Source: Acidimicrobiaceae bacterium (GTDB lineage Bacteria > Actinomycetota > Acidimicrobiia > Acidimicrobiales > RAAP-2). From it: 64,000 bases of DNA. The notes under the pieces are model-generated. The model did no database searches, had not been told where the DNA came from, and was given only the letters and a program-made list of their open reading frames with translations. Of this stretch, positions 1-64,000 are shown in pieces (position 1 is the first letter of the stretch; each line of letters starts with the position of its first letter). The stretch covers positions 217,136-281,135 of the forward strand of contig PLZW01000037.1 in NCBI GenBank assembly GCA_003153575.1, read 5' to 3'. The translations under genes and the position numbers were made by a program.

Positions 1-933
1 GACCCGCCCCGTACGCGACGGAGGTGGCCCTGGGTGGTGATGTCGTGCGTGTTGGTGGCCGCCCTGCTCGGGGCCGGCATCACCTGGGCGGTCCGGGCCC
101 GGGTCTTTACCCCGTCGAGCCCGGTCCCGGTCCTGGCGGGTCGGACCCTGCCGGCGGCCACCTCGGCTGCCGCTACAGGCCACCTCGAGGTCCAGGTGTC
201 GGCCCGATCCTCGTCGATCACCGTGCCCGCGGGCGTGGTCATCAGCCAGCAGCCGGCCGCCCGGTCCGGCGGCTCGCCGGTGATGCTCAAGCAGGGGTCG
301 ACCATCGCCGTGGTGGTCTCGACCGGCCTGCCGATGGTGACGGTGCCCAACGTGGCCACGTTCTCCGACTGCCACGATGCCACCGCGGCTCTGGCCGCCG
401 TGCACCTGGTGGGCGTCTGCCCCCCGACCGCCGCCGTCTACGACGCCAACGTCGGCATAGGCGGCGTGGTGGGCACCCAGCCCGCCTCCCACGCCCCCTA
501 CGGATCGACCGTGACGGTCGTGACCTCCAAGGGGCACGCGCCGCTGGCCGTGCCCACCGTGTCCGGTAGCGGCACGACCTGGGCTTCGGCCTCCGCCGCC
601 CTGACCGCGGCGGGCTTCGTCCCAGTGGAGGCGAAGAGCTACTCGTCGTCGGTGCCGGTCGACCAGGTGATCGCCACCGTGCCCGACCCGTCGGCCGGTC
701 CGGTCGCCTACGGATCCCAGGTCACCGTGCAGGTGTCCCTCGGGCCGCGGCCGGTCACCGTCCCGGACCTCGTCAGCCGGTCGCCGGACAGGGCCGCATC
801 GGCGCTGACCGGTCTCGGCCTGCATGTCGGCGGACCCTATGGACCCCCGGGGTCGACCACCGTCGTCTCGACGTCGCCGGCCGCCGGCGCGCAAGTCCCG
901 GTGGGCTCGACCGTTCTGGTGTACACGGGGTGA
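1..933 (+). CDS. C-terminal part of a membrane PASTA-domain protein, probably a Ser/Thr protein kinase (5' end outside window)
   Basis: The frame is open to the left edge, so the start lies outside. It begins with a basic juxtamembrane stretch (RTRRRWPW), then one membrane helix (VMSCVLVAALLGAGITWAV), then about 270 extracellular residues made of repeated PASTA-like units. Each unit has a VP(D/N/T)-type opening and ends near 'GSxVxVxVSxG'. At least four repeats are visible. Basic linker, one helix and PASTA repeats is the layout of PknB-type receptor kinases, whose PASTA repeats sense peptidoglycan fragments. The kinase domain itself is not in the window, so the kinase call is an inference. 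A PASTA-only protein is the alternative. The stop overlaps the start of the next gene by 4 bases. Confidence 0.8.
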   Translation, partial: DPPRTRRRWPWVVMSCVLVAALLGAGITWAVRARVFTPSSPVPVLAGRTLPAATSAAATGHLEVQVSARSSSITVPAGVVISQQPAARSGGSPVMLKQGSTIAVVVSTGLPMVTVPNVATFSDCHDATAALAAVHLVGVCPPTAAVYDANVGIGGVVGTQPASHAPYGSTVTVVTSKGHAPLAVPTVSGSGTTWASASAALTAAGFVPVEAKSYSSSVPVDQVIATVPDPSAGPVAYGSQVTVQVSLGPRPVTVPDLVSRSPDRAASALTGLGLHVGGPYGPPGSTTVVSTSPAAGAQVPVGSTVLVYTG

Positions 934-1241
934 GTCGGGCCGACGGGCACTGCGAGCTGTGCGAGGCGGCACGGATCACCGAATGGCACCACGAGGACGA
1001 CACGTGCTGGGTCGCCGACTGCGAGGTGTGCGGCGTGCCCATGGTGGTGTGGAAGCAGCACGGCAACGAGCCGCCTGAGACCGACGTGGAGCACATGTTG
1101 GCCCAGCTCGGTTCCGTGGCCGACCGGGTGCTCGGTGCCGGCGTCTGGTCCTACGACCGGGTGATGCGCCAGATCCCGGACCACTTCCACGCCCACGCCC
1201 GCGACCCGCAGTGGTGGTCGCGGCGCTTCGGGCGGTCCTGA
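930..1241 (+). CDS. Small Cys-rich hypothetical protein, possible zinc-binding
   Basis: This 103-residue protein has two CxxC pairs (C8/C11 and C31/C34), an extra C26 and nearby histidines (H20, H21, H44). That spacing suggests a small zinc ribbon. I do not recognise the family. The GTG start sits inside the TGA of the upstream gene (GTGA overlap), so translation is probably coupled to the PASTA protein. The methylase gene follows after 7 bases. The three genes look like one transcription unit, but no shared function is evident. Confidence 0.65.
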   Translation: MSRADGHCELCEAARITEWHHEDDTCWVADCEVCGVPMVVWKQHGNEPPETDVEHMLAQLGSVADRVLGAGVWSYDRVMRQIPDHFHAHARDPQWWSRRFGRS

Positions 1242-1248
1242 CCGCCAG

Positions 1249-2355
1249 ATGATCAAGTACCTGGGGTCGAAGCGTCGCCTGGTGCCGGCCCTGGCCGCCC
1301 TGGCCGGCGCCTCCGACGCCCGCACCGCGCTCGACCTGTTCTGCGGCACGACCCGGGTGTCACAGGCCTTCAAGGGGCTCGGTCTCCACGTGACGGCGGT
1401 GGACAGCGCCCGCTGCGCCCACGTGCTGGCCCGCTGCTACGTGGCCGCCGACCCCGCCGCCGACGCCGAACTGGTCCGTGAGGCGACCCGGGCCGTCGAC
1501 CGGCTCAACGCCGTGCCCGGCCTCCCGGGGTACGTGACCGAGACCTTCTGCCGCGACGCCCGGTTCTTCCGACCGGAGAACGGCGCCCGGATCGACGCCG
1601 TGCGCGACGTCATCGAGTCCGAGTACGCCGGCACCCCGCTGTGGCCCGTCCTGCTCACCAGCCTCCTGGAGGCGGCCGACCGGGTGGACTCGACCACCGG
1701 CCTCCAGATGGCCTACCTGAAGCAGTGGGCGCCCCGGGCCGACCGCCCGCTCACGCTCCGGGTGCCGGTCCTGCTGGCCGGGCCGGGCCGCGCCGTGCAC
1801 GGTGACGCCCGCGCCCTGGTCGGGACGGCCGCCCTGCCCGACGTCGACGTGGCCTATCTCGACCCGCCCTACAACCAGCACCGCTATGACGCCAACTACC
1901 ACGTCTGGGAGACGCTGGTGGCGTGGGACGCCCCCGACCACTACGGCGTGGCCTGCAAACGGGCCGAGCTGCGCGACCCGTCGACCCGCAGCGCCTTCAA
2001 CGGGCGGCGCACCATGCCTGTCGCCCTGGCCGAGGTGGTGGCCCGGGTGGCCGCCGACGTGGTGGTCCTGTCCTACAACAACGAGTCCTGGCTGAGCTTC
2101 GCCGAGCTCCACGAGCTGTGCGCCGCCCGGGGCCACGTCGAGGTGCTGGCCTTCGAATCGGCCCGCTACGTGGGCGCTCGGATCGGGATCCACGATCCGT
2201 CGGGCCGCAAGGTGGGCACGGTGTCCCATCTGCGCAACACCGAGTACATGGTGCTGGCCGGGCCCCGGGACCGGATCCGGGCCATGGTGACGGCCGTGGA
2301 GGCGACCGGCCTGGGCGCCCGGGTCGATCGTCCGGTACCCGTCCCTGCGGCCTGA
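1249..2355 (+). CDS. DNA adenine-N6 methyltransferase, D12 class (Dam-like)
   Basis: This protein of 368 residues transfers methyl from S-adenosylmethionine to adenine in DNA. It opens with the IKYLGSKRR segment typical of D12 enzymes. Motif I for SAM binding (DLFCGTTRVSQAF) follows at residues 29-41, and the catalytic DPPYN motif at 205-209. Length is somewhat above the usual 270-330 of D12 enzymes. No restriction endonuclease or specificity subunit is visible nearby, so it behaves as a solitary methylase, or its partner is elsewhere. It starts 7 bases after the small Cys-rich gene. Confidence 0.85.
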   Translation: MIKYLGSKRRLVPALAALAGASDARTALDLFCGTTRVSQAFKGLGLHVTAVDSARCAHVLARCYVAADPAADAELVREATRAVDRLNAVPGLPGYVTETFCRDARFFRPENGARIDAVRDVIESEYAGTPLWPVLLTSLLEAADRVDSTTGLQMAYLKQWAPRADRPLTLRVPVLLAGPGRAVHGDARALVGTAALPDVDVAYLDPPYNQHRYDANYHVWETLVAWDAPDHYGVACKRAELRDPSTRSAFNGRRTMPVALAEVVARVAADVVVLSYNNESWLSFAELHELCAARGHVEVLAFESARYVGARIGIHDPSGRKVGTVSHLRNTEYMVLAGPRDRIRAMVTAVEATGLGARVDRPVPVPAA

Positions 2356-2531
2356 CACCGGCTTGACCGCGACCGCGGGCCGATGAGAGCGTGGAGTGGG
2401 CAACGCCCTCTCGACGCCTCCGTCTGCGGACGGCCGCGGACGGGCGTCGACCACCCCGGACCCCACCACGGGACGGATTCCAGCCCCGACCTGCCGAACG
2501 GCGGTCGGACGACACGAGGGAAGCTGAGGAC

Positions 2532-3410
2532 ATGGGAGCACTGGACGGACGGATCGCCATCATCACCGGGGCAGGTCGCGGCATCGGCCGTGAGCACGCC
2601 CTGCTCTTCGCCTCGGAGGGGGCCAAGGTCGTCGTGAACGACCTCGGCGGCGCGGTCGACGGGTCCGGCGACGACCGGAGCCCGGCCCAGCAGGTGGCCG
2701 ACGAGATCACCGCGGCCGGCGGCGAGGCGGTGGCCAACGCCGACGACATCACCGACTGGGAGGGCGGGAAGCGCCTGGTCGACACGGCCGTCGAGACCTT
2801 CGGCGACCTGCACGTGCTCGTGAACAACGCCGGCATCCTGCGCGACCGGGTCCTGATCAACATGACCGAGGCCGAGTGGGACACCGTCATCCACGTCCAT
2901 CTGAAGGGCCACTTCGTGCCGACCCGTCACGCCGCCGCCTACTGGCGCGAGCAGACCAAGGCCGGCAAGGAGGTCAAGGCCTCGGTGATCAACACCTCGT
3001 CGACCTCGGGTCTGCTCGGCAACGTGGGCCAGTCCAACTACGGCGCGGCCAAGGCCGGCATCGCCGCCTTCTCGGACATCCTGGCCGACGAACTCGGGCG
3101 CTACGGGGTGCGGGTCAACGCCATCGCCCCCGCCGCCCGCACCCGGATGACCGAGGGGACGCCCGGTCTGTCCGACATCGTCCAGGCCCCGACCGATGCG
3201 GCCGTCTTCGACTCGTGGGATCCGGCCAACATCTCGCCGCTGGTCGCCTACCTGGCCACCGAGGGCTGCCCGGCCACCAAGAAGGTGTACTTCGTGCAGG
3301 GAGGCCAGATCCGCCTGTTCCAACCGTGGACGATGACCGACACCCTGGACAAGGGCGACCGGTGGACGGTGGCCGAGCTCCAGGCCGAAATGCACAAGCT
3401 CGGGGGCTGA
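2532..3410 (+). CDS. Short-chain dehydrogenase/reductase, 3-hydroxyacyl-CoA dehydrogenase-like
   Basis: This is a 292-residue classical SDR. The cofactor loop TGAGRGIG lies at 12-19, NNAG at 98-101, and the catalytic Ser near 157-159 with Y170 and K174. The sequence resembles the dehydrogenase part of multifunctional beta-oxidation and hydroxysteroid enzymes, including the inserted VNDLGGAVDGSG segment. The frame is open about 47 codons further upstream, but the ATG at 2532 is preceded by an AGGA site and begins right where SDR homology begins, so I chose it. The nearby SCP2 gene hints at a lipid or steroid acyl-CoA role, which is an inference. Confidence 0.85.
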   Translation: MGALDGRIAIITGAGRGIGREHALLFASEGAKVVVNDLGGAVDGSGDDRSPAQQVADEITAAGGEAVANADDITDWEGGKRLVDTAVETFGDLHVLVNNAGILRDRVLINMTEAEWDTVIHVHLKGHFVPTRHAAAYWREQTKAGKEVKASVINTSSTSGLLGNVGQSNYGAAKAGIAAFSDILADELGRYGVRVNAIAPAARTRMTEGTPGLSDIVQAPTDAAVFDSWDPANISPLVAYLATEGCPATKKVYFVQGGQIRLFQPWTMTDTLDKGDRWTVAELQAEMHKLGG

Positions 3411-5072
3411 GTGGTCTCCCGGGCCGACGGGCCCGGCCCCGCCGCACCTGGTGAGGGATTCGATGCCGACGAGCTGCGGGAGGCAGAGCACCTCCTGAGC
3501 GGCACCGGTTCGGGGGGCGACGGTGGCATCACGGTCCCGTGGCCGATGCTGTTCCGCCGCCGGATGCACCACAAGGTGGCGGGGTCCGACCGGTACCAGT
3601 GGTGGGTGCTGTGGACGGTGCTGGCCGGGCTGTTGTCGGTCAACATCACCTTCACCGTGTTCGTGGTGGCCCTGCCCCAGGTGGCCCACCAGCTCCACAC
3701 CACCGTGACCACCCTCACCTGGACGTCGACCGGTCCGCTACTGGCCTTCGGGGTGGCGGCCCCGATCCTCGGCAAGCTCGGCGACCTCCGCGGCTACAAG
3801 CGCCTCTACCTGTGGGGCCTGTCCGGTGCCGCCCTGAGTGTGGTCCTGACGGCCTCGGCGCCCACGGCCGGCGTGTTGATCGCCGCCCGGCTGTTCGACG
3901 GGGTCCAGGGGGCGGCCACCGGGGCGGCGTCGATGGCCCTGGTCCTCCAGGCCTTCTCCCACGAGGACCGGGTCAAGGCCATGGGCTGGTGGGCCCTGGT
4001 GGGGGCCGGCGGCCCTGTTCTCGGGGTGACCATCGGCGCCCCCATCATCCAGTACTACGGCTGGCGGGCCCTGTTCTGGGGCGAGCTGCCCCTGATGGCC
4101 GCAGCTGCCGTGCTGGCCGTGATCGTCCTGCCCTCCCACGACCGGGCGGCAACCAACGCGGCCGAGGCCCAGGTCCGGACGGGTCGGGCGGTGACTCCGG
4201 CGCCCGCTACCGCTGATCCCGAGACGGCGCCGGCCGTGCCGGCCAGCCCGTGGCGCCAACTCGACTGGGCCGGGTCGATCGCCCTGTCCACCTCTGTGGC
4301 CCTCGGGCTGCTCGGCCTCAACGTCGCCCCGACCTGGGGGTTCGGCGCACCCCAGACGCTGGCCTTGTTCGCGGTCAGCATCGGCATCGCCGTCTACTTC
4401 GTGCTCCACGAGCGCCGGGCCCCCCGCCCGCTCATCCCGCTCCGGTACTTCCGCCGGCGGAACTTCGTGTTCCCCCTGGGGGCGCGGGCCTTTGTCAACT
4501 TCGCCTACATGGGCGGGTTCTTCCTGTTCCCCATCCTGATGGAACGGATCTACGGCTACAGCGAGACCCAGGCCGGCCTGCTGTCGACGGCCCGTCCGCT
4601 GATGTTCTCGCTGTCGGCGCCCATCGCCGGCTACGCCGCCGTCAAAGTGGGGGAGCGATGGTCGATCGTGGCCGGGGCGGGCGTCCTCACCGTCTCGATG
4701 CTGGTCTTCACCCAGGTGGGGGCCAACCCGTCAGTGGTGCTGATCATCATGGCGCTGGCCCTGTCCGGATTGGGCATCGGGGTGTCGACCCCGTCGACGG
4801 CCTCGTCGGCGGCCAACGAGGTGGCGGAGGACGAGCTCGGGGTGATGAGTGCCGCCCAACTCCTGATCACCCAGATCGGCGTGGTGGCCGGCATCCAGGT
4901 GATGGTCACCGTCCAGGCGTCGTCCCACGGAGGGGCGGGCACGCTGGCCTCGTTCCACTCCGCCTACCTCGTCGGCGCAGTGGTGGCCTTCGCCGCCCTG
5001 GTGTGCGGATTCTTCGTGAAGGACACGCCGCGGGGGCAACGCGCGGCCCCGGTCGACATCGCCGTCCACTGA
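3411..5072 (+). CDS. MFS transporter, DHA2 (14-helix) drug-efflux family
   Basis: This 553-residue protein has many hydrophobic segments and a soluble N-terminal extension of about 60 residues. The motif A-like loop GKLGDLRGYKRLY follows the second helix. The DHA2-type feature ARLFDGVQGAATGAA comes shortly after. A polar, Ala/Pro-rich linker around residues 245-285 separates the two halves, as is common in 14-helix members. It probably exports drugs or metabolites by proton antiport, substrate unknown. The GTG start directly abuts the SDR stop codon, suggesting one transcript. Confidence 0.85.
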   Translation: MVSRADGPGPAAPGEGFDADELREAEHLLSGTGSGGDGGITVPWPMLFRRRMHHKVAGSDRYQWWVLWTVLAGLLSVNITFTVFVVALPQVAHQLHTTVTTLTWTSTGPLLAFGVAAPILGKLGDLRGYKRLYLWGLSGAALSVVLTASAPTAGVLIAARLFDGVQGAATGAASMALVLQAFSHEDRVKAMGWWALVGAGGPVLGVTIGAPIIQYYGWRALFWGELPLMAAAAVLAVIVLPSHDRAATNAAEAQVRTGRAVTPAPATADPETAPAVPASPWRQLDWAGSIALSTSVALGLLGLNVAPTWGFGAPQTLALFAVSIGIAVYFVLHERRAPRPLIPLRYFRRRNFVFPLGARAFVNFAYMGGFFLFPILMERIYGYSETQAGLLSTARPLMFSLSAPIAGYAAVKVGERWSIVAGAGVLTVSMLVFTQVGANPSVVLIIMALALSGLGIGVSTPSTASSAANEVAEDELGVMSAAQLLITQIGVVAGIQVMVTVQASSHGGAGTLASFHSAYLVGAVVAFAALVCGFFVKDTPRGQRAAPVDIAVH

Positions 5073-5115
5073 GGACGGGCCCGGCGACCCGGCCGGAGCG
5101 GACCGCCCGGGGGCG

Positions 5116-5523
5116 TTACTCGGTGATGGCCTGGATCCGGGAGGCGATCTCGGCGGCCGTCGGATCCGGAGAAGCCGACTGCAGGGCCATCAGCTTGGCG
5201 ATGTCCCCCTCGACCTTGATCTTCCCCTGCATGAAGGCCTGGAGACCGGCCTGGGGATTGCCTTCGACCAGCAGGGCCCGGGCGATCTCGTAGCCGATGG
5301 TGACCTTGAGGTCGACCGGATCGATGTGGCCGACGTCGAGGACCAGATCACCCGTGCTGGTGTCGGCGTGGGCGTGGATCCAGCCCTCGCCGAAGGGGAC
5401 CTCCTCCACGATCAGGTTCATCCGCACCGAATGCTCGATGGAACCGCCGTGTCCCTCGTACTCGGCGCGGATCGAACGGGCCTCGTCCAGCCATTCGTCG
5501 CTGAGAAACAGATAGGTGGCCAT
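5116..5523 (-). CDS. SCP2 sterol-carrier domain protein
   Basis: The protein has 135 residues. The C-terminal part (QAFMQGKIKVEGDIAKLMAL) is the signature of the SCP2 fold, a small lipid-binding pocket. It probably binds acyl-CoA or sterol-like lipids in the cytoplasm. The ATG is preceded by an AAGGAG ribosome-binding site. It is convergent with the MFS gene and divergent from the esterase gene. Confidence 0.8.
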   Translation of the reverse strand: MATYLFLSDEWLDEARSIRAEYEGHGGSIEHSVRMNLIVEEVPFGEGWIHAHADTSTGDLVLDVGHIDPVDLKVTIGYEIARALLVEGNPQAGLQAFMQGKIKVEGDIAKLMALQSASPDPTAAEIASRIQAITE

Positions 5524-5664
5524 CGGTGCGCTGCTCCTTGCCGGTCGCGTCGGACTGCCGGTCGGGTCGATCGTGGCGCAACTCTACCTGGCGGCCTGGA
5601 CGGTCGGCCGGCGCCGGGGGCCCGTGCGCCCGTCCAGGAGGTGGGCCGGGTCCGGGTGCCCAGG

Positions 5665-5670
5665 TAGCAT
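5665..5670 (+). promoter_or_regulatory. -10 box (TAGCAT) for a leaderless esterase-gatCAB transcript
   Basis: TAGCAT lies 7 bases before the GTG start at 5678, placing the expected transcription start on or next to the start codon. No ribosome-binding site is present there. No clear -35 box was found. Confidence 0.4.
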
Positions 5671-5677
5671 CCCCTCC

Positions 5678-6448
5678 GTGACCGCTCCCCTCATCCAAGG
5701 TGCCGAGCCGTGGTCCGCCCCAGGCGGGTCGAACGGCGTCCTGGTCCTGCACGGATTCACCGGCAATCCGCAGTCCATGCGTCCGCTGGCCGAGTGCCTG
5801 GCCGGTGCCGGCTACACGGTCGATCTGCCCCTGCTGCCCGGCCACGGGACCGCCCTCGAGGACATGATCCCGACGCGGTGGGAGGACTGGTCCGGAGCGG
5901 CCGAGGCCCACTTCCAGGCCCTGGCGGCCCGGTGCGACCGCGTGGCCGTGGTCGGCCTGTCGATGGGTGGCGCCCTGACCTGCTGGTTGGCCGAGCGCCA
6001 TCCCCACCTGGCCGGCATCGCCGTGGTCAACCCCCTGGTCCACGCCCCCGACGCCGAGTTCCGGGCCGGTATCCAAGCCCTGGTCGACGCCGGCACCGAG
6101 ACGTTCGACGGCATCGGCTCGGACATCAAGAAGGAGGGCGGTGTCGAGTCCGCCTATGCGGGTACGCCCCTGGCCGCCGTCCTGTCGCTCTTCGAGGGGG
6201 CCGACGACGTCGAGGCGAAGCTGGCCGATATCCACTGTCCGGCCCTGGTCCTGTCGAGCCGTGAGGACCACGTCGTCGAGTCCGTCTCGGGTGACGTGGT
6301 GGTGGAGCGGACGACCGGCCCGGTCGAGCGCATCTGGCTGGAGGACAGCTACCACGTGGCCACCCTGGACAACGACGCCCCCCGCATCGAGGCGGAGGTC
6401 CTCGGCTTCTTGGCGTCCGTACTGGGCGGACCGGGGGAGAGCGCCTGA
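5678..6448 (+). CDS. Carboxylesterase, alpha/beta hydrolase (Est30-type)
   Basis: The 256-residue protein is a soluble serine hydrolase. The oxyanion segment HGFTGNP lies at 25-31. The nucleophile is S95 in GLSMGG, with D197 (SREDH) and H226 (SYHVATLD) completing the triad. This spacing fits the Est30/monoacylglycerol lipase group. The frame is open 54 codons upstream, but that part is low-complexity Arg/Gly. The GTG at 5678 matches the family N-terminus and a -10 box just upstream. The stop overlaps the gatC start by one base, so it is the first gene of the gatCAB operon. Its physiological substrate is not evident. Confidence 0.85.
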   Translation: MTAPLIQGAEPWSAPGGSNGVLVLHGFTGNPQSMRPLAECLAGAGYTVDLPLLPGHGTALEDMIPTRWEDWSGAAEAHFQALAARCDRVAVVGLSMGGALTCWLAERHPHLAGIAVVNPLVHAPDAEFRAGIQALVDAGTETFDGIGSDIKKEGGVESAYAGTPLAAVLSLFEGADDVEAKLADIHCPALVLSSREDHVVESVSGDVVVERTTGPVERIWLEDSYHVATLDNDAPRIEAEVLGFLASVLGGPGESA

Positions 6449-6756
6449 TGGCCGAGCCCGCCCGGCTGACCCGGGAGGACGTGGCCCACGTGGCGTCGCT
6501 GGCCCGACTCCACCTGACCGAGGACGAGCTGGACCTCTACACCCAGCAGCTGGCCGAAGTACTCGACCACGCCGCCGACGTGGCCTCGCTCGACCTGGCC
6601 GGTGTGGCCCCGACGGCGCACGCCATGGCCGTGACCAACGTGTTGCGGACCGACGAGCCCCACCCGTGCCTCGACCGCGACGAGGTGCTGGCCCAGGCCC
6701 CGTCGGTCGAGGACCACCGGTTCCGGGTGCCCCGCATCCTCGGGGAGGCGCCGTGA
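6448..6756 (+). CDS. gatC: Asp-tRNA(Asn)/Glu-tRNA(Gln) amidotransferase subunit GatC
   Basis: The 102-residue GatC bridges and stabilises GatA and GatB in the enzyme that amidates mischarged Glu-tRNA(Gln) and Asp-tRNA(Asn). The family opening (LTREDVAHVASLARLHLTED) and the C-terminal EDHRFRVPRIL are clear. The length is normal. It overlaps the esterase by one base and gatA by four, so all are translationally coupled. Confidence 0.97.
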   Translation: MAEPARLTREDVAHVASLARLHLTEDELDLYTQQLAEVLDHAADVASLDLAGVAPTAHAMAVTNVLRTDEPHPCLDRDEVLAQAPSVEDHRFRVPRILGEAP

Positions 6757-8219
6757 CCGGCCCCCGGCCCGCCCTGGAGACCGCCGCCATGGTCCGGGCC
6801 GGCGAGGAGCAGGCCGTCGACGTCCTGGAGCACCACCTGGCCGTCATCGACGCCGGCGAGGAGTCGATCCACGCCTTCAACCTGGTCACCATCGAACTCG
6901 CCCGGACCCAGGCCCGGGCCGTCGACGCCACCGTGACCGCGGGCGGTGACCCCGGCCCCCTGGCCGGGGTGCCGGTCGCCCTGAAGGACAACATGTGTAC
7001 CCGCGGGGTGCCGACCACCTGCTCGTCCCGCATCCTGGACGGGTGGCTTCCGCCCTACGACGCCACCGTGGTCACCCGCCTGACCGAGGCCGGCGCGCTG
7101 CTGATCGGCAAGACCAACATGGACGAGTTCGCCATGGGCTCGTCCACCGAGTCCTCGGCGTTCGGGACCACCCGCAACCCGCATGACACCACACGGGTCC
7201 CGGGCGGGTCCTCGGGCGGGTCGGCGGCGGCCGTGGCCGCCGGGTTCGCCCCCCTGGCCATCGGGTCCGACACCGGCGGGTCGATCCGCCAGCCCGCCGC
7301 CCTGTGCGGCGTCGTCGGTATGAAGCCGACCTACGGCACCGTCTCCCGCTACGGCCTGGTGGCCTTCGCCTCCTCGCTCGACCAGATCGGTCCCTTCGCC
7401 ACCTCGGTGGCCGACGCCGCCCTCCTGTTCGACGTCATCGGCGGCCACGACCCGCTCGACTCGACCTCGCTCAACCGGCCCACCCCCCGGGTGCTCTCGG
7501 TGCTGGACGACGGCGTCGACGGCATGACGGTCGGGGTGCTCGCCGAGCTCCTCGAGGGTGCCGCCCCCGACGTGGTGGCCCGGGTCTCCGAGGCGGCCGA
7601 GGCGCTGGCTGCGGCCGGCGCCCGGGTCGAGGAGATCTCGGTCCCCGAGGTCAGGCTCGGTCTGTCCGCCTACTACCTGATCGCCCCCGGTGAGGCCTCG
7701 TCCAACCTGGCCCGCTACGACGGGGTCCGCTACGGCCTGCGGGTCGACGCCGAGGACACCGTGGCCATGAACACGGCCACCCGGTCGGTGGGATTCGGCC
7801 CCGAGGTGAAGCGCCGGATCATGCTGGGCACCTACGTGCTGTCGGCCGGCTACATGGACGCCTATTACAACCAGGCCCTCCGGGTTCGCACCCGCATCAT
7901 CGAGGGGTTCGCCGCCGCCTACACCCGGTGCGACGTGCTCCTCGGCCCGACGGCCCCGACGACCGCCTTCGCCATCGGCGCCAAGGTCGACGACCCGCTG
8001 ACCATGTACCTGTCCGACGTGTGCACCATCCCGTCCAACCTGGCCGGGCACCCGGCCATCAGCGTCCCCTTCGGCCCGGGTGACGACGGCCTGCCGGTGG
8101 GCGTCCAGGTCCTGGGCCCGGCCCTGTCCGAGGGCACCCTGTTCCAGGTGGCGGCCGTCGTCGAGTCGGCCGCTCCGCACCTCGCCTCGCCCCGCATCAC
8201 CACCGGGGCACCGGTATGA
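6753..8219 (+). CDS. gatA: Asp-tRNA(Asn)/Glu-tRNA(Gln) amidotransferase subunit GatA
   Basis: The 488-residue amidase-signature protein releases ammonia from glutamine for tRNA-dependent amidation. The Ser-cisSer-Lys triad is visible: K78 (VALKDN), S153 in the GGSSGGS loop and S177 (GSDTGGSIRQPAA). The frame is open 204 codons further upstream, through gatC and the esterase, but that is an antisense-free artefact of GC-rich sequence. The GTG at 6753, overlapping the gatC stop (GTGA), gives the normal family N-terminus and length. Confidence 0.97.
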   Translation: MTGPRPALETAAMVRAGEEQAVDVLEHHLAVIDAGEESIHAFNLVTIELARTQARAVDATVTAGGDPGPLAGVPVALKDNMCTRGVPTTCSSRILDGWLPPYDATVVTRLTEAGALLIGKTNMDEFAMGSSTESSAFGTTRNPHDTTRVPGGSSGGSAAAVAAGFAPLAIGSDTGGSIRQPAALCGVVGMKPTYGTVSRYGLVAFASSLDQIGPFATSVADAALLFDVIGGHDPLDSTSLNRPTPRVLSVLDDGVDGMTVGVLAELLEGAAPDVVARVSEAAEALAAAGARVEEISVPEVRLGLSAYYLIAPGEASSNLARYDGVRYGLRVDAEDTVAMNTATRSVGFGPEVKRRIMLGTYVLSAGYMDAYYNQALRVRTRIIEGFAAAYTRCDVLLGPTAPTTAFAIGAKVDDPLTMYLSDVCTIPSNLAGHPAISVPFGPGDDGLPVGVQVLGPALSEGTLFQVAAVVESAAPHLASPRITTGAPV

Positions 8220-9655
8220 GGGCTGACTGGTCGATGGTCATCGGGCTCGAGGTCCACTGCGAGCTGAAGACGGCGACGAAGCTGTTCTGCGGATGTCCCA
8301 ACATGTTCGGGGACGAGCCCAACACCAACGTGTGCCCCAACTGCCTGGGTCTGCCCGGGTCGCTGCCCGTCCTCAACCAGCGGGCGGTGGAGCTGGCCAT
8401 GGCCATCGGCACCGCCCTGCACTGCGACATCCGGGCCTCGACCTTCCACCGGAAGAACTATTTCTACCCGGACCAGGCCAAGGACTACCAGATCAGTCAA
8501 TACGACGAGCCCCTGAACGTGGACGGCCACCTCGATCTGCCCGACGGGTTCCGGGTGGGGATCGAGCGGGCCCACATGGAAGAAGACACGGGCAAGACCA
8601 CCCACGCCGGCACCTCGGGACGGATTCACGGCGCCGACTACTCGCTGGTCGACTACAACCGGTCCGGCGTGCCCCTCGTCGAGATCGTGAGCCGCCCGGA
8701 CATGCGCACCGCCGACCAGGCCCGGGCCTACGTGACCGAGCTCCGGGCCATCCTGGTGGCCTCGGGCGCCTCGGACGGCAAGATGGAGGAGGGATCGATG
8801 CGGGTCGACGCCAACGTGTCGGTCCGACCGGGGCCGGACGATCCCTTCGGGACCCGGTGCGAGATCAAGAACCTCAACTCGGTCCGGTCCCTCGGCCGGG
8901 CCATCGAGTACGAGGCCGAGCGCCAGATCGCCCTCCTCGAGTCGGGGGAGCGGGTGGTGCAGCAGACCCGCCACTGGGACGAGGGAGCCGGGCGCACCCA
9001 GGCGCTCCGGTCCAAGGAGGATGCCTACGACTACCGGTACTTCCTCGAACCCGACCTGGTGCCCCTGGTGCCCGACGCCGAGTGGATCCGGGCCGTGGCC
9101 GACACCCTCGGGATGATGCCGGCCGAGCGTCGGGCCCGGTTGACGGAACTGCTCGACGAGGGCGGCGGCGCCACCCGATCCCAGCTGCTGCAGGTGGCGA
9201 CGGTGGTCGAACTGCGTCTGGACGACCTGGTGGTCGAAGCCGTCGCCGCCGGGGTCCCCTCGGCGCTGGCCCTCGCCCGCACCGCCAACGAGGCGGCCAC
9301 CGACGCCGATGCGGCCCGGGCCCTCGACCCCAAGTCCTATGTCGAGCTGCTCACCCTCGAGGCCAACGGATCACTGTCCGCCACCCAGGCCAAGGCCGTT
9401 CTGGCCGAACTGTTCGTCCTCGGTGGGGGCGACCCGGCCGCCATCGCCCGGGACAAGGGATTCGAGGCCATGTCGGAGGACTCGCTCGCGGCCACGGTGG
9501 GCGAGGCGGTGGCCGCACATCCCGACGAGTGGGCCAGGTTCTGCGAGGGCGACGACAAGCTGGCGGGCTTCTTCACCATGCTGGTCATGAAGGCCACCCG
9601 GGGACAGGCCAACGGGAAGGCCGTGGCCGCCGAGCTCCGGCGCCTCAAGGGCTGA
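8216..9655 (+). CDS. gatB: Asp-tRNA(Asn)/Glu-tRNA(Gln) amidotransferase subunit GatB
   Basis: GatB phosphorylates the mischarged aminoacyl-tRNA with ATP and receives ammonia from GatA. The 479-residue protein starts with VIGLEVHCEL. It carries the zinc cysteines C25, C27, C40 and C43, and the family block RKNYFYPDQAKDYQISQY. The C-terminal YqeY-like tail domain is complete. The ATG overlaps the gatA stop (ATGA). It is the last gene of the operon and converges on the GH43-like gene. Confidence 0.97.
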   Translation: MRADWSMVIGLEVHCELKTATKLFCGCPNMFGDEPNTNVCPNCLGLPGSLPVLNQRAVELAMAIGTALHCDIRASTFHRKNYFYPDQAKDYQISQYDEPLNVDGHLDLPDGFRVGIERAHMEEDTGKTTHAGTSGRIHGADYSLVDYNRSGVPLVEIVSRPDMRTADQARAYVTELRAILVASGASDGKMEEGSMRVDANVSVRPGPDDPFGTRCEIKNLNSVRSLGRAIEYEAERQIALLESGERVVQQTRHWDEGAGRTQALRSKEDAYDYRYFLEPDLVPLVPDAEWIRAVADTLGMMPAERRARLTELLDEGGGATRSQLLQVATVVELRLDDLVVEAVAAGVPSALALARTANEAATDADAARALDPKSYVELLTLEANGSLSATQAKAVLAELFVLGGGDPAAIARDKGFEAMSEDSLAATVGEAVAAHPDEWARFCEGDDKLAGFFTMLVMKATRGQANGKAVAAELRRLKG

Positions 9656-9679
9656 ACGCCCGGTCCGGAGCCGGTTGCG

Positions 9680-10885
9680 TCAGGACGTCGGCGACCAGAA
9701 TGGCACGGCCGTCAGGTTGCCGGCACCGGGGGGTGGACCGGAGGCCAGGTACGGACCGGACGGCGTGAACCCCAGACGGGTGATGTAGACCGGCCGGGCC
9801 GGGATGTCGGGCTTCGGAGCCAGCGACCGGCGGGGAGTGTAGAGCAGCCACACGCCGTTGGCGTCGTGGAAGACCGACGCCTCGCCGGGTCCGTCGCCCT
9901 GGAAGTTGGTGGACAGCAGCGGTGCGGGCCCCAGGTCCCGGCACGGCCCGGCCGGCCCGGCGCAGTGGGCCGCACCGATCGCGTAGGCCGGTTGGTTGAA
10001 CCAGTTGGCCGAGTAGATCACCCAGTAGGTGCCGTCCACCTCGACCATGTCGGGTGCCTCGACGATGGTGCCCTGCCATGGCTGATCCGGGTGCATCAGG
10101 AGGACAGGACGGGCGAGCAGCCGGCTGCCGTCGGAGGAAAGGCGCTGGGACCACATGGCGGTAGGCGTGGCGGCCCCGCCGCGGTTCTGGTCCGACTTCC
10201 ACTGCATCCACGAGATGCCGCCGGAGTCGACGAACACCCGCGGGTCGATGGAGCCGCCTTGGTCGAGCTGGCAGATGATCGGCCTGGGCCTGGCCACGAA
10301 GGGCCCGGTGGGCGAGAGGGCGAAGGCGCTGCCGATGCACTGGGTCTGCGGCAGGTGTCCGGCCACCATGGCGGTGAAGTACAGGGCGTAGCGGGTGCCG
10401 AACCGGTGGAGGTCGGGGGCCCAGGTGAACCCGGACTTGGCCCAGACAGGCAGTGTGGGCAGCGCGTCGACTGCGTGGGTCCAGTGGACGAAGTCGCTAC
10501 TGGTGGCCACGGGTACGTTGACCGGCGAGCGACCCGTGCCCCCGCTCGTGAGGAGCAGGTAGCGGCCGCCGGCGTCGGTCAGGAACGGGTCTGACTGTTC
10601 GGCTCCGCCGGTCACCGGGGTACCGGGGGCGGCCGGCGTGGGTGTGGGCGGCGGCGCCGCCGACGTCACGAGCAGTGCCGGCGAACGGTCCGGGGGGTGG
10701 TGCCAGGTGCGGGCCGCCTGCGGTGCAGCAGCCTGCGCTCCGGAGGTCGACGCTCCGGAGGAGGCGGCTCCGAGCGCGGCCAGGATGATGGCGGCAAGTG
10801 CGCCGCAGGCCAGGATCCGGCGGGCCCCCGTATGGCTGCGACCGGCGGCCCGGCGCCCGGCGTCCCCCTGGTTGTCGATCTGCAC
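9680..10885 (-). CDS. Secreted glycoside hydrolase, GH43-like five-bladed beta-propeller
   Basis: The 401-residue protein has a basic N-terminus followed by a hydrophobic signal segment (about residues 24-42) and an Ala/Pro-rich linker. It is therefore exported, or anchored by this helix. The body matches GH43 arabinanase/xylosidase-type propellers: a first acid in EQSDPFL, a second in GGSIDPRVF and the likely general acid in VEAPDM. It probably trims arabinose- or xylose-containing polysaccharide outside the cell. The GTG start has a GAGGG site upstream. Substrate is not predictable from the sequence. Confidence 0.75.
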   Translation of the reverse strand: MQIDNQGDAGRRAAGRSHTGARRILACGALAAIILAALGAASSGASTSGAQAAAPQAARTWHHPPDRSPALLVTSAAPPPTPTPAAPGTPVTGGAEQSDPFLTDAGGRYLLLTSGGTGRSPVNVPVATSSDFVHWTHAVDALPTLPVWAKSGFTWAPDLHRFGTRYALYFTAMVAGHLPQTQCIGSAFALSPTGPFVARPRPIICQLDQGGSIDPRVFVDSGGISWMQWKSDQNRGGAATPTAMWSQRLSSDGSRLLARPVLLMHPDQPWQGTIVEAPDMVEVDGTYWVIYSANWFNQPAYAIGAAHCAGPAGPCRDLGPAPLLSTNFQGDGPGEASVFHDANGVWLLYTPRRSLAPKPDIPARPVYITRLGFTPSGPYLASGPPPGAGNLTAVPFWSPTS

Positions 10886-11099
10886 GGCGCCCTCGTGTCC
10901 GTGGTCCGGGGTGTCGTTCTTGCGGCCCGGTGGGCCCCCTGATCTCCCGACGGTGCTGTCGGACAGTTTGCAAGGCTAGCGGTCCTGACGTGCATCGGCT
11001 GGAGTACGCGGTACGAATTTGAGCGCGCATATGTACTCGCGAAGTACACCGGCAATCGATACTGATTACATAGAGGACGCGGATGGTTATCATGGCGGC

Positions 11100-11278
11100 C
11101 GGTCAGGGGCGTCCCTACTTCGAGTGGTTGCTCCGCTCGAAGGGGTCGCCGGACGCGAGCCACAAAGGAGCCAAGCAGCGTGGCCGTTTGCCGGGCGTCG
11201 CAGGTCGACAACCACTTGCAGCGGGTGCACATCAAACTTGGGATCGGCGGACGGGGCGAGCTCGCCGACCGCGTCTGA
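11100..11278 (+). pseudogene. Decayed LuxR-type HTH regulator (C-terminal remnant)
   Basis: The frame at 11180-11278 encodes ASQVDNHLQRVHIKLGIGG and ELADRV before TGA. This is the recognition helix and end of a LuxR DNA-binding domain (family form: S-x-R-TVDNHLQRVYxKLG). Just upstream, another frame gives ASHKGAKQRGRL, which fits the preceding helix (SxKEIAxRL). A third frame near 11120-11150 gives RVVAPLEGVA, which fits the first helix (REVVALxAxG). Three frames in 180 bases mean at least two frameshifts. No N-terminal domain is visible. It is a regulator that has died. Confidence 0.55.
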
Positions 11279-11769
11279 GGCTGGCCAACCGCCCAAGTGC
11301 AGGACCCGGTGGAGGTCTGCCCTGGAGCCGGAGCCTTCTGGGGATGACCGGTGGAGATCTTCGGAAATCCTGGGGACGGCGTGGGAAATGTGGCGGAAAA
11401 GCTCAGGATTTCGCGCCGCGGCCTTGACCCTCGGAGCAGTCCGGTTCACCATGACTCCAGTTCGGCAAGCCGAAGCCCACCGATGCTCCGGAGATAGTCC
11501 GAGGACAGGTCCCAGACCGGTCCGCAGGACCGATCCAGTGTGACGGAACGGCAGTAGGCGACCGACAAGGTAATCCGGGGACGGACCGGGTGCCGCAAGG
11601 CGCATCGGTCCGGACACCTATCGTATGTTGTCCGACACGACTTGCGACGGGATCAGCCGGGTTGCCGGTACGTGGCCCCGAGGAACTCGGGCGGTTTCGG
11701 CCGTCCGGTTACTCGGGGCTGCGTCGCGCCCCGACCCACAGCGACGTCCCACACCGGGCCGGTTGGGCC
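11279..11769. other. Non-coding stretch, nothing recognised
   Basis: Open frames exist on both strands, but none has protein-like composition or any family motif. It probably contains further decayed sequence linked to the LuxR remnant. Confidence 0.4.
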
Positions 11770-12687
11770 TCAGAGGTGGCCGTGGCGGTGGGTGAGCAAT
11801 GGGGCGCTGTCCATGGCGCACGGGTCGACGTCGCCGTCCGCGCACGGCTCGCACTCGAGCTCGAGGGTGCTGTGGGCTATCCCGAACGGGCCGCCGATGG
11901 CGAGCTTGACCCGGTCGCCGACCACCTGCGCTTCTTCCAAACTGGGATGGCCGGACAAGACCATATGGGCCGAAAGCGCCCGCACCTCGCTGGACAGACT
12001 CCACACGTGGAGATCGTGCACGCTGCTCACCCCGGGCACACCGGCCATGATGGCCGTCAGTTGCTCGAGGTCGACATCGATGGGCGTCGACTCCAAGAGG
12101 ACGGCCACGCTGGCTCGGAAGACGCCGGTGGCCTGGGTGACGATGATGGCGGCCACCACCAGGGCCGATACCGGGTCGAGCCAGGTGGCCGACGGGACGA
12201 CAAGGAGGACCAGGCCGGCGACCACGACGGCGGCCGAGGCCAGTGCGTCGCCCACCATGTGGATGAGCGCCGAGCGCATGTTCAAGTCACCCTCGTGCTC
12301 GGACAACAAGAGCGCGGCCAGACCGTTCACCACCAGGCCGCAGGCCGCCACCACCACCATGATTCCGGCGTGGACGTGGCCGGGATGGAACAGGCGGTGC
12401 ACGCTGACCACCACGATGAGCGCGGTGACCGCCGCGATCAGGACGGCATTGGCCAGTGCGGCCAGGATGGTGGCCCGGTGGTTACCGAACGACCGGGCCG
12501 GGCTGGCCGGCCGCAGGGCGAGGCGCACGGCCACCAGGGACAGGGCGAGTGCCCCCACATCGGTCAAGTTGTGACCGGCATCGGCCAGCAGGCCGGTGGA
12601 GTGGGCCAGGAGCCCGAAGGCGATCTGGGCGATGACCAACCCCAGGTTGAGGACGAGGCTGACGGCCAGTCTGCGGGTTCGGTCCAT
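11770..12687 (-). CDS. Cation diffusion facilitator (Zn/Co/Cd efflux, CzcD-like)
   Basis: The 305-residue inner-membrane protein has six helices and a C-terminal cytoplasmic metal-binding domain (about 210-300). It exports divalent cations by proton antiport. The metal site residues typical of CDF proteins are visible: D36, H39 and D43 in helix 2 (LLADAGHNLTD), and H143 and D147 in helix 5 (HMVGD). A His/Asp/Cys-rich end (ECEPCADGDVDPC, HRHGHL) may bind metal. I took the ATG at 12687 because an AGGAA site precedes it and the first helix follows directly. The open frame extends about 99 codons further without homology. Confidence 0.9.
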   Translation of the reverse strand: MDRTRRLAVSLVLNLGLVIAQIAFGLLAHSTGLLADAGHNLTDVGALALSLVAVRLALRPASPARSFGNHRATILAALANAVLIAAVTALIVVVSVHRLFHPGHVHAGIMVVVAACGLVVNGLAALLLSEHEGDLNMRSALIHMVGDALASAAVVVAGLVLLVVPSATWLDPVSALVVAAIIVTQATGVFRASVAVLLESTPIDVDLEQLTAIMAGVPGVSSVHDLHVWSLSSEVRALSAHMVLSGHPSLEEAQVVGDRVKLAIGGPFGIAHSTLELECEPCADGDVDPCAMDSAPLLTHRHGHL

Positions 12688-12725
12688 GTAAGTTCCTGGC
12701 TGAAGTGTACCAATGGCCCTGCCGG

Positions 12726-12731
12726 TAGCCT
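12726..12731 (+). promoter_or_regulatory. -10 box (TAGCCT) for a leaderless DUF218 gene
   Basis: TAGCCT ends 6 bases before the GTG at 12738, and there is no ribosome-binding site. The transcript probably starts at or beside the start codon. It lies in the short divergent gap with the CDF gene. Confidence 0.4.
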
Positions 12732-12737
12732 GCAGCC

Positions 12738-13277
12738 GTGCCTGTCCTCCGTTCGAAGGCGTTTCGACGGGTGGTGACGGTAGTGGCGCTGTTGGTGGTG
12801 GTCTTCGCGGCAGCAACCGCTCGACTGTTCGTCTGGCCTCCCAGCGATCGGCCCACTCGTGCGGACGCGGTGGTTGCGCTTGGCGGCGACCCTGGCCAGC
12901 TCCGCGCGCAGAAGGCGATCGCCCTGGCCCGTTCGGGGTATGCGCCGGTGGCGCTGATCTCCCTCGGTGGGATCCCCGAGGCACCGTGCCCGCACCCGAT
13001 GAAGGGTGTCACCATCGTCTGCTTCCGGGCGAACCCACTCGACACGCGCGGAGAGGCCGAACACGTCGGCGCCCTGGTCGAGCGGTATCACTGGACGACG
13101 CTCATTCTCGTGCCCGGCACAACCCAGGCCACACGTGCCCGGATGCTGTTCGAACGTTGCACGGACGCCCGGTTGGTAGTCGTGCCCCAGGGAGAAACAA
13201 CCTCGCGTCTGCCCTACGAGGTGGCCTACGAGTGGGGCGCCCTGGCCAAGGCGCTACTCCTGCAACGCGGCTGCTGA
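12738..13277 (+). CDS. Membrane-anchored DUF218 / YdcF-SanA family protein
   Basis: The 179-residue protein has one N-terminal helix (VVTVVALLVVVFAAATA) and then a DUF218 domain: DAVVALGG at about 43-50, NPLDTRGEAEHV in the middle and the conserved LVPGTTQATRARMLF block. DUF218 proteins such as SanA/ElyC are linked to envelope integrity, and the fold is Rossmann-like. The exact reaction is unknown. The domain faces outward if the anchor follows the usual topology. Confidence 0.75.
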   Translation: MPVLRSKAFRRVVTVVALLVVVFAAATARLFVWPPSDRPTRADAVVALGGDPGQLRAQKAIALARSGYAPVALISLGGIPEAPCPHPMKGVTIVCFRANPLDTRGEAEHVGALVERYHWTTLILVPGTTQATRARMLFERCTDARLVVVPQGETTSRLPYEVAYEWGALAKALLLQRGC

Positions 13278-13295
13278 GCACGGACGGACACCGGC

Positions 13296-13336
13296 ACCGG
13301 CCGATCAGGTGGCGCCCGACGGCGGATCGGCCCGGT
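13296..13336. terminator. Hairpin between convergent genes, possible bidirectional terminator
   Basis: ACCGGCCGATC (13296-13306) pairs with GATCGGCCCGGT (13325-13336), with one bulged C. It lies between the stops of the DUF218 gene and the convergent putative transferase gene. There is no T-run, so intrinsic termination is not certain. Confidence 0.45.
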
Positions 13337-13338
13337 GG

Positions 13339-14259
13339 CTACGGGGTCGTGTCGTCGAACTTGATGAAGAACGAGGGGTCGGTCATCAGATCGGCAAACA
13401 CGGCCGCTTGTCGGCGTTCGGTCCGCTCGCGAGCATGGACACGTCGACGTTCGTGCCCCAGCCGGATCTGTTTGCCGACCGACACCCTCAGCGCCCGGCT
13501 CAGCCGGGGGAGGTCGCCGGGACGCACCCTGGTGATGAGCGAAGGCTGGTGGGCCGCTCGGCGAGCCAGCCCTTCGAGGCTGGTCCCGTAGGTCGTGGCG
13601 GTCCCGAACGCCACTGGCACCGGCGCGGCATGGTCGCCGACCCTGGAGACCGGTGCTCGGAATCCGGCACCGTGGTGGTACACCCTGTGACCGTACACAC
13701 CGAACCACAGAGGGTCGGGATTATGGCTATTGGTGCGCAGGATCGGGAGCCAGTCGTCGCCGTGTGCCTCCAGCTGGCCGAGGAGGGTCCCACCCACATC
13801 GGTGGTCTGCTCGCCGGTCGCATTCGTCCACGTCCCCCCTTCTCGCCAGTCCCCGCCGAGCTCCGCCCAGAAGCCGCAGGTGGTGAACGTGAAGCACGGA
13901 TGGGGTTGGCGGTCCCCGAGGTTCTCGTCCCTCCGCACTGCGCCCAGGGGGTAGGAACGGAGTACCTCGTCCATCCATCCGCTCACGGGCCGCACCGGGA
14001 AGGCATCGCCGTCGAGGAAGAGGAGCTGGTCGCCCGGGTCGGAGCCCTCGATGACAAGTCCGGCCAGGGCGTTGAGCTTCTCGGCGTGGCTGCCCTCGAG
14101 ATCGTCGGCAAAGTGGAAGCGATCGCGCTGGCGAGCGTCACTGATCCCGTTCAACGAGGCGAACACCCGGTAGGGCTCTGCGACGTTGCGCGCCAAGTAG
14201 GCCAGTTGGGGATCGATCCACTTGGCCGACTGCCAGTGGACGGTGACAATGTTGAGCAC
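13339..14259 (-). CDS. Putative glycosyltransferase-like protein, uncharacterised family, copy 1 of 3
   Basis: The 306-residue cytosolic protein opens with LNIVTVHWQSAKWIDPQL. It contains a DGD triad (83-85, in FLDGDAFPVRP) like the metal/nucleotide-sugar motif of GT-A enzymes. Other conserved blocks are YPLGAVRRDEN, GDWREGGTW and VYGHRVYHHGAGFR. Two clear paralogs lie at 19905-20810 and 47189-48070. The family is not one I can name. GT-A fold and a role in building the surface glycan are inferences from the DxD motif and the setting. The start is GTG. The C-terminal 40 residues are basic. Confidence 0.65.
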   Translation of the reverse strand: MLNIVTVHWQSAKWIDPQLAYLARNVAEPYRVFASLNGISDARQRDRFHFADDLEGSHAEKLNALAGLVIEGSDPGDQLLFLDGDAFPVRPVSGWMDEVLRSYPLGAVRRDENLGDRQPHPCFTFTTCGFWAELGGDWREGGTWTNATGEQTTDVGGTLLGQLEAHGDDWLPILRTNSHNPDPLWFGVYGHRVYHHGAGFRAPVSRVGDHAAPVPVAFGTATTYGTSLEGLARRAAHQPSLITRVRPGDLPRLSRALRVSVGKQIRLGHERRRVHARERTERRQAAVFADLMTDPSFFIKFDDTTP

Positions 14260-14427
14260 CTGGTCAGCCCACGTTCACCGGGCTGGCCGGATCGGGTCGC
14301 TCGCGGCCGGCCTCGGGAGCTGCCCACCCCCGGTCGGCCGCTCCCAATCCATGTGCCGGCCGGGCCCGTGCCGTCCGGTGCGGCGGCCCCTGTTGGCAGC
14401 GACCAACTCGACTCGGCCCTATCGCCT

Positions 14428-15483
14428 TCATCGGTGGTCGACTTCGGTGGGCCGCCATGAGGGCTTTGGGAGGACCGCGCCGGTCGCTGTCTCGGCGACG
14501 TCCCGCATGGTCAAGGACCTCATGCCGTCGCTGCGGGAGAGTCGGTCGTACTCGTCGAGCAGCCGGTCGAGAAAGGCGAAGCTCTCCGCCGGGTGGTGTG
14601 CGAAGTTGTGGGGATGCCACCACAGGTGGAAGATCCGGCCCCGCCGAGCGGCGTCCCGCATCCCCGCAACCAGGCGATGGAACTTGACCGGCTCCAGCCG
14701 GCGGCGTCTCGGTGAGTAGGGCCGCAGGAAGGCACTCGCCGGCACGTTGCACAATCCGTCCGTTCGCACGACAGCGTCCCACGCCGTGGTCGGCGGTGGC
14801 GAGGTGCCGGCATACGTGTCGAGCAGGCGACCGGCGCGACTGACGGCACCGTGCTCCTCATGGGCCCGGGCCCGGTGTCCAAAAGACGGCTGGGGTCCTC
14901 GGATGCAGGTGAAGCCACTGTCCAACACGGTGGAGGCGTAGTTCGAGTTCCACTGGTTGCGGGGCAGCACCAGGCTGGTCAGGCGCAGGCCGAGCGTACC
15001 GGCGATGGACTGGGCTGCGGCCAGGTCGGCCCGCAGATCGCCATCGTCCTGCCCTTCCTCGAGGCAGTAGAAGTGGGAAAAGGTGTGCGACGCCACTTCC
15101 TGGCCAGGGGTCGAAGCAAGTCTGCGGACGAGCGATCCGGCCAGGTGCTCGGGGTCGACGTCCTCGGACTCGCCGATCGGCTCGGAGTAGGGGTCGAGCT
15201 CGGAACGTCGGTACGACGGCCTGACCGAGGGCCGTGCTGCATCGACTGCTTCCCGAGTGGATGCGAACAGGATGCCCACTGTGGCCCAGGTGGCCCGAAT
15301 GGCGCGATCGGCGAAGCATGTGGCCAGATCGGACACCACCTGGCGGGAGGGCGCCAGGTCGGCGTACACCGGGCTGTGGCGGTCGACGTGGTCGCGCATT
15401 CCCCAGTGCAACTCGAAATCGAGGGAAATGACCATCGCCCCTGGATGGGCGGACTCGTTCACTGCTGCTGCACTCCCATCCAT
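14428..15483 (-). CDS. Polysaccharide deacetylase family protein (NodB homology)
   Basis: The 351-residue protein matches carbohydrate esterase 4-like enzymes. VISLDFELHWG (about 18-28) carries the first catalytic Asp region. ASHTFSHFYCLE (about 133-144) carries the HxxxH metal histidines. HLWWHPHNFAHH lies near residue 290. No signal peptide is seen, so it may act on cytoplasmic sugar precursors or lipid-linked intermediates. Removing N-acetyl groups would give free amines that the neighbouring formyltransferase could modify. That link is an inference. Confidence 0.8.
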   Translation of the reverse strand: MDGSAAAVNESAHPGAMVISLDFELHWGMRDHVDRHSPVYADLAPSRQVVSDLATCFADRAIRATWATVGILFASTREAVDAARPSVRPSYRRSELDPYSEPIGESEDVDPEHLAGSLVRRLASTPGQEVASHTFSHFYCLEEGQDDGDLRADLAAAQSIAGTLGLRLTSLVLPRNQWNSNYASTVLDSGFTCIRGPQPSFGHRARAHEEHGAVSRAGRLLDTYAGTSPPPTTAWDAVVRTDGLCNVPASAFLRPYSPRRRRLEPVKFHRLVAGMRDAARRGRIFHLWWHPHNFAHHPAESFAFLDRLLDEYDRLSRSDGMRSLTMRDVAETATGAVLPKPSWRPTEVDHR

Positions 15484-15639
15484 GTGTCGCAGCCTGCTTC
15501 CTTGCTGCGGACAGTCGATTCTTACCCCTTTGAGGCGCTGGCCTTCGAATCGGGCGGAGACCCCCGTGGTGAGCCGCCGACCAGGACTTGCTTCAAGCAG
15601 CCTACCCTCGCCAGGTGAGGGAACGGGGCGCCGACGTGC

Positions 15640-16410
15640 TCAGCGGACCCCGTCGGCCAGTCGGCACCAGAAGTACTGCCACAGGGTCGGGTGGAGGTAG
15701 AGTCGGGTGCCCCCAGGCGGCACCTCCTCGGTCACTGGAACGAGTGGCTGACCACCCAGGACCCGTTCGACCTGGGTGGCAAGAAGGGGAAGCCCTGCGG
15801 CGAGGTGCAGGTAGGGGTAGGTGGCGATGGAATCGTCCGGGGCCGGGCGGAACGCTGCCCGGGCCAGCACTCCGCCGGTGTCGATGCCCTCATCGACAAG
15901 GTGCACCGTCGTCCCGACCAGCTCCGGATGTCCCTCCGCCAGCGCCCAGTAGCCGCCGTGCACGCCGCGGTAGCGCGGGGTGATGCCGGCATGGGTGTTG
16001 ACGAATTGGCAGTCCACCGCGTCCAGGACCTCGGCCGAGATTATCCGGGTGCCGTTGACCACCACCAGGGCGGGGTCGGCGCGTCGGAGCATCGCCACCA
16101 CATCCGGCGCGTTAACCGACGCCACGTGACGGGCTCCGACCCACGGGGTGTCGTCCAGGTCGGCCTGATCGGCGATCTCGTCGATCCGGTGCCGACCCCA
16201 CCGTCGCAGCAGCGGCAGCGCCGTCGTCACGAAGAGCACCTGGCCGATGACGGTCGGCCATCCGACACGGGCGGCCCTTCGTGTGGCCATGCGGATGCGC
16301 GAGGGTGGATCCTCGACGATGACGTCGAGCTCGGGCACCCGCGCTGCCAGGTAGTTGGCCACGATGTCGGTCGTGCCGCCGGGCCCAGCGAGCAGGACGA
16401 CCTTCTTCAT
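15640..16410 (-). CDS. Formyltransferase-fold protein, probable sugar-amine N-formyltransferase
   Basis: The 256-residue protein has the N10-formyl-tetrahydrofolate transferase core. FVNTHAGITPRYRGVHG holds the catalytic Asn-x-His pair, and VHLVDEGIDTGGVL holds the catalytic Asp region. These are shared by PurN, Fmt and hexosamine N-formyltransferases. Fmt and PurN would normally sit in other contexts. Here the neighbours are glycan genes, so a sugar N-formyltransferase is the best guess. The ATG at 16410 starts a typical Rossmann strand (KKVVLLAGPGG); the frame is open further upstream without homology. Confidence 0.7.
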   Translation of the reverse strand: MKKVVLLAGPGGTTDIVANYLAARVPELDVIVEDPPSRIRMATRRAARVGWPTVIGQVLFVTTALPLLRRWGRHRIDEIADQADLDDTPWVGARHVASVNAPDVVAMLRRADPALVVVNGTRIISAEVLDAVDCQFVNTHAGITPRYRGVHGGYWALAEGHPELVGTTVHLVDEGIDTGGVLARAAFRPAPDDSIATYPYLHLAAGLPLLATQVERVLGGQPLVPVTEEVPPGGTRLYLHPTLWQYFWCRLADGVR

Positions 16411-16427
16411 CGGGCAGGGTACGGACA

Positions 16428-17750
16428 CTATGCGGACGTGCCGGGAGGGTCGTAGCGAAGGTCCCGGCTGTTGGCCGCGGCCACCGCCGCAAGCTGTGAG
16501 CGGACCCCGAGTTTGCGGAGCACCGACTTGATGTGAGAGCGCACGGTGGTCAGCGAAACCACCAGTTCTTCGGCCATGTCCTGAGCGGCCCACCCTTGGG
16601 TCAGATAGTAGAGCACCCTGCGCTCGCTGGTGGTGAGGCCGACAAGCGCTCGGAATCGTTCCGAATAGTTCATTTCGGCTACCTTCAGCGCTTCGTTTCC
16701 GGACAGCGTGGGCATCGAACGAAGCGCGTCGGGCAGCTGGTCGAGGCCGAAAAGGGCGATCGCCCCCTGGGCCACGCAACTGGCCAGTGCGCCGGCACCC
16801 GCACCGACGCTGACGACCAGGATAGGGACGCCCGCGACGCGAAAGGACGTGGTCACGCGGGCCGGTCCACCCCAGTTTCCCGACGTCCAACTGGGGGGAC
16901 CCTCAGTCCACCCCCCGTCGAGTGCCAGTACGACCAGGTCGACGGTGGTCCCGTCGAAGGTCAGGGTGAGTGGGTCGCCAGGAGCTACCACCACCGCCGC
17001 CGTCCGGCACCCCATCTGATCGGCCACCGAGAGCGCGGACTGCGCCGCCAGTCCGGGTCCATTTCCGGCAGCACCGTGTGGATCGACGACGAGGACCGTT
17101 TGGTCGATCGTCGACCGGTCGGCCCCCTCCCGCACATTTCCAGGATCTGCGTCGCCGGGCTCGTATCCTCCCGCAAGGTCTCGACGGATCCCGGATTCGG
17201 AAAAGTGGACGTTTCGGCGGTGCATCGACTGGAAGGTCAGATCCGGATCCGAGGTCGGCGAACCCGGAATAACGAGGAGATCGACCGTCACCACGACCGT
17301 GCGGAGCTGGTCTCCGGTGAGGGGCAACCTGGGTTGGAACGACGAGCCTGCCCGCGCGGCGGACAGCGCCCGGCGAGTCACGTCCGCAGCATGCCGGTGG
17401 GGTTCCGGTTGAGCGACCCCGACAGAGGTGGCCACGGTCGTGGTCGACGTACCACCCGTCCGGCCCCCGCCCACCGCACGCGCCACACGATCAGCCAGCA
17501 CCTGGGGCTGTATCCTGCTGGCCAGGGCTCCGAATTCGATCGCCAGACACGAGGTGGCCATCGGGCAGATGCGATCGTCCGCACGGATGGCCTGTCTGAT
17601 CTCGTCCAAGGCGGCGCTCACCGTCGAGGAAGGAGCATCGGTCCCGAATCCTCGAGAGCGAGAGAAGCTGATGCACGCGACAGTGTGGACGGCCCCAGCC
17701 GCTTCCCGGCTCGCAGCCCCTCGATCTCGTCCTTCGGTCACGTTCACCAC
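16428..17750 (-). CDS. LuxR-type transcriptional regulator with a degenerate cyclase-like N-terminus
   Basis: The protein has 440 residues. The C-terminal 65 form a LuxR HTH (LTTSERRVLYYLTQGWAAQD, then VVSLTTVRSHIKSVLRKLGV). The N-terminal third (VACISFSRSRGFG, IRADDRICPMATSCLAIEFG) is laid out like a GGDEF nucleotidyl cyclase domain but lacks the GGDEF residues, so it may only sense or dimerise. The middle looks alpha/beta. I chose the GTG at 17750, four bases after a GGAGGGG site, over an upstream TTG. It sits inside the glycan locus and may control it. Confidence 0.75.
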   Translation of the reverse strand: MVNVTEGRDRGAASREAAGAVHTVACISFSRSRGFGTDAPSSTVSAALDEIRQAIRADDRICPMATSCLAIEFGALASRIQPQVLADRVARAVGGGRTGGTSTTTVATSVGVAQPEPHRHAADVTRRALSAARAGSSFQPRLPLTGDQLRTVVVTVDLLVIPGSPTSDPDLTFQSMHRRNVHFSESGIRRDLAGGYEPGDADPGNVREGADRSTIDQTVLVVDPHGAAGNGPGLAAQSALSVADQMGCRTAAVVVAPGDPLTLTFDGTTVDLVVLALDGGWTEGPPSWTSGNWGGPARVTTSFRVAGVPILVVSVGAGAGALASCVAQGAIALFGLDQLPDALRSMPTLSGNEALKVAEMNYSERFRALVGLTTSERRVLYYLTQGWAAQDMAEELVVSLTTVRSHIKSVLRKLGVRSQLAAVAAANSRDLRYDPPGTSA

Positions 17751-17897
17751 AGTGCCCCTCCGCGTTTCCCGATCAGCTCGGGGACCCCCGCCGGTCCATG
17801 TGTCCCATGACGATGGCAAACCAGCCTACTGTCGATGTGCCGTACGGCAACTGTTCCTCATCATTTTTGATGATAGACCTTGCCGATCGGCGGATTC

Positions 17898-18548
17898 CTA
17901 TCCCGGGGGGCGGTGGGACAGGGGCCGGCCAATCGAGTTGGTGGCCAAGTGGAGGGCCCCGTCGAGGAAGAGGACCGTGCCGACACCGAAGACTGCGCCG
18001 GCCAGCGCATCGGTGACGTAGTGCCATCGCAGGCCGACCACAGCGACGATCATCAGCAGCACAGCGACAAGGGCAACCGCCGCCACCGGCCACCTCAGCC
18101 ACCTGGGAACGGCGAGCGTCCAGGCGGTGCTCACGGAGGCTATGGCGGTCACGTGGCCGGAGGGGAAGGTGAGCACGCCGGCGTAGTGGCGACCGACGGC
18201 GGGCTTGACGACCCACTCGACCAACAGGGTGGCGATCGCCGGCCCGACCAGGCAGACCGCCGCCCGAGGACGGTCCCGGCCCACCGCGACCAGGGCAGCC
18301 AGTGCCGAACCGGCCACCAGGGCGGAAAGGCTGCCGAGTTCAGTGACCCGGACCATCCATGTCGAGTGCCCTGTGGAGTGGAAGATGGTGAAGCCCCAAC
18401 GATCCAGTGCGTTCGCCCCAGGGTCGCGGCGCACGATGAGGGAGGCGACCAAGGACCAGGTGAGCAGTATCGCTCCGGCCACCACCTCCGACCGCCCTGC
18501 TCGGCGCACTGGACGATCTAGGACGACATCAGAGGCGGGCGCAGTCAA
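17898..18548 (-). CDS. PAP2-superfamily membrane phosphatase
   Basis: The 216-residue protein has about six membrane helices. PAP2 motifs are visible: VKPAVGRHYAG (motif 1-like), FPSGHVTA (motif 2, with its His) and GLRWHYVTD (motif 3). Such enzymes dephosphorylate undecaprenyl pyrophosphate, phosphatidate or similar lipids. In a glycan locus, recycling of the undecaprenyl carrier is the likely role, as an inference. The TTG start overlaps the epimerase stop by 3 bases and has a GAGG site six bases upstream. Confidence 0.85.
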   Translation of the reverse strand: MTAPASDVVLDRPVRRAGRSEVVAGAILLTWSLVASLIVRRDPGANALDRWGFTIFHSTGHSTWMVRVTELGSLSALVAGSALAALVAVGRDRPRAAVCLVGPAIATLLVEWVVKPAVGRHYAGVLTFPSGHVTAIASVSTAWTLAVPRWLRWPVAAVALVAVLLMIVAVVGLRWHYVTDALAGAVFGVGTVLFLDGALHLATNSIGRPLSHRPPG

Positions 18549-19480
18549 GATGACCTCGTGAACCAGTCGATGGTGGCTCGCAGTCCGTCGTCGAGGGCGA
18601 CCGGTTGCACGTGGGGGAAGAGACTCCGCAGCACCGCCTGGTCGGCTTGCGAGTCCCGGACGTCTCCGAGCCGTGGGTCGGAATGCCGGCGTTCCAACTC
18701 GATCCCGAGGAGGCTTTCGATCCGCTGAATGAGCTCGAGTAGGGAGATCCTGGTGCCGAATGCCAGGTTCACCGGGTTCGGACTGGTTACCGAACGACGG
18801 GCGGCGTCGGCGATGACTGCCGCGACGGTCCCCACATAGGTGAAGTCGCGGGTCTGGCGACCGTCGCCGTGCACGGGTAGTGGATCTCCCTGCAGGGCGG
18901 CGGCAACAAATGTGGGGACGACAGCGGCGTAGGCATGGTCGGCTGACTGCAGTGGCCCGAAGACGTTGAAAAAACGGAAGGCCAGGACCGGAAACCCGAA
19001 CGAATGCCCGTGGGCGAGGGCATACGACTCCGCGGCCAACTTGCTCGCTGCGTACGGGCTGACCGGCATGGCAACCATGTCCTCCCGCTTGGGCAGGGTC
19101 GGATTGGCGCCGTAGACCGACGAGGACGAGGCCACGATCACCTGTGGGCCGCCGTGCCGCCGTGCCGCCTCAAGGACGTGCATCGTGCCGGTAGCGTTGA
19201 CGTCATGGGTGGCGAGTGGGTCGAGCAGCGACCTGGGCACCGAGGGGCGAGCCGCCAGATGGACCACCGAGGAGGCGCCAGGAACGACCTCGTCGAGCAC
19301 CTCCGGGTCCAGAATGGAGCCCTCGAAAAATACCACGCCGTCTATGCCGACAAGATTGGCGCGGAGCCCGGTCGACAGGTCGTCGAGCACGACCACTTCG
19401 TCCACGCCAGGCTCGTCGACGAGGGTCCGGCACAAGTTGGCGCCGATGAATCCGGCACCGCCGGTCACCACGACCTTCAC
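18545..19480 (-). CDS. NAD-dependent nucleotide-sugar epimerase (extended SDR, GalE/WbpP-like)
   Basis: The 311-residue protein has the NAD loop TGGAGFIG at 6-13 and the catalytic SSSSVYG with the YAASK motif (Tyr and Lys). The late blocks RFFNVFGP and RDFTYV are typical of UDP-hexose 4-epimerases and related UDP-HexNAc or uronate epimerases. The substrate cannot be told from the sequence. It starts with GTG and is followed by the PAP2 gene in a short overlap, so the two are co-transcribed. Confidence 0.88.
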   Translation of the reverse strand: MKVVVTGGAGFIGANLCRTLVDEPGVDEVVVLDDLSTGLRANLVGIDGVVFFEGSILDPEVLDEVVPGASSVVHLAARPSVPRSLLDPLATHDVNATGTMHVLEAARRHGGPQVIVASSSSVYGANPTLPKREDMVAMPVSPYAASKLAAESYALAHGHSFGFPVLAFRFFNVFGPLQSADHAYAAVVPTFVAAALQGDPLPVHGDGRQTRDFTYVGTVAAVIADAARRSVTSPNPVNLAFGTRISLLELIQRIESLLGIELERRHSDPRLGDVRDSQADQAVLRSLFPHVQPVALDDGLRATIDWFTRSS

Positions 19481-19610
19481 CGCTTACGACCGGAGGGTGC
19501 GAAGGGATGGGTGTCGCGGGTTGGTAGCGGCGGGGGGATGATCCGGTCGACTGCTGGCGGCCCAGTAGGCGGCAATGCGTCGAGGCGCCGCCCCCTGGGT
19601 AGTCCGGCTC

Positions 19611-19673
19611 CTAGTATCCGAACCTGGCCAGCGGGTTCCGGCGTCGAAGCACGGTCTGGGCGCGGTCGATCAT
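19611..19673 (-). pseudogene. Possible gene stub (C-terminal end) in an otherwise empty gap
   Basis: The gap 19481-19904 holds no intact gene. On the minus strand, a short frame ending MIDRAQTVLRRRNPLARFGY before TAG has strongly coding-like codons, with G or C at nearly every third position. It reads like the end of a lost protein. I cannot assign a family. The rest of the gap shows nothing recognisable. Confidence 0.25.
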
Positions 19674-19904
19674 GTGGTGCAATTCGCATTTGCATACCGA
19701 AGTCCCTCGTACGATTGGAGTATCTGCCCTGCGATGCTAGGCGATGCCTGAAGCGCTGCCGAAGTAGCACCCCCGGTACGTACTGGTCTTAGCCATCACT
19801 TCGCTCGAGGAGGGCGCAAGGGACCGGACATCCACCAAGTGGTCGGACTGAGGTCAGGCGACCCTGACGTCGGGTCGACGCCGGTCCGAGGGACTCAGCC
19901 GGAA

Positions 19905-20810
19905 TCAGAGCAGATCTGATTCGAACTCGCGATAGAAGTCGGGATCGATCAGCAATCGGCTGAAGACTGCCTGCTCGAACGGGTCTTCCTTCTCGAATTG
20001 CCCTTCCCAACGCTTCATTCGCCGCAGGCGCTTCTGCTTGACCACACTCATCTTTGCAGCCTGTGGCAGCGCAGCGAGATGTCTTGGGCGCACGTTGACA
20101 ATGAGGGAAGGATCTCGCACCGCTTTCAACATGAGGCCTTCCAGGCTGGACCCCGTGATCTGCGGACGACCGGCTTCGCTGGCATAGAGATCCATTCGTG
20201 AGTACCGCGGCCGGAATCCCGCACCATGATGGTAGGCGTGATGGCCATAGACGGCGTACCAGAGCGGGTGCGGGTTGTCGGTATTGGTGCGGAGCAAGGG
20301 AAGCCATTCGGTGTTGCGTTCGGCGAGGATGTAGAGCAGGTTGCCGCCGGGGCAAGTGGTAGTGCGGCCAAGAGAATTCGTCCATGTCCCACCCTCCCTC
20401 CAGTCTCCGCTGATCTCCTTCCAGAAGCCTGAGGTGGTGAACGAGAATGACGGGTGTGGTTCGATATCTCCGTCGTTCTCATCGCGACGCACGGCGGCGA
20501 GTGGGTACTCCTCGAGCGTGCTCTTCATCCATGCGCTGATCGGACGCACCGGAAAGGCGTCCCCATCGATGAACAGGAGTGTGTCGCTCGGATCCGATTG
20601 AGCGATCACGATGTCTGCCAAGGCGTTGAGCTTCTCGGGGTGGCTGCCACCGATGTCGGCGGCAAAGTGGAACTTTTCCCAGTCGGAACGGTCGATCCCG
20701 TGCAACGCCGCGAACACCCTGAAGGGTTGGTCGATGTTCCGTTCGAGATAACTCAGCTGTGGGTCGATCCACTTGGCCGACTTCCAGTGGACCGTCACCA
20801 CATTGAGCAT
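19905..20810 (-). CDS. Putative glycosyltransferase-like protein, uncharacterised family, copy 2 of 3
   Basis: The 301-residue protein is a close paralog of the product at 13339-14259. It shares LNVVTVHWKSAKWIDPQL at the start, FIDGDAFPVRP with the DGD triad, YPLAAVRRDEN, GDWREGGTW and YGHHAYHHGAGFR. The C-terminus is basic and ends in the conserved DPDFYREFE block, which copy 3 also has. An AAGGA site precedes the ATG. It lies 118 bases downstream of the nucleotide-sugar dehydrogenase gene on the same strand. Function is unknown; a role in glycan assembly is inferred. Confidence 0.65.
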   Translation of the reverse strand: MLNVVTVHWKSAKWIDPQLSYLERNIDQPFRVFAALHGIDRSDWEKFHFAADIGGSHPEKLNALADIVIAQSDPSDTLLFIDGDAFPVRPISAWMKSTLEEYPLAAVRRDENDGDIEPHPSFSFTTSGFWKEISGDWREGGTWTNSLGRTTTCPGGNLLYILAERNTEWLPLLRTNTDNPHPLWYAVYGHHAYHHGAGFRPRYSRMDLYASEAGRPQITGSSLEGLMLKAVRDPSLIVNVRPRHLAALPQAAKMSVVKQKRLRRMKRWEGQFEKEDPFEQAVFSRLLIDPDFYREFESDLL

Positions 20811-20928
20811 GTTCTGAATCCTTATTCTCGGGTCGAAGCGCGAGGCAGATGGTCAACGATGCTGCATGGTCGGGGTCAAGCCGCTCGACGATTGGGACGC
20901 AGTGTCATTGGCGCAAGGAAAGGTGTCA

Positions 20929-22197
20929 CTACAGCCGTTCGACGGAGGGTCCGTCGAGCCGGTTTCGTGTGTCGAGGATGAAGGAGGCGTGCTCGCAGAT
21001 GAGGTCGTAATCGAAGGCATCGTGGTCGGTGACCAGCACGACCGCATCGGCGGCCTCGAGTTCCTCGGCCGTGACATCGACCAGAGTGAATGCCTGGGCG
21101 TCCCCCATGACGTGAGGGTCGGCGACCCGGAGATCGGCGCCCAAGGCGACCAACGACCGGGCAATGACCGTGCCGGGTGCCTCGCGTGCGTCCCCGGTGT
21201 TGCGCTTGTAGGCCAGTCCGAGCAGTAGCACCCGGGCACCGTTGAGGGCGCGGCCGCTGCGGTTCAATGCGAGCATGAGGCGGCGGACGACGTAGTCGGG
21301 CATGTGCTCGTTGACGTCGTTCGCCAACTCGACGAACCGGAACGGCTGACCCAGGCTCCGGCGCACCTTCCACGAGAGGTAGCTCGGGTCGATCGGCAGG
21401 CAGTGGCCGCCCACGCCGGGACCCGGGGTGAAGCGCAGGTAGCCAAACGGCTTGGTCGAGGCCGCGTCGATGGCCTCCCACACGCTGATGCCCAGGTCGG
21501 AGGCGAACATGGCAAGTTCGTTGACCAGTGCGATGTTGACATGCCGAAAGGTATTCTCCAGCAATTTCGTCAATTCGGCTACGCCGGTAGCGGACACAGC
21601 GACCGTCTCGTCCACCAACCGGCCGTAGAACGCCTCGACGGCCTCGAGCGAGGGTGGATCGATACCGGAGACCACCTTGGGGGTGTTCTCCAGGTGCCAT
21701 GTGGGATTGCCCGGATCGATCCGTTCGGGACTGTATCCGACGTGGAAGTCCCGACCGGCAGTCAGCCCTGAGCCATCCTCGAGAAGGGGCACGACCAACT
21801 CTTCGGTGGTGCCGGGGTAGCTGGTCGACTCGAGGATCACGGTGGCGCCGTGGCCCAGGTGGGCCGCCAGGGTGGTCGCAGCCTCTTCGACGAAGGAGAG
21901 GTTGGGGTTACCGTCCTGCAGCGGGGTGGGGACATCGATGACGGCGACGTCGAAGTCGACCAGGTCAGACGGGTCGACGGTCGGTAGGTAGCGTCCCGTT
22001 GCCAGTGCGGCAGCTAGTCGGTGGTCAGACATGTCCTCGATGTAGGACTGGCCGTCGGACAGCCGCTTGACACGGTCGACGTCGAGATCGAAGCCGACCA
22101 CGGTAAAGCCGACTTCTACGGCTCGGAGCGCGAGGGGGAGGCCCACGTACCCTTGCCCCACGACGACGAGCGTGGTCGGTCCTTCGGGTCGGCTCAT
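20929..22197 (-). CDS. Nucleotide-sugar dehydrogenase (UDP-ManNAc/UDP-GlcNAc 6-dehydrogenase type, WecC/WbpA-like)
   Basis: The 422-residue enzyme oxidises C6 of a UDP-sugar to a uronate in two NAD-dependent steps. The NAD loop GQGYVGLPLA lies near residues 14-23. The catalytic Cys is in GPGVGGHCLPIDP, and GLAYKRNTGDAREAP marks the C-terminal UDP-binding domain. The GHCLPIDP form is typical of the UDP-HexNAc branch rather than UDP-glucose. I took the ATG at 22197. An in-frame ATG at 22257 would overlap the upstream gene by 38 bases. It follows the CapD-type gene and probably shares its transcript. Confidence 0.9.
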   Translation of the reverse strand: MSRPEGPTTLVVVGQGYVGLPLALRAVEVGFTVVGFDLDVDRVKRLSDGQSYIEDMSDHRLAAALATGRYLPTVDPSDLVDFDVAVIDVPTPLQDGNPNLSFVEEAATTLAAHLGHGATVILESTSYPGTTEELVVPLLEDGSGLTAGRDFHVGYSPERIDPGNPTWHLENTPKVVSGIDPPSLEAVEAFYGRLVDETVAVSATGVAELTKLLENTFRHVNIALVNELAMFASDLGISVWEAIDAASTKPFGYLRFTPGPGVGGHCLPIDPSYLSWKVRRSLGQPFRFVELANDVNEHMPDYVVRRLMLALNRSGRALNGARVLLLGLAYKRNTGDAREAPGTVIARSLVALGADLRVADPHVMGDAQAFTLVDVTAEELEAADAVVLVTDHDAFDYDLICEHASFILDTRNRLDGPSVERL

Positions 22198-22219
22198 TCG
22201 GGTCGAATGGAGGATGGGA

Positions 22220-24265
22220 TCATGCCGATACCTGGTCCGAATCCGGCTCGGGCGCATCGAGCGCGGTCCACTCGAAGCCGACTTCGATCAACTCGTCGAG
22301 CTCGTCCGTCTCACTGTCGACCGTGGCCGCCAGTTCCGGAGCTCGTCCCGCATTGAAGAGCAGCGATCGCACCGCGCGTTGGTCGCGGCACGCCGCCGCC
22401 GCCTCCAGCTTCACCAGTTCGGCCTCGAACGAGACGGGATCCGCCTTGATCGGCACCAGTCGGTTGACGTACGGGTGACTCGTGCTGAGGACCTCCTCGT
22501 CCGGGGCGCTCAGGATCTCGTTGAGCTTCTCTCCGGGTCGAATTCCGGTGATCTCGATGGGGACGTCGATTCCTACCTGGCAACCGGACAGGCGGATCAT
22601 GCGCTCCGCAAGGTCGAGGATCCTGACGGGATGACCCATCTCCAACATGAAGATCTCACCGCCCCGCGACAGCACGGATGCCTGGAGCACCAACTGCACG
22701 GCCTCTTCGACGCTCATGAAGAAGCGCGTCATGCGGGGGTCTGTCACGGTTACGGGGCCACCTTGGGAGATCTGGCGGGCGAAAGTCGGGATTACGCTGC
22801 CGCGGCTCCCCAGGACGTTTCCGAAGCGGACGGCGCAGTAGGCGGAACCCTCGGGAGCATGGGAGAGCACCGTTTGCTCCGCTAGTCGCTTTGAGGCACC
22901 CATGACACTCGACGGCCGGACCGCCTTGTCCGTGGAGATCTGTACGAATCTCGTCGCCCCTGAGGACGCCGCCGCGTCGACCACATTACGGGTGCCCAGC
23001 ACATTGGTGTTCGCCGCGGCCGACGGATGGTCCTCCAGCACGGGTACATGCTTGTGGGCAGCGGCGTGGAACACCACATCGGGTCGGAACTGATCGAACG
23101 CCTCGAGGATCGCGGCTCGGTCCGTGATGTCCACCAGGGCTTGCGTGCAGGGCCCGGTCACCGTGGCCGCTGCGTCGTGCAGATGGGTCTCGTCATGGTC
23201 GAGTAGCACCAGGAGGGACGGATCGAGGCTCGAGACCTGGCGACAGATCTCCGACCCGATCGAGCCTCCGGCCCCAGTCACCAGCACCCGGTGGCCGGTC
23301 AGCGAGCGGCGCACGGACTCAAGATCAGTGGGGACCGGGGTACGTCCCAGCAGGTCCTCGATGCGGGGCTCCCGAGCTTGGCGAATCGCGGCCACATGAG
23401 CCGGCTCGTTGAGCATGTCCTGCACGCCCGGAAGGATCTTCATCGATACGCCGGCGATCTCCGACGCCCGCAGGGCGCTCTCGACGAGCTCCGGAGCAGG
23501 GGAAGGAATTGCCAGGAGGATCTGCTGGATCGTGTACCGACTGGCAGCCTCGGGAATGTCGGCGATTCTCCCGACCACAGGCACGCCGATGAGAGAGAGT
23601 CCGTGGGCCCGAGGGTCATCGTCGAAGACGGCGACGGGGACGAGGCCGGCCCCCGGGCTCCGGAGCATCTCGCGAATAGCGGCAGCACCGGTGTCGCGGC
23701 TGCCGATGACGGCAACTCGCAGACCCATGCGCCTAGACCCGCGCTGCCAGGCGAACAGCCGCGAATGGAACCGGAGAACACCCATCCCAGCTGCGGAAAA
23801 CATGCACCCGACCACGACCACGATAGGCGGAACGAGCTCCACTCGAAGGGAGCGTCCGAGTGGCCAGAAGACGATGAGCACGCAGAGGGTGGCTGAAGAG
23901 GACAGGACCAGCTGGCGAGCCTCGTCGGAACCGGCATGGCGCCACATGCGGCCGTAGAGGCCAAACACGCGATTCGACGTCAGTGTCACGACGATCGCGA
24001 CGAGCAGGAACTCTGCGAAGTGCTCCCAGTAGTGAGCGGGAGCCCGGTCGCGGAAGTAAGCCACTTCGGCAAGGCTGAAGCCGGCGATGACGCAGATCGA
24101 GTCCAACAGGATGAATATGATGCCCGCTCGGATCCGGCTGGCGAACATCGCGACCCTGAGCAAGTCGGTGCCCGACGGTGTCTCATCGGGTGATTCCTCG
24201 GAATCCGACACCGAATCTCCCTGTGATGCTGGTGCACTATCTCCCTGTGATGCTGGTGCACTCAT
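22220..24265 (-). CDS. Membrane nucleotide-sugar 4,6-dehydratase, FlaA1/CapD/WbpM/PglF family
   Basis: The 681-residue protein starts with four or so membrane helices (about 40-165). A Rossmann-like cofactor domain follows (VAVIGSRDTG), then the SDR dehydratase domain with VTGAGGSIGSE near residue 330, the STDKAVRPSSVMGASK catalytic region and RFGNVLGSRGSV. Such enzymes convert UDP-GlcNAc to the 4-keto-6-deoxy sugar, the first step to bacillosamine-type or other diamino sugars. The aminotransferase at 56363-57490 and the GNAT at 58446-59096 could be its partners. The first 17 residues contain a perfect 8-residue duplication. Confidence 0.9.
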   Translation of the reverse strand: MSAPASQGDSAPASQGDSVSDSEESPDETPSGTDLLRVAMFASRIRAGIIFILLDSICVIAGFSLAEVAYFRDRAPAHYWEHFAEFLLVAIVVTLTSNRVFGLYGRMWRHAGSDEARQLVLSSSATLCVLIVFWPLGRSLRVELVPPIVVVVGCMFSAAGMGVLRFHSRLFAWQRGSRRMGLRVAVIGSRDTGAAAIREMLRSPGAGLVPVAVFDDDPRAHGLSLIGVPVVGRIADIPEAASRYTIQQILLAIPSPAPELVESALRASEIAGVSMKILPGVQDMLNEPAHVAAIRQAREPRIEDLLGRTPVPTDLESVRRSLTGHRVLVTGAGGSIGSEICRQVSSLDPSLLVLLDHDETHLHDAAATVTGPCTQALVDITDRAAILEAFDQFRPDVVFHAAAHKHVPVLEDHPSAAANTNVLGTRNVVDAAASSGATRFVQISTDKAVRPSSVMGASKRLAEQTVLSHAPEGSAYCAVRFGNVLGSRGSVIPTFARQISQGGPVTVTDPRMTRFFMSVEEAVQLVLQASVLSRGGEIFMLEMGHPVRILDLAERMIRLSGCQVGIDVPIEITGIRPGEKLNEILSAPDEEVLSTSHPYVNRLVPIKADPVSFEAELVKLEAAAACRDQRAVRSLLFNAGRAPELAATVDSETDELDELIEVGFEWTALDAPEPDSDQVSA
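24215..24262. repeat. Perfect 24-base tandem duplication at the 5' end of the CapD-type gene
   Basis: Units 24215-24238 and 24239-24262 are identical. They encode SAPASQGD twice directly after the initiator Met on the minus strand. The unit is a whole number of codons, so copy changes would keep the frame. Confidence 0.9.
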
Positions 24266-24714
24266 TTGCTACCCCCCAGTAATCAGACGCCTTAACGGGA
24301 TGGCCACCCGGATACCGTCCATAGAGAACCCGATGCGAAACGCCCCCCATCTGCATCGCCTCGCAGCGCCCCAGGTCCTCCTCGGCACGTCGTTCGAACT
24401 CCCTCGTGGCCCAATGATCGACCCGCTTAGAGATTAGCCTGCCAGACGTTTTCCTGCATCCTCAAGATTGATGATTGAACCAGGTGAACACCAGGTGGCA
24501 CGTCGGAGTCACGTGTCGCCGCCAGGCACCGCGTCGACGAGCCAGATACCGCTTGCGGGTGACGATGACCTAGCATGGTGATGCATGGTCCAGTGCCAAC
24601 TAGGCCCGGTAGAACTGAATTGCTCGAGTTCTGCCGCGACATCCCTGGTCAGAGAGCAGTCTTCGCACTGCGTGGACTAGTGTTGATCCGCTATCGAGGA
24701 GACGGGACTGGGGC
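24266..24714. other. Divergent intergenic region between the CapD-type and Wzz-like genes
   Basis: No gene is recognisable in these 450 bases. It must hold promoters for both directions. A likely one for the right-hand side is listed separately. No tRNA or clear operator is seen. Confidence 0.5.
24685..24698 (+). promoter_or_regulatory. Promoter element TGATCCGCTATC with -10-like TATCGA before the Wzz-like gene
   Basis: The 12-mer TGATCCGCTATC at 24685-24696 occurs again at 59295-59306 just before cysD. Its end forms a -10-like TATCGA 16 bases before the ATG at 24715. The sharing suggests co-regulation of glycan chain control and PAPS supply, as an inference. Confidence 0.35.
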
Positions 24715-26316
24715 ATGATTGAGCCGATACACTTCTGGGCGGCGCTGCGACGTAGCTGGCGGTTGCTCGCGGCTCTCGCCCTGCTCTTCGCGGTGGTCGC
24801 CGTTCTGTTGCCGGTCAGCCATGCCGTAGGGCAGAAGGACAATCCTGTCCTTTGGCGGGCCACGTCGATCGTCGGGGCTCCGCCCTCGAACGGAATCGTC
24901 GGGACCGGGAACGTGACTCTCGCCCAGATCATTTTCTTCGCGAACAGTTTTGAGGTCAAAGAATCGGCCATCTCGGCGGCGAAGCCGCCCGGATCGCCGG
25001 TCCGGGTCTTCTTGGCCATGAAAGCGGCACCGCAGGCGGCGAGCAAGAGCAAGTCCGGCGGTAGCGGTAAGAAGAATCAGACCGGTCTGGCGCTGCTTGC
25101 CGCATCCGGGCAGACGCCGGACGTCGCCGCGACCCTTTGCAACGACTGGGCGAAGGCGCTGGGTATCAAACTGGCTGCGGTGGCTGCAGCCACTGCCGCA
25201 ACCTCGAACAAGCCAAAGTCCTCGTCGGGCACCGCCGCCAGTCCGCCGACGGGTTACCAGATTCTCCTCCCGGCGCAGCCCGCAACCGCGACGAGGACCA
25301 TCTCCAAGACGTCCAACCTGACCTCGAGCCGCAAGGTGCGGGCGCTGGCGGGCGTTGTGATCGGACTGCTCGTCGCAGCGGGAATCGTATTGATCAGCCA
25401 GTTGTTGAACAAACGACTGCGAGAGGCGTCGAGGGCCGAGGCGCACTTCAAGTTTCCGGTCGTTGCGGAGATCCCTGAACCGTGGCCGGCTGAAGTCGAC
25501 GAGGGGGTGCAACCGATCGTGGTAACTTCCGATCCCACGTCGGGTGCAGCAGAGGCCTACCGGAAACTGCGGATGTCGGTAATGTTCGAGGCCATGGCAC
25601 CCGCCGGGGTGCCCAGCGGTGCCTACCAGGAACAGTACGCCGACAACTTGCTTCTGGCACCGATCGAGCCGTACAACGCGCCAGCACGGGGGAGCCGTTC
25701 GGTCATTCTCGTGGTCTCACCGGGTGCCGAGGGATCACGACCGCAGGTTGTGGCCAACCTTAGCGCCACCTTTGCCGAAGCTGGCCAGCGGGTGATCGTG
25801 ACTAGTGCGGGGGAGATCGGTTCCGGGACCTCGGCCGGTTACGAAGTCAATCACGTCGGCGCCATCGGTACCGATGAAATCAGGGCACAGCTCCAGCCGG
25901 CGAGTATCGAGAATGTTTCGATGTTGTCGCTTCGTCCGTTCGTGAAGAACAGCGCGCAGCTGGTAGGTCGAGCCGGTGCCGTGTTCGAGGCTGCCCGTCA
26001 ACTCGCCGATGTGGTGATCGTCGAGGCCCCTCCGTTCCTGGAGGTCCATCACGGCGGAGCCCTGGTCCACGCAGTCGACGTGGTCCTCGTAGTGGGCGAG
26101 TATGGGAATACGACGCTCGATGATGCGGACCAGACCGGCGTTCTGCTCCGCAGGCTCGGCGCGCCGGTGCTCGGAGTCGTCTTCACGCAAGTGCCTCTGC
26201 CCAAGGGACAGCGGGTCCGTCGTGGCAGCTCGGCGCCGGCTCCTGCGACCATTGCCGTCCCTGTGGTCGAAGTGGCCCAGGTGCCCGGCCAATTTCCTGT
26301 GGAAACGCAGGCGTAG
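24715..26316 (+). CDS. Wzz-type polysaccharide co-polymerase fused to a degenerate BY-kinase domain
   Basis: The 533-residue protein has a first helix (residues 15-37), an outer loop of about 160 residues rich in Lys/Ser/Ala, and a second helix (about 205-228). A cytoplasmic CpsD-like ATPase domain follows. Such proteins set chain length in polysaccharide export. Here the Walker A (SPGAEGSRPQ) lacks the GKST core, the Walker A' Asp pair is gone (VIVTSAGE), and Walker B reads VVIVEAPPF. There is no Tyr-rich tail. It is therefore probably a pseudokinase with a scaffold role. It stops with TAG, and the membrane protein gene follows after 27 bases. Confidence 0.8.
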   Translation: MIEPIHFWAALRRSWRLLAALALLFAVVAVLLPVSHAVGQKDNPVLWRATSIVGAPPSNGIVGTGNVTLAQIIFFANSFEVKESAISAAKPPGSPVRVFLAMKAAPQAASKSKSGGSGKKNQTGLALLAASGQTPDVAATLCNDWAKALGIKLAAVAAATAATSNKPKSSSGTAASPPTGYQILLPAQPATATRTISKTSNLTSSRKVRALAGVVIGLLVAAGIVLISQLLNKRLREASRAEAHFKFPVVAEIPEPWPAEVDEGVQPIVVTSDPTSGAAEAYRKLRMSVMFEAMAPAGVPSGAYQEQYADNLLLAPIEPYNAPARGSRSVILVVSPGAEGSRPQVVANLSATFAEAGQRVIVTSAGEIGSGTSAGYEVNHVGAIGTDEIRAQLQPASIENVSMLSLRPFVKNSAQLVGRAGAVFEAARQLADVVIVEAPPFLEVHHGGALVHAVDVVLVVGEYGNTTLDDADQTGVLLRRLGAPVLGVVFTQVPLPKGQRVRRGSSAPAPATIAVPVVEVAQVPGQFPVETQA

Positions 26317-26343
26317 TCTCCGCTCCAACAGCGAGGCCTGACT

Positions 26344-27732
26344 ATGGAAACTGCGGTCGCCCTTCCGTCCAACACGCTCGTGTCGCTCTTCGTCGCGGCG
26401 GTCCTGTTCGCGATAAGCAGGCCGATCATTCGACGGGTCAGCATCGCGGAATCGAATCCGTGGCTCGTCCGGATCCTGACGATCAGCCTGCTCCTCCATC
26501 TGCTGGCTGCGCCGGCTCAGATCTACGTGGTCGACCACCTCTACCACGGAATCGCCGACTGGCTACGGTATGACCACCAGGGCAGCATCCTCGGTCCCGA
26601 ATTCCGTCAATTCAACTTCAGCTTCGCCAATGCAGGCGTGCGGGGTATCGTCAACGACGGTTCGGTGAGCATTGCTACCGGCATCGTCATGGCCATCGTC
26701 GGCGTCAATCAGCTCGCCACGTTTCTCGTGTTCTCGTGGCTGTCGTTCCTCGGTACCGTCATGTTCTACCGAGCGTTCACCTTGACGTTTCCAGGTGCTG
26801 TGGCCGGCCACCGGCGCTACGCCATCATGCTCTTCTTCATGCCCTCGGTGATCTTCTGGACCGCCGATGTCAGCAAGGAAGCAATCATGATGCTTTCGCT
26901 GGGCATCACCTCCTACGGCGCGTCCAAAGTGCTCGCACGGCGGCCTGGGGGCTTCACGCTTTTGGCCGTGGGGGTGGCAGTCGGCATCCTGATTCGTCCC
27001 AATGATCTCCTCATCCTGCTGGGGGGCTTCGCCGTGGCACTGATGATCCGCCCCTCGGGGGGTCGAGAGAGCCTCAGAGGGGCAAAGCGCATCGCCGGCC
27101 TGGCATTCATGGGCTCCCTCCTGTTCCTGTCCGTGTTCCTGACGCTCCACTACCTCCACACCAGCGGTGGATCGCTCTCGTTGAACCAGGTCTCGCGGGG
27201 CAACTCCGGCATCGGCGCCGGCCTGGGAAGCAGCAACATCCCCTACTCGTCGAGCCCCTTCGCCTACTGGCGGGATATCTATACCGTCCTCCTCGATCCG
27301 CTCCCGATCAACGCCCACGGGATGAGCCAAATGGCCGCCGCGCTTGAGAATTTACTGATCGTGGTCCTCGTCCTGATCTCCCTGCGCGAGTTGCGAATGA
27401 CGGTCCGGGCCTCATTCGCGCGCCCCTACGTCATGATGTGCGCCGTGTACAGCATCCTGTTCGTCTACGCGTTCGCCGCGCTGGGGAATCTCGGTCTGAT
27501 CACCCGGGAGCGCGCGTTGCTCTTTCCGTTGTTCCTGGTCCCTCTGTGTATTCCCCGCACGCCACGAGGCCGGCCCCCGGCCTTCGACTGGGAGCTCAAG
27601 CGCAGGGCGAGGAACCGGCGTCGGCGGGCGATGGGTCGCAGTGATGCGTCAAATATGCCGGTCGGCATTCGGCGATCGCTCCCGATCACGACTTCTGGCC
27701 GGGGAGACACCTCTCAAGGCCACGAGGTGTGA
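26344..27732 (+). CDS. Polytopic membrane protein, possible Wzy-like polymerase
   Basis: The 462-residue protein has roughly ten membrane helices, a long loop around residues 275-315 (GGSLSLNQVSRGNSGIGAG) and a basic cytosolic tail. The order just after a Wzz-like gene, the size and the topology fit a polysaccharide polymerase. These evolve fast, so sequence alone does not prove it. The alternative is a membrane glycosyltransferase or an unknown envelope protein. Confidence 0.6.
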   Translation: METAVALPSNTLVSLFVAAVLFAISRPIIRRVSIAESNPWLVRILTISLLLHLLAAPAQIYVVDHLYHGIADWLRYDHQGSILGPEFRQFNFSFANAGVRGIVNDGSVSIATGIVMAIVGVNQLATFLVFSWLSFLGTVMFYRAFTLTFPGAVAGHRRYAIMLFFMPSVIFWTADVSKEAIMMLSLGITSYGASKVLARRPGGFTLLAVGVAVGILIRPNDLLILLGGFAVALMIRPSGGRESLRGAKRIAGLAFMGSLLFLSVFLTLHYLHTSGGSLSLNQVSRGNSGIGAGLGSSNIPYSSSPFAYWRDIYTVLLDPLPINAHGMSQMAAALENLLIVVLVLISLRELRMTVRASFARPYVMMCAVYSILFVYAFAALGNLGLITRERALLFPLFLVPLCIPRTPRGRPPAFDWELKRRARNRRRRAMGRSDASNMPVGIRRSLPITTSGRGDTSQGHEV

Positions 27733-27787
27733 CACGTCCGTTCTACCGGTGGTCCACCCGAGAGCTAGCTGCTCCGCCCACGGACCG

Positions 27788-28000
27788 TGTTGACGCGGTC
27801 ATGCTCCTCGATAGGTGAACCCCAGGGCAGTGGGGAGCGGTCGATACACCCTCACGGACTCCCAGGAGGCTCAAATGCGCGCTAACGCCCGTTTGACTTT
27901 GGTCGACAGATTGACGATGGTGCTTCGGATCAAGGCCAGACGACCGGTGGCCCGTGTGGCCGCCGAGTGGGGGATCTCCCGGACGACCGCCTGCGAGTAG
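27788..28000 (+). mobile_element. IS481-family transposase, N-terminal fragment
   Basis: The ATG at 27875, with a perfect AGGAGG site, opens MRANARLTLVDRL and continues to RRPVARVAAEWGISRTTAC. This is the N-terminal HTH of IS481 transposases (family form: AxRPVAxVAAEMGISRxTAYKW). It stops at TAG (27998-28000) right where the family continues. The sequence from about 27788 (TGTTGACGCGG) may be the left terminus. A later piece of the same protein is found at 29241-29405. Confidence 0.7.
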
Positions 28001-28069
28001 GGCACCAGAATCGGGCCCGGTCAGTCGGACCGGTTCCGGGCCTTGCGCGATCGCCACGGTATCCGACAG

Positions 28070-28921
28070 TCACTCGGCCAAATAGGAGAAGTTCGGCCAG
28101 AGGGTTAGATCGAGGTCCGGCAATCGTCTCGCAAGGGCTACAACGTCTGCCTCGTAGATTTCCACCAGCCGCCTTTTCACATCGGGGTCCAGTCCGATCG
28201 TTACGTCCGCCTTCGTTCCCACATGCTCTTCTATTCCGGAAGGGCGGAATTCGGGCAGACCAAGGTGCCGATACGTGGCATTGAGTTGGTTCTCTGGATC
28301 GGCGACACAGCGCTCGTATTGGAGTACTAGCAGTTGCTCCGCGTCGAAACACCTCAGCCACTCATCGAGGGAACGATCGTAAAAACCCCGCTGTATGTGG
28401 TGTTCGCCCGGACGGCCAGATATGCCCATGACCAAACTGTGATTGAGTCCCGACCGGAACCTTTCGACGGGATCACGCAGTAGGAGGAGCAGCCGCGTGT
28501 CGGGTGCGGCTGCCTTCAACAGTGGAGCTGTCCCAGAAGTGCTGAAATAGTCCGGAGTCCATTCGCCGGTCAGCGTTCCCTCTCGGCGTGGAAACCAACC
28601 GTGGTAACAGTCAATGTCCACTGGACCGAACGGCTCTGACCTGAATCTGCCGAAATAGTGAAGCTCCTTGTCGATGCCTGCTGGTGACACCCCTGGATGG
28701 GCGAGTATGAGCTTGTGCCACCGGGTGGTGCCAGCCTTCTGCACGCCAATGCCGACAAAGTCGGGTGGACCCGCCTTTTCCCCGGGGCCCGGAGGTCGCC
28801 GAGGTGTGAAGTCGAACCCCGCTTCCCAAGGAGCGTAGTGCCTCGGCCCTTTTGGCACGCGACGCCGAATGGTGGGCGGAAGGCGTGCCAAACCCTTCCT
28901 CGAGAGGTCGATCAGGCTCAT
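28070..28921 (-). CDS. PAPS-dependent sulfotransferase, paralog A
   Basis: The 283-residue protein transfers sulfate from PAPS, probably to a sugar hydroxyl. The 5'-phosphosulfate loop is GVQKAGTTRWHKLI (about 59-72). The 3'-phosphate region is LLLLLRDPVERFRSG. The family block GEWTPDYF lies between them. The ATG at 28921 has a GAGG site and fits the family start. Its closest relative in the window is at 39807-40799 (shared YAPWExGFDFTP, LTLWPNFS). The gene lies between two pieces of an IS481 transposase and points opposite to it, suggesting it arrived as part of a rearrangement. Confidence 0.88.
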   Translation of the reverse strand: MSLIDLSRKGLARLPPTIRRRVPKGPRHYAPWEAGFDFTPRRPPGPGEKAGPPDFVGIGVQKAGTTRWHKLILAHPGVSPAGIDKELHYFGRFRSEPFGPVDIDCYHGWFPRREGTLTGEWTPDYFSTSGTAPLLKAAAPDTRLLLLLRDPVERFRSGLNHSLVMGISGRPGEHHIQRGFYDRSLDEWLRCFDAEQLLVLQYERCVADPENQLNATYRHLGLPEFRPSGIEEHVGTKADVTIGLDPDVKRRLVEIYEADVVALARRLPDLDLTLWPNFSYLAE

Positions 28922-29240
28922 TGAATCCTCTTTGCGGACACCGCGTAAGGATGCCACAGCGCTGCGAGGCTGATGCAATGGAGCATATTGTCAGCTGTGA
29001 TCTGGCGAGGATGCTCCTGACCCGATGCTCCTGCTTCGACCCACGGACAACCGGTAGCGAGCGCCCAGAGAGCAGCTGACGCCGGCCCCGCCTCTGACAT
29101 CGCGGGCAGAGGACAAATCATCGTCCCAAGCCGGGGAGGTTCTCTTGCGCGTCTCTGTGCAGGTCTCAGTGACATGACGCAGGCCGACGGATCCACCTGA
29201 CCAGCCCAGCACGGTCACCGGACCGCGGGACTGATGCTTA

Positions 29241-29405
29241 CAGTCACGTCAGGATCCTCGAGCCGGTCTCAAAGCTGCCCGAACCAGAGCGTCTCAGGTC
29301 GACTTCCAGATCGAGAAGCTCCGACGAACTCTCAAGCTCGGGCCGGCGGGGATCGGGAATCGCCTGGGGGTACCGACTTCCACGGATTGTCGGGTGCTTA
29401 AATTT
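29241..29405 (+). mobile_element. IS481-family transposase, middle fragment
   Basis: One plus-strand frame reads EKLRRTLKLGPAGIGNRLG and then VPTSTDCRVL. This matches the IS481 segment with consensus LRRxxKLGPARIGxRLGxPxSTVHRVL. It follows in family order the N-terminal fragment at 27788-28000, with the sulfotransferase gene in between. No start codon or downstream catalytic DDE part is present. The rest of the gap 28922-29240 shows nothing recognisable. Confidence 0.65.
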
Positions 29406-29414
29406 AGTGGGTCA

Positions 29415-30572
29415 TTACCGCTGACCCTCGGTTCCCGATTCGAGCGATTTCCGGCGCGCACCGGCAGGCAACATCGGTTCGAGCACCTTCAACCAGCGAT
29501 CAGCGACGGCGGCCAGACTGAACTGGTCGAGGCATCGTTGCCTGGCGGCACTTCCCATGGCCTGTCGCAGGTCGGCGTCACCCGCCAATTCCGCCACCGC
29601 CCTGGCCATGGCGTCCAGATCGTCGACATTGACAACGATTCCGGTGACTCCGCTCTCGACAATGGTTCGGACTCCCGGCACGTCGGTGGCCACGACCGGC
29701 AGCCCGGACAGCCCGGCCTCGATGAGCACCCCGGGCATGCCTTCACCGGCGGGAAGGCTGGGGAACACCAAGACATCGGACCCCCGGAGCAGCTCCGCTA
29801 CGTCAGAGCGTGAGCCGAGTAGCTCGACCCCCGCCACCCGGGCCGGTTCGACCAGCGATGATCGCAATGGGCCGTCACCGACGACTTGGGCCCGACAGTC
29901 GACGCCACGTCGGCGCACAGCGGAGACCACGTCGACGAATCGGTCAGGGCGTTTCCCGGCGGTCAGGGCACCGACGAACGTGATCATCGGGACACCCGAG
30001 GACTCCTGGGAGTCACGCGGCCGGAACGCCAGGGTGTCGCGACCGTTCGGTGTCATGGTCACCCGCCTCGCCGGCACGTCGAGCAGATCGGTGCACTCCA
30101 TCCGCACGTCGTTTCCTTCGGCGGCCACTGCGTTCACCCGCTTCAGTAGGAGGCGCCACATCCAGATCCGAAGGCGACGATCGCGTGGCCCGGCGAAGGT
30201 GCCGATCGCGTAGTACACCAATGGTCGGCGAGTGCCCATCATTGCTGGGACCAGGTATTTGAGTGGGTCGCCGCCGTGGGCGACAACCAGCACCGGGTCG
30301 AGTCGCTTCAGCAACGAACGGAGCGCCGATACCACTCGCACGTCGTAACCTTGGGCGGGAGATCGCCCTCCATCGATGCGTAGCGACAGATCGGTGGCGA
30401 CCTCGGGGGGTCCGTCGAAGATGGTCAAGAGTCGGTGGGCGCGAACCCCTGGCACATCCAACTGGTCGGCGAGCGCCCTTGCCTCTCGTTGGGCGCCTCG
30501 CGCCACCGGCGTAGGGATGACGTGCAACACGAGCGGATCGCCGGGCCATTGCGAGTGCGACTGTGTGTTCAT
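29415..30572 (-). CDS. Glycosyltransferase family 4 (GT-B)
   Basis: The 385-residue protein has an N-terminal acceptor domain (VLHVIPTPVARGAQREAR) and a C-terminal donor domain. MITFVGALTAGKRPDRFVD is followed by VFPSLPAGEGMPGVLIEAG, the E-x7-E donor site of GT4. The ATG at 30572 is preceded by CCGGAG. Open frame extends 79 codons upstream, but without homology. It is divergent from the gene at 30800. The sugar and acceptor are unknown. Confidence 0.88.
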   Translation of the reverse strand: MNTQSHSQWPGDPLVLHVIPTPVARGAQREARALADQLDVPGVRAHRLLTIFDGPPEVATDLSLRIDGGRSPAQGYDVRVVSALRSLLKRLDPVLVVAHGGDPLKYLVPAMMGTRRPLVYYAIGTFAGPRDRRLRIWMWRLLLKRVNAVAAEGNDVRMECTDLLDVPARRVTMTPNGRDTLAFRPRDSQESSGVPMITFVGALTAGKRPDRFVDVVSAVRRRGVDCRAQVVGDGPLRSSLVEPARVAGVELLGSRSDVAELLRGSDVLVFPSLPAGEGMPGVLIEAGLSGLPVVATDVPGVRTIVESGVTGIVVNVDDLDAMARAVAELAGDADLRQAMGSAARQRCLDQFSLAAVADRWLKVLEPMLPAGARRKSLESGTEGQR

Positions 30573-30799
30573 CTCCGGGCCCCCTGCCGGCGCCGAGGTG
30601 TCCGGCGGGCCGAGCGTAGCAGCCGCTTGTGTCGCATTTGCTCGGGTCTCGCCCCGAGCGCGGGGCGGTACCGGGTGCCGGTTCGACCACGGCCGGAGAC
30701 GTGGGCGATGTCCGCTACCATTCGTCGATCTGCAAGGACGAGCGGGGACCCGGACAGGCAATGGACTTGGCCTGCACCGAGCGGGAGCCCAGGGGACGC

Positions 30800-32011
30800 A
30801 TGAGGACATTGGTGATCGCGGACGAGTATCCGTGGCCAGAGAACAGCGGCTCCCGCGTGCGTCTGGTGACGACCCTGCTGGCTTTGCGCACGCTCGGACC
30901 GATTGAGCTCTTCTCGGTCGTCCCCCAAGGTCGTCAAGACTTCGACCCTCCTGATCCGGAAGTCATGTTGGAGAACGTCGGCCGTGCTGCCTATGACCAG
31001 ACCGGCGCCGGACTCGGCCCTGCGTTGGCGAGGCCGTGGCTCCCGTTCTCCCTTTCGATCCGGGAGCGCCCGGCTGTTCAGGCGCTGTTGGGCGAGTTCG
31101 TCTCGGGCCGCTATGACCTCGTGTGGCTGTTCGGCATCCGTTCGTGGTTGCTCGCCGGCGACCCATCGATGGCCCCCACGGTCCTCGATCTCTACGACCT
31201 CGAGGATCAGAAGATCCGGGCTCGCCTGTCGGTTCCCGAGCCACCGAAGACATCGGTGACCCAACGAATGAGAGGTTGGGCGGCCAGGCAGTACTCCGAA
31301 GAAGAGGCGCGGCGCTGGCGCCGATTGCAGATCCGCGCCGGACGGGACGTCAGCTCCGTCGTGGTGTGCAGCCAGCTCGACGCCGAACGGTACGGCGGGC
31401 GCAGGGCCGACACCTTGGCCATCGTGCCGAACGGCTATCCGCTGGTCGACGTCCCGACGGAACTCCCGCCGGTGGGCACGCCTCCGGTTATCCTGTTCCA
31501 AGGGACCCTCCGCTATCCACCCAATGCCCAGGCGGCCCGCTTCCTCGTCGGCGAGGTGGGGCCCGCGATCCGGGAACTCGTGCCCGAAGCCCGGATCCGC
31601 CTGGTCGGTCTGAGCACGCCGGCACTCGCCGATCTGGACGACCCCCCCGAAGTGGCTCTGGTGGGTCAGGTCGACGACATCGGGATCGAGCTGGCCGGGG
31701 CTGACATCGTCCTGGTGCCGATTAGGTTCGGGAGCGGCACGAGAGTCAAGATCGTCGAAGCTTTCGCGCACCGGATCCCGGTGGTCTCCACCACCCTGGG
31801 CGCCGAGGGTCTCGGCGCGGTGGACGGCGAGCACCTCTTGATCGGAGACGATCCGGACGCCCTGGCGCGGGCCTGCGCTCAGTTGCTTTCCGACGAGGCA
31901 CTGCGCACGAGGATCGTCGACGCTGCCTATGAATTGTTCCTCACGAGCCTGCAGCGCGATCGCGTCGAGGACGCAGTCCGCACCGTAGCCCGTTCGGCGG
32001 TCGCCACGTGA
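30800..32011 (+). CDS. Glycosyltransferase family 4-like protein, paralog 1 of 3 (FPWP group)
   Basis: The 403-residue protein begins TLVIADEYPWPENSGSRVR, typical of the group related to exopolysaccharide-associated sugar transferases. The donor domain contains ILFQGTLRYPPN, VPIRFGSGTRVKIVEAFAH and RIPVVSTTLGAEGL. An AGGGG site precedes the ATG. Its GTGA stop/start overlap with the next gene shows they were one operon. The next gene is a dead paralog, and a third copy is at 53695-54942. Confidence 0.88.
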   Translation: MRTLVIADEYPWPENSGSRVRLVTTLLALRTLGPIELFSVVPQGRQDFDPPDPEVMLENVGRAAYDQTGAGLGPALARPWLPFSLSIRERPAVQALLGEFVSGRYDLVWLFGIRSWLLAGDPSMAPTVLDLYDLEDQKIRARLSVPEPPKTSVTQRMRGWAARQYSEEEARRWRRLQIRAGRDVSSVVVCSQLDAERYGGRRADTLAIVPNGYPLVDVPTELPPVGTPPVILFQGTLRYPPNAQAARFLVGEVGPAIRELVPEARIRLVGLSTPALADLDDPPEVALVGQVDDIGIELAGADIVLVPIRFGSGTRVKIVEAFAHRIPVVSTTLGAEGLGAVDGEHLLIGDDPDALARACAQLLSDEALRTRIVDAAYELFLTSLQRDRVEDAVRTVARSAVAT

Positions 32012-33237
32012 GGATCCTGGTCGTCGGCGAGAACTTTCCGTAGCCGGCCAACGGCGGCGGGTTGATCCGATTGGCCAACATGGTCGAGGCGCTGGCTGAA
32101 TTGGGGGACGTCGATCTTTTCACCCTGTGCGATTCACGTCGGGTCGATCGGACGATTCCCGATGGCATCCAGCTCGCCAGGATGGAGACCACTCCGTACC
32201 CGGAGGCCGCGCATCCCCTTGCGTGGAGGGCATCGTGGTTGGGACGACCTGGGTTGCCGTTGGAAGTGGCGATGCGGCGTTTCGATGCTGGCCCCCGGGC
32301 GAGCTTCCACGCGTGGGCACGTGGGCCGTACGACGTGGTCTGGTTCAGCACCGCGGCAACCTACGAGTGGTTGGGAAGACCCCGGCTCGGGCCGACCGTG
32401 ATCGATCTGGTGGATCTCGAGGGCGAGAAGGAGCGGCAGCGAACGACCCTGCTGCGCAGTACGCGGGGAGGCGTGAGCCCCGCTGATCGGATCCGTCGTT
32501 CCGCCGCGATCGCGCAGAGTTGGCTCAACGCTCGAGATTGGCAGTCATGCCAGCGGTCCGTCAGCCGATGCGTGGAGCAGGTGGTGCTGGCATCGCCCCT
32601 CGACGTCCAGCGATCCGCACTCCCGAATGCCTCACTAGTACCCAACGTGCTGCGGCGCCCCGAGTTGGCGCTCGGGCGGCATGAAGTGGGGAATCCTCCG
32701 TCGATCCTGTTCCAGGGTTCGCTCAACTATGCGCCCAACATGGATGCCGCAGAGTGGCTGGTCGGCGACATCGCCCCTCGGATCCGCGACCGGTTGCCAG
32801 AATCGACCATCAGATTGGTGGGCCGTCCGACACCGGGCGTGGAACGGATGCACGATCCGCCCCAGGTGACGGTGGTGGGGCGTGTTGCCGACATGGATAC
32901 CGAACTTGAACGGGCAGACCTCGTCGTCGTCCCGATCCGCTAGGGGTCCGGCACAAGGGTGAAGATTCTGGAATCGTTCGCCCACCGGATCCCCGTGGTA
33001 GCGACGACCATCGGAGCGGAAGGGCTCGATGTGACAGACGAGGTCCACCTCCTGATCGCCGATGATCCGGCGTCGTTCGCCGCCCAGTGCGAGCGGCTAC
33101 TGACAACGCCGGAGCTTCGGACCCGAGTTGCCGATGCGGCAGAGCAACTCTTCGTGGAGCACTACGCGTTCTCTGTGGCTCAGGACCGGATTCGCGCCGT
33201 GGTCCACGAGGTGGTTGGCTCCGGAAGCGTCTCGTAG
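32008..33237 (+). pseudogene. Glycosyltransferase family 4-like gene broken by two in-frame TAG codons, paralog 2 of 3
   Basis: The reading frame from GTG 32008 to TAG 33235-33237 (410 codons) aligns end to end with the copies at 30800 and 53695. There is no frameshift. It is interrupted only at 32041-32043, where the conserved Trp of FPWP is TAG, and at 32941-32943, between VVVPIR and GSGTRVKILESF, where the paralogs have Phe or Ile. The first stop comes 11 codons in. A restart at 32062 would give about 293 residues lacking the donor-site end. As it stands no full-length product is made, so it is most likely a young pseudogene. Confidence 0.85.
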
Positions 33238-34370
33238 GCGGCGAGCGTCCGACGGATGATCGCCCGATCATCGAACTCGGCCTCTGCCTTGCGGCGCCCT
33301 TGGAACCCCATTTCGATGCGTCGGGACTCGTCTCCGGCCAATTCGGCGATGGCAAGTGCCAGTGAACCCGCGTCATGGATTGGCACGAGCAGCCCTGTCA
33401 CGTCGTGGTCCACCACCTGACGGCATCCCCTGATGTCGGTGGCGATCACAGGTATTCCGCTGGCTGCGGCCTCCATGGCGGAGCGGGGGAATCCCTCGCG
33501 GTAGGACGGGAGTGCGTACATGTCGAACCCGTGATAGAGCTCCCCAACGTTGTCGCGGTGCCCCGTGAAGATCACGTTTCCGAGGGCACGCGCCGCGGCG
33601 ATGTCACCTTGCTCGAGCGCATCGCCTTTGGCCGGATCTTCACCGCCGATGATGACGAATAAGACGTTCGACCGTATGGACCGCAAGTGTTGCGCCGCCG
33701 CCAACAACTCGCGGAATCCCTTCTGCCACACCAGACGCCCGACCGTGCCGACGACGATGGCGTCGTTGGCTGCGCCGAGTGCACGTCGTGCGCTGGCCCG
33801 GGCGTTGGAGGATGTGGCTGGATGGAACATCTCGAGGTCGACCCCGTTGCCGAGCAGCACCAGTCGTCCAGCCGGCACACCCATTCGCCTCATGACTTCG
33901 AGGTCCTCGGGGTTCTGGAAGAGCTCGACATCGGAGCACGTCGCCGCGATCCGTTCCAATCCGTAAACCACCGCTTTGCGACCCGGGGAATCCTCGGGCG
34001 CTGCGTATAGACCGTGCACGGTGTTGACGATGCCGGGTACGCCGGCGGTCCGGGCTGCGATCCTGCCGTACAGGCCCGGTTTCGGATTGTGGGTGTGGAC
34101 GATGTCAGGACGGAGCCGCCGGAACAGGCGCTCCAGCTCGTACAACGCCATAAGGTCGTGCCCGACCGAGACCGACCGGGTGGCGTGGCGAAGCGGCACA
34201 TGGGTGATACCCCACCCGGTGAGTCGGTCCACGAAGGGACCGGGGGCGGACGCACCGATGACCTCCATGCCGGCATCTGCGAAGGCCCGGAGCTGCGGGC
34301 CGAGCAGGAGCGCCAAGCTGATGTCGGACGTGGTGACGTGAACCAGTCGTCGGCCGGACAGGTCGGTCAT
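33180..34370 (-). CDS. Glycosyltransferase family 4
   Basis: The 396-residue GT-B enzyme has HTHNPKPGLYGR near residue 93, NTVHGLYA, VGTVGRLVWQKGFREL and the donor site YREGFPRSAMEAAASG. This pattern resembles GT4 capsular and O-antigen transferases that add galactosyl or HexNAc residues. Its 3' end overlaps the dead paralog on the other strand by 58 bases. It overlaps the upstream GT4 gene by 4 bases (translationally coupled). Confidence 0.88.
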   Translation of the reverse strand: MTDLSGRRLVHVTTSDISLALLLGPQLRAFADAGMEVIGASAPGPFVDRLTGWGITHVPLRHATRSVSVGHDLMALYELERLFRRLRPDIVHTHNPKPGLYGRIAARTAGVPGIVNTVHGLYAAPEDSPGRKAVVYGLERIAATCSDVELFQNPEDLEVMRRMGVPAGRLVLLGNGVDLEMFHPATSSNARASARRALGAANDAIVVGTVGRLVWQKGFRELLAAAQHLRSIRSNVLFVIIGGEDPAKGDALEQGDIAAARALGNVIFTGHRDNVGELYHGFDMYALPSYREGFPRSAMEAAASGIPVIATDIRGCRQVVDHDVTGLLVPIHDAGSLALAIAELAGDESRRIEMGFQGRRKAEAEFDDRAIIRRTLAAYETLPEPTTSWTTARIRS

Positions 34371-35557
34371 CCGCGGGAACCGGCAAGCTGACGATAGATG
34401 TCCTCGACCTCACGGCTCGCCACGCTGACATCGAACATTCCGCTCCTGGCTGCTGCACCCTCGCCCAATCGACGACGCAGTTCGGAGTCGGTCACCACGC
34501 GCTCGATGGCATCTGCCAGGGCCGACGGAACTCCCGGCGGTACTATCACGCCGTCGACCCCGTCGACGATCACCTGGGGAACGCCTCCTACGGCTGTGGC
34601 CACGATCGCTGTGCCGGTACTGGTGGCCTCCATCAGCGTGACCGGAAGGCCTTCCTGGTGCGATGGCAGTACGAACACATCACAACCGGTCAGGAGGCGC
34701 AGGACGTCATCGCGTTCGCCGAGGAACCGGAACTGCTCGCCCAGTCCGAGCTCGCGGCGCCTCGATTCGAGTTCCCCCGCCAGAGGTCCACGTCCGACGG
34801 CGGCGAATCGGACCGGAACTCTACGATCAGCGATCAACCGGGCTGCGCCCAGGAGCACGTCGTAGCCTTTCTCGGGACGCAGATTGGCGACCGTGAGCAC
34901 GAGCAGGTCACCATCGGGAACGCCCAACTCGGCGCGGACGGATGCACGCACCTCATCCCGTCGCGCAACGAGTTCCGCGGAGCGCGACAAGTCGATTCCG
35001 TGCACAATGACCCGAGCGCGCCCCTGCAGGGCATCAGGCAATGCGTCGCGGGCCGCCTCGGAGACGACGATCAAGGAGTCGTCCATTCCAATCGTGGATC
35101 TGTTGAGCGCTTTGACCAGTAGTGCCATCTTGTCCCACACGCTGTGCTCGGTGTACACAATGGCAGGCCGAGAGGATCGCGGGAGCGTGGCCATTGCCAG
35201 GCGGCCCAGCGATGCCGTATAGGGAAGGTGGAAGTGGACGACGTCGAAGCGCCCGGCGATCACCAGGGCACGGAGCCGGGCCACCCATCGAAGATCCCAG
35301 TTCCCACCGGCCGCCAGCGAATGGACCGGGGTCCCGTTCGCGACGATGGTAGACACCAGACCGTCCTCCGACGACAGCACGTGGGCCACTTCGTAGTGGA
35401 ATGACTCGACGTCCCGCCTTGCCACCATGTCCACGAGCAGGCGTTCGGCACCACCGTGGCCCAGGACCTTGATGACGAGGAGCACCCGAAGCCGCCGGTC
35501 CGGTCCGGTTACGCCGAAATCCCCGCTCGATGCCCCTACCCTGCCCTCGGAATGCAC
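34367..35557 (-). CDS. Glycosyltransferase family 4
   Basis: The 396-residue protein has an N-terminal RVLLVIKVLGHGGAERLL, typical of GT4 enzymes, and VYTEHSVWDK. The donor half has VANLRPEKGYDVLL and FVLPSHQEGLPVTLMEA with the E-x7-E pair. The first 20 residues look non-conserved, so the true start could be slightly later. It is the first gene of a two-gene operon with the GT4 at 33180, divergent from the ABC exporter genes. Confidence 0.88.
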   Translation of the reverse strand: MHSEGRVGASSGDFGVTGPDRRLRVLLVIKVLGHGGAERLLVDMVARRDVESFHYEVAHVLSSEDGLVSTIVANGTPVHSLAAGGNWDLRWVARLRALVIAGRFDVVHFHLPYTASLGRLAMATLPRSSRPAIVYTEHSVWDKMALLVKALNRSTIGMDDSLIVVSEAARDALPDALQGRARVIVHGIDLSRSAELVARRDEVRASVRAELGVPDGDLLVLTVANLRPEKGYDVLLGAARLIADRRVPVRFAAVGRGPLAGELESRRRELGLGEQFRFLGERDDVLRLLTGCDVFVLPSHQEGLPVTLMEATSTGTAIVATAVGGVPQVIVDGVDGVIVPPGVPSALADAIERVVTDSELRRRLGEGAAARSGMFDVSVASREVEDIYRQLAGSRG

Positions 35558-35693
35558 CCGCTGATGCTACCGTTCGGATGCAGCTTACGCCGACCTGCCC
35601 GTTACCTCACGTGGCGTGCTCCGACTACGATGCCGACCGCGTGGAGGCTCCTGATGAGCCAATGGCTCCGCAGGCCGATTACACGACATAGGG

Positions 35694-35699
35694 TACAAT
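35694..35699 (+). promoter_or_regulatory. -10 box TACAAT before the ABC exporter genes
   Basis: TACAAT matches the sigma-70-type consensus well and lies 71 bases before the chosen ATG of the permease gene. No convincing -35 box was found at the usual distance. Confidence 0.4.
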
Positions 35700-35764
35700 C
35701 TTGATTCAGAGCTGTGTCAGGTAGACGGCCCCTCATGCCGGGCCGAAGGGGGGTGGTTTCGTCG

Positions 35765-36694
35765 ATGGTTGAACCGAGTTCTGCAGCGCCATCCTTCGGC
35801 GAACGGCTCCAGGTGAACGAACTGGCCTCCATTCCCGACGAGCCGTCCGACGAAATCCTCTATCACCACAAGGTACGCCTAGTGGAGTCGGCGAAGCTCC
35901 TCTGGGGCCACCGCGAAATTATCTACACCCTGGCCGAGCGTGACTTCCGGGTCCAGTACAAGCAGGCGACCCTGGGTATCCTGTGGGCGGTCCTGAGCCC
36001 GTTGGCTACACTCGCTATCTTCGTGGCGGTCTTCGCGAGGGTGAAGGCCTTCCCCCATTCGGGCATTCCCTACGCCCTGTACGCCTTCGTCGGGATCTTG
36101 TGCTGGAGTTTCTTCGCCTCGTGTGTCGGTGCAGGTGGGAGTTCGCTGCTCTCCAACAAGGCGCTCCTGGCGAAGACCCAATTCCCGCGCGAATGCTTCC
36201 CACTCGAGACGATGCTGGTGAACGCGCTCAACACGGTACTGTCGTGGATCCCCCTGGCAATATTGTTCGTGATCTTCGGTCGGGCGCCGGCGATCACCAC
36301 TGTGTGGGTCCCTCTTTTCATCGTCATCGAGGTGATGTTCGCCGCAGGCTTGATGCTGACCATGTCGAGCGTGATCATCCAGATGAGGGACCTGCAGCAG
36401 GTCCTGCCCATCTTGCTCTCCCTCGGGATATTCATGACGCCGGTGATCTGGCCATTCACCTATATCCCGGACCACTTCCACGTCGTCGGCAGCTTCTACG
36501 TGAACCTCCAGGTGGTCTACGGCTTCTTCAACCCCCTCGGCCCGGTCATCGCCAATATTCGGGCCACGATGCTTCTCGGCCAGAACCCGACGTGGGCCCC
36601 GCTTATCGCCGCAATTGTGGGATCCATCTGCTCCCTCGCTTTCGGATTCAGGATCTTCAAACGCCTGGAGGTGAACTTTGCCGACATTGCCTGA
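35765..36694 (+). CDS. ABC-2 type polysaccharide export permease (Wzm-like)
   Basis: The 309-residue inner-membrane protein has about six helices. It has the typical amphipathic start (LLWGHREIIYTLAERDFRVQ) and the YKQATLGILWAVLSPL block of polysaccharide/teichoic acid exporters. It forms the channel that moves finished glycan across the membrane. I chose the ATG at 35765; a GTG at 35714 would add 17 non-conserved residues. The ATPase gene overlaps its end by 17 bases. Confidence 0.9.
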   Translation: MVEPSSAAPSFGERLQVNELASIPDEPSDEILYHHKVRLVESAKLLWGHREIIYTLAERDFRVQYKQATLGILWAVLSPLATLAIFVAVFARVKAFPHSGIPYALYAFVGILCWSFFASCVGAGGSSLLSNKALLAKTQFPRECFPLETMLVNALNTVLSWIPLAILFVIFGRAPAITTVWVPLFIVIEVMFAAGLMLTMSSVIIQMRDLQQVLPILLSLGIFMTPVIWPFTYIPDHFHVVGSFYVNLQVVYGFFNPLGPVIANIRATMLLGQNPTWAPLIAAIVGSICSLAFGFRIFKRLEVNFADIA

Positions 36695-37871
36695 CGGGAG
36701 CATCAGGGTGGAGAATGTCTGGAAGAAGTTCCGGGCCGACCTAACCCGGCCGCTGTTCATGGATCAAGTGCAGCGATTGGGCAGGTCGATCGCCAGTTCT
36801 GGAGAACGGGAGTACCGCTGGGTCCTCAAGGACGTCAGCCTCGAGGTCGAGCCCGGCGGCAGCCTCGCCCTGATCGGGATCAACGGATCGGGCAAGACCA
36901 CTCTGCTCAAGGTCCTGAGTCAGGTGACATACCAGACCGCCGGAACGTGCATTGTGCAGGGCCGGATCGGCGCGCTGCTCAGTGTGACCGCGGGCCTACA
37001 CCCGGACCTGACGGGTCGGGAGAACGTCTACCTCTACGGAGCGGTGCTCGGGATGGGTCGTGAGAACATCCGGAAGCGATTCGATGAGATCATCGAGTTT
37101 GCGGACGTCGCGGACGCTATCGACCGTCAGATCAAATTCTTCTCCTTGGGCATGCAGATGCGACTCGGATTCTCCATCGCCGCCTACCTGGAACCGGCGG
37201 TGCTGCTTGTCGACGAGGTCCTTGCAGTTGGGGACGCGAGCTTCCAGCAGAAATGCCTGCGTCGAATCGGCGAGATCGTCCGCCAAGGAACGACATTGCT
37301 GTACGTGTCGCACGACCTTGCGTCGGTCGAAGCGTCCTGCGAGAAGGCCGTTTGGTTGTCCGATGCGATGGTGCGGGCATCGGGCCCGACCAAAGATGTG
37401 GTGACGATGTACCGTACCGCGGTGGAGAAGAACGCCACCTTGCTGACGTCCAAGGAAGGCGTGGTCCAGGTGCTCAAGGCAGACATCTACGCGGTCGACG
37501 GGGGTCAACTTCGCTCGGAGTGTGAAGTCGAAGTCGCCCTGACGATGGATTCCCCACAACAAGCTGAGGCCAGCTACTTCATCGGTATCTCGCAGGGGCC
37601 GGCGTTCCCGATGTTCGTGGTGAGCCACAACGCTCAGATGCCCGCCGGTGAGTTCGAGATCCGCTGCCAGCTCGGCTACCTGCCGCTCCCCAAGGGGCAC
37701 TACTCGCTTTGGGTGGCGATCACCGGATACCCCAGGGGCCGGAGTGATCCCTATCTGGAGTGGCAACCGTTGGTCTCATTCGATGCATTCGGTCCGGATC
37801 GCCTTGATCCTCCCGAAGGTGTGATGGTGCTCTCGCCGATCTACGTGGGTGCCAAGTGGAAGATCAGCTGA
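36678..37871 (+). CDS. ABC transporter ATP-binding protein with C-terminal substrate domain (Wzt-like)
   Basis: The 397-residue protein has Walker A GINGSGKTT (67-75), the signature FSLGMQMRLGFS and Walker B AVLLVDEVLAVGD. After residue 240 an extra beta-rich domain of about 150 residues resembles Wzt-C domains, which recognise the end of the glycan. The TTG start has a strong GGAGGTG site and lies inside the permease gene, so the two are coupled. Together they form the export machine of this locus. Confidence 0.92.
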   Translation: MPTLPDGSIRVENVWKKFRADLTRPLFMDQVQRLGRSIASSGEREYRWVLKDVSLEVEPGGSLALIGINGSGKTTLLKVLSQVTYQTAGTCIVQGRIGALLSVTAGLHPDLTGRENVYLYGAVLGMGRENIRKRFDEIIEFADVADAIDRQIKFFSLGMQMRLGFSIAAYLEPAVLLVDEVLAVGDASFQQKCLRRIGEIVRQGTTLLYVSHDLASVEASCEKAVWLSDAMVRASGPTKDVVTMYRTAVEKNATLLTSKEGVVQVLKADIYAVDGGQLRSECEVEVALTMDSPQQAEASYFIGISQGPAFPMFVVSHNAQMPAGEFEIRCQLGYLPLPKGHYSLWVAITGYPRGRSDPYLEWQPLVSFDAFGPDRLDPPEGVMVLSPIYVGAKWKIS

Positions 37872-37874
37872 CGG

Positions 37875-38711
37875 CTAAGGGAAGAACACCGACTCCCTGA
37901 CGGAACCGACCAACCTGCCCAGCCGCACCCCGGCGGCCCGGGCCCACTCGCAGCGGCGATTACTGATGAGCAACAAGGGCACCGAGCACACCAGCCAGGC
38001 CCAGGTCTTACCGGCCCCGGACAGATCGCGACGGGCCCCTTGCGACCGGTAGCGCCGGTAGAGGACGGGCCCGCAGAGTCCATAGGAAAAGGTCTGCCTG
38101 AATACATGCGTAAATCCGTCGCGTTCTCGTTTGGCCACGACGGCGTCAGGGGCGCTGGCGAACCGGAACCCGCGCAGCTGCAGACGCCAGCACAATTCGA
38201 TGTCGTCGCCCATCAGCAGGGCCTCGTCGAAGCCACCCGCGTCGTCGAAGGCCGATCTCCTGACGGCCAGATTGGCCGTGAGGCCGGCCGGTAGAAATCC
38301 GAGTTGTCGGTAGGCGGCCGGAATAGCCGGCGACTCGGGCCCGCCATTGAGGGACCAGGTGTCAAATGTGCCGGCCGCCACGTCCGCGTGGCCCAGTGCT
38401 TCGGCGCAGGCCGAGATCCATCCGGAATGGACGACATCGTCGGCGTCGCAAAAGGCGATGAGGTCTCCTTCGGCGGCCCGGACACCCGCGTTGCGGGCCG
38501 CCGGGGCCCCGGCCCGTGCCGACGCGTCGACTACCCGGAACCGGTCGTGGGCCGTCGACCAGACCTCGGCGAATTCCCGACTCCCGTCGTCGGAACCGTT
38601 GTCGGCAACGACGACCTCCCACCGATCGAGGCAGTCCTGGTCGGCCAATGCTCGAAGTTGTCCTTCGAGCCACGGCATACCATTGCGCACGGGGATGACG
38701 ACACTGATCAC
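37875..38711 (-). CDS. Glycosyltransferase family 2
   Basis: The 278-residue GT-A enzyme starts ISVVIPVRNGMPWLEGQL. It has VVVADNGSDDGS and the DxD region LIAFCDADDVVH (about 83-94). A later ED-like catalytic region (ALLMGDDIELCWRL) fits family 2. The C-terminal 60 residues may form a membrane-associated helix. The GTG start is used. It converges with the Wzt-like gene, with only 3 bases between the stops. Confidence 0.9.
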   Translation of the reverse strand: MISVVIPVRNGMPWLEGQLRALADQDCLDRWEVVVADNGSDDGSREFAEVWSTAHDRFRVVDASARAGAPAARNAGVRAAEGDLIAFCDADDVVHSGWISACAEALGHADVAAGTFDTWSLNGGPESPAIPAAYRQLGFLPAGLTANLAVRRSAFDDAGGFDEALLMGDDIELCWRLQLRGFRFASAPDAVVAKRERDGFTHVFRQTFSYGLCGPVLYRRYRSQGARRDLSGAGKTWAWLVCSVPLLLISNRRCEWARAAGVRLGRLVGSVRESVFFP

Positions 38712-38871
38712 CGTACGGACCAGTCTCCGTGACGTCGGTTCGGTGGAAGAGCAGCATGACGAGCGAGCACGGGACCCCTGGAGGTTCGTCGACGTAGGAT
38801 GGTGAACCCCCGGGTGAGCGTTCGTGAAAGAATCACCGACAGCACTGTTAGCCTAATCCCGTGAGGGACCG

Positions 38872-39870
38872 ATGAGCGACGGGCGGCACACAGCAACAGG
38901 TTCTACGGTGCCGGGGGACCAGCGCCTGCAGGGAGTGACGGCCGTGGTGCTGACCCATATGCGCCCACGCCTTGCCGGCGATGCCGCGCGCTCACTGCTC
39001 GAACGCGAGGGGTTCGCCGGCAGCCAGATCATCGTCGTGGTGAACGGTCCGGGTGGGCTCGACGACCCAGAACTCGAGGCATCCGTGCGGATGGTACGAC
39101 TTCCGCGGAACACGGGGCCGGCAGGAGGCTTCAGGGCGGGTATGGTCGAGGCGTTCGCGGATCCAGCGACCCAGTGGGTCTACCTATGTGAAGACGATGT
39201 CGGCCTGTTCACACTCCCGTGCCCGCGCGTCGCCGAACTGCTCGAACGGTTGGATGTAGCCGACCGGTCGTCCCCGCCCGTCGGAGCGGTCGTGGCCTAC
39301 GGCCGGAAGTTCGTCGGGAGAGGTGCCCACACGGTCAACGTCGTACCGGCGGAAGGTGGCGGTCCAGTACTGGCCCCGGTCGACGTGGCATGTTGGGGCG
39401 CGACACTGGTCTCACGCTGCGTCGTCGATTCCGGTGTGCTGCCCGACCCGGACTGGTTCTTCGGGCTCGAGGATTTCGATTTCTTCTGCCGTGTCCGAGA
39501 TGCGGGCTTCCAGGTCGTGGTGGACGGGGACGCTGCACGTTCGGTGGCCCCCGAGCAGACGTCTGCCGGACGTGAGGACGCCATCTCGTCCGATCGACCC
39601 ACGGACGCCGACGAGGCATGGCGCAGCTATTACCATGCCCGGAACTCGATCGAGTTGATTCGCCGGCATGGCGATCCGACCTGGTATGCCTGGCACCTCG
39701 TCTACTCCCTCCGCCACCTCCAGAAGGCAAGGAACCGGGCGTCCCGGATAGCAATCTTGCATGGTCTGTTGGATGGTACCCGGGGGCGGATGGGAGAGAA
39801 CCCCCGCTATGCGCGTCGTGAGGGGGAGTTCGGTCCGCCGTCCCTCGCTCCCTTGCCACCGGACAGATGA
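38872..39870 (+). CDS. Glycosyltransferase family 2, GlfT2/rhamnosyltransferase-like
   Basis: The 332-residue protein opens with a variable 20-residue leader, then VTAVVLTHMRPRLAGDAARS. RNTGPAGGFRAGM and the DxD-type VYLCEDDVGLF follow. The catalytic acids sit in DWFFGLEDFDFFCR. This layout is that of galactofuranosyl and rhamnosyl transferases. It is related to the gene at 46102-46974. Its last 64 bases overlap the convergent sulfotransferase gene. Confidence 0.88.
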   Translation: MSDGRHTATGSTVPGDQRLQGVTAVVLTHMRPRLAGDAARSLLEREGFAGSQIIVVVNGPGGLDDPELEASVRMVRLPRNTGPAGGFRAGMVEAFADPATQWVYLCEDDVGLFTLPCPRVAELLERLDVADRSSPPVGAVVAYGRKFVGRGAHTVNVVPAEGGGPVLAPVDVACWGATLVSRCVVDSGVLPDPDWFFGLEDFDFFCRVRDAGFQVVVDGDAARSVAPEQTSAGREDAISSDRPTDADEAWRSYYHARNSIELIRRHGDPTWYAWHLVYSLRHLQKARNRASRIAILHGLLDGTRGRMGENPRYARREGEFGPPSLAPLPPDR

Positions 39871-40799
39871 GAGAAGTTGGGCCACAGGGTGAGATCGAGC
39901 TCCGGTAGTTGCCCAGCCAGACGCATGACATCGGATTCGTAGTAGTCCACCAGGCGCCTCCGGATGGCAGGGTCGAGAATGGTCCTCGAGCCTGGCGGTG
40001 CGTCCACGGGCCTGCTCGGCTCCGTCGATTGGTCATGGTGCATCTCGGAGTCGGACAAGCCGAGGAAGCGAAACGTGGAGCGGAGTTGGCCTGCTGGATC
40101 TGCGACGCATTGCTCGTACTGGAGGACCAGTAGCTGCTTGCTGTCGAAGTGGGTCAGCCAGTCGTCGAGCAACCGGTGGTAGAACCCGCGCTGGAGCGCA
40201 TCGGCGATCACCGATGGCCCGAGCGGATTGCCCATGCGCCTCATATGGGCCAGCCCCGATCGGAGCCTTTCGACCGGATCGCGTAGGAGCAGGAGGAGAC
40301 GCGCTTCGGGTGCCGCCCGCTTCAACAGGAGAGGCACCCAGGGCAGTCCGAAGTAGTCCGGTGTCCATTCACCCGTCGCCGTTCCTTGAGGACGTGGGAA
40401 CCAGCCGGAGTAACGCTCAATATCGGATGCCCCGAACGGCGCTACTCCGAATTGATCGAGAAAGTGCCGCTCCTTGTGGATGTCGGGACGGTGGAAGAGC
40501 CGTGGATGGGTCATCATGAGCTCGTACCACCACGTGGTCCCACACTTCTGCACCCCGATGCCGACGAAGTCCGGCGGCCCCACCTCTTCGCCGATACACA
40601 GAGGGGGAGGGGTGAAATCGAATCCGGACTCCCACGGTGCATAGCGACCGAAACCATGGAGCACCTGCCGACGAACGCCCGGTGGCAGTTTGGCGAACTG
40701 CTCCTTTGCCAGCCTCCGCAAGTGTACGCCGTAATCCGCAGCAGCCACCGCCGCACAATGCCACAGGAGTTGAGGGGCCACAAGCTTCGTCAGGTGCAT
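39807..40799 (-). CDS. PAPS-dependent sulfotransferase, paralog B
   Basis: The 330-residue protein has the PAPS 5'-loop GVQKCGTTWWYELM, the 3'-phosphate region LLLLLRDPVERLRSG and the family block GEWTPDYFGLPW. It is a paralog of the protein at 28070-28921 but about 45 residues longer, at the N-terminus and the Pro/Gly-rich C-terminus. I chose the ATG at 40799; 70 further upstream codons are open but not conserved. It probably sulfates a sugar of the surface glycan with PAPS from CysDNC. Confidence 0.88.
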   Translation of the reverse strand: MHLTKLVAPQLLWHCAAVAAADYGVHLRRLAKEQFAKLPPGVRRQVLHGFGRYAPWESGFDFTPPPLCIGEEVGPPDFVGIGVQKCGTTWWYELMMTHPRLFHRPDIHKERHFLDQFGVAPFGASDIERYSGWFPRPQGTATGEWTPDYFGLPWVPLLLKRAAPEARLLLLLRDPVERLRSGLAHMRRMGNPLGPSVIADALQRGFYHRLLDDWLTHFDSKQLLVLQYEQCVADPAGQLRSTFRFLGLSDSEMHHDQSTEPSRPVDAPPGSRTILDPAIRRRLVDYYESDVMRLAGQLPELDLTLWPNFSHLSGGKGARDGGPNSPSRRA

Positions 40800-40932
40800 C
40801 GGACACCAGACTCCGGCGCCGTCCACTTGACGGCACGCGCTCGTCAGCCGATGATCTGGCCATGGGCTGCGTCGAGGTGCTTGCGAATTCGCTGTCGATG
40901 CCGCAGGACCTTCCTGTAGTCGGACGCTGATC

Positions 40933-42900
40933 GTGTGCGGGATAGCCGGGCTACTCGACCCGAAGCGGAGCGTCGGGGCAGTCGAGCTCGGGAGGGACGT
41001 CGTTGCCATGGCGTCGACCCTCGGCCACCGCGGTCCTGACGACAGCGGACTCTGGATGGACCCACAGGGGTGTGTGGCATTCGGTCACCGAAGGTTGGCC
41101 GTCGTCGACCTGAGCCCGGAGGGCCATCAACCAATGATGTCACCGAATGAGCGGTGGGTGATGACGTACAACGGTGAGATCTACAACTTCCCTGAACTGC
41201 GCGCGCGGCTCACCAGGGAGGGCATGGCCTTCCGAGGTGGTTCGGATACAGAAGTGCTTTTAGGCGCGGTCCAGTCCTGGGGCGTTGGGCAGGCGCTCGA
41301 GGCCATCGAGGGGATGTTCGCGATCGCCATATGGGACCGAGATCGAGGCGAGTTGCACCTGGTGAGAGATCGGTTCGGCGAGAAGCCCCTGTACTTCGGT
41401 TGGGTCGGCGGACGGCTGGCCTTTGCGTCGGAACTCAAGGCATTCCGGGTGCTTCCACGCTTCACCCCCGATCTCGACCGAGACGCCGTGGCGCAGTTCC
41501 TGCGTCACAGTTGCATTCCCGCACCTCGCACTGTGTATGCGAACGTCAACAAACTCGAACCTGGTCAGTGGGCGACGTTTGACCGCACAGCGCGACCGGG
41601 TTCGGCGCCAGCGGTCCGGAACTACTGGTCGCCGCGTTCGGCGATCGACGATGCGATGCGCACGCCTTTCGTCGGCCCGACTGAGCAACTGGTCGATCAG
41701 CTGGAGGAGGTCTTGTCGAGTTCGGTGGAGGCGCGAATGGTCGCCGATGTCCCGGTCGGTGCGTTCCTATCGGGTGGGGTGGACTCGAGTCTGATCGTGG
41801 CCCTGATGCAACGGCTCAGCGAGCGGCCGATCCGCACGTTCACCGTCGGCTTCGCCGATCGCGCCTTTGACGAGTCGGAGGAAGCTGCCGCAGTCGCCAA
41901 GCACCTCGGAACTGACCACACCTCCCTGATGGTCACCGATGGCGACGCCGCGGACGTGATTCCCCGACTCCCCGACATCTGGGATGAGCCATTTGCGGAC
42001 ATCTCGCAGATCCCGGTGCTCCTGGTCAGCCAGCTGGCACGCGCCCAGGTGACCGTCTCGCTGTCAGGTGACGGGGGCGATGAACTGTTCGCTGGATACA
42101 ATCGTCACGCCTGGCTCGGACGCCTCTGGCGGCGTGGTGCGGCTGTCCCAGATCCCGTGCGACGAATGGCAGGTTTGGCCTTGCAGCGCCTGCCTCCCGG
42201 CCTCGTCGACGGTGCAGCAAGCGTCACCCGACTACTGCCTGTTCGCATGCAGGTACGCAATCCCTCCACCAAAGTGGCCAAGGTCGGTAAAGTACTGGCG
42301 TCAACCGGGCCGGAGGATGCATATGTTTCGCTGATCTCCCATTGGGAAGCTCCCGAATCGATGGTGATCGGTGCCGGCAGCAGGGTGACCTCCGACGCGG
42401 CAGACCCGTCCCGCTGGCCACCCCTCACCGGGATCACTGAACAGATGTTGTGGCTGGACCTGATCGGTTATCTGCCCGACGACATTCTGACAAAACTCGA
42501 CCGCGCGGCGATGTCGGCCTCGCTCGAGACCCGGGTGCCGTTCCTCGACCGTGATGTGTTCGACCTGGCCTGGCGGATGCCGATGGACGTCAAGTTGCGG
42601 GATGGGGTCCCCAAGTGGATCCTCCGCCAGGTCCTCTACCGCCACGTTCCACCGGCACTCGTGGATCGTCCGAAAATGGGCTTCGGCGTGCCCATAGGTT
42701 CGTGGCTCCGCGGTCCGCTCCGTCCGTGGGCGGAGGAGCTACTCGACGAGCGACGACTCCGCACGCAGGGCCTGCTCGATCCTGGACCCGTGCGCATGGC
42801 GTGGAAGCAGCACCTGACTGGACGTCGTGACCAGGGATACGGGCTCTGGAACGTCCTCGCCCTGCAGGCTTGGATCGACCGGTGGATGCCAGGACTCTGA
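40933..42900 (+). CDS. asnB: Asparagine synthetase-type glutamine amidotransferase (AsnB family)
   Basis: The 655-residue enzyme has the class II glutaminase domain with catalytic Cys2 (MCGIAGLLD) and an N-terminal core to about 210. An ATP-pyrophosphatase synthetase domain with the loop SGGVDSS (280-286) follows. AsnB makes asparagine from aspartate, but homologs in polysaccharide loci amidate uronic acids. A UDP-sugar dehydrogenase that would make such an acid is present at 20929. The GTG start directly gives the required Cys2. Whether it serves the cell's asparagine pool or the glycan cannot be decided from the sequence. Confidence 0.92.
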   Translation: MCGIAGLLDPKRSVGAVELGRDVVAMASTLGHRGPDDSGLWMDPQGCVAFGHRRLAVVDLSPEGHQPMMSPNERWVMTYNGEIYNFPELRARLTREGMAFRGGSDTEVLLGAVQSWGVGQALEAIEGMFAIAIWDRDRGELHLVRDRFGEKPLYFGWVGGRLAFASELKAFRVLPRFTPDLDRDAVAQFLRHSCIPAPRTVYANVNKLEPGQWATFDRTARPGSAPAVRNYWSPRSAIDDAMRTPFVGPTEQLVDQLEEVLSSSVEARMVADVPVGAFLSGGVDSSLIVALMQRLSERPIRTFTVGFADRAFDESEEAAAVAKHLGTDHTSLMVTDGDAADVIPRLPDIWDEPFADISQIPVLLVSQLARAQVTVSLSGDGGDELFAGYNRHAWLGRLWRRGAAVPDPVRRMAGLALQRLPPGLVDGAASVTRLLPVRMQVRNPSTKVAKVGKVLASTGPEDAYVSLISHWEAPESMVIGAGSRVTSDAADPSRWPPLTGITEQMLWLDLIGYLPDDILTKLDRAAMSASLETRVPFLDRDVFDLAWRMPMDVKLRDGVPKWILRQVLYRHVPPALVDRPKMGFGVPIGSWLRGPLRPWAEELLDERRLRTQGLLDPGPVRMAWKQHLTGRRDQGYGLWNVLALQAWIDRWMPGL

Positions 42901-43028
42901 CCTGGTTGAGCGAGTGCGAGTGTTCCGATCCCGCCAGGGCACCCCGCGTCCACTGTGTAGTTCCAGTCGGCGGTCCTACTCGGACTCGAATGAATAACCG
43001 CTGAGCCAGGGATACCGGGAAATGATCT

Positions 43029-43262
43029 GTCGTCAGGGTGCAACCGGGAGCGGACTACGTCGAGATTGCTACTCCACGTGTCGAACTACCGTATGACCTC
43101 GGACAGTCTCGTCGCCTCGTCACGTGACTCCATGCGAGCGTTGGTTTCAATGACGTCGAACGGATTGCGGCTGTGCTGGATGATCCTGATAGGTACCCCC
43201 GCCAAGCGCGTGCCAGATCGAGGAGCGTGACGCCTGCGGCTTGGCGAAGGATGCGCCGATAG
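43029..43262 (+). pseudogene. Remnant of a lost gene, transferase-like
   Basis: One plus-strand frame reads ADYVEIATPRVELPYDLG, then a TGA at 43125-43127. It resumes with SVGFNDVERIAAVLDDPDRY and ends at TAG 43260-43262. The codons are strongly coding-like, and the text resembles the C-terminal end of a glycan transferase, where a loss or 'P-x-R-Y' count of residues follows a nucleotide-binding loop. I cannot assign a family. No start or full domain remains. Confidence 0.4.
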
Positions 43263-43468
43263 GCATCGAGCTCATTCGAAATCGTGAGGAACGTCTGAAG
43301 AGATCGGGTCTGAAATCGCTTGACATTTTCCGGGGCAGTCACCTTGCGCATGGTCACAGTGCCGATCCTGGCCCGCATACCGGCAGGTCGCCGATCAACG
43401 GGCGCTCTGTCTCAAGGCGAACAGCCGAGACAGCGGCGATCTCGGTGTGCACCCGGGAGTCGACCTCG

Positions 43469-43660
43469 TTACATTACGCCACCCCACATGTCGCCCAGAG
43501 CCCCAACCCACTCGGCGACGTCCCGGGGATGGTCGACTTTCCACTGGCGGTTGGCCTCAGCCGCCGCCCGTCGGGTCCGGGGCCAAGGGAGCCTACCTCC
43601 TCCAGGAAGGTATCTACAGCTACCACATCACGTCGGAGGTCCCGACCCGTGTGGCGCCGG
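43469..43660 (-). pseudogene. Remnant of a lost gene with a frameshift
   Basis: On the minus strand one frame reads DVVAVDTFLEEVGSLGPGPDG, and after a +1 shift near 43565 another reads AEANRQWKVDHPRDVAEWV and ends GALGDMWGGVM before TAA at 43469-43471. Both parts have coding-like codon use. It looks like the C-terminus of a lost enzyme, family not recognised. Between this and the plus-strand remnant at 43029 nothing else is recognisable. Confidence 0.4.
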
Positions 43661-43662
43661 TA

Positions 43663-45180
43663 TCACGGCACGTAGGCATAGAGGCCCAAGCCATTGAGAG
43701 GCATCGACGAGTCGTTCTGGCCCAGGCTTGGATCGCCACGAGTGGTCGCGACGAAGACGTGCCCCTCCGCTGGCGTTACCCCTGATTCGATGGCATCGGG
43801 CAGCTTGTCGTGGAATAATCTATGCCCATCTTTCGACGAGAGCGCATACACGTTTCCTTTTTCGTCGCCAAAGAGCACAGCGTTTGGGACGGCGGCGACG
43901 TCGCCGATCACGTTCGCTCCGACGGACACATACCACTGTACGTGTCCCGTCGCGGTGTTCACTGCGACCAAACCCCCACAACAGTTCGCCGGACTTGCTA
44001 TGTCTATCGCGTTCGTATATGTCGGGACAAAGACCTTGGGATTGACAGTTCCCCGGAAGGCGCTCGTCCCGATGTTCCCTCCATCCGGAGTGACACTGAC
44101 CTTCTGGATGAGCGCCCCGGTGCGAGCGTCAACGACGTAGTAGTTGCCGTCCTTCGAGCCGACACCGACGGCGAGGCGAACGCCCCCGTGGCTTGAGATC
44201 GAGAAGACGTTGGGGGTGGCGCCGAAGTCTTGGTCGTTGCCGACGGCCTCGCTTGGGTAAGCTCGGAACCGCCAATTCTCGTGTCCGGTCCGGAGGTTCA
44301 GGGACACGATGGAGTAAGCGTCATTGATCGTTCCAGTCGGGGAATAGGAGTTGGCCGTCCCGAAGAAAATGGAGTCGAGCGAGGTGCTCACTGCTACCGA
44401 ACCCCAGAGCCCACCGCCCCCGGCGGTACCGTTGAGAACCCTCTTCCAAGCGATCCGTCCGGTCGTGGCGTCAAGCGCCCAGATGGACCCGCCGACGAAC
44501 GGCGGGATCGACTCCTGCTGTCCGATGCCCGCTGCCAGCCCAATGAATAGGAAGCCGTCATCGACGATCGGGGAGCTCCAAACACCCTTTGCGGTGGAGG
44601 GCAATTCAGTCTGCCACAAGACATGGCCGTCGGACTGGGACAGCGCCACCACTTGGTTCCCATTGTCTGGCGGGAAACTCGCGCCATCGTATGGGCTCAG
44701 CCCGACGTACACGTTGCCGTTGGCCAGCACGGGGGTCGAACTGACCGGGTCCTTGAGTCTGACCTTCCAATTTATGGAGCCACTGCCGACGCGGACTGAG
44801 TACACCCACCCACCCCAGTCGTCGAAATACACGTTGCCGTCGAGCACCACCGGCGTTGACGTGATGCTCGATTTCGTGCGAATCACCCAACTCTGGTGAA
44901 GCTTGGCGACGTTGGAAGAGGTAATCGTGGACTCGGCCAGGTACCGGGAGTCCTGGTGATTAAGTGTGAACGATGGCCAGTCCCCCTGCTGCGCTCCAGA
45001 GCCCGAATCCGTGCCGCACGCCGAGAGCACGAGCAGGCACCCGATTGCGCCGACGATGGTGGATCGCAACGGGCGGCGGTACGAACGACTGGTGGGGCCC
45101 AGGGATCCCCTTCGGCCTGCCGTAGTCTCCTGCGCCGCTCGATGTTGTCGAAATCGCTGCAAATCTGTGCCGTGGATCAT
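43663..45180 (-). CDS. Secreted lipoprotein with PQQ-like beta-propeller repeats
   Basis: The 505-residue protein has a basic N-terminus, a hydrophobic segment and a lipobox ending LVLSAC (Cys55), so it should be lipid-anchored outside the membrane. The rest consists of about seven repeats with the quinoprotein-like pattern 'GxxVWxxxxxG', for example SIWALDATTGRIAWKRVLNG and LVAVNTATGHVQWYVS. The fold is shared by PQQ dehydrogenases and BamB-type scaffolds. Catalytic residues for PQQ are not certain. A binding or scaffold role is equally possible. Confidence 0.8.
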   Translation of the reverse strand: MIHGTDLQRFRQHRAAQETTAGRRGSLGPTSRSYRRPLRSTIVGAIGCLLVLSACGTDSGSGAQQGDWPSFTLNHQDSRYLAESTITSSNVAKLHQSWVIRTKSSITSTPVVLDGNVYFDDWGGWVYSVRVGSGSINWKVRLKDPVSSTPVLANGNVYVGLSPYDGASFPPDNGNQVVALSQSDGHVLWQTELPSTAKGVWSSPIVDDGFLFIGLAAGIGQQESIPPFVGGSIWALDATTGRIAWKRVLNGTAGGGGLWGSVAVSTSLDSIFFGTANSYSPTGTINDAYSIVSLNLRTGHENWRFRAYPSEAVGNDQDFGATPNVFSISSHGGVRLAVGVGSKDGNYYVVDARTGALIQKVSVTPDGGNIGTSAFRGTVNPKVFVPTYTNAIDIASPANCCGGLVAVNTATGHVQWYVSVGANVIGDVAAVPNAVLFGDEKGNVYALSSKDGHRLFHDKLPDAIESGVTPAEGHVFVATTRGDPSLGQNDSSMPLNGLGLYAYVP

Positions 45181-45276
45181 TGAGGAAGACGTTAGGTGAT
45201 TCAGCAGTCCTCATCCGGGGATGCCATGGTCCTGGATAGTCCTCGGGACGCACATCAAAAACACCTGCCTAAATTC

Positions 45277-45553
45277 GGCTCTCGTAGCGGAGCCGTGAGT
45301 GCACTGACCAGCCGCTGAATCGTGCAACGCCAATCTCCGCCTACGTTTGCTGACTGCTTGACGGCCACGAGAACAAGGCGGGGAGAATGGCGTGCTCAGC
45401 TCCGCCATGTGGCGCAAACTGCTCGGCGTCGACCGACAGACGGTGATCGAGTCGGTTGACTTCGACGAGCAGTCAGAATCGGTTGTGATCCATGTCCGCC
45501 CTCGGCGTTCGACGAAGCGCCGATGCGGGCGTCGCTCTCCAGGCTATGACCAA
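45277..45553 (+). mobile_element. ISL3-family element, left end and transposase N-terminal fragment
   Basis: The frame from 45392 reads MWRKLLGVDRQTVIESVDF, then VVIHVRPRR and RCGRRSPGYDQ. This is the N-terminal zinc-finger region of ISL3 transposases. It breaks off after Gln at about 45553, where the sequence becomes the complement of an IS30 transposase. GGCTCTCGTAGCGGAGCC near 45277 may be the terminal inverted repeat, since ISL3 ends start GGCTCT. Confidence 0.7.
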
Positions 45554-46090
45554 AGTTCGTCGAGGTCTTACTGGGAGTAGATGGAGAGGTCCGTACCTTT
45601 GCCGACATAGCGCCGCAGCTGTGTGTTGACGTGCTCGTTGCTCGGTCGCATCCGCGGGCTGTGGGGCTCGGCAAAGGACACGTCGGTGCCGACGGCTGAA
45701 GCCAGGTCGTCGTGGCGGGCAATCTCGGTGCCCTGGTCCCACGTGAGCGTACGCCGCAGCATGGCGGGCACACGTTCGAGGAGCTCGGTGCAACATGCCA
45801 GCACTCTGGCGGCATCGTGGCCCTTGGGGAGGTCGCCAATGAGGTTGAGGCGAATCGCCCGGTCGACAATGGTGACGATGGCAGAGTTCCCACGCGCGCC
45901 GATGATGAGGTCGCCCTTGAGTTCGCCGACCACGAGCGGGGATCATCCCAGGGTCGAGACTACGCAAGCGCGGGTGGCGGCGGCAGACCGCAGTGTGCGA
46001 CGTCGATGCGGCCTTCAATCTCCGGCTGTTCGCCGCCGAGTTGGCCCTCAGGCGGAATGTATGGACCGAGGACTGCCTGGTCGCCAGCGG
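45554..46090 (-). mobile_element. IS30-family transposase remnant
   Basis: The best part is 45568-45933 on the minus strand: GDLIIGARGNSAIVTIVDRA, LRRTLTWDQGTEIARH, FAEPHSPRMRPSNEHVNTQL and GKGTDLSIYSQ. It carries the DDE core of IS30 enzymes, with Asp in WDQG and Glu in the SNEH block. It ends in a TAA where the family continues (SQ then DLDEL). The N-terminal half survives only in shifted frames up to about 46090. It is dead. It joins the ISL3 fragment head-on near 45553. Confidence 0.75.
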
Positions 46091-46101
46091 CCGACCTGGT
46101 C

Positions 46102-46974
46102 TCAGGCGGAAGGGGCGTCTCTCCGGCCAGCAGGGGTGGCGCGCAGGTCGCGTTCTCGAAGCGGGACGATCGGGTACCGGATGCCCAGGCGTCCGAATGC
46201 TCCGTCGAAGAGGCCCTTGCCGAAGGCCGCCAAGCAACGGAGTCGTCCCTCCTTCTGGCGGAACATCGCCCGACCGACCAGTCGGATTGCGTTCCTCGGA
46301 TACCGGCCAGTGCGATGCATGATGTGCCAGTGGTAATACAGCATGTTCCGTGACTCGTAATAGTATTTCCACGCGGGCAGGTCGCCACCTTGACGGATCG
46401 CATCGTGGTGCACCACCGCGTCTTCGATGAATCGGAGCGGGTAGCCCGCCTTAGGGAGCCTCCAGTGGCAGTACTCCGTGTCCTCGGCCCACCAGAAGAG
46501 CTCCTCCCGCGGGAGTCCGACCTGTTCGACGATCTCACGGGCTATTACGAATCCGCACCACGACCCCCAGCGGCCGACTTCGCCGTCAGGCTGGATGGAC
46601 ACCGGCACGGCAAATGCCGACGACGGGGTGTCGCTGACAGCTGACCACAGACGGTCGAGGCACTCGGGCTCAGGGACAATGTCGTCGTCCATGAGCCATG
46701 CGTGGCTGCACTCGTTCGCCAAGAAGTTACGCAACGCAATCGCCCACCCTCCGGCCGGTCCGAGGTTCGTGTCGGACCGGAGCACCCGCACCGGGACATC
46801 CACCGACGGAAGTGACGCGGCGTCGACCGAGGGGTCGCTGGCGTTGTCCACGACCACGAGTTCCGTGGGGAGTTGCGTTTGGGACCCTATTGCCTCTACG
46901 CAACGAGCGAGCGCATTGGGGGCGTTGTGAGTCAACACGAGAGCTGCGATCTGGGGAGCCTTGGCGTCAGTCAA
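46102..46974 (-). CDS. Glycosyltransferase family 2, GlfT2/rhamnosyltransferase-like
   Basis: The 290-residue GT-A enzyme has IAALVLTHNAPNALARCVEA at the start, VVVDNASDPS and NLGPAGGW. The DxD triad is in HAWLMDDDIVPEPE (about 93-106), and the catalytic acids in ELFWWAEDTEYCHWRL. It resembles the product of 38872-39870. It is divergent from the putative transferase at 47189. Its 3' end stops only 12 bases from the IS30 wreckage but is intact. Confidence 0.88.
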   Translation of the reverse strand: MTDAKAPQIAALVLTHNAPNALARCVEAIGSQTQLPTELVVVDNASDPSVDAASLPSVDVPVRVLRSDTNLGPAGGWAIALRNFLANECSHAWLMDDDIVPEPECLDRLWSAVSDTPSSAFAVPVSIQPDGEVGRWGSWCGFVIAREIVEQVGLPREELFWWAEDTEYCHWRLPKAGYPLRFIEDAVVHHDAIRQGGDLPAWKYYYESRNMLYYHWHIMHRTGRYPRNAIRLVGRAMFRQKEGRLRCLAAFGKGLFDGAFGRLGIRYPIVPLRERDLRATPAGRRDAPSA

Positions 46975-47137
46975 TTCTCAACCACCTCTCGAGGGGCCTA
47001 TAGGTCGGTCGGATCGCCAGGGACCAGAGGATGGTACCGCAGTGGTGCCTAACCGGGACTCCCGACCGGGTCGGCGATCAGCCCCCAGGCGGTGGCGACG
47101 GCGCGTGATGCGGCCCTTACGGATCGGTCCACCTCGA

Positions 47138-47164
47138 CCGGTTACAATCCGGCGTCGTAACCGG
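47138..47164. promoter_or_regulatory. 8-base inverted repeat overlapping a TACAAT -10 box
   Basis: CCGGTTAC (47138-47145) and GTAACCGG (47157-47164) are perfect inverted copies, 11 bases apart. They straddle TACAAT at 47143-47148, 40 bases before the ATG of the third putative transferase. Either an operator or a 5' leader hairpin is possible. Confidence 0.4.
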
Positions 47165-47188
47165 ATCCAGCTGGTCGAGGGGGGACAC

Positions 47189-48070
47189 ATGATCCATGTC
47201 GTGACCGTGCACTGGATGGATTCGAAGTGGGTCGGTCCCCAACTCGACTACCTGCAGCGCAACTTGGAACTTCCTTACCGGACCTGGGCCTCTCTCGAAG
47301 GGATCGCCGATCCGACGACCAGGGCCCGCTTCGACGTGGTGGAGGACTTCGAGGGAATGCATGCCCCCAAGCTCAACTGGCTGGCGGACATGGTGCTTGA
47401 GGTTGCGGACCCCGAAGACCTATTGGTGTTCATTGACGGGGACGCGTTTCCCATCCGACCCATAGGGGCGTGGATGACCGAGATGCTGCAGCGCTACCCG
47501 CTGGCGGCGGTGCGCCGGGACGAGGAGCGTGAGGAACGTCAACCCCATCCGTGCTTCTGCGTCACCACCGCCGGATTCTGGAAGCAGATCAACGGAGACT
47601 GGCAACCGGGTGGTACGTGGAAGAGCCCGTCCGGCTTGGAGATTACCGACGTCGGGGGCACGCTCTACAACCAACTCCGCGACGAGGGAGTCGAGTGGCT
47701 GCCGTTGCTGCGTTCGAACACACACGAACTGCATCCGGTGTGGTTCGCCGTGTATGCCGAGCACGTCTACCACCATGGAGCCGGCTTCCGGCGCCGCGTG
47801 GCCCGAACCGACGTGCAGGACAACCGCTACTTGGCCTCGCCACGGCTCCGCGACACCGCGCGCCTCTACCGTCAGCTCCATATCGGCGTGGGGGATCTGG
47901 TCCGACGACTCAATCCGACCAGCGTGCGCACGGCCCTGCGGGGCCTCCGCCAGGAGCTGCCTACCTCTGATCAGGCCCGGTTCCTGGCCGAAGCCAGCGC
48001 CCAGTCAGACGGGATCTACCGGGAGTTGACCGTCGATCCTGAGTTCTACCGCCAGTTCGAGACCACCTGA
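47189..48070 (+). CDS. Putative glycosyltransferase-like protein, uncharacterised family, copy 3 of 3
   Basis: The 293-residue protein shares with copies 1 and 2 the opening IHVVTVHWMDSKWVGPQL, the DGD triad in VFIDGDAFPIRP, YPLAAVRRDEE, GDWQPGGTW and VYAEHVYHHGAGFRRR. The C-terminus has the conserved DPEFYRQFE. The ATG at 47189 is preceded by GAGGGGGG; the longer open frame upstream is not conserved. It is the only copy on the plus strand. The function is unknown. I infer a sugar-transfer role from the DxD-like motif and the locus. Confidence 0.65.
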   Translation: MIHVVTVHWMDSKWVGPQLDYLQRNLELPYRTWASLEGIADPTTRARFDVVEDFEGMHAPKLNWLADMVLEVADPEDLLVFIDGDAFPIRPIGAWMTEMLQRYPLAAVRRDEEREERQPHPCFCVTTAGFWKQINGDWQPGGTWKSPSGLEITDVGGTLYNQLRDEGVEWLPLLRSNTHELHPVWFAVYAEHVYHHGAGFRRRVARTDVQDNRYLASPRLRDTARLYRQLHIGVGDLVRRLNPTSVRTALRGLRQELPTSDQARFLAEASAQSDGIYRELTVDPEFYRQFETT

Positions 48071-48327
48071 TCGACCCGAGGACAGCCCCCGTCGTCGGCC
48101 TCAGACGTTGCCGGTAGGTGAGGCAACACGCGTCGCCGCTCAACTGATCGGTGGGATGCTCCCGTTCCGAGGTCTCCATCGTCCACCAACAGGCGGTCGT
48201 GGATGAGTTCCGTCGTCTCGGCCCGTTGCTCTCGGGCAGATGGTAGCCTCCGGAGGTCGTTTTTCCTGGTGCGGCTGCGCGAACACCTCAGAACGACGCA
48301 GGGAGCACGGGAGAGGGGTAGGTCGAC

Positions 48328-49038
48328 GTGGGCACAGTGGGGAATCGAACGAAGGTAGCGGGAAGCGTCGCCTCGGACGGCGTCGCCACCGGCCACTTCC
48401 TGCAGCCCAACTGGGGAGAAGGTCCGTGGGGCGAGGGCTCCCTTCGTGACCGCTTCGAGATCATTCGGCCGCTCTTGGGGAACGGTTCGGTCCTCGACCT
48501 GGGCTGCGCATCTCGCTATGGTCGCACCGACTGGCTCCACGGTCTCCTGGCCAAGGAGGTGCCCGACCTGGTCGGCATCGACATCAACAGCGTCACGGTC
48601 GAGAAGCTGCAGGAGGAGGGCTTCGACGTTCGCCTAGCCGACGCCCGCGAATTCGATCTGGGGCGCAAATTCGACGCCGTGTTCGCCGGCGAACTCATCG
48701 AACATCTCGACGACGTCCGGGGTTTCCTCACCAACGTCCACCGGCACCTCGAGCCGGGTGGCCGGCTCGTGCTCACGACACCGAACGCGTTTTATGTGGG
48801 GAATTTCGTCTACCGCTTCGGCAGCCATGGACAGGTACATCCCGAACACACCTGCTGGTACTGCGAGGACACGCTTCGACGCGTGCTCAAAGTCAACGGA
48901 TTCTCAAAGGTGGAGATCATGTTCGCCGGTCACACCAGCCCAACGCCGGCGCGGAAGGTGGCGACGTTCTGCGCCCAGCACCTCCTTCCGCCGCGATTGG
49001 CCCTCGACGAGATCATCGCGGTGGCCATCGCGGAGTAA
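48328..49038 (+). CDS. Class I SAM-dependent methyltransferase
   Basis: The 236-residue protein has motif I VLDLGCASRYGRTDW (about 55-69), the acidic strand-2 end GIDINSVTVEKL, and FAGELIEHLDD with LEPGGRLVLTTPN. This is a typical UbiE/UbiG-like O- or C-methyltransferase. The setting suggests a sugar or lipid-linked intermediate as substrate, which is an inference. The start is GTG, with GAGAGGGG about 13 bases upstream. Confidence 0.85.
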   Translation: MGTVGNRTKVAGSVASDGVATGHFLQPNWGEGPWGEGSLRDRFEIIRPLLGNGSVLDLGCASRYGRTDWLHGLLAKEVPDLVGIDINSVTVEKLQEEGFDVRLADAREFDLGRKFDAVFAGELIEHLDDVRGFLTNVHRHLEPGGRLVLTTPNAFYVGNFVYRFGSHGQVHPEHTCWYCEDTLRRVLKVNGFSKVEIMFAGHTSPTPARKVATFCAQHLLPPRLALDEIIAVAIAE

Positions 49039-49224
49039 CCGACGGCCACTGACTCCGTGTGCGAACTCGGTGCACGCTCTGGCCGCTGATTAATAGGACA
49101 ACCCAGATGATCGGACGTTGCCTCAGGTCATGGCAACCGCGCGACTCTTGCTCTGCATTGAGTAGCGCCGGGGAAGCTCTGTCTTCGGCCGTCGGATGAC
49201 ACCGAACTCGATATCTGTGCGCGC

Positions 49225-50193
49225 TCAGCGCTGCGTCCTCCCAAAGAGGTAGTAGGTGGCTTGGTGCAGGGCAAACTTGCCGACGAGTGGGTCCTCGTAC
49301 TTCGAGCGTTGTGCCTCGAGGGTGAAGCCACGGGCAGCGAGAAGAGGCATGAGACTCGTCTGATCGTTGAGCGCAGGTCCCGGCTTATTCGGAACGATGA
49401 AGAGGTAGTGCACCTGGCGCTCCACGAGCCAGTCAAGCCACCAGCACACGGCCTCGACCGACATCTCCGAGAACGAGTGGACGTTGATGGCGAGATCCAC
49501 GTTGTCCGTGAAGCCGCTGATGTCGGAGAGGTTCAACACCGAAACGCGCGACTCCAATCGCCGGAACCGGAGGTAGGCGCGACAGAGCATTGTGGACAAT
49601 GCGATTCCGTCGGTGCAGTAGAGATTTCCGTTCGCCGTGATCTCCGCCAGCCGGTGGGCCAGCCGGCCGTAGCCTGCACCGATGTCGATCACCTTCTTTT
49701 CCTCGAGATAACCGGCGGGCAGGTGGTCGGTCAAGAAGGTCAGCTCCAGGATGCTGTCCATGAGATCCCGGGACCACAGTCGATCGTTCATGCGGATGCA
49801 TTGGGCGCCGAAGGCTCCGTCCTCGGATGTCTTCTCGAGCATGCCGAACGAGTCCAATCGTTCAGCCCATAGTGCACTCAGGGCATAGTCGACGGCCGAG
49901 TAATTGGCCTGCCAGACATAGGCATTGTGCGCGCGGAAGTTGGAGGTGTCGATGCCTTTCAGGTCTGGATCGAACTCCGCCCGCTTCTTCCAAACCTCAA
50001 GGCCTTGCACCTCGTGCAGCGGATGTGAACGATACACTTTCGACAGACGTTGTAGTTCGTCCATGTCGATGGGTAGAGGTGCCGAAGGCGCAATCGCTGC
50101 GAAGTCCGACTTGGCCGAGCGTATGGAGACCTCCAGTCCGGTCGCCTGCATCACTCGCCAAATATCGGCCTTGATCCTACTAGTTACGGTCAC
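49225..50193 (-). CDS. Putative sugar O-methyltransferase
   Basis: The 322-residue protein has an N-terminal helical region and the SAM loop KVIDIGAGYGRLAHRLAE (about 170-187). The middle has NVHSFSEMSVEAVCWWL. It resembles the putative sugar O-methyltransferase family found in bacterial glycan loci. It would cap or decorate a sugar with methyl groups. The GTG start overlaps by 3 bases the stop of a short upstream reading frame, so translation coupling is likely. Confidence 0.75.
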   Translation of the reverse strand: MTVTSRIKADIWRVMQATGLEVSIRSAKSDFAAIAPSAPLPIDMDELQRLSKVYRSHPLHEVQGLEVWKKRAEFDPDLKGIDTSNFRAHNAYVWQANYSAVDYALSALWAERLDSFGMLEKTSEDGAFGAQCIRMNDRLWSRDLMDSILELTFLTDHLPAGYLEEKKVIDIGAGYGRLAHRLAEITANGNLYCTDGIALSTMLCRAYLRFRRLESRVSVLNLSDISGFTDNVDLAINVHSFSEMSVEAVCWWLDWLVERQVHYLFIVPNKPGPALNDQTSLMPLLAARGFTLEAQRSKYEDPLVGKFALHQATYYLFGRTQR

Positions 50194-50339
50194 CTACGCC
50201 TCCTGGTTTGCCAGAAACCCAGCGTATTGAACGTCATTCCTGTTCGCCACTCGTGGCGCCATGCGAGCCCACCGGCGTCAGCCAGCGACAACGCCAATGT
50301 GAACTGCTCTTCTCGATGCTCCCGAGCAGCGATTTCCAT
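50190..50339 (-). CDS. Short reading frame or truncated gene tail, coupled to the sugar O-methyltransferase
   Basis: This 49-residue frame starts ATG at 50339 and reads MEIAAREHREEQFTLALSLA through WRHEWRTGMTFNTLGFWQT. It has coding-like codons. Its TGA overlaps the GTG of the next gene (GTGA), the same arrangement as true operon partners in this window. It reads like the C-terminus of a larger enzyme whose front has been lost. Upstream (50340-50623) I see nothing else recognisable. Family unknown. Confidence 0.4.
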   Translation of the reverse strand: MEIAAREHREEQFTLALSLADAGGLAWRHEWRTGMTFNTLGFWQTRRRR

Positions 50340-50623
50340 CAACGACGCAGCGGAAGTTGCCGGCAACACAGCTTCGAGTCGTCACCGGGATCGAGCGCAC
50401 CGGCCACCGAATCCGCCCGCCAGCAAGACGGCGCCAAGCCGACTTCCGTCAAGTTTGAGTTGTGGTCAGGACGATCTGACTGCCTGGATCGGGCCCGCTC
50501 TCGTGCTAGTCGGCAACTGGTGGGTGTCCGGCGGCGACCCGGAGACGGGACGTCGGACGTGCGCACTACAGGCAACTAGGGTCTGGTGTTCTGGATGCAA
50601 GGCGGTACCACGGGGGTAGGAGT

Positions 50624-51598
50624 GTGCTCGACAACGACAGGTTGGTAGTTCCTGATCCGATCTTGGATCGGATGCGGTGCCCGCGATGCGGGTCAACGAT
50701 GATCGACGGCGATGACGACGTTCGCTGCGGACGCGACCACCGATTCGCCAAGCACGGCGGTTACTTGGACTTCTCGCAAGAATTGGACAAGGGGGGGACG
50801 ACCGAGCGTACGTTTTCCAGTTTTGGCTACGAATGGAATGCCTTCGACGAGGTGCGAGGCGAAGACGAACGGTTCGCCGAAATCTATTTCCGGGACCTTG
50901 ACCTCGACAGCCTCAACTCCAAGATCGGTCTCGATGCGGGATGCGGAAAAGGCCGCTTCACTCGTCTGCTTGCCGCACATCTTGCGATGGAGGTGGCATT
51001 GGACGGCTCGTCCGCGGTGGAGGCCGCTGCCCGCAACCTGGGTGAGTATTCCAACGTGACAGTCGTGCAGTCCGATCTGCGCAATGCCCCGTTCGCTCGC
51101 GAGAGCTTCGACTTCATATCGAGCCTCGGCGTCCTCCATCACCTCGACGATCCGTACGACGGCTTCAGGCGGCTCTCCAGCTTCCTCGCACCGAAGGGGC
51201 AGATCCTCCTCTATCTCTACAGTCGTCCTGCCCAAATAGGGGTGCGGTCGATTGCGCTGAGAGTGGCCACGATGTTGCGGATGGTGACGGTGCGCTTTCC
51301 CCATAAGTTTCTCAAGCGCCTGTCGACGCCAATCGGCGGTCTCTTGTACTGGTCGTTCGTAATACCAGGCCGCTGGGGAGAGCGACGGGGGGTGGACGCG
51401 CTTGCCAGGCTCCCCATGGACACCTATCGGGACAAGCCGTTTCGGAGCCTGGTGCTGGACACCTTTGACAGGCTGAGTGCACCAGTGGAGTACCGATACG
51501 TCTGGAAGGAGCTGGAGCAGTGGTTCTCCGACACCGGACTGATCGTCGACGCAGCTCGCGACGAGACCGGATGGTTTATCTTGGCCCACAAGCCTTGA
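50624..51598 (+). CDS. Class I SAM methyltransferase with N-terminal zinc ribbon
   Basis: The 324-residue protein starts with a Trm112-like zinc ribbon (DRMRCPRCGSTM with CxxC at about 19-22, then VRCGRDHRF). The methyltransferase domain has IGLDAGCGKGRFTRLLA (about 101-117) and SLGVLHHLDDPYDGFRRL. The C-terminal third is basic and hydrophobic. The combination is common in glycan-locus methyltransferases of unknown acceptor. The GTG start follows GTAGGAG. Confidence 0.82.
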   Translation: MLDNDRLVVPDPILDRMRCPRCGSTMIDGDDDVRCGRDHRFAKHGGYLDFSQELDKGGTTERTFSSFGYEWNAFDEVRGEDERFAEIYFRDLDLDSLNSKIGLDAGCGKGRFTRLLAAHLAMEVALDGSSAVEAAARNLGEYSNVTVVQSDLRNAPFARESFDFISSLGVLHHLDDPYDGFRRLSSFLAPKGQILLYLYSRPAQIGVRSIALRVATMLRMVTVRFPHKFLKRLSTPIGGLLYWSFVIPGRWGERRGVDALARLPMDTYRDKPFRSLVLDTFDRLSAPVEYRYVWKELEQWFSDTGLIVDAARDETGWFILAHKP

Positions 51599-51965
51599 GT
51601 GCCCTGGCGACAACCGTACGACCCGGCGAGCACAGACGGCACAATGTGCTCGCGAGAAGCAGACACCCGGGTAACCGACACCGGGGGTATCAACGTGTCG
51701 GTCGCATCCGTTGCGGCTTCCTCGAGGACATGAGGTGCGTTTGGAGAGAGCGGTGAGTTCGACAGGTATTCCGAAATGTACATGGGGAGTGTGCTGTGTC
51801 AACTGAAGGATGTCGCCGTCGCGAAGACTCACCCGCAATTGGCCCGCTTGGCAACCTTCCAGATACTCGGCGGTCGACGCGCACATCGTGCCGTCGGGAG
51901 AAGGCCACACGTTGGTAACGGGCCCTGCGTCGATGCCGGCACCCCTGGTGAAGAGAGGGGTCCGA
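51599..51965. other. Gap with no recognised gene
   Basis: Between the methyltransferase and the next GT2 gene, several open frames exist but none has family motifs. One continues in frame into the GT2 gene from 51810. The GT2 homology begins only after the GTG at 51966, which has a GAGAGG site. Confidence 0.4.
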
Positions 51966-53252
51966 GTGCCAAGTGTTCCGGTTGTCTCCGTATGCGTGCT
52001 CGTGCTTTCGGACACCGCCTTGGTCACTGACTGCCTTGCCTCGTTGACGACCACGGTGCGGAAGGGTGAGACCGAATTCGTGGTCGTCGCCAATGGGACG
52101 TCGGATGGGGCCCGTCAGGTGCTTGAGGAACGCGACGACATCGTCCTCGTTCGTAGCGGCACCAACCTGGGGTTTTCCGGCGGATGCAACCTGGCCGCCG
52201 AAGTCGCACGTGGAAGGTACCTGGTCTTTCTGAACGACGACAGCACCGTCGAGGCGGAATGCATCGATCAGCTGGTGGTGACCGCAGAGTCCGATCGTTC
52301 GCTCGGAGCAGTCGGAAGCCGGATCCTGTCCAGTGACGGTTCTCTTCAAGAGGCAGGTTCGGTGTTGTGGAGCGACGGTTCGACCGCGCATGTCGGCGTG
52401 GGCCTGCCCGCTGGCTCCACTGCCTATTCCTATCTTCGGGACGTCGACTACGCATCGGCCAACGGGCTGCTCGTCAGGCGGGAGGCTTGGGATGCCGTCG
52501 GCGGATTCGACGAGATCTTCTTCCCTGCATACCTCGAAGACGTAGATCTGTGCATGGCTCTGCGACGCCATGGCTACCGGGTGGTGTATCAGCCCCGGGC
52601 GCGAATACGACATCTAGAGAGCCAGAGCACCACTACCTCGTATCGCCGCTTCCTGATGCAACGCAATCGTCGGCTATTCGCCGAGAAGTGGCCCACGGAA
52701 CTGATCCGGTTCGACGACAGACCGCGCGAAGTTGATGCCACGGCGGTCGACCGGGCCGTCCACCTGGCGCGGGGGTCACCTCGCCGGTTGGTGGTGGCGA
52801 TCGGAACTGGTGGCCGAGCGCCCGACGGCATGTGGTCGGTGACCGAGGAGCTTGCGGATGCCGGTTGGGCGGTGACCGTTGCCCTGACCCCTGCGAGACA
52901 CGGACATTCCTCACACCCGGTTGAGTCGGATCGGATGGGTCGGCTCTCTGACCTGGGTGTGGACGTTCATCACGGATCGGTCAGAGATTTGTTCGCCAAA
53001 TCCGGCGCCGATTTCGAAGCCGTAGTCGTAGCGGGAGGGCCAGCCGGCTGGCATCGATGGCGAAGGTGGTCCACCACCGTCCGGGTGCGCGGCGGCCGGG
53101 TCCCGATCGTCCGCATAGCAGATCGGACCCCTGAAGCCGCAGGCCGATCCATCGTGAGGGTGGTCGAAACCGTGGCGCAGGGCGCCCGTTCGGGATCGGA
53201 TTTCCGCTCGACCGAACCGCTATCATCTCCCAATGGTCATGGGGGCAGATGA
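51966..53252 (+). CDS. Glycosyltransferase family 2 with a C-terminal extension
   Basis: The 428-residue protein has a GT-A domain: SVPVVSVCVLVLSD at the start, NLGFSGGCNLAAEVARGRY, DxD in LVFLNDDSTVEAE and the catalytic acids in EIFFPAYLEDVDLCMALRRHG. It resembles rhamnosyl and GalNAc transferases. The last 150 residues form an alpha/beta domain (VVAIGTGG, VVVAGGPAG) with a GT-like look but no clear family. A promoter and the next gene overlap its end. Confidence 0.85.
   Translation: MPSVPVVSVCVLVLSDTALVTDCLASLTTTVRKGETEFVVVANGTSDGARQVLEERDDIVLVRSGTNLGFSGGCNLAAEVARGRYLVFLNDDSTVEAECIDQLVVTAESDRSLGAVGSRILSSDGSLQEAGSVLWSDGSTAHVGVGLPAGSTAYSYLRDVDYASANGLLVRREAWDAVGGFDEIFFPAYLEDVDLCMALRRHGYRVVYQPRARIRHLESQSTTTSYRRFLMQRNRRLFAEKWPTELIRFDDRPREVDATAVDRAVHLARGSPRRLVVAIGTGGRAPDGMWSVTEELADAGWAVTVALTPARHGHSSHPVESDRMGRLSDLGVDVHHGSVRDLFAKSGADFEAVVVAGGPAGWHRWRRWSTTVRVRGGRVPIVRIADRTPEAAGRSIVRVVETVAQGARSGSDFRSTEPLSSPNGHGGR
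53221..53226 (+). promoter_or_regulatory. -10 box TATCAT for the leaderless coiled-coil gene
   Basis: TATCAT ends 6 bases before the ATG at 53233. The longer string CCGCTATCAT is identical to that before cysD (59299-59308). It lies inside the end of the GT2 gene. Confidence 0.4.
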
Positions 53253-53553
53253 TGGTGGGAGGAACGGTGACGGCGAAGCACTCAGTCGTATCGATGAACT
53301 CGAACGGGAATGCTTGAGGGTGACTGCATGGGCAGAGCAGTTACTGCGGGAGCTCCGCTTCGCCAAGGCGGAGATCGAGGTAAAGGAAGAGTACATCGTA
53401 GCGAAGGATCAGTATATCGCCACACTCGAATCCGGCTCCGACCTCGAAGCAACTCTCGACATCCTTCGGGCAAAGACGGCGTATATCGAGTCGCTGCCGT
53501 CGGTCAGGATGAAGGTATGGATCCAGGGCGTTCAGTGCAAACTCAAGAGATGA
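53233..53553 (+). CDS. Small coiled-coil protein of unknown function
   Basis: The 106-residue protein is helix-rich with heptad-like spacing (LSRIDELERECLRVTAWAEQ to KEEYIVAKDQYIATLESG). It ends in a basic tail (SVRMKVWIQGVQCKLKR). Similar basic, coil-prone ends appear in glycan-locus sulfotransferases and glycosyltransferases, including the protein at 55018. A scaffold or membrane-association role is possible. The start overlaps the GT2 gene by 20 bases. Confidence 0.55.
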   Translation: MVMGADDGGRNGDGEALSRIDELERECLRVTAWAEQLLRELRFAKAEIEVKEEYIVAKDQYIATLESGSDLEATLDILRAKTAYIESLPSVRMKVWIQGVQCKLKR

Positions 53554-53694
53554 GCGCCGTTTGGGGCTCGACCGACCGGGGTTCAAGAGTTGTTGCTCTT
53601 GAGGTGGCACGATCGTTGAGTGGAGATCGCCGTGTCCAGTGCACGGTAGAAACCAAATCCGATCGGCCGAGAGCCAAGTGATGTTGGGTTCTCC

Positions 53695-54942
53695 ATGAGA
53701 ATTTTACTAGTCGCCGACGAATTTCCCTGGCCGACGTTCGGGGGGGGACGGATGCGGTTGGCCATGGTTATCGAGGCCGTCTCGCAGTTGGGTGAGATTG
53801 ATCTGTTTGCCATGCACAGCTCGGAACAGATGGACCTCGAGTTGCCTCCGACCCTCTCCGTCGAAAGATTCGCAGCGGAGGTTCACAGGCCGCCACCCAG
53901 TGCGTGGCGCTGGAGATCGACTTGGCTTGCCCAACGCAGTGTTCCCATGGAAGTTGTCCTGCGGACGGGGGATCCCTCACTACGGCTCAATTTCGCTCGC
54001 TGGGTGCGGGACAGGTACGACGTTGTCTGGTTCAGTACGGCGGCGGTGTATGCCCAAATGGGACGACCCGATCTGGGACCGACGATCGTCGATTTGGACA
54101 ACCTGGAGGACGTCAAGGCCGCTCAGCGTGAAAAACTGCTCCGGTCGGAATGGCCCCGGAATGGACTCACCAGCTCCGTCCGCCACGCCATCGCAATTGC
54201 GCAAACCAAGAAAAACGTGCGTGATTGGAGGGCGTTGCAACGTTCAGTGGCCGCTGATGTCGAGCGAGTCGTGCTGTGCAGCAACATCGACCTAGGTCGT
54301 GCGGGATTGCCCAATGCCGTGGTGATCCCGAATACCTACCCCCGACCGCTGAAGAGCGCAGGTCATGGGGAAGTCAGAAATCCATCGGTCGTCCTGTTCC
54401 AAGGGAGCCTCACGTACACCCCTAATATGGACGCGGCGGAGTGGCTCGTCGGACAGATCGTGCCTCGACTGCAGGTGAAGGTCCCCGAGGTCGAGGTCCG
54501 ACTCGTCGGAAAGTCGGCCCCGGGTGTCGCTCGTCTTCACCATCCCCCCGCGGTGACCGTGGTCGGGCAGGTACCGGAGATGGAGCCCGAATTGGCCCGG
54601 GCCGACATCGCTGCTGTTCCCCTCAGGATCGGAAGCGGCACGCGCCTGAAGATCCTAGAGTCGTTCGCCCACCGGGTGCCCGTCGTGTCCACGACGGTCG
54701 GCGCCGACGGCCTCGATGTGCAGGACGGCATCCACCTGCTGTTGGCCGATGATGCCGAGGGATTCGCCGAAGCCTGCCGGCGACTCCTGACGGACGCTGA
54801 TCTCCGAGGGCGCCTCGTCGATGCGGCTGAGGAACTGTTTGTCGAACGCTACGAGTCGACGCGGGTCAGAGAGCAGGTCCAGCGGCTGGTGCGCGATGTG
54901 GTCGGGGCAGAAGTGGATGCGCCGGACCCCCTTGACAATTGA
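53695..54942 (+). CDS. Glycosyltransferase family 4-like protein, paralog 3 of 3 (FPWP group)
   Basis: The 415-residue protein begins RILLVADEFPWPTFGGGRMR. It has VVLFQGSLTYTPNMDAAEW, AAVPLRIGSGTRLKILESFA and HRVPVVSTTVGADGL in the donor domain. It is intact and aligns along its whole length with the broken gene at 32008-33237 (shared PNMDAAEWLV and GSGTR-x-KILESFAHR). Compared with that gene the Trp of FPWP is present. Its ATG is 142 bases after the coiled-coil gene. Confidence 0.88.
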   Translation: MRILLVADEFPWPTFGGGRMRLAMVIEAVSQLGEIDLFAMHSSEQMDLELPPTLSVERFAAEVHRPPPSAWRWRSTWLAQRSVPMEVVLRTGDPSLRLNFARWVRDRYDVVWFSTAAVYAQMGRPDLGPTIVDLDNLEDVKAAQREKLLRSEWPRNGLTSSVRHAIAIAQTKKNVRDWRALQRSVAADVERVVLCSNIDLGRAGLPNAVVIPNTYPRPLKSAGHGEVRNPSVVLFQGSLTYTPNMDAAEWLVGQIVPRLQVKVPEVEVRLVGKSAPGVARLHHPPAVTVVGQVPEMEPELARADIAAVPLRIGSGTRLKILESFAHRVPVVSTTVGADGLDVQDGIHLLLADDAEGFAEACRRLLTDADLRGRLVDAAEELFVERYESTRVREQVQRLVRDVVGAEVDAPDPLDN

Positions 54943-55017
54943 GGTTCATCTTGTCAGGGAACGGGCTCGCTACTGCGCGTCACAGATGGAACGGATGGTC
55001 TGGCGCCCCCGACTGCC

Positions 55018-56028
55018 TCAACCGGTGTCTCGACCGGTTCCCTTGATGCCCGCAATGATCGATCGAAGTGGCTGTGTCACCCGCCAACTGGTGGATCCGC
55101 GGAGCCGATCGAGAGCGAGCTGCTTCTCTCGCACACTGGCCTCAAGTTCCTCCACCTTGCGGGTTCGGCCCTCGCGGCGTGCTGCAATGACCGCAGAGGT
55201 CCAGCTCGACTCACTTGTGAGTGCCATGGGATCCATCGGCAGGTGACCACCTCCGGCGGCCGCCAAGCGGGCAATTAGGTCGCGCTGCGGTGCGAGGAGC
55301 AGTTCGCCATCGGAATCGAGATCAGCATTCGGCCGCGCCGTGATGGTCGAGATCCCAAGTCCCACGTCCCACGGAATCGATTCGGAGGCGAATTGAGGTC
55401 GAGAACGCAACCAGTCGGCCAGGGAGCCGATGGTGCCAGATGGATCGTCCACGAGTGACTCGTAATTGCAGACATACGTGTCCAGACCGACCAGGTGCTC
55501 GAGAGCGGACCGGTTGTACCGCTCCCATAGTGCGATCCCCTCGGCAAGGTGCAGCCCATTGCGCCGGCGCAGTGAGCGTGCCACCGACAAGGGTGACCGC
55601 CAGACCAGGACCGCGGTGGGAGGCGACGGGAAAAAGTGCTGCCAGTGGGGGAGAAGGATGCATAGGCGTGGGTCCTTGCAGACGAGGGGACCGGCATCCG
55701 GAAACGCCCGTCCGGCTGCCGAGGTGGGGTTCCGTGCCTCCCCAACTTCGGCGCCGTCCTCCCAATGTGGAGGCAGATCAGGCGGTGCTTCCCAACTGCC
55801 TCCAAGATCGGCAAGGAGCTCGTCGTTGTACGCGGAGATCGACACGCTTTCCCAATGCTCCGGATTGCTCTCGTGCCATCCCATCAGGTCGTCAGGATGC
55901 GGCGTCTGAAAACCAAGCCCGCCGAGCGCTCCTGAGACGGCCGACGTGCCGCTGCGGTGCATCCCGAGTACGACCAACCACGGACCGGGTGGCATCGGAC
56001 CGGATCGTCGGTCGACGTCCGGCCTCAT
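55018..56028 (-). CDS. Sulfotransferase family protein, paralog C (distant)
   Basis: The 336-residue protein has the PAPS-loop form VVLGMHRSGTSAVSGAL (about 19-35) and VCKDPRLCILLPHW. The 3'-phosphate-like region is VLVWRSPLSVARSLRRRNG. It belongs to a different sulfotransferase branch than the two others (GMHRSGTS type). The C-terminal 55 residues form a basic coiled coil (REGRTRKVEELEASVREKQL). An in-frame Met12 is an alternative start. Confidence 0.8.
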   Translation of the reverse strand: MRPDVDRRSGPMPPGPWLVVLGMHRSGTSAVSGALGGLGFQTPHPDDLMGWHESNPEHWESVSISAYNDELLADLGGSWEAPPDLPPHWEDGAEVGEARNPTSAAGRAFPDAGPLVCKDPRLCILLPHWQHFFPSPPTAVLVWRSPLSVARSLRRRNGLHLAEGIALWERYNRSALEHLVGLDTYVCNYESLVDDPSGTIGSLADWLRSRPQFASESIPWDVGLGISTITARPNADLDSDGELLLAPQRDLIARLAAAGGGHLPMDPMALTSESSWTSAVIAARREGRTRKVEELEASVREKQLALDRLRGSTSWRVTQPLRSIIAGIKGTGRDTG

Positions 56029-56144
56029 CGCAAGGCCAGCTTGCTAGTCATTTTCGGCCCCCGATTCGACAGTGCTGCGCATGTTCGCATTCGATATTGT
56101 CTCCGTCAGGCCCGCGGTTGAGGGGCATTCGTTGCAGGTGGCGC

Positions 56145-56330
56145 ATGGATATCCGACACTTGTCTCGAAATGTCGTGGGACGAGTGCTGGACCACCCACT
56201 CGTCGTGTCTCTGTTCGGATGGTAGTTGGGCAGGTGGAACGAAGGTGCTGTCCGCCTCGGGGTCGGAGATCCGGCGCCCCTGGTCCGACGCGACCGTGAG
56301 ACTAGGGCAGAACAAACCGCGGAAATTCCG
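56145..56330 (+). pseudogene. Possible N-terminal stub of a class I methyltransferase
   Basis: The frame from the ATG at 56145 reads RHLSRNVVGRVLDHPLVVSL and FGW before TAG (56223-56225). A neighbouring frame continues AGGTKVLSASGSEIRRPWSD. Together this resembles the start of methyltransferases whose N-terminus reads 'LDHPLVYxLFxxxxGG' before the SAM loop. No SAM loop follows. The remainder of 56029-56362 shows nothing else. Confidence 0.3.
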
Positions 56331-56362
56331 GGTGAGGTGCATCCGACACATTGGCGTGCCAC

Positions 56363-57490
56363 CTAACGGGCGAGCGCCCCGATGACGCCGGCGACTCGTT
56401 CCAAGTCCTCATTAGACAGCCCCGATCCGGTGGGGAGACACAGGCCCTGATCGAAGATGTGGGCGGCTACCGAGCCACCAACCACGGGACTTGCGGCAAA
56501 AACGGGTTGGAGGTGGAGGGGCTTCCAGGTGGGGCGTGCTTCGATATCGACCGATTCGAGGGCCAGTCGAACGGCCTCTCGATCGACGCCGAACTGCTCC
56601 GGGTCGATCGTGATGCAGGTGAGCCAGTAGTTGGGCTCGCCGTACGCCGCGATCGGCATGAACCCGATACCAGGTAGCTCGGCCAACGCGGTCCGGTAGT
56701 ACTCATTGATCCGACGCCGACGTTCGATCCGGCTGTCGAGGCCCCGCAGCTGGGCCCGGCCCAGAGCGGCCAGCAGGTTACTGAGCCGGTAGTTATACCC
56801 GACGACGGAGTGTTCGTAGTGCGGAGACGGGTCCCGGGCCTGGGTGGCCAGGTAACGGGCGCGGTCAGCTACATGAGCGGATTCGGTGACCAGCATGCCG
56901 CCCCCACTTGTCGTAATGATCTTGTTTCCGTTGAACGAGAAGACCCCCGATGCCCCGAACGAACCTGCAGCGCGACTCCGGTAGGTTGCGCCAAGCGCTT
57001 CGGCAGCATCCTCGACCAGCGGGACGCCGTAGGAGTCGGCCAAGGGGAGCAGCCGGTCGTAGTCGGCCGCCTGGCCGTACAGGTCGACGGTTACCATGGC
57101 TCGTGGGAGGAGCCGGCCGTCACGCGCCCGGTCGGAGAGTTCCTCCGCAACCAGGTCCGGATCGATATTCCACGTCGTCGGCGAGCAATCGACGAAGACT
57201 GGTTCGGCTCCGAGGTAGCGGACGGCATTGGCCGTCGCCACGAACGTGAACGACGGCACCAGGACTTCGTCACCCGGCCCCACCCCGAGCATCAGGAGGG
57301 CGAGGTGGAGTGCGGCCGTGCCACTCGATAGTGCGACGGCGTGTCCAATGCCGACTCGGTCAGCGATCTCGGCCTCGAACGCGTCGACGTCCGGACCGAG
57401 CGGCGCGATCCAGTTGGAGTCGAAGGCTGCGAGGAGCATGCGGCGTTCCTCGGGCCCGACTTCGGGAGGGGAGAGGTAGATGCGACTCAT
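56363..57490 (-). CDS. PLP-dependent sugar aminotransferase (DegT/DnrJ/EryC1/StrS family, PglE/PseC-like)
   Basis: The 375-residue enzyme transfers an amino group from glutamate to a 4-keto UDP-sugar. The Schiff-base Lys is K190 in FSFNGNKIITTSGGG, and D161 in VEDAAEALGA contacts the PLP. The opening IYLSPPEVGPEERRMLLAAF is typical of the branch that makes UDP-4-amino-sugars. It overlaps the WecA-type gene by 4 bases, forming an operon with it and the GNAT gene. The CapD-type dehydratase at 22220 would make its substrate. Confidence 0.9.
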   Translation of the reverse strand: MSRIYLSPPEVGPEERRMLLAAFDSNWIAPLGPDVDAFEAEIADRVGIGHAVALSSGTAALHLALLMLGVGPGDEVLVPSFTFVATANAVRYLGAEPVFVDCSPTTWNIDPDLVAEELSDRARDGRLLPRAMVTVDLYGQAADYDRLLPLADSYGVPLVEDAAEALGATYRSRAAGSFGASGVFSFNGNKIITTSGGGMLVTESAHVADRARYLATQARDPSPHYEHSVVGYNYRLSNLLAALGRAQLRGLDSRIERRRRINEYYRTALAELPGIGFMPIAAYGEPNYWLTCITIDPEQFGVDREAVRLALESVDIEARPTWKPLHLQPVFAASPVVGGSVAAHIFDQGLCLPTGSGLSNEDLERVAGVIGALAR

Positions 57491-58449
57491 GCGGTGGCTC
57501 CCTGATCAGGTGAGATCGCCCCGGTACTGGTCGCCAAGACCACGAGTAGCACGGCGACCAGTAGATCGAAGGCGATGATGGGTCCGAGTCCGAGGTGGCG
57601 TGCCACGGCGACCGCACCCAGGCCCAGCACCGCCTCGATCCCGATGTAGGCCAGACTTGCCCGACTGCGTGTCCATCCGCGCGTCACGAGTCGATCGTAG
57701 GGATGCCTGCGATCACCGGCCATCAGTGAGGTCCGGCCCCGAAGTCGGCGGATCACGGCAAAGGTCAGCTCGGCGGCGGGCAGAGCCACCAGGGAGAGGG
57801 CGGCCAGGCCCAGCTCGAGGGAGAGATGCGGCGCCCATGCTTCGCCCAACAGGATGGCCAAGGCCGTACCCAGGAGGTACGCGCCTCCGTCGCCCAGGTA
57901 CACCTGGGCAGGCGGCCGATTGAAGACAAGGAATGCCAAGAGTGCCGGGCCCAGGGCCGCGGCCAGCTGCCTGCCCGGCCCGACCAGGAGTAGTGCGAAC
58001 GACAGGGCGGCCACGGCGCCGACGCCCCCGGCCAGCATATCGAGACCGTCCAACAGGTTCACTCCATTGATGAGCAGGACCGTGACAAGCACCAATAGCA
58101 GCGCGGCCAGCGGGCCACCGAAGCCTACCGGACTGGTCGCGACGACCATCGCTCCTACACCGACCTCGCCGACGAGTCGGACCCAGGGTGCCAGGTCGAA
58201 GCGGTCGTCGGTCACGCCGAGGAGCAGTGCGGCGGCCAGGGGAATGAGGACTGTCGGTCGTCCGGACAGGGCACCCACGGCGGTGCCCGCGAATACGGCA
58301 ACCCCGCCCAAATACGGGATCGGCGCCTCCTGCTGCTTGAGTTCACCCGGCCGGTCCACGATGCCGGTTCGCTTCGCCACGACGATCATTGCCGGCGTGA
58401 CCACAAGGGCAGCCACGAACGAGACGATTGCGATCAGGGGAATCGTCAC
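57487..58449 (-). CDS. Polyprenyl-phosphate sugar-1-phosphate transferase (WecA/MraY-like)
   Basis: The 320-residue membrane protein has about ten helices. It links a sugar-1-phosphate from a UDP-sugar to undecaprenyl phosphate and so begins glycan synthesis. Family motifs: D81-D82 in GVTDDRFDL, NGVNLLDGLDMLAGG, YLGDGGAYLLG and the UDP-sugar end loop GDRRHPYDRL. It overlaps both neighbours by 4 bases. It is the only initiating enzyme seen in the window. Confidence 0.92.
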   Translation of the reverse strand: MTIPLIAIVSFVAALVVTPAMIVVAKRTGIVDRPGELKQQEAPIPYLGGVAVFAGTAVGALSGRPTVLIPLAAALLLGVTDDRFDLAPWVRLVGEVGVGAMVVATSPVGFGGPLAALLLVLVTVLLINGVNLLDGLDMLAGGVGAVAALSFALLLVGPGRQLAAALGPALLAFLVFNRPPAQVYLGDGGAYLLGTALAILLGEAWAPHLSLELGLAALSLVALPAAELTFAVIRRLRGRTSLMAGDRRHPYDRLVTRGWTRSRASLAYIGIEAVLGLGAVAVARHLGLGPIIAFDLLVAVLLVVLATSTGAISPDQGATA

Positions 58450-59096
58450 GTCGGTGTCCTACCGCCCGGACCTGCGGCAACCGGGTCCCACTGCAACAGC
58501 AGCGATCTCGACCCGGCATGCAGTTCGAACTCCGCCGCCGCCACGAAGCCGGCCCTTCGATAGAGGTCGATGGCGCCTGAGTTACCGGTGGCCACGATGA
58601 CGTAGGCGGTGCTCCCCCCGGTTCGGTCGACTTCGGAGAGGAAGGAGTCGACCAGCCCCTTCCCGATGCCACGGCCTTGGTGGCTGGGGTCTACGGCAAT
58701 GGCCAACAGCTCGGTGCCCTCACCGGTGCCGGCTCCGTCGCCTGCACCGTGCCGGAGCGTCTCGAGTACCCGGCGCCATCCCAGCACCAGACGGCGGGCC
58801 ACGCCCAGAGAGGCCCGGATCCCGTCGCGCCAGACGAATGAGCGGTAAAGAGCCGTCACATCGCAGGATCCGGCGATGAATCCCACTACGTGGTCATCGG
58901 CTTCTGCGACGATCAGGAAGGATGATGGGGACAAGGAGATCCGCCGGTAGAGATGGGTCAGGAAGCCGGGCCCCAGGAAGGAGAGGAACCCCTCGCTGAT
59001 CTCATCGGCATGGAGTCGGGCGGCAGCGGCGGCATCTGCCTCGGTGGCCTCCCGGAATGTCGGCTTGTGGCCGTCCTGGCCTCTCGTGCCTGTCAC
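58446..59096 (-). CDS. GNAT-family N-acetyltransferase
   Basis: The 216-residue protein has the acetyl-CoA motif LLAIAVDPSHQGRGIGKGL near residues 130-148 and the closing NSGAIDLYRRAGF. Its place in an operon with an amino-sugar aminotransferase suggests it acetylates the new amino group, like PseH or WecD. That is inferred from context. The start is GTG. It is first in the operon and divergent from cysD. Confidence 0.82.
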   Translation of the reverse strand: MTGTRGQDGHKPTFREATEADAAAAARLHADEISEGFLSFLGPGFLTHLYRRISLSPSSFLIVAEADDHVVGFIAGSCDVTALYRSFVWRDGIRASLGVARRLVLGWRRVLETLRHGAGDGAGTGEGTELLAIAVDPSHQGRGIGKGLVDSFLSEVDRTGGSTAYVIVATGNSGAIDLYRRAGFVAAAEFELHAGSRSLLLQWDPVAAGPGGRTPT

Positions 59097-59294
59097 CCTC
59101 GCCTCCGGAGCGGGTACGCAGGAGGGCAGTCCGAGGGCCCGAGGCGGGCGGGGTCACGCATCGGCTGCCGACTCCCGGTGCTTCCCCCGTTGGGCCCCAT
59201 CGTGGTCTCCTCCCGCCACGGCGGCAGGGCCGGTCCTGGCATGCAGCTCGATGTCGTCGGAATACGAGTCTACGGACTATTTCTCAATGCAGAC

Positions 59295-59308
59295 TGATCC
59301 GCTATCAT
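59295..59308 (+). promoter_or_regulatory. Promoter element TGATCCGCTATC with -10 TATCAT before cysD
   Basis: TATCAT (59303-59308) ends 8 bases before GTG 59317, which fits a leaderless start. The first 12 bases repeat exactly those at 24685-24696 before the Wzz-like gene. Confidence 0.4.
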
Positions 59309-59316
59309 GGCCTTCT

Positions 59317-60252
59317 GTGAATGAGAGCAGTGGGGCAGGGCTGGCCGGGCAGTACCAATTGTCGAACCTGCGCGCCATCGAGACCGAATCGATTCATATT
59401 ATTCGGGAGGTGGCGGCAGAGTTCGAACGACCGGTTTTGCTCTTCTCGGGTGGCAAGGACTCGGTGGTCATGCTCCGACTCGCCCAGAAGGCGTTCTGGC
59501 CGGGTCGCATCCCCTTCCCGGTGATGCACATCGACACCGGCCACAACTTCCCGGAGGTCCTCGCGTTCCGCGATCGGATGGTTTCCGAGCTCGGCGCCAA
59601 CCTCGTGGTCGCCTCGGTGCAGGAGTCGATCGACTCCGGTCGTTCGGTCGACGAGGGGGGACCGGACCCATCGCGCAACCGGTTGCAGACCCGCACCCTC
59701 CTCGACGCTATCGCCGAGTACAAGTTCGATGCCGTCTTCGGAGGCGCTCGCCGGGACGAGGAGAAGGCGCGGGCAAAAGAGCGCGTCTACTCATTCCGTG
59801 ACGACTTCGGGCAGTGGGACCCGAAGAACCAGCGTCCGGAGCTGTGGTCGCTCTACAACGGACGCCATCGGGCCGGTGAGCACATCCGTGTCTTCCCACT
59901 CTCGGACTGGACTGAACTCGACATATGGCAGTACGTGGGTGAGGAAGGACTCGAGTTGCCTTCGATCTACTTCTCCCACCGCCGTGAGGTGTTCCGCCGC
60001 GACGGCATGTTGATCTCGGTCGGGCCATTCGTCAACGCTCGTGGCGAAGAGGAGATCATCGAAACCAGCGTCCGCTACCGGACCGTGGGCGACATGACGT
60101 GCACCGGAGCCGTGGAGTCCTCGGCGGTCAGCGTCGACGAGATCATTCTCGAGGTGGCAGCGTCCCGACTCACCGAACGGGGCGCCACACGCGCCGACGA
60201 CCGGGTGAGCGAGGCAGCCATGGAGGACCGCAAGCGGGAGGGCTACTTCTAG
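59317..60252 (+). CDS. cysD: Sulfate adenylyltransferase subunit 2
   Basis: The 311-residue CysD, with the GTPase CysN, makes APS from ATP and sulfate. The PP-loop LFSGGKDSVVMLR lies about 40 residues in. MHIDTGHNFPEV, FGGARRDEEKARAKER and the closing KREGYF are diagnostic. I chose GTG 59317 because a -10 box sits 8 bases upstream. An ATG at 59287 would add ten residues. The stop TAG directly abuts the cysN start. In this window it heads the PAPS operon. Confidence 0.95.
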   Translation: MNESSGAGLAGQYQLSNLRAIETESIHIIREVAAEFERPVLLFSGGKDSVVMLRLAQKAFWPGRIPFPVMHIDTGHNFPEVLAFRDRMVSELGANLVVASVQESIDSGRSVDEGGPDPSRNRLQTRTLLDAIAEYKFDAVFGGARRDEEKARAKERVYSFRDDFGQWDPKNQRPELWSLYNGRHRAGEHIRVFPLSDWTELDIWQYVGEEGLELPSIYFSHRREVFRRDGMLISVGPFVNARGEEEIIETSVRYRTVGDMTCTGAVESSAVSVDEIILEVAASRLTERGATRADDRVSEAAMEDRKREGYF

Positions 60253-61503
60253 ATGGAACTGCTGCGATTCGCGACGGCGGGCTCCGTCGACGACGGCAAA
60301 AGCACGCTGATCGGGCGGCTCCTGTACGACTCCAAGGCGATCTTCGAGGACCAGCTCGAAGCCGTGGAGCGGGTGAGCAGCCAACGGGGCGACGAGTACA
60401 CCGACCTGGCGCTGCTGACCGATGGCCTACGTGCCGAGCGTGAGCAGGGCATCACGATCGATGTCGCCTATCGGTACTTCGCTACGCCGGCCCGGAAGTT
60501 CATCATCGCCGACACCCCGGGTCACATCCAGTACACGCGTAACATGGTCACCGGAAACTCGACGGCAGACCTAACGATCGTGCTCGTCGATGCTCGACTG
60601 GGGATCGTCGAACAGACCCGGCGTCACGCTTTCCTGGCGTCGTTGCTCCGGGTTCCCCACCTTCTGGTCTGCGTGAACAAGATGGATCTGGTCGACTACG
60701 ACCAGGGCGTGTTCGACGCCATCCGCGAGGAGTTCACCACATTCGCCAGCCGCCTCGAAGTGGCCGACATGACGTTCATCCCCATTTCGGCGCTCAAGGG
60801 TGACAACGTGGTTCAGCGGTCGGCGAACATGCCCTGGTACGAGGGGGCTTCCCTTCTGCACCACTTGGAGCAGGTCTACATCGCCTCCGATCGCAACCTG
60901 ATCGATCCACGGTTTCCCGTCCAATGGGTGGTCAGGCCCCAGGCCAGCAACCTGCCCGACTATCGGGGATATGCCGGGCGGATCGAAGGCGGGGTGTTCC
61001 GACCCGGCGATGAGGTGATGGTCCTTCCCTCCGGCTTGACCACCACGGTCGCCGGAATCGACACCTTCGACGGACCGCTGGACGAGGCGTTCGCCTCCAT
61101 GTCGGTCACTCTGCGCCTTAGCGATGACATCGACATCTCGCGGGGTGACATGATCTGCCGCCCGCATAACAGGCCCACCGTCGGCCAGGACCTCGATGCG
61201 ATGGTGTGCTGGATGACCGATCGTCCGATCCAGGTCGGCGACTTCCTGGCGCTCAAGCACAGCACCCGTTGGGTCCGAGCCGTGGTGAGGGATATCCACT
61301 ACCGGCTCGATGTAAATACCCTTCATCGTGACGAAACGGCGACGACACTGGGCCTCAATGATGTCGGGAGGGTTAGCCTTCGCGTCACCCAGCCGCTGTT
61401 CTACGACAGTTACCGTCGGAATCGGCAGACGGGATCGTTCATCCTCGCTACCGAAGACAACAACGTGACCGCCGGAGCTGGCATGCTGCACGGTCCCGAT
61501 TGA
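60253..61503 (+). CDS. cysN: Sulfate adenylyltransferase subunit 1 (GTPase)
   Basis: The 416-residue EF-Tu-like GTPase drives the CysD reaction. GTP motifs: AGSVDDGKST (G1), DTPGH (G3) and NKMD (G4). The switch segment REQGITIDVAYRYF is typical. Length fits stand-alone CysN, without the fused APS kinase seen in some actinobacterial CysNC. The ATG begins at the base after the cysD stop. Confidence 0.95.
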   Translation: MELLRFATAGSVDDGKSTLIGRLLYDSKAIFEDQLEAVERVSSQRGDEYTDLALLTDGLRAEREQGITIDVAYRYFATPARKFIIADTPGHIQYTRNMVTGNSTADLTIVLVDARLGIVEQTRRHAFLASLLRVPHLLVCVNKMDLVDYDQGVFDAIREEFTTFASRLEVADMTFIPISALKGDNVVQRSANMPWYEGASLLHHLEQVYIASDRNLIDPRFPVQWVVRPQASNLPDYRGYAGRIEGGVFRPGDEVMVLPSGLTTTVAGIDTFDGPLDEAFASMSVTLRLSDDIDISRGDMICRPHNRPTVGQDLDAMVCWMTDRPIQVGDFLALKHSTRWVRAVVRDIHYRLDVNTLHRDETATTLGLNDVGRVSLRVTQPLFYDSYRRNRQTGSFILATEDNNVTAGAGMLHGPD

Positions 61504-61507
61504 TTTT

Positions 61508-62155
61508 GTGACGGAGCCGGGATCGTCCCCCAATGTCACGTGGCACGCGGGCCACGTCTCGCGAGACGAGCGAGCGGCCTTGTTCGGGTCCGGGGGAGCC
61601 ACGCTGTGGTTCACCGGTCTGTCAGGGTCGGGTAAATCCACGTTGGCAACGGCGGTCGAGCAGCAGCTCATCCAATCCGGACGCGGCGCGTATCGGCTCG
61701 ACGGCGACAATCTCCGTTCCGGACTCAACGGTGACCTCGGCTTCAGTCGGGAGGCCCGTGAGGAGAACTGCCGTCGAGTGGCCGAAGTCGCGCGTCTCTT
61801 CGCCGATGCCGGGCTGGTGGCGGTGGTGGCGATCATCAGCCCCTATGCGGAGTCGAGGCAGCGGGCCCGTCAGATCCATGCCGATGCCGGATTGCCGTTC
61901 ATCGAGGTGTATCTCGCAGCATCCGCAGAGACCTGTGCGACGAGAGACCCTAAGGGCCTTTACGCCGCGGCCTCGGCAGGGCACATCGGATCGTTCACCG
62001 GAGTGGATGATCCCTACGAGGTGCCTGAATCACCGGATCTCGTGGTCGATGCGGAGGCGACGGTAGTAGAGGCCGTCGATCTCGTGCTCGGAGTGCTCGA
62101 ACGCGCCGTCGATCCACCAGCCCCCACCTCCGAGTCGTCTGAGGCGCCCAATTGA
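61508..62155 (+). CDS. cysC: Adenylylsulfate (APS) kinase
   Basis: The 215-residue CysC phosphorylates APS to PAPS. The P-loop GLSGSGKST is at 37-45, with RLDGDNLRSGLNGDLGFS and RDPKGLY, all diagnostic. It follows cysN by 4 bases. With no sulfite-reduction genes in view, PAPS is likely made for the three sulfotransferases of this locus rather than for cysteine synthesis. The last 20 residues are a Pro/Ser/Glu tail. Confidence 0.95.
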   Translation: MTEPGSSPNVTWHAGHVSRDERAALFGSGGATLWFTGLSGSGKSTLATAVEQQLIQSGRGAYRLDGDNLRSGLNGDLGFSREAREENCRRVAEVARLFADAGLVAVVAIISPYAESRQRARQIHADAGLPFIEVYLAASAETCATRDPKGLYAAASAGHIGSFTGVDDPYEVPESPDLVVDAEATVVEAVDLVLGVLERAVDPPAPTSESSEAPN

Positions 62156-62234
62156 GGAGGTAGGCAACCTGCACGACAGGGGGCGATGACAGAAATTCAC
62201 GGCGCCTGGCAGCCGCCGGGACGAACGGGTGACT

Positions 62235-63059
62235 CTACGCCGGTACGCTCCCGCTCGGGCTGCTGACCCCTCGACGCCTGGAGAATGCTGCCGCTTCCAT
62301 CATGCGGAGCGCCGTCAATGCCCCGACACTGGACTGGCGGAGGGGTCGGTCCGGAAGTAGCGGCGACACATGTTTCCAATCACCAGGGACGCAGTTGAGT
62401 TGCTCACGCATCGAGCCATCGTCGAGCGCACCGTAGGGAACCGCCAAGAACTGTTCGACGATCTCGTCGTAGTGGTCGGTCAGGATCGTCGAGGCAGGAT
62501 CGAGCCCCCGCACCAGGCCCAGTCCAGCGGGAGCCGAGTCAACCACCGCCACCTCGAGGTCTGGACGCCACTGGCGGAGCAACAGGATGAGGCGCCAGAT
62601 GTCACCGCTCCAGATGTCCGTGGTCCGCTCCCGGGCCGAAGTCGTCTCGTCAACGGGGAGGCAGTCGTGGATGAGTACGGTAGTTGACGGAGCCGATGCG
62701 CGCTCAAGGTTGATGAAGTCGCGTAGTGCGAACTCGAAATGGTGCATGCCATCGATGAAAGCCAGATCCAGAGGTATGCCGCCGAGAAGTGCTCCGAGAT
62801 CATGGTCGGCAAAGAAGTCGTCGCTCGATTGCGAGAAGATCCGCGTCCGGCGTCCCATTCGGAAAACAACCTTCGGTGCAGGATCGATGCCGATGCAGAG
62901 CGTTCCGGGCAGTGCCAGCGTCAGCGACCTTCCGGTAGACACTCCGATCTCGACGTAGGTGCGCGGCAGCACGTGCTGATGTATCCGATCGAGGAGTTCG
63001 AAGTAGGGGAACGCAGGGGGAACGTAATGTGCGTACGCCCGGTCGACGATCTGGACCAT
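62235..63059 (-). CDS. Class I SAM-dependent methyltransferase (Methyltransf_24-like)
   Basis: The 274-residue protein has the SAM region YVEIGVSTGRSLTLAL (about 35-50), GIDPAPK and LAFIDGMHHFEFALRDF, the order typical of Methyltransf_24 and CmcI-like proteins. Metal-binding acids could be in IDGMH and IHDCLPVDE. The C-terminal 50 residues are variable. It converges on cysC and is divergent from the LPxTG gene. The substrate is probably a sugar, as an inference. Confidence 0.8.
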   Translation of the reverse strand: MVQIVDRAYAHYVPPAFPYFELLDRIHQHVLPRTYVEIGVSTGRSLTLALPGTLCIGIDPAPKVVFRMGRRTRIFSQSSDDFFADHDLGALLGGIPLDLAFIDGMHHFEFALRDFINLERASAPSTTVLIHDCLPVDETTSARERTTDIWSGDIWRLILLLRQWRPDLEVAVVDSAPAGLGLVRGLDPASTILTDHYDEIVEQFLAVPYGALDDGSMREQLNCVPGDWKHVSPLLPDRPLRQSSVGALTALRMMEAAAFSRRRGVSSPSGSVPA

Positions 63060-63261
63060 TGCGGGATCGTACAGGATCGTGTCCGTCCGAAGGCGCCTCC
63101 GGTTGGGGGATCGGGCTCGAGGATCGACCAGGAGCAGTATATCTCCTCAGAATTGAGGATCTTCGCGAATATCCATCTCCCCGTGCCTCACTGGCTGGTG
63201 CGATGCACCGGCCTCGCTTACTCTTGGGTGCGGGACGAGGGCAAGGTGGACTGACGGGCAA

Positions 63262-64000
63262 ATGCGGGCGAGCGGTATCTACAAACTGACAGCTGTAGTG
63301 GGCATCACCATGATCACCTTTGGCACGGGCATGGTGACTGCTGGCGCGGCATGGGGACTCGCCGCCGTTCAACCTCGCCCTGTGCCCATCTTCCACGATG
63401 CGAGGCGGGTCATAACGCTGAAACTCCCGCCCCCGCCCTACTGCACTCCCACGGTGCCGAACTGCCTGTGGGAGCTCTTCGTGAACGAACCGAAGGCTCC
63501 CGGCCAGCCCACCGTCGCGAAAGTGACAGGGCGTTCTGGCGTGTTGAGCGTTGACTACCCGGAATACTGTGGAGTCATTCAAGCTGACGCGCTCTTTGGG
63601 CCGGACCCTTGGCGGCAACGTGCCTGGGCCCGATGGACGATCTACAACTGCGACCCTCCGACGACGACATCAACCACTACCACCACCACCCATCCGGATC
63701 GGACCACAACCACGACCACGACTCGGCCTCCCCATGTCGCCAGTTCATCGACCGCGGTCACGGAAACGTCGACTTCAGCGCTACCTTTTACCGCCGCCAC
63801 GGACGTCAGTAGTTCGAGCACCACACCGACGGTGGCCGCCACACCGACTCTCCCCTTTACCGGAGCGAACACCAAGCACTTGTTGTTCCTGGGTATGGCT
63901 CTGATCCTGCTGGGTGGATCGCTCCTGACGACGATGGAGTCCCGTCGAAGGATGCTCCGGCGGGCGAGCGCACTGCGTGTGGAGCAGGTGAAGCAGGGTG
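63262..64000 (+). CDS. Secreted Thr-rich protein with LPFTG sortase signal (3' end outside window)
   Basis: The frame is open from ATG 63262 to the right edge (246 residues visible). It has an N-terminal signal or anchor helix (about 8-36), a compact domain of about 95 residues with four Cys (YCTP, NCLW, YCGV, YNCD), a Thr/Pro-rich stalk of about 60 residues, and LPFTG (197-201) followed by a hydrophobic helix and a basic tail (ESRRRMLRRA). This is the cell-wall sorting layout used by sortases. A look-alike LPFTA lies at 174-178. The stop is just outside. No sortase gene is in the window. Confidence 0.8.
   Translation, partial: MRASGIYKLTAVVGITMITFGTGMVTAGAAWGLAAVQPRPVPIFHDARRVITLKLPPPPYCTPTVPNCLWELFVNEPKAPGQPTVAKVTGRSGVLSVDYPEYCGVIQADALFGPDPWRQRAWARWTIYNCDPPTTTSTTTTTTHPDRTTTTTTTRPPHVASSSTAVTETSTSALPFTAATDVSSSSTTPTVAATPTLPFTGANTKHLLFLGMALILLGGSLLTTMESRRRMLRRASALRVEQVKQG

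Follow-up and report, generated by a model that had tools for sequence, protein, structure and literature searches.

The window, as we call the whole 64-kb stretch analysed here, contains a polysaccharide island at approximately 13.3–63 kb, whose genes start near 13.3–14.4 kb and run on beyond 64 kb. A polysaccharide locus with sulfotransferases and the sulfate-activation genes cysDNC, proposed in the preliminary description, is confirmed, and it is larger than first drawn and extends past the window. The genes called at its left boundary and within it are as follows.

9680–10885, minus strand: GH43 glycosidase, left boundary (Pfam)
11770–12687, minus strand: cation efflux protein, left boundary (Pfam)
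18545–19480, minus strand: nucleotide-sugar epimerase (Pfam; NCBIfam under cut-offs)
20929–22257, minus strand: UDP-sugar dehydrogenase (Pfam; NCBIfam under cut-offs)
22220–24265, minus strand: PseB/WbpM-like dehydratase (Pfam; NCBIfam under cut-offs)
28070–28978, minus strand: sulfotransferase A (Sulfotransfer_3 50.6 bits, cut-off 27; Sulfotransfer_1 37.5 bits, cut-off 22)
29415–35557: glycosyltransferases at 29415–30809 (minus), 30629–32011 (plus), 32062–32943 (plus), 33180–34370 (minus) and 34367–35557 (minus) (Pfam)
35714–36694, plus strand: ABC exporter membrane part, Wzm-type (PF01061, 42.2 bits)
36678–37871, plus strand: ABC exporter ATPase, Wzt-type (PF00005, 66.4 bits)
37875–38711, minus strand: family 2 glycosyltransferase (Pfam)
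39807–41009, minus strand: sulfotransferase B (Sulfotransfer_1 56.5 bits, cut-off 22; Sulfotransfer_3 55.9 bits, cut-off 27)
40933–42900, plus strand: AsnB-type amidotransferase (PF00733, 371 bits)
46102–54942: glycosyltransferases at 46102–46974 (minus), 51810–53252 (plus) and 53695–54942 (plus); methyltransferases at 48328–49038 (plus), 49225–50193 (minus) and 50624–51598 (plus) (Pfam)
55018–56028, minus strand: weak sulfotransferase candidate C (Sulfotransfer_3 22.3 bits, under the cut-off of 27)
56363–57490, minus strand: DegT-type sugar aminotransferase (PF01041, 339.6 bits)
57487–58449, minus strand: WecA/MraY-type glycosyl phosphate transferase (PF00953, 80.8 bits)
58446–59096, minus strand: GNAT acetyltransferase, divergent from cysD and adjoining the cassette in several relatives (Pfam)
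59317–60252, plus strand: cysD, ATP sulfurylase small subunit (PF01507, 155 bits; TIGR02039, 455 bits, above cut-off)
60253–61503, plus strand: cysN, ATP sulfurylase GTPase subunit, 416 aa (Pfam; TIGR02034, 559 bits, above cut-off)
61508–62155, plus strand: cysC, APS kinase, PAPS-forming (PF01583, 212 bits; TIGR00455, above cut-off)

The GH43 glycosidase and cation efflux genes also flank the island in genomes G012 and G013. Genes for the Wzm/Wzt exporter were likewise called in G013, G002 and G011, and were not called in the G012 stretches. No Rfam family matched within the window at the gathering score.

Three sulfotransferase-like genes had been proposed initially; A and B score above the Pfam cut-offs and share 54% identity in alignment, while candidate C falls below. 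The positions first given were right, except that the starts at 28,921 and 40,799 are internal methionine codons of longer open reading frames. NCBIfam names none of the three. When family profiles were compared with the PDB, the best matches of A and B among solved proteins were glycan sulfotransferases, with A matching heparan sulfate 3-O-sulfotransferases at 3e-27. Candidate C found no match, which together with its Pfam score weakens it as a firm sulfotransferase, and its AlphaFold model from a single sequence is too low in confidence for use (mean pLDDT 38). Two further Pfam-supported sulfotransferases lie just past the window end in the same island, and others are found elsewhere in the genome (C4, C15, C32 and C39:68360). 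These scattered genes, the breadth of the sulfotransferase fold and the missing structural match of C would suit enzymes acting on other molecules (lipids, proteins or small metabolites), with the exported glycan left unsulfated. We hold this to be improbable, since A and B best match glycan sulfotransferases and sit among glycosyltransferases and the exporter; the glycan is the more probable acceptor.

The cysD, cysN and cysC genes are intact at 59317–62155 according to both Pfam and NCBIfam. CysN is not fused to an APS kinase, and lies slightly under the stricter NCBIfam model NF003478. CysC contains all five APS kinase motif strings sought, including the P-loop GLSGSGKS. In the window, the third-position GC of cysDNC is low, like that of the island and unlike that of the genomic backbone. 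Recently foreign DNA was considered as the source of the cassette on this ground. Other genomes disagree: for cysD and cysN of G008 this GC value is backbone-like (0.92), and G002 shows no contrast, so that no direction is claimed. The region upstream of cysD, aligned across eight genomes of the genus, gave 34% mean column identity and no clear block.

In rhizobia (e.g. Mesorhizobium loti), the NodPQ proteins are encoded by sulfate-activation genes devoted to carbohydrate sulfation, and they supplement a housekeeping set. The window's genome differs in that no housekeeping set was found besides the cassette, and no such duplicate ATP sulfurylase was met in its assembly or in the 14 genomes of the genus. 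PAPS genes together with sulfotransferases are a published hallmark of sulfated polysaccharide clusters, and the features of the Vibrio and Cobetia type (sulfotransferases, cysD, cysN and cysC, glycosyltransferases and an exporter) are present here. The excerpted account of the Vibrio sp. KMM 8419 capsule cluster places glycosyltransferases, an ABC exporter, three sulfotransferases, cysC, cysN and cysD in one locus (PMC11641403). Its cys genes are second copies, whereas no second copy was found in the window's assembly; its sulfated structure is solved and its export is of the Gram-negative Kps type, whereas the sulfated product of the window locus is putative. The Cobetia marina KMM 1449 capsule cluster, as excerpted in PMC11766843, resembles the window in cysD, cysN/C, sulfotransferases and ABC export genes, but its cysN/C is fused, cysQ and a sulfate permease adjoin, and the product structure is known. 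Among actinomycetes, the wps-1 polysaccharide cluster of Actinoplanes missouriensis carries two sulfotransferases, and a gene of the sulfate adenylyltransferase/APS kinase family is one of three adjacent genes tested (PMC13390465, in excerpt); unlike the window, it is of the Wzx/Wzy type and belongs to a soil actinomycete. Its sulfated product is likewise putative, and the excerpt mentions no double use of the set for assimilation. Planobispora longispora (L061) holds a sugar transferase, cysD, cysN, three Pfam-supported sulfotransferases and a flippase-type gene within ~12 kb; it differs in an inositol-monophosphatase-family gene upstream of cysD, and neither cysC beside cysDN nor an ABC exporter was called there.

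According to the same excerpt of PMC13390465, sulfated polysaccharides are uncommon among bacteria and still unproven for actinomycetes, in agreement with the earlier remark that they are rarely described in actinobacteria. Our search of the open-access literature found no recognised description of a sulfated-glycan locus in Acidimicrobiia; the available portion of PMC5649159, on Acidimicrobiia and sulfated polysaccharide, concerns the breakdown of such polysaccharides.

The linkage of sulfotransferases to cysD is beyond chance. Of the 7 merged PF13469 loci in the window's genome, 3 are found no more than 40 kb from cysD, with 0.14 expected. Across 11 genomes of the genus the count is 15 of 58 loci against 0.59 expected, and 13 of 54 against 0.55 once hits below cut-off are dropped (maximum of 200,000 simulations, 7), these genomes being related and hence not 11 independent tests. 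APS kinase also tracks sulfotransferases among 100 relatives: both were found in 58, CysC only in 16, a sulfotransferase only in 4 and neither in 22. The link fails within the window's genus, given that G001, G003 and G005 have sulfotransferases and neither cysD nor cysC was found in them, perhaps owing to assembly gaps. Eleven family members (at least 90% complete) with neither CysC nor sulfotransferase retain at least two PF01507 genes, which suggests that these bacteria assimilate sulfate without CysC. In five family genomes outside the genus, also at least 90% complete, CysC is present and no sulfotransferase was matched.

The neighbourhood of the cassette is conserved. In 8 of the 11 genus genomes with cysD, the DegT, WecA-type and GNAT glycan genes adjoin it, and the same glycan genes lie beside it in G050 and G034, which belong to other genera. 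In the tree, CysD from the cassette groups on a separate branch (SH-aLRT 99; 15 rows, with the window counted twice). Unlike in an ordinary assimilatory locus, cysDNC does not lie with cysH or a sulfite reductase in the window, and cysH was not called in any fetched cassette locus of the genus. In more distant members of the order, cysC, cysH and cysD are direct neighbours (loci L196 and L197).

The initial statement that no sulfite-reduction gene is seen holds for the window but not for the genome, where contig C27 carries cysH and a NIR_SIR-family reductase gene apart from cysDNC; an organism without sulfite reduction is thereby ruled out. The CysH on C27 meets generic reductase models and neither the PAPS- nor the APS-specific model of NCBIfam (for the latter, TIGR02055, 188.9 bits against a cut-off of 235.3). 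Fe-S APS reductases are recognised by a CC pair plus the cysteines of a C-x-x-C motif; the CC is present, and the last cysteine of C-x-x-C is missing from all 28 full-length sequences of the family. Both results count against the reading favoured below, in which APS is the presumed substrate of this CysH.

In the window's assembly, which is 76% complete, cysD and the APS kinase gene were each found once, both in the cassette, and a search for a second ATP sulfurylase returned none. The 14 genomes of the genus, of which 10 reach 90% completeness or more, have at most one cysD and at most one cysH each. The Sat-type enzyme was tried as the missing second set and rejected, being absent from the own genome and the genus (4 of 100 relatives have one). 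The second assimilation set that the preliminary description named as support for a dedicated role is present in three genomes of other genera, where G050, G032 and G047 combine an island-type cassette with a cysH-linked cysDN, and was not found in the window's genome or genus. Of the two gene observations that were to refute the proposal together, the first holds in the incomplete assembly, where the cassette is the genome's only set, and the second does not hold for the genus, where the cassette does not lie beside sulfur-assimilation genes. A fully dedicated cassette, with an assimilatory ATP sulfurylase hidden in the unassembled part, could appeal to this incompleteness and to the two sets of the sister genera. 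It is very improbable, as no second cysD or Sat occurs in the 14 genus genomes and as the cysH locus, the site of cysDN in sister genera, is empty of cysDN at all 12 readable loci of the genus. In the sister genera cysDN was present at 19 of 19 loci with calls for both cysH and cysD, a biased count since these loci were fetched because cysD was listed there, and CysC at none. An own PAPS supply, as first claimed, therefore stands in that PAPS genes lie in the glycan locus, but its dedicated role does not, as far as the assembly shows.

The single set might instead be a plain assimilation set alongside which the glycan island happened to grow. Besides holding the only ATP sulfurylase found, cysDNC is kept in G008, with an intact-looking cysC and the GH43 glycosidase and cation efflux genes ~225 bp from cysD, where the island is missing and a search with two families detected no sulfotransferase; its backbone-like GC fits too. 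A cultured member of the Acidimicrobiia is described in the excerpt of PMC12263773 as relying on CysDNC and CysH for assimilation. We nevertheless consider this account unlikely: it leaves unexplained the cassette where a cysH-linked cysDN also exists (G050, G032 and G047) and its occurrence next to the DegT, WecA-type and GNAT genes outside the genus (G050 and G034), does not say why sulfotransferase-free family members mostly lack CysC, and sits poorly with the island-like GC of the window's cysDNC.

We favour, at a probability of roughly 0.6, a PAPS cassette that is linked to the glycan and now serves two branches, one leading to glycan sulfation and the other to cysteine. CysDN would convert sulfate and ATP, with GTP, to APS, which CysC would phosphorylate to PAPS at the island edge. 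The sulfotransferases would then pass sulfate from PAPS to the glycan, a step that probably takes place in the cytoplasm, ahead of transport by the ABC exporter. Since the cysH-linked ATP sulfurylase of the family was not found in the genus, the same CysDN would also have to supply APS to CysH and the sulfite-reductase-type enzyme of contig C27 for cysteine. What is new in this picture is that the cassette seems to have taken over assimilation. At about even odds, the assimilatory ATP sulfurylase has gone from the genus, presumably lost rather than originally absent, leaving the island cassette as the sole sulfate entry, with APS as the shared branch point (CysC to glycan, CysH to cysteine) and the cassette outliving a lost island in G008.

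An island whose link to PAPS genes is conserved across a genus, probably one of the Acidimicrobiia, and which is accompanied by duplicate sets in relatives, indicates where to seek an actinomycete sulfated polysaccharide. If the ATP sulfurylase is indeed shared, these bacteria would offer a system to test how APS is partitioned between nutrition and surface decoration.

The polysaccharide island starts at ~13.3-14.4 kb and reaches the window's end, as delimited by a simple codon-based gene caller and Pfam families. These identify nucleotide-sugar genes (UDP-sugar dehydrogenase, dehydratase, epimerase), many glycosyltransferases, a Wzm/Wzt-type ABC exporter, methyltransferases, an AsnB-type protein and a formyltransferase-like gene, with cysDNC divergent from a DegT/WecA-type/GNAT gene group. 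Third-position GC is 0.88-0.96 in the left flank versus 0.64-0.85 in the island, and cysDNC lies within the island range (cysD 0.82, cysN 0.81, cysC 0.73). The preliminary description counted three sulfotransferase-like genes; A and B exceed Pfam cut-offs, but candidate C falls below. Two further sulfotransferases and a gene resembling candidate C lie within 4.2 kb past the window's right end, in L016, the cassette locus running past the window.

28070-28978 (-), sulfotransferase A
39807-41009 (-), sulfotransferase B
55018-56028 (-), candidate C
59317-60252 (+), cysD
60253-61503 (+), cysN
61508-62155 (+), cysC, the APS kinase that makes PAPS
L016:5475-6371, candidate C-like gene, no Pfam match, 31% identity to candidate C in alignment
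L016:6461-7459, sulfotransferase, Pfam 42.9 bits (cut-off 27)
L016:8490-9278, sulfotransferase, Pfam 23.9 bits (cut-off 22)

The contig also encodes, downstream of the cassette, a 1411-residue protein (L016:12480-16715) that matches the arabinofuranosyltransferase AftD (637 bits). Genes of the 2OG-Fe(II) oxygenase family lie close to the cassette in two genera (L016:7572-8372; L145:5301-6218).

A profile of seven A/B relatives matched heparan sulfate 3-O-sulfotransferases best (3e-27), followed by a bacterial sulfotransferase (1e-24) and then N-sulfotransferases. This similarity, which is short of proof, points to a sugar as the acceptor of A and B. Across 11 genus genomes, sulfotransferase loci lay within 40 kb of cysD in 15 of 58 cases, with 0.59 expected, and in 13 of 54 (0.55 expected) once sub-cut-off hits were removed.

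Within the genus, DegT, WecA-type and/or GNAT genes adjoin the cassette in 8 of the 11 genomes with cysD; the remaining three comprise two cassettes on contigs <5 kb (G009, G010) and G008, which has no island. Long parts of the island gene order recur in G012, G013, G011 and G002, and in G012 and G013 the island ends at the same two boundary genes, GH43 and cation efflux; the G012 stretches yielded no exporter call. The island is missing entirely from G008 (L136:4298-10062, on contig C1), where these boundary genes lie ~225 bp from cysD; cysDNC is kept there, its CysC retains all motifs searched for, and searches with two families found no sulfotransferase.

The proposal that the glycan locus has its own PAPS supply is supported as regards linkage but, for this genome, not as regards dedication: in the assembly that carries the window as C39:217136-281135 (2.98 Mb, 43 contigs, estimated 76% complete), one cysD, one cysC and one cysH were found, and no Sat. 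The second cysD/cysH set that would have favored a dedicated role was not found with PF01507 in this assembly or in any of 14 genus genomes, which show at most one of each. Both genes are present in 10 of the 14; G001, G003 and G005 have cysH only, and G009 has only a partial cysD at a contig end, without a cysH match. No cysDN was called at the cysH locus in any of the 12 readable genus genomes (G000, G002-G008, G010-G013); this count leaves out G001, whose locus is cut by a contig end, and G009. On contig C27 of this genome, cysH lies together with a NIR_SIR-family reductase (under cut-off for all NCBIfam models matched) and its FrhB-type partner, and with a gene resembling those for siroheme synthesis. 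The FrhB-type gene (coenzyme F420 dehydrogenase beta subunit family) follows the cysH-adjoining reductase (L015:9612-12676), an order also seen in the window's genus and sister genera, and its product is possibly the reductase's electron partner.

Outside the genus, all 19 family loci with cysH and cysD called have cysN and lack CysC, a biased count since these sister-genus loci were fetched because cysD was already listed there. G050, G032 and G047 combine a cysH-linked locus with a cysDNC cassette from the same lineage as the window's; two cysD sets occur in G014, G018, G037 and G055 as well, but there the second set is of other lineages. In G034 the cassette adjoins the same glycan genes, and one of three PF01507 matches was located. 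In CysD trees, where many other branches are weakly supported, the cassette lineage forms one branch (15 sequences, 14 different; SH-aLRT 99) and the cysH-linked family CysD a separate one (21 sequences; support 87, and 100 in the fast tree). The best-scoring named relative of the window's CysD comes from an Acidimicrobiales MAG (76% identity) and pairs in the fast tree with CysD of G093, from the same order; the window's genome is therefore probably a member of the class Acidimicrobiia. In the more distant L196 (G061) and L197 (G063), of the same order, cysC, cysH, cysD and cysN adjoin in a different arrangement.

Among 100 relatives, 58 have CysC and a sulfotransferase, 16 CysC only, 4 a sulfotransferase only and 22 neither; the other-genus family members at least 90% complete give 16, 5, 0 and 11 (Fisher 1.9e-8 and 6.8e-5, kinship ignored). 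Within genus groups g3, g8 and g10, some species differ from one another in both traits, and the two differences run the same way; the g10 contrast depends on a weak CysC match being scored as absent, and g5, g11 and g20 vary in CysC alone. The link fails in the window's genus, where G001, G003 and G005 have sulfotransferase matches without CysC and G008 shows the reverse. The eleven other-genus family genomes at least 90% complete with neither trait carry at least two PF01507 genes, so CysH there probably takes APS. All 28 full-length family CysH proteins, however, carry the CC pair but lack the second Cys of the C-x-x-C motif, and the CysH of this genome matched neither the APS-specific nor the PAPS-specific NCBIfam model, so its substrate may be either. 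In place of the C-x-x-C of Fe-S APS reductases, these proteins, L015:12694-13410 among them, show C-x-x-T, with C-x-x-V in a single case.

PAPS genes with sulfotransferases in a polysaccharide cluster are an already known kind of arrangement. It was termed a hallmark in Vibrio (PMC11641403) and found likewise in Cobetia (PMC11766843), and a close arrangement is described in Actinoplanes (PMC13390465); in Vibrio vulnificus, rugose colonies require cysD and cysC, but PAPS is proposed there as a signal (PMC6113621). Planobispora longispora (L061, 7753-19972) carries a sugar transferase, an inositol-monophosphatase-family gene, cysDN, three sulfotransferases, glycosyltransferases and a flippase-type gene, and gene calls show comparable neighborhoods in Nocardiopsis loci and in those of other Streptosporangiaceae. 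Of 80 named CysD relatives, 75 had a CysD called, and in 15 of those a sulfotransferase-like gene lies no more than eight genes away, so related arrangements are no rarity among actinomycetes. The most fitting reading of the cassette is that of a PAPS supply which belongs to the glycan module and is, in this genus, also the sole ATP sulfurylase found.
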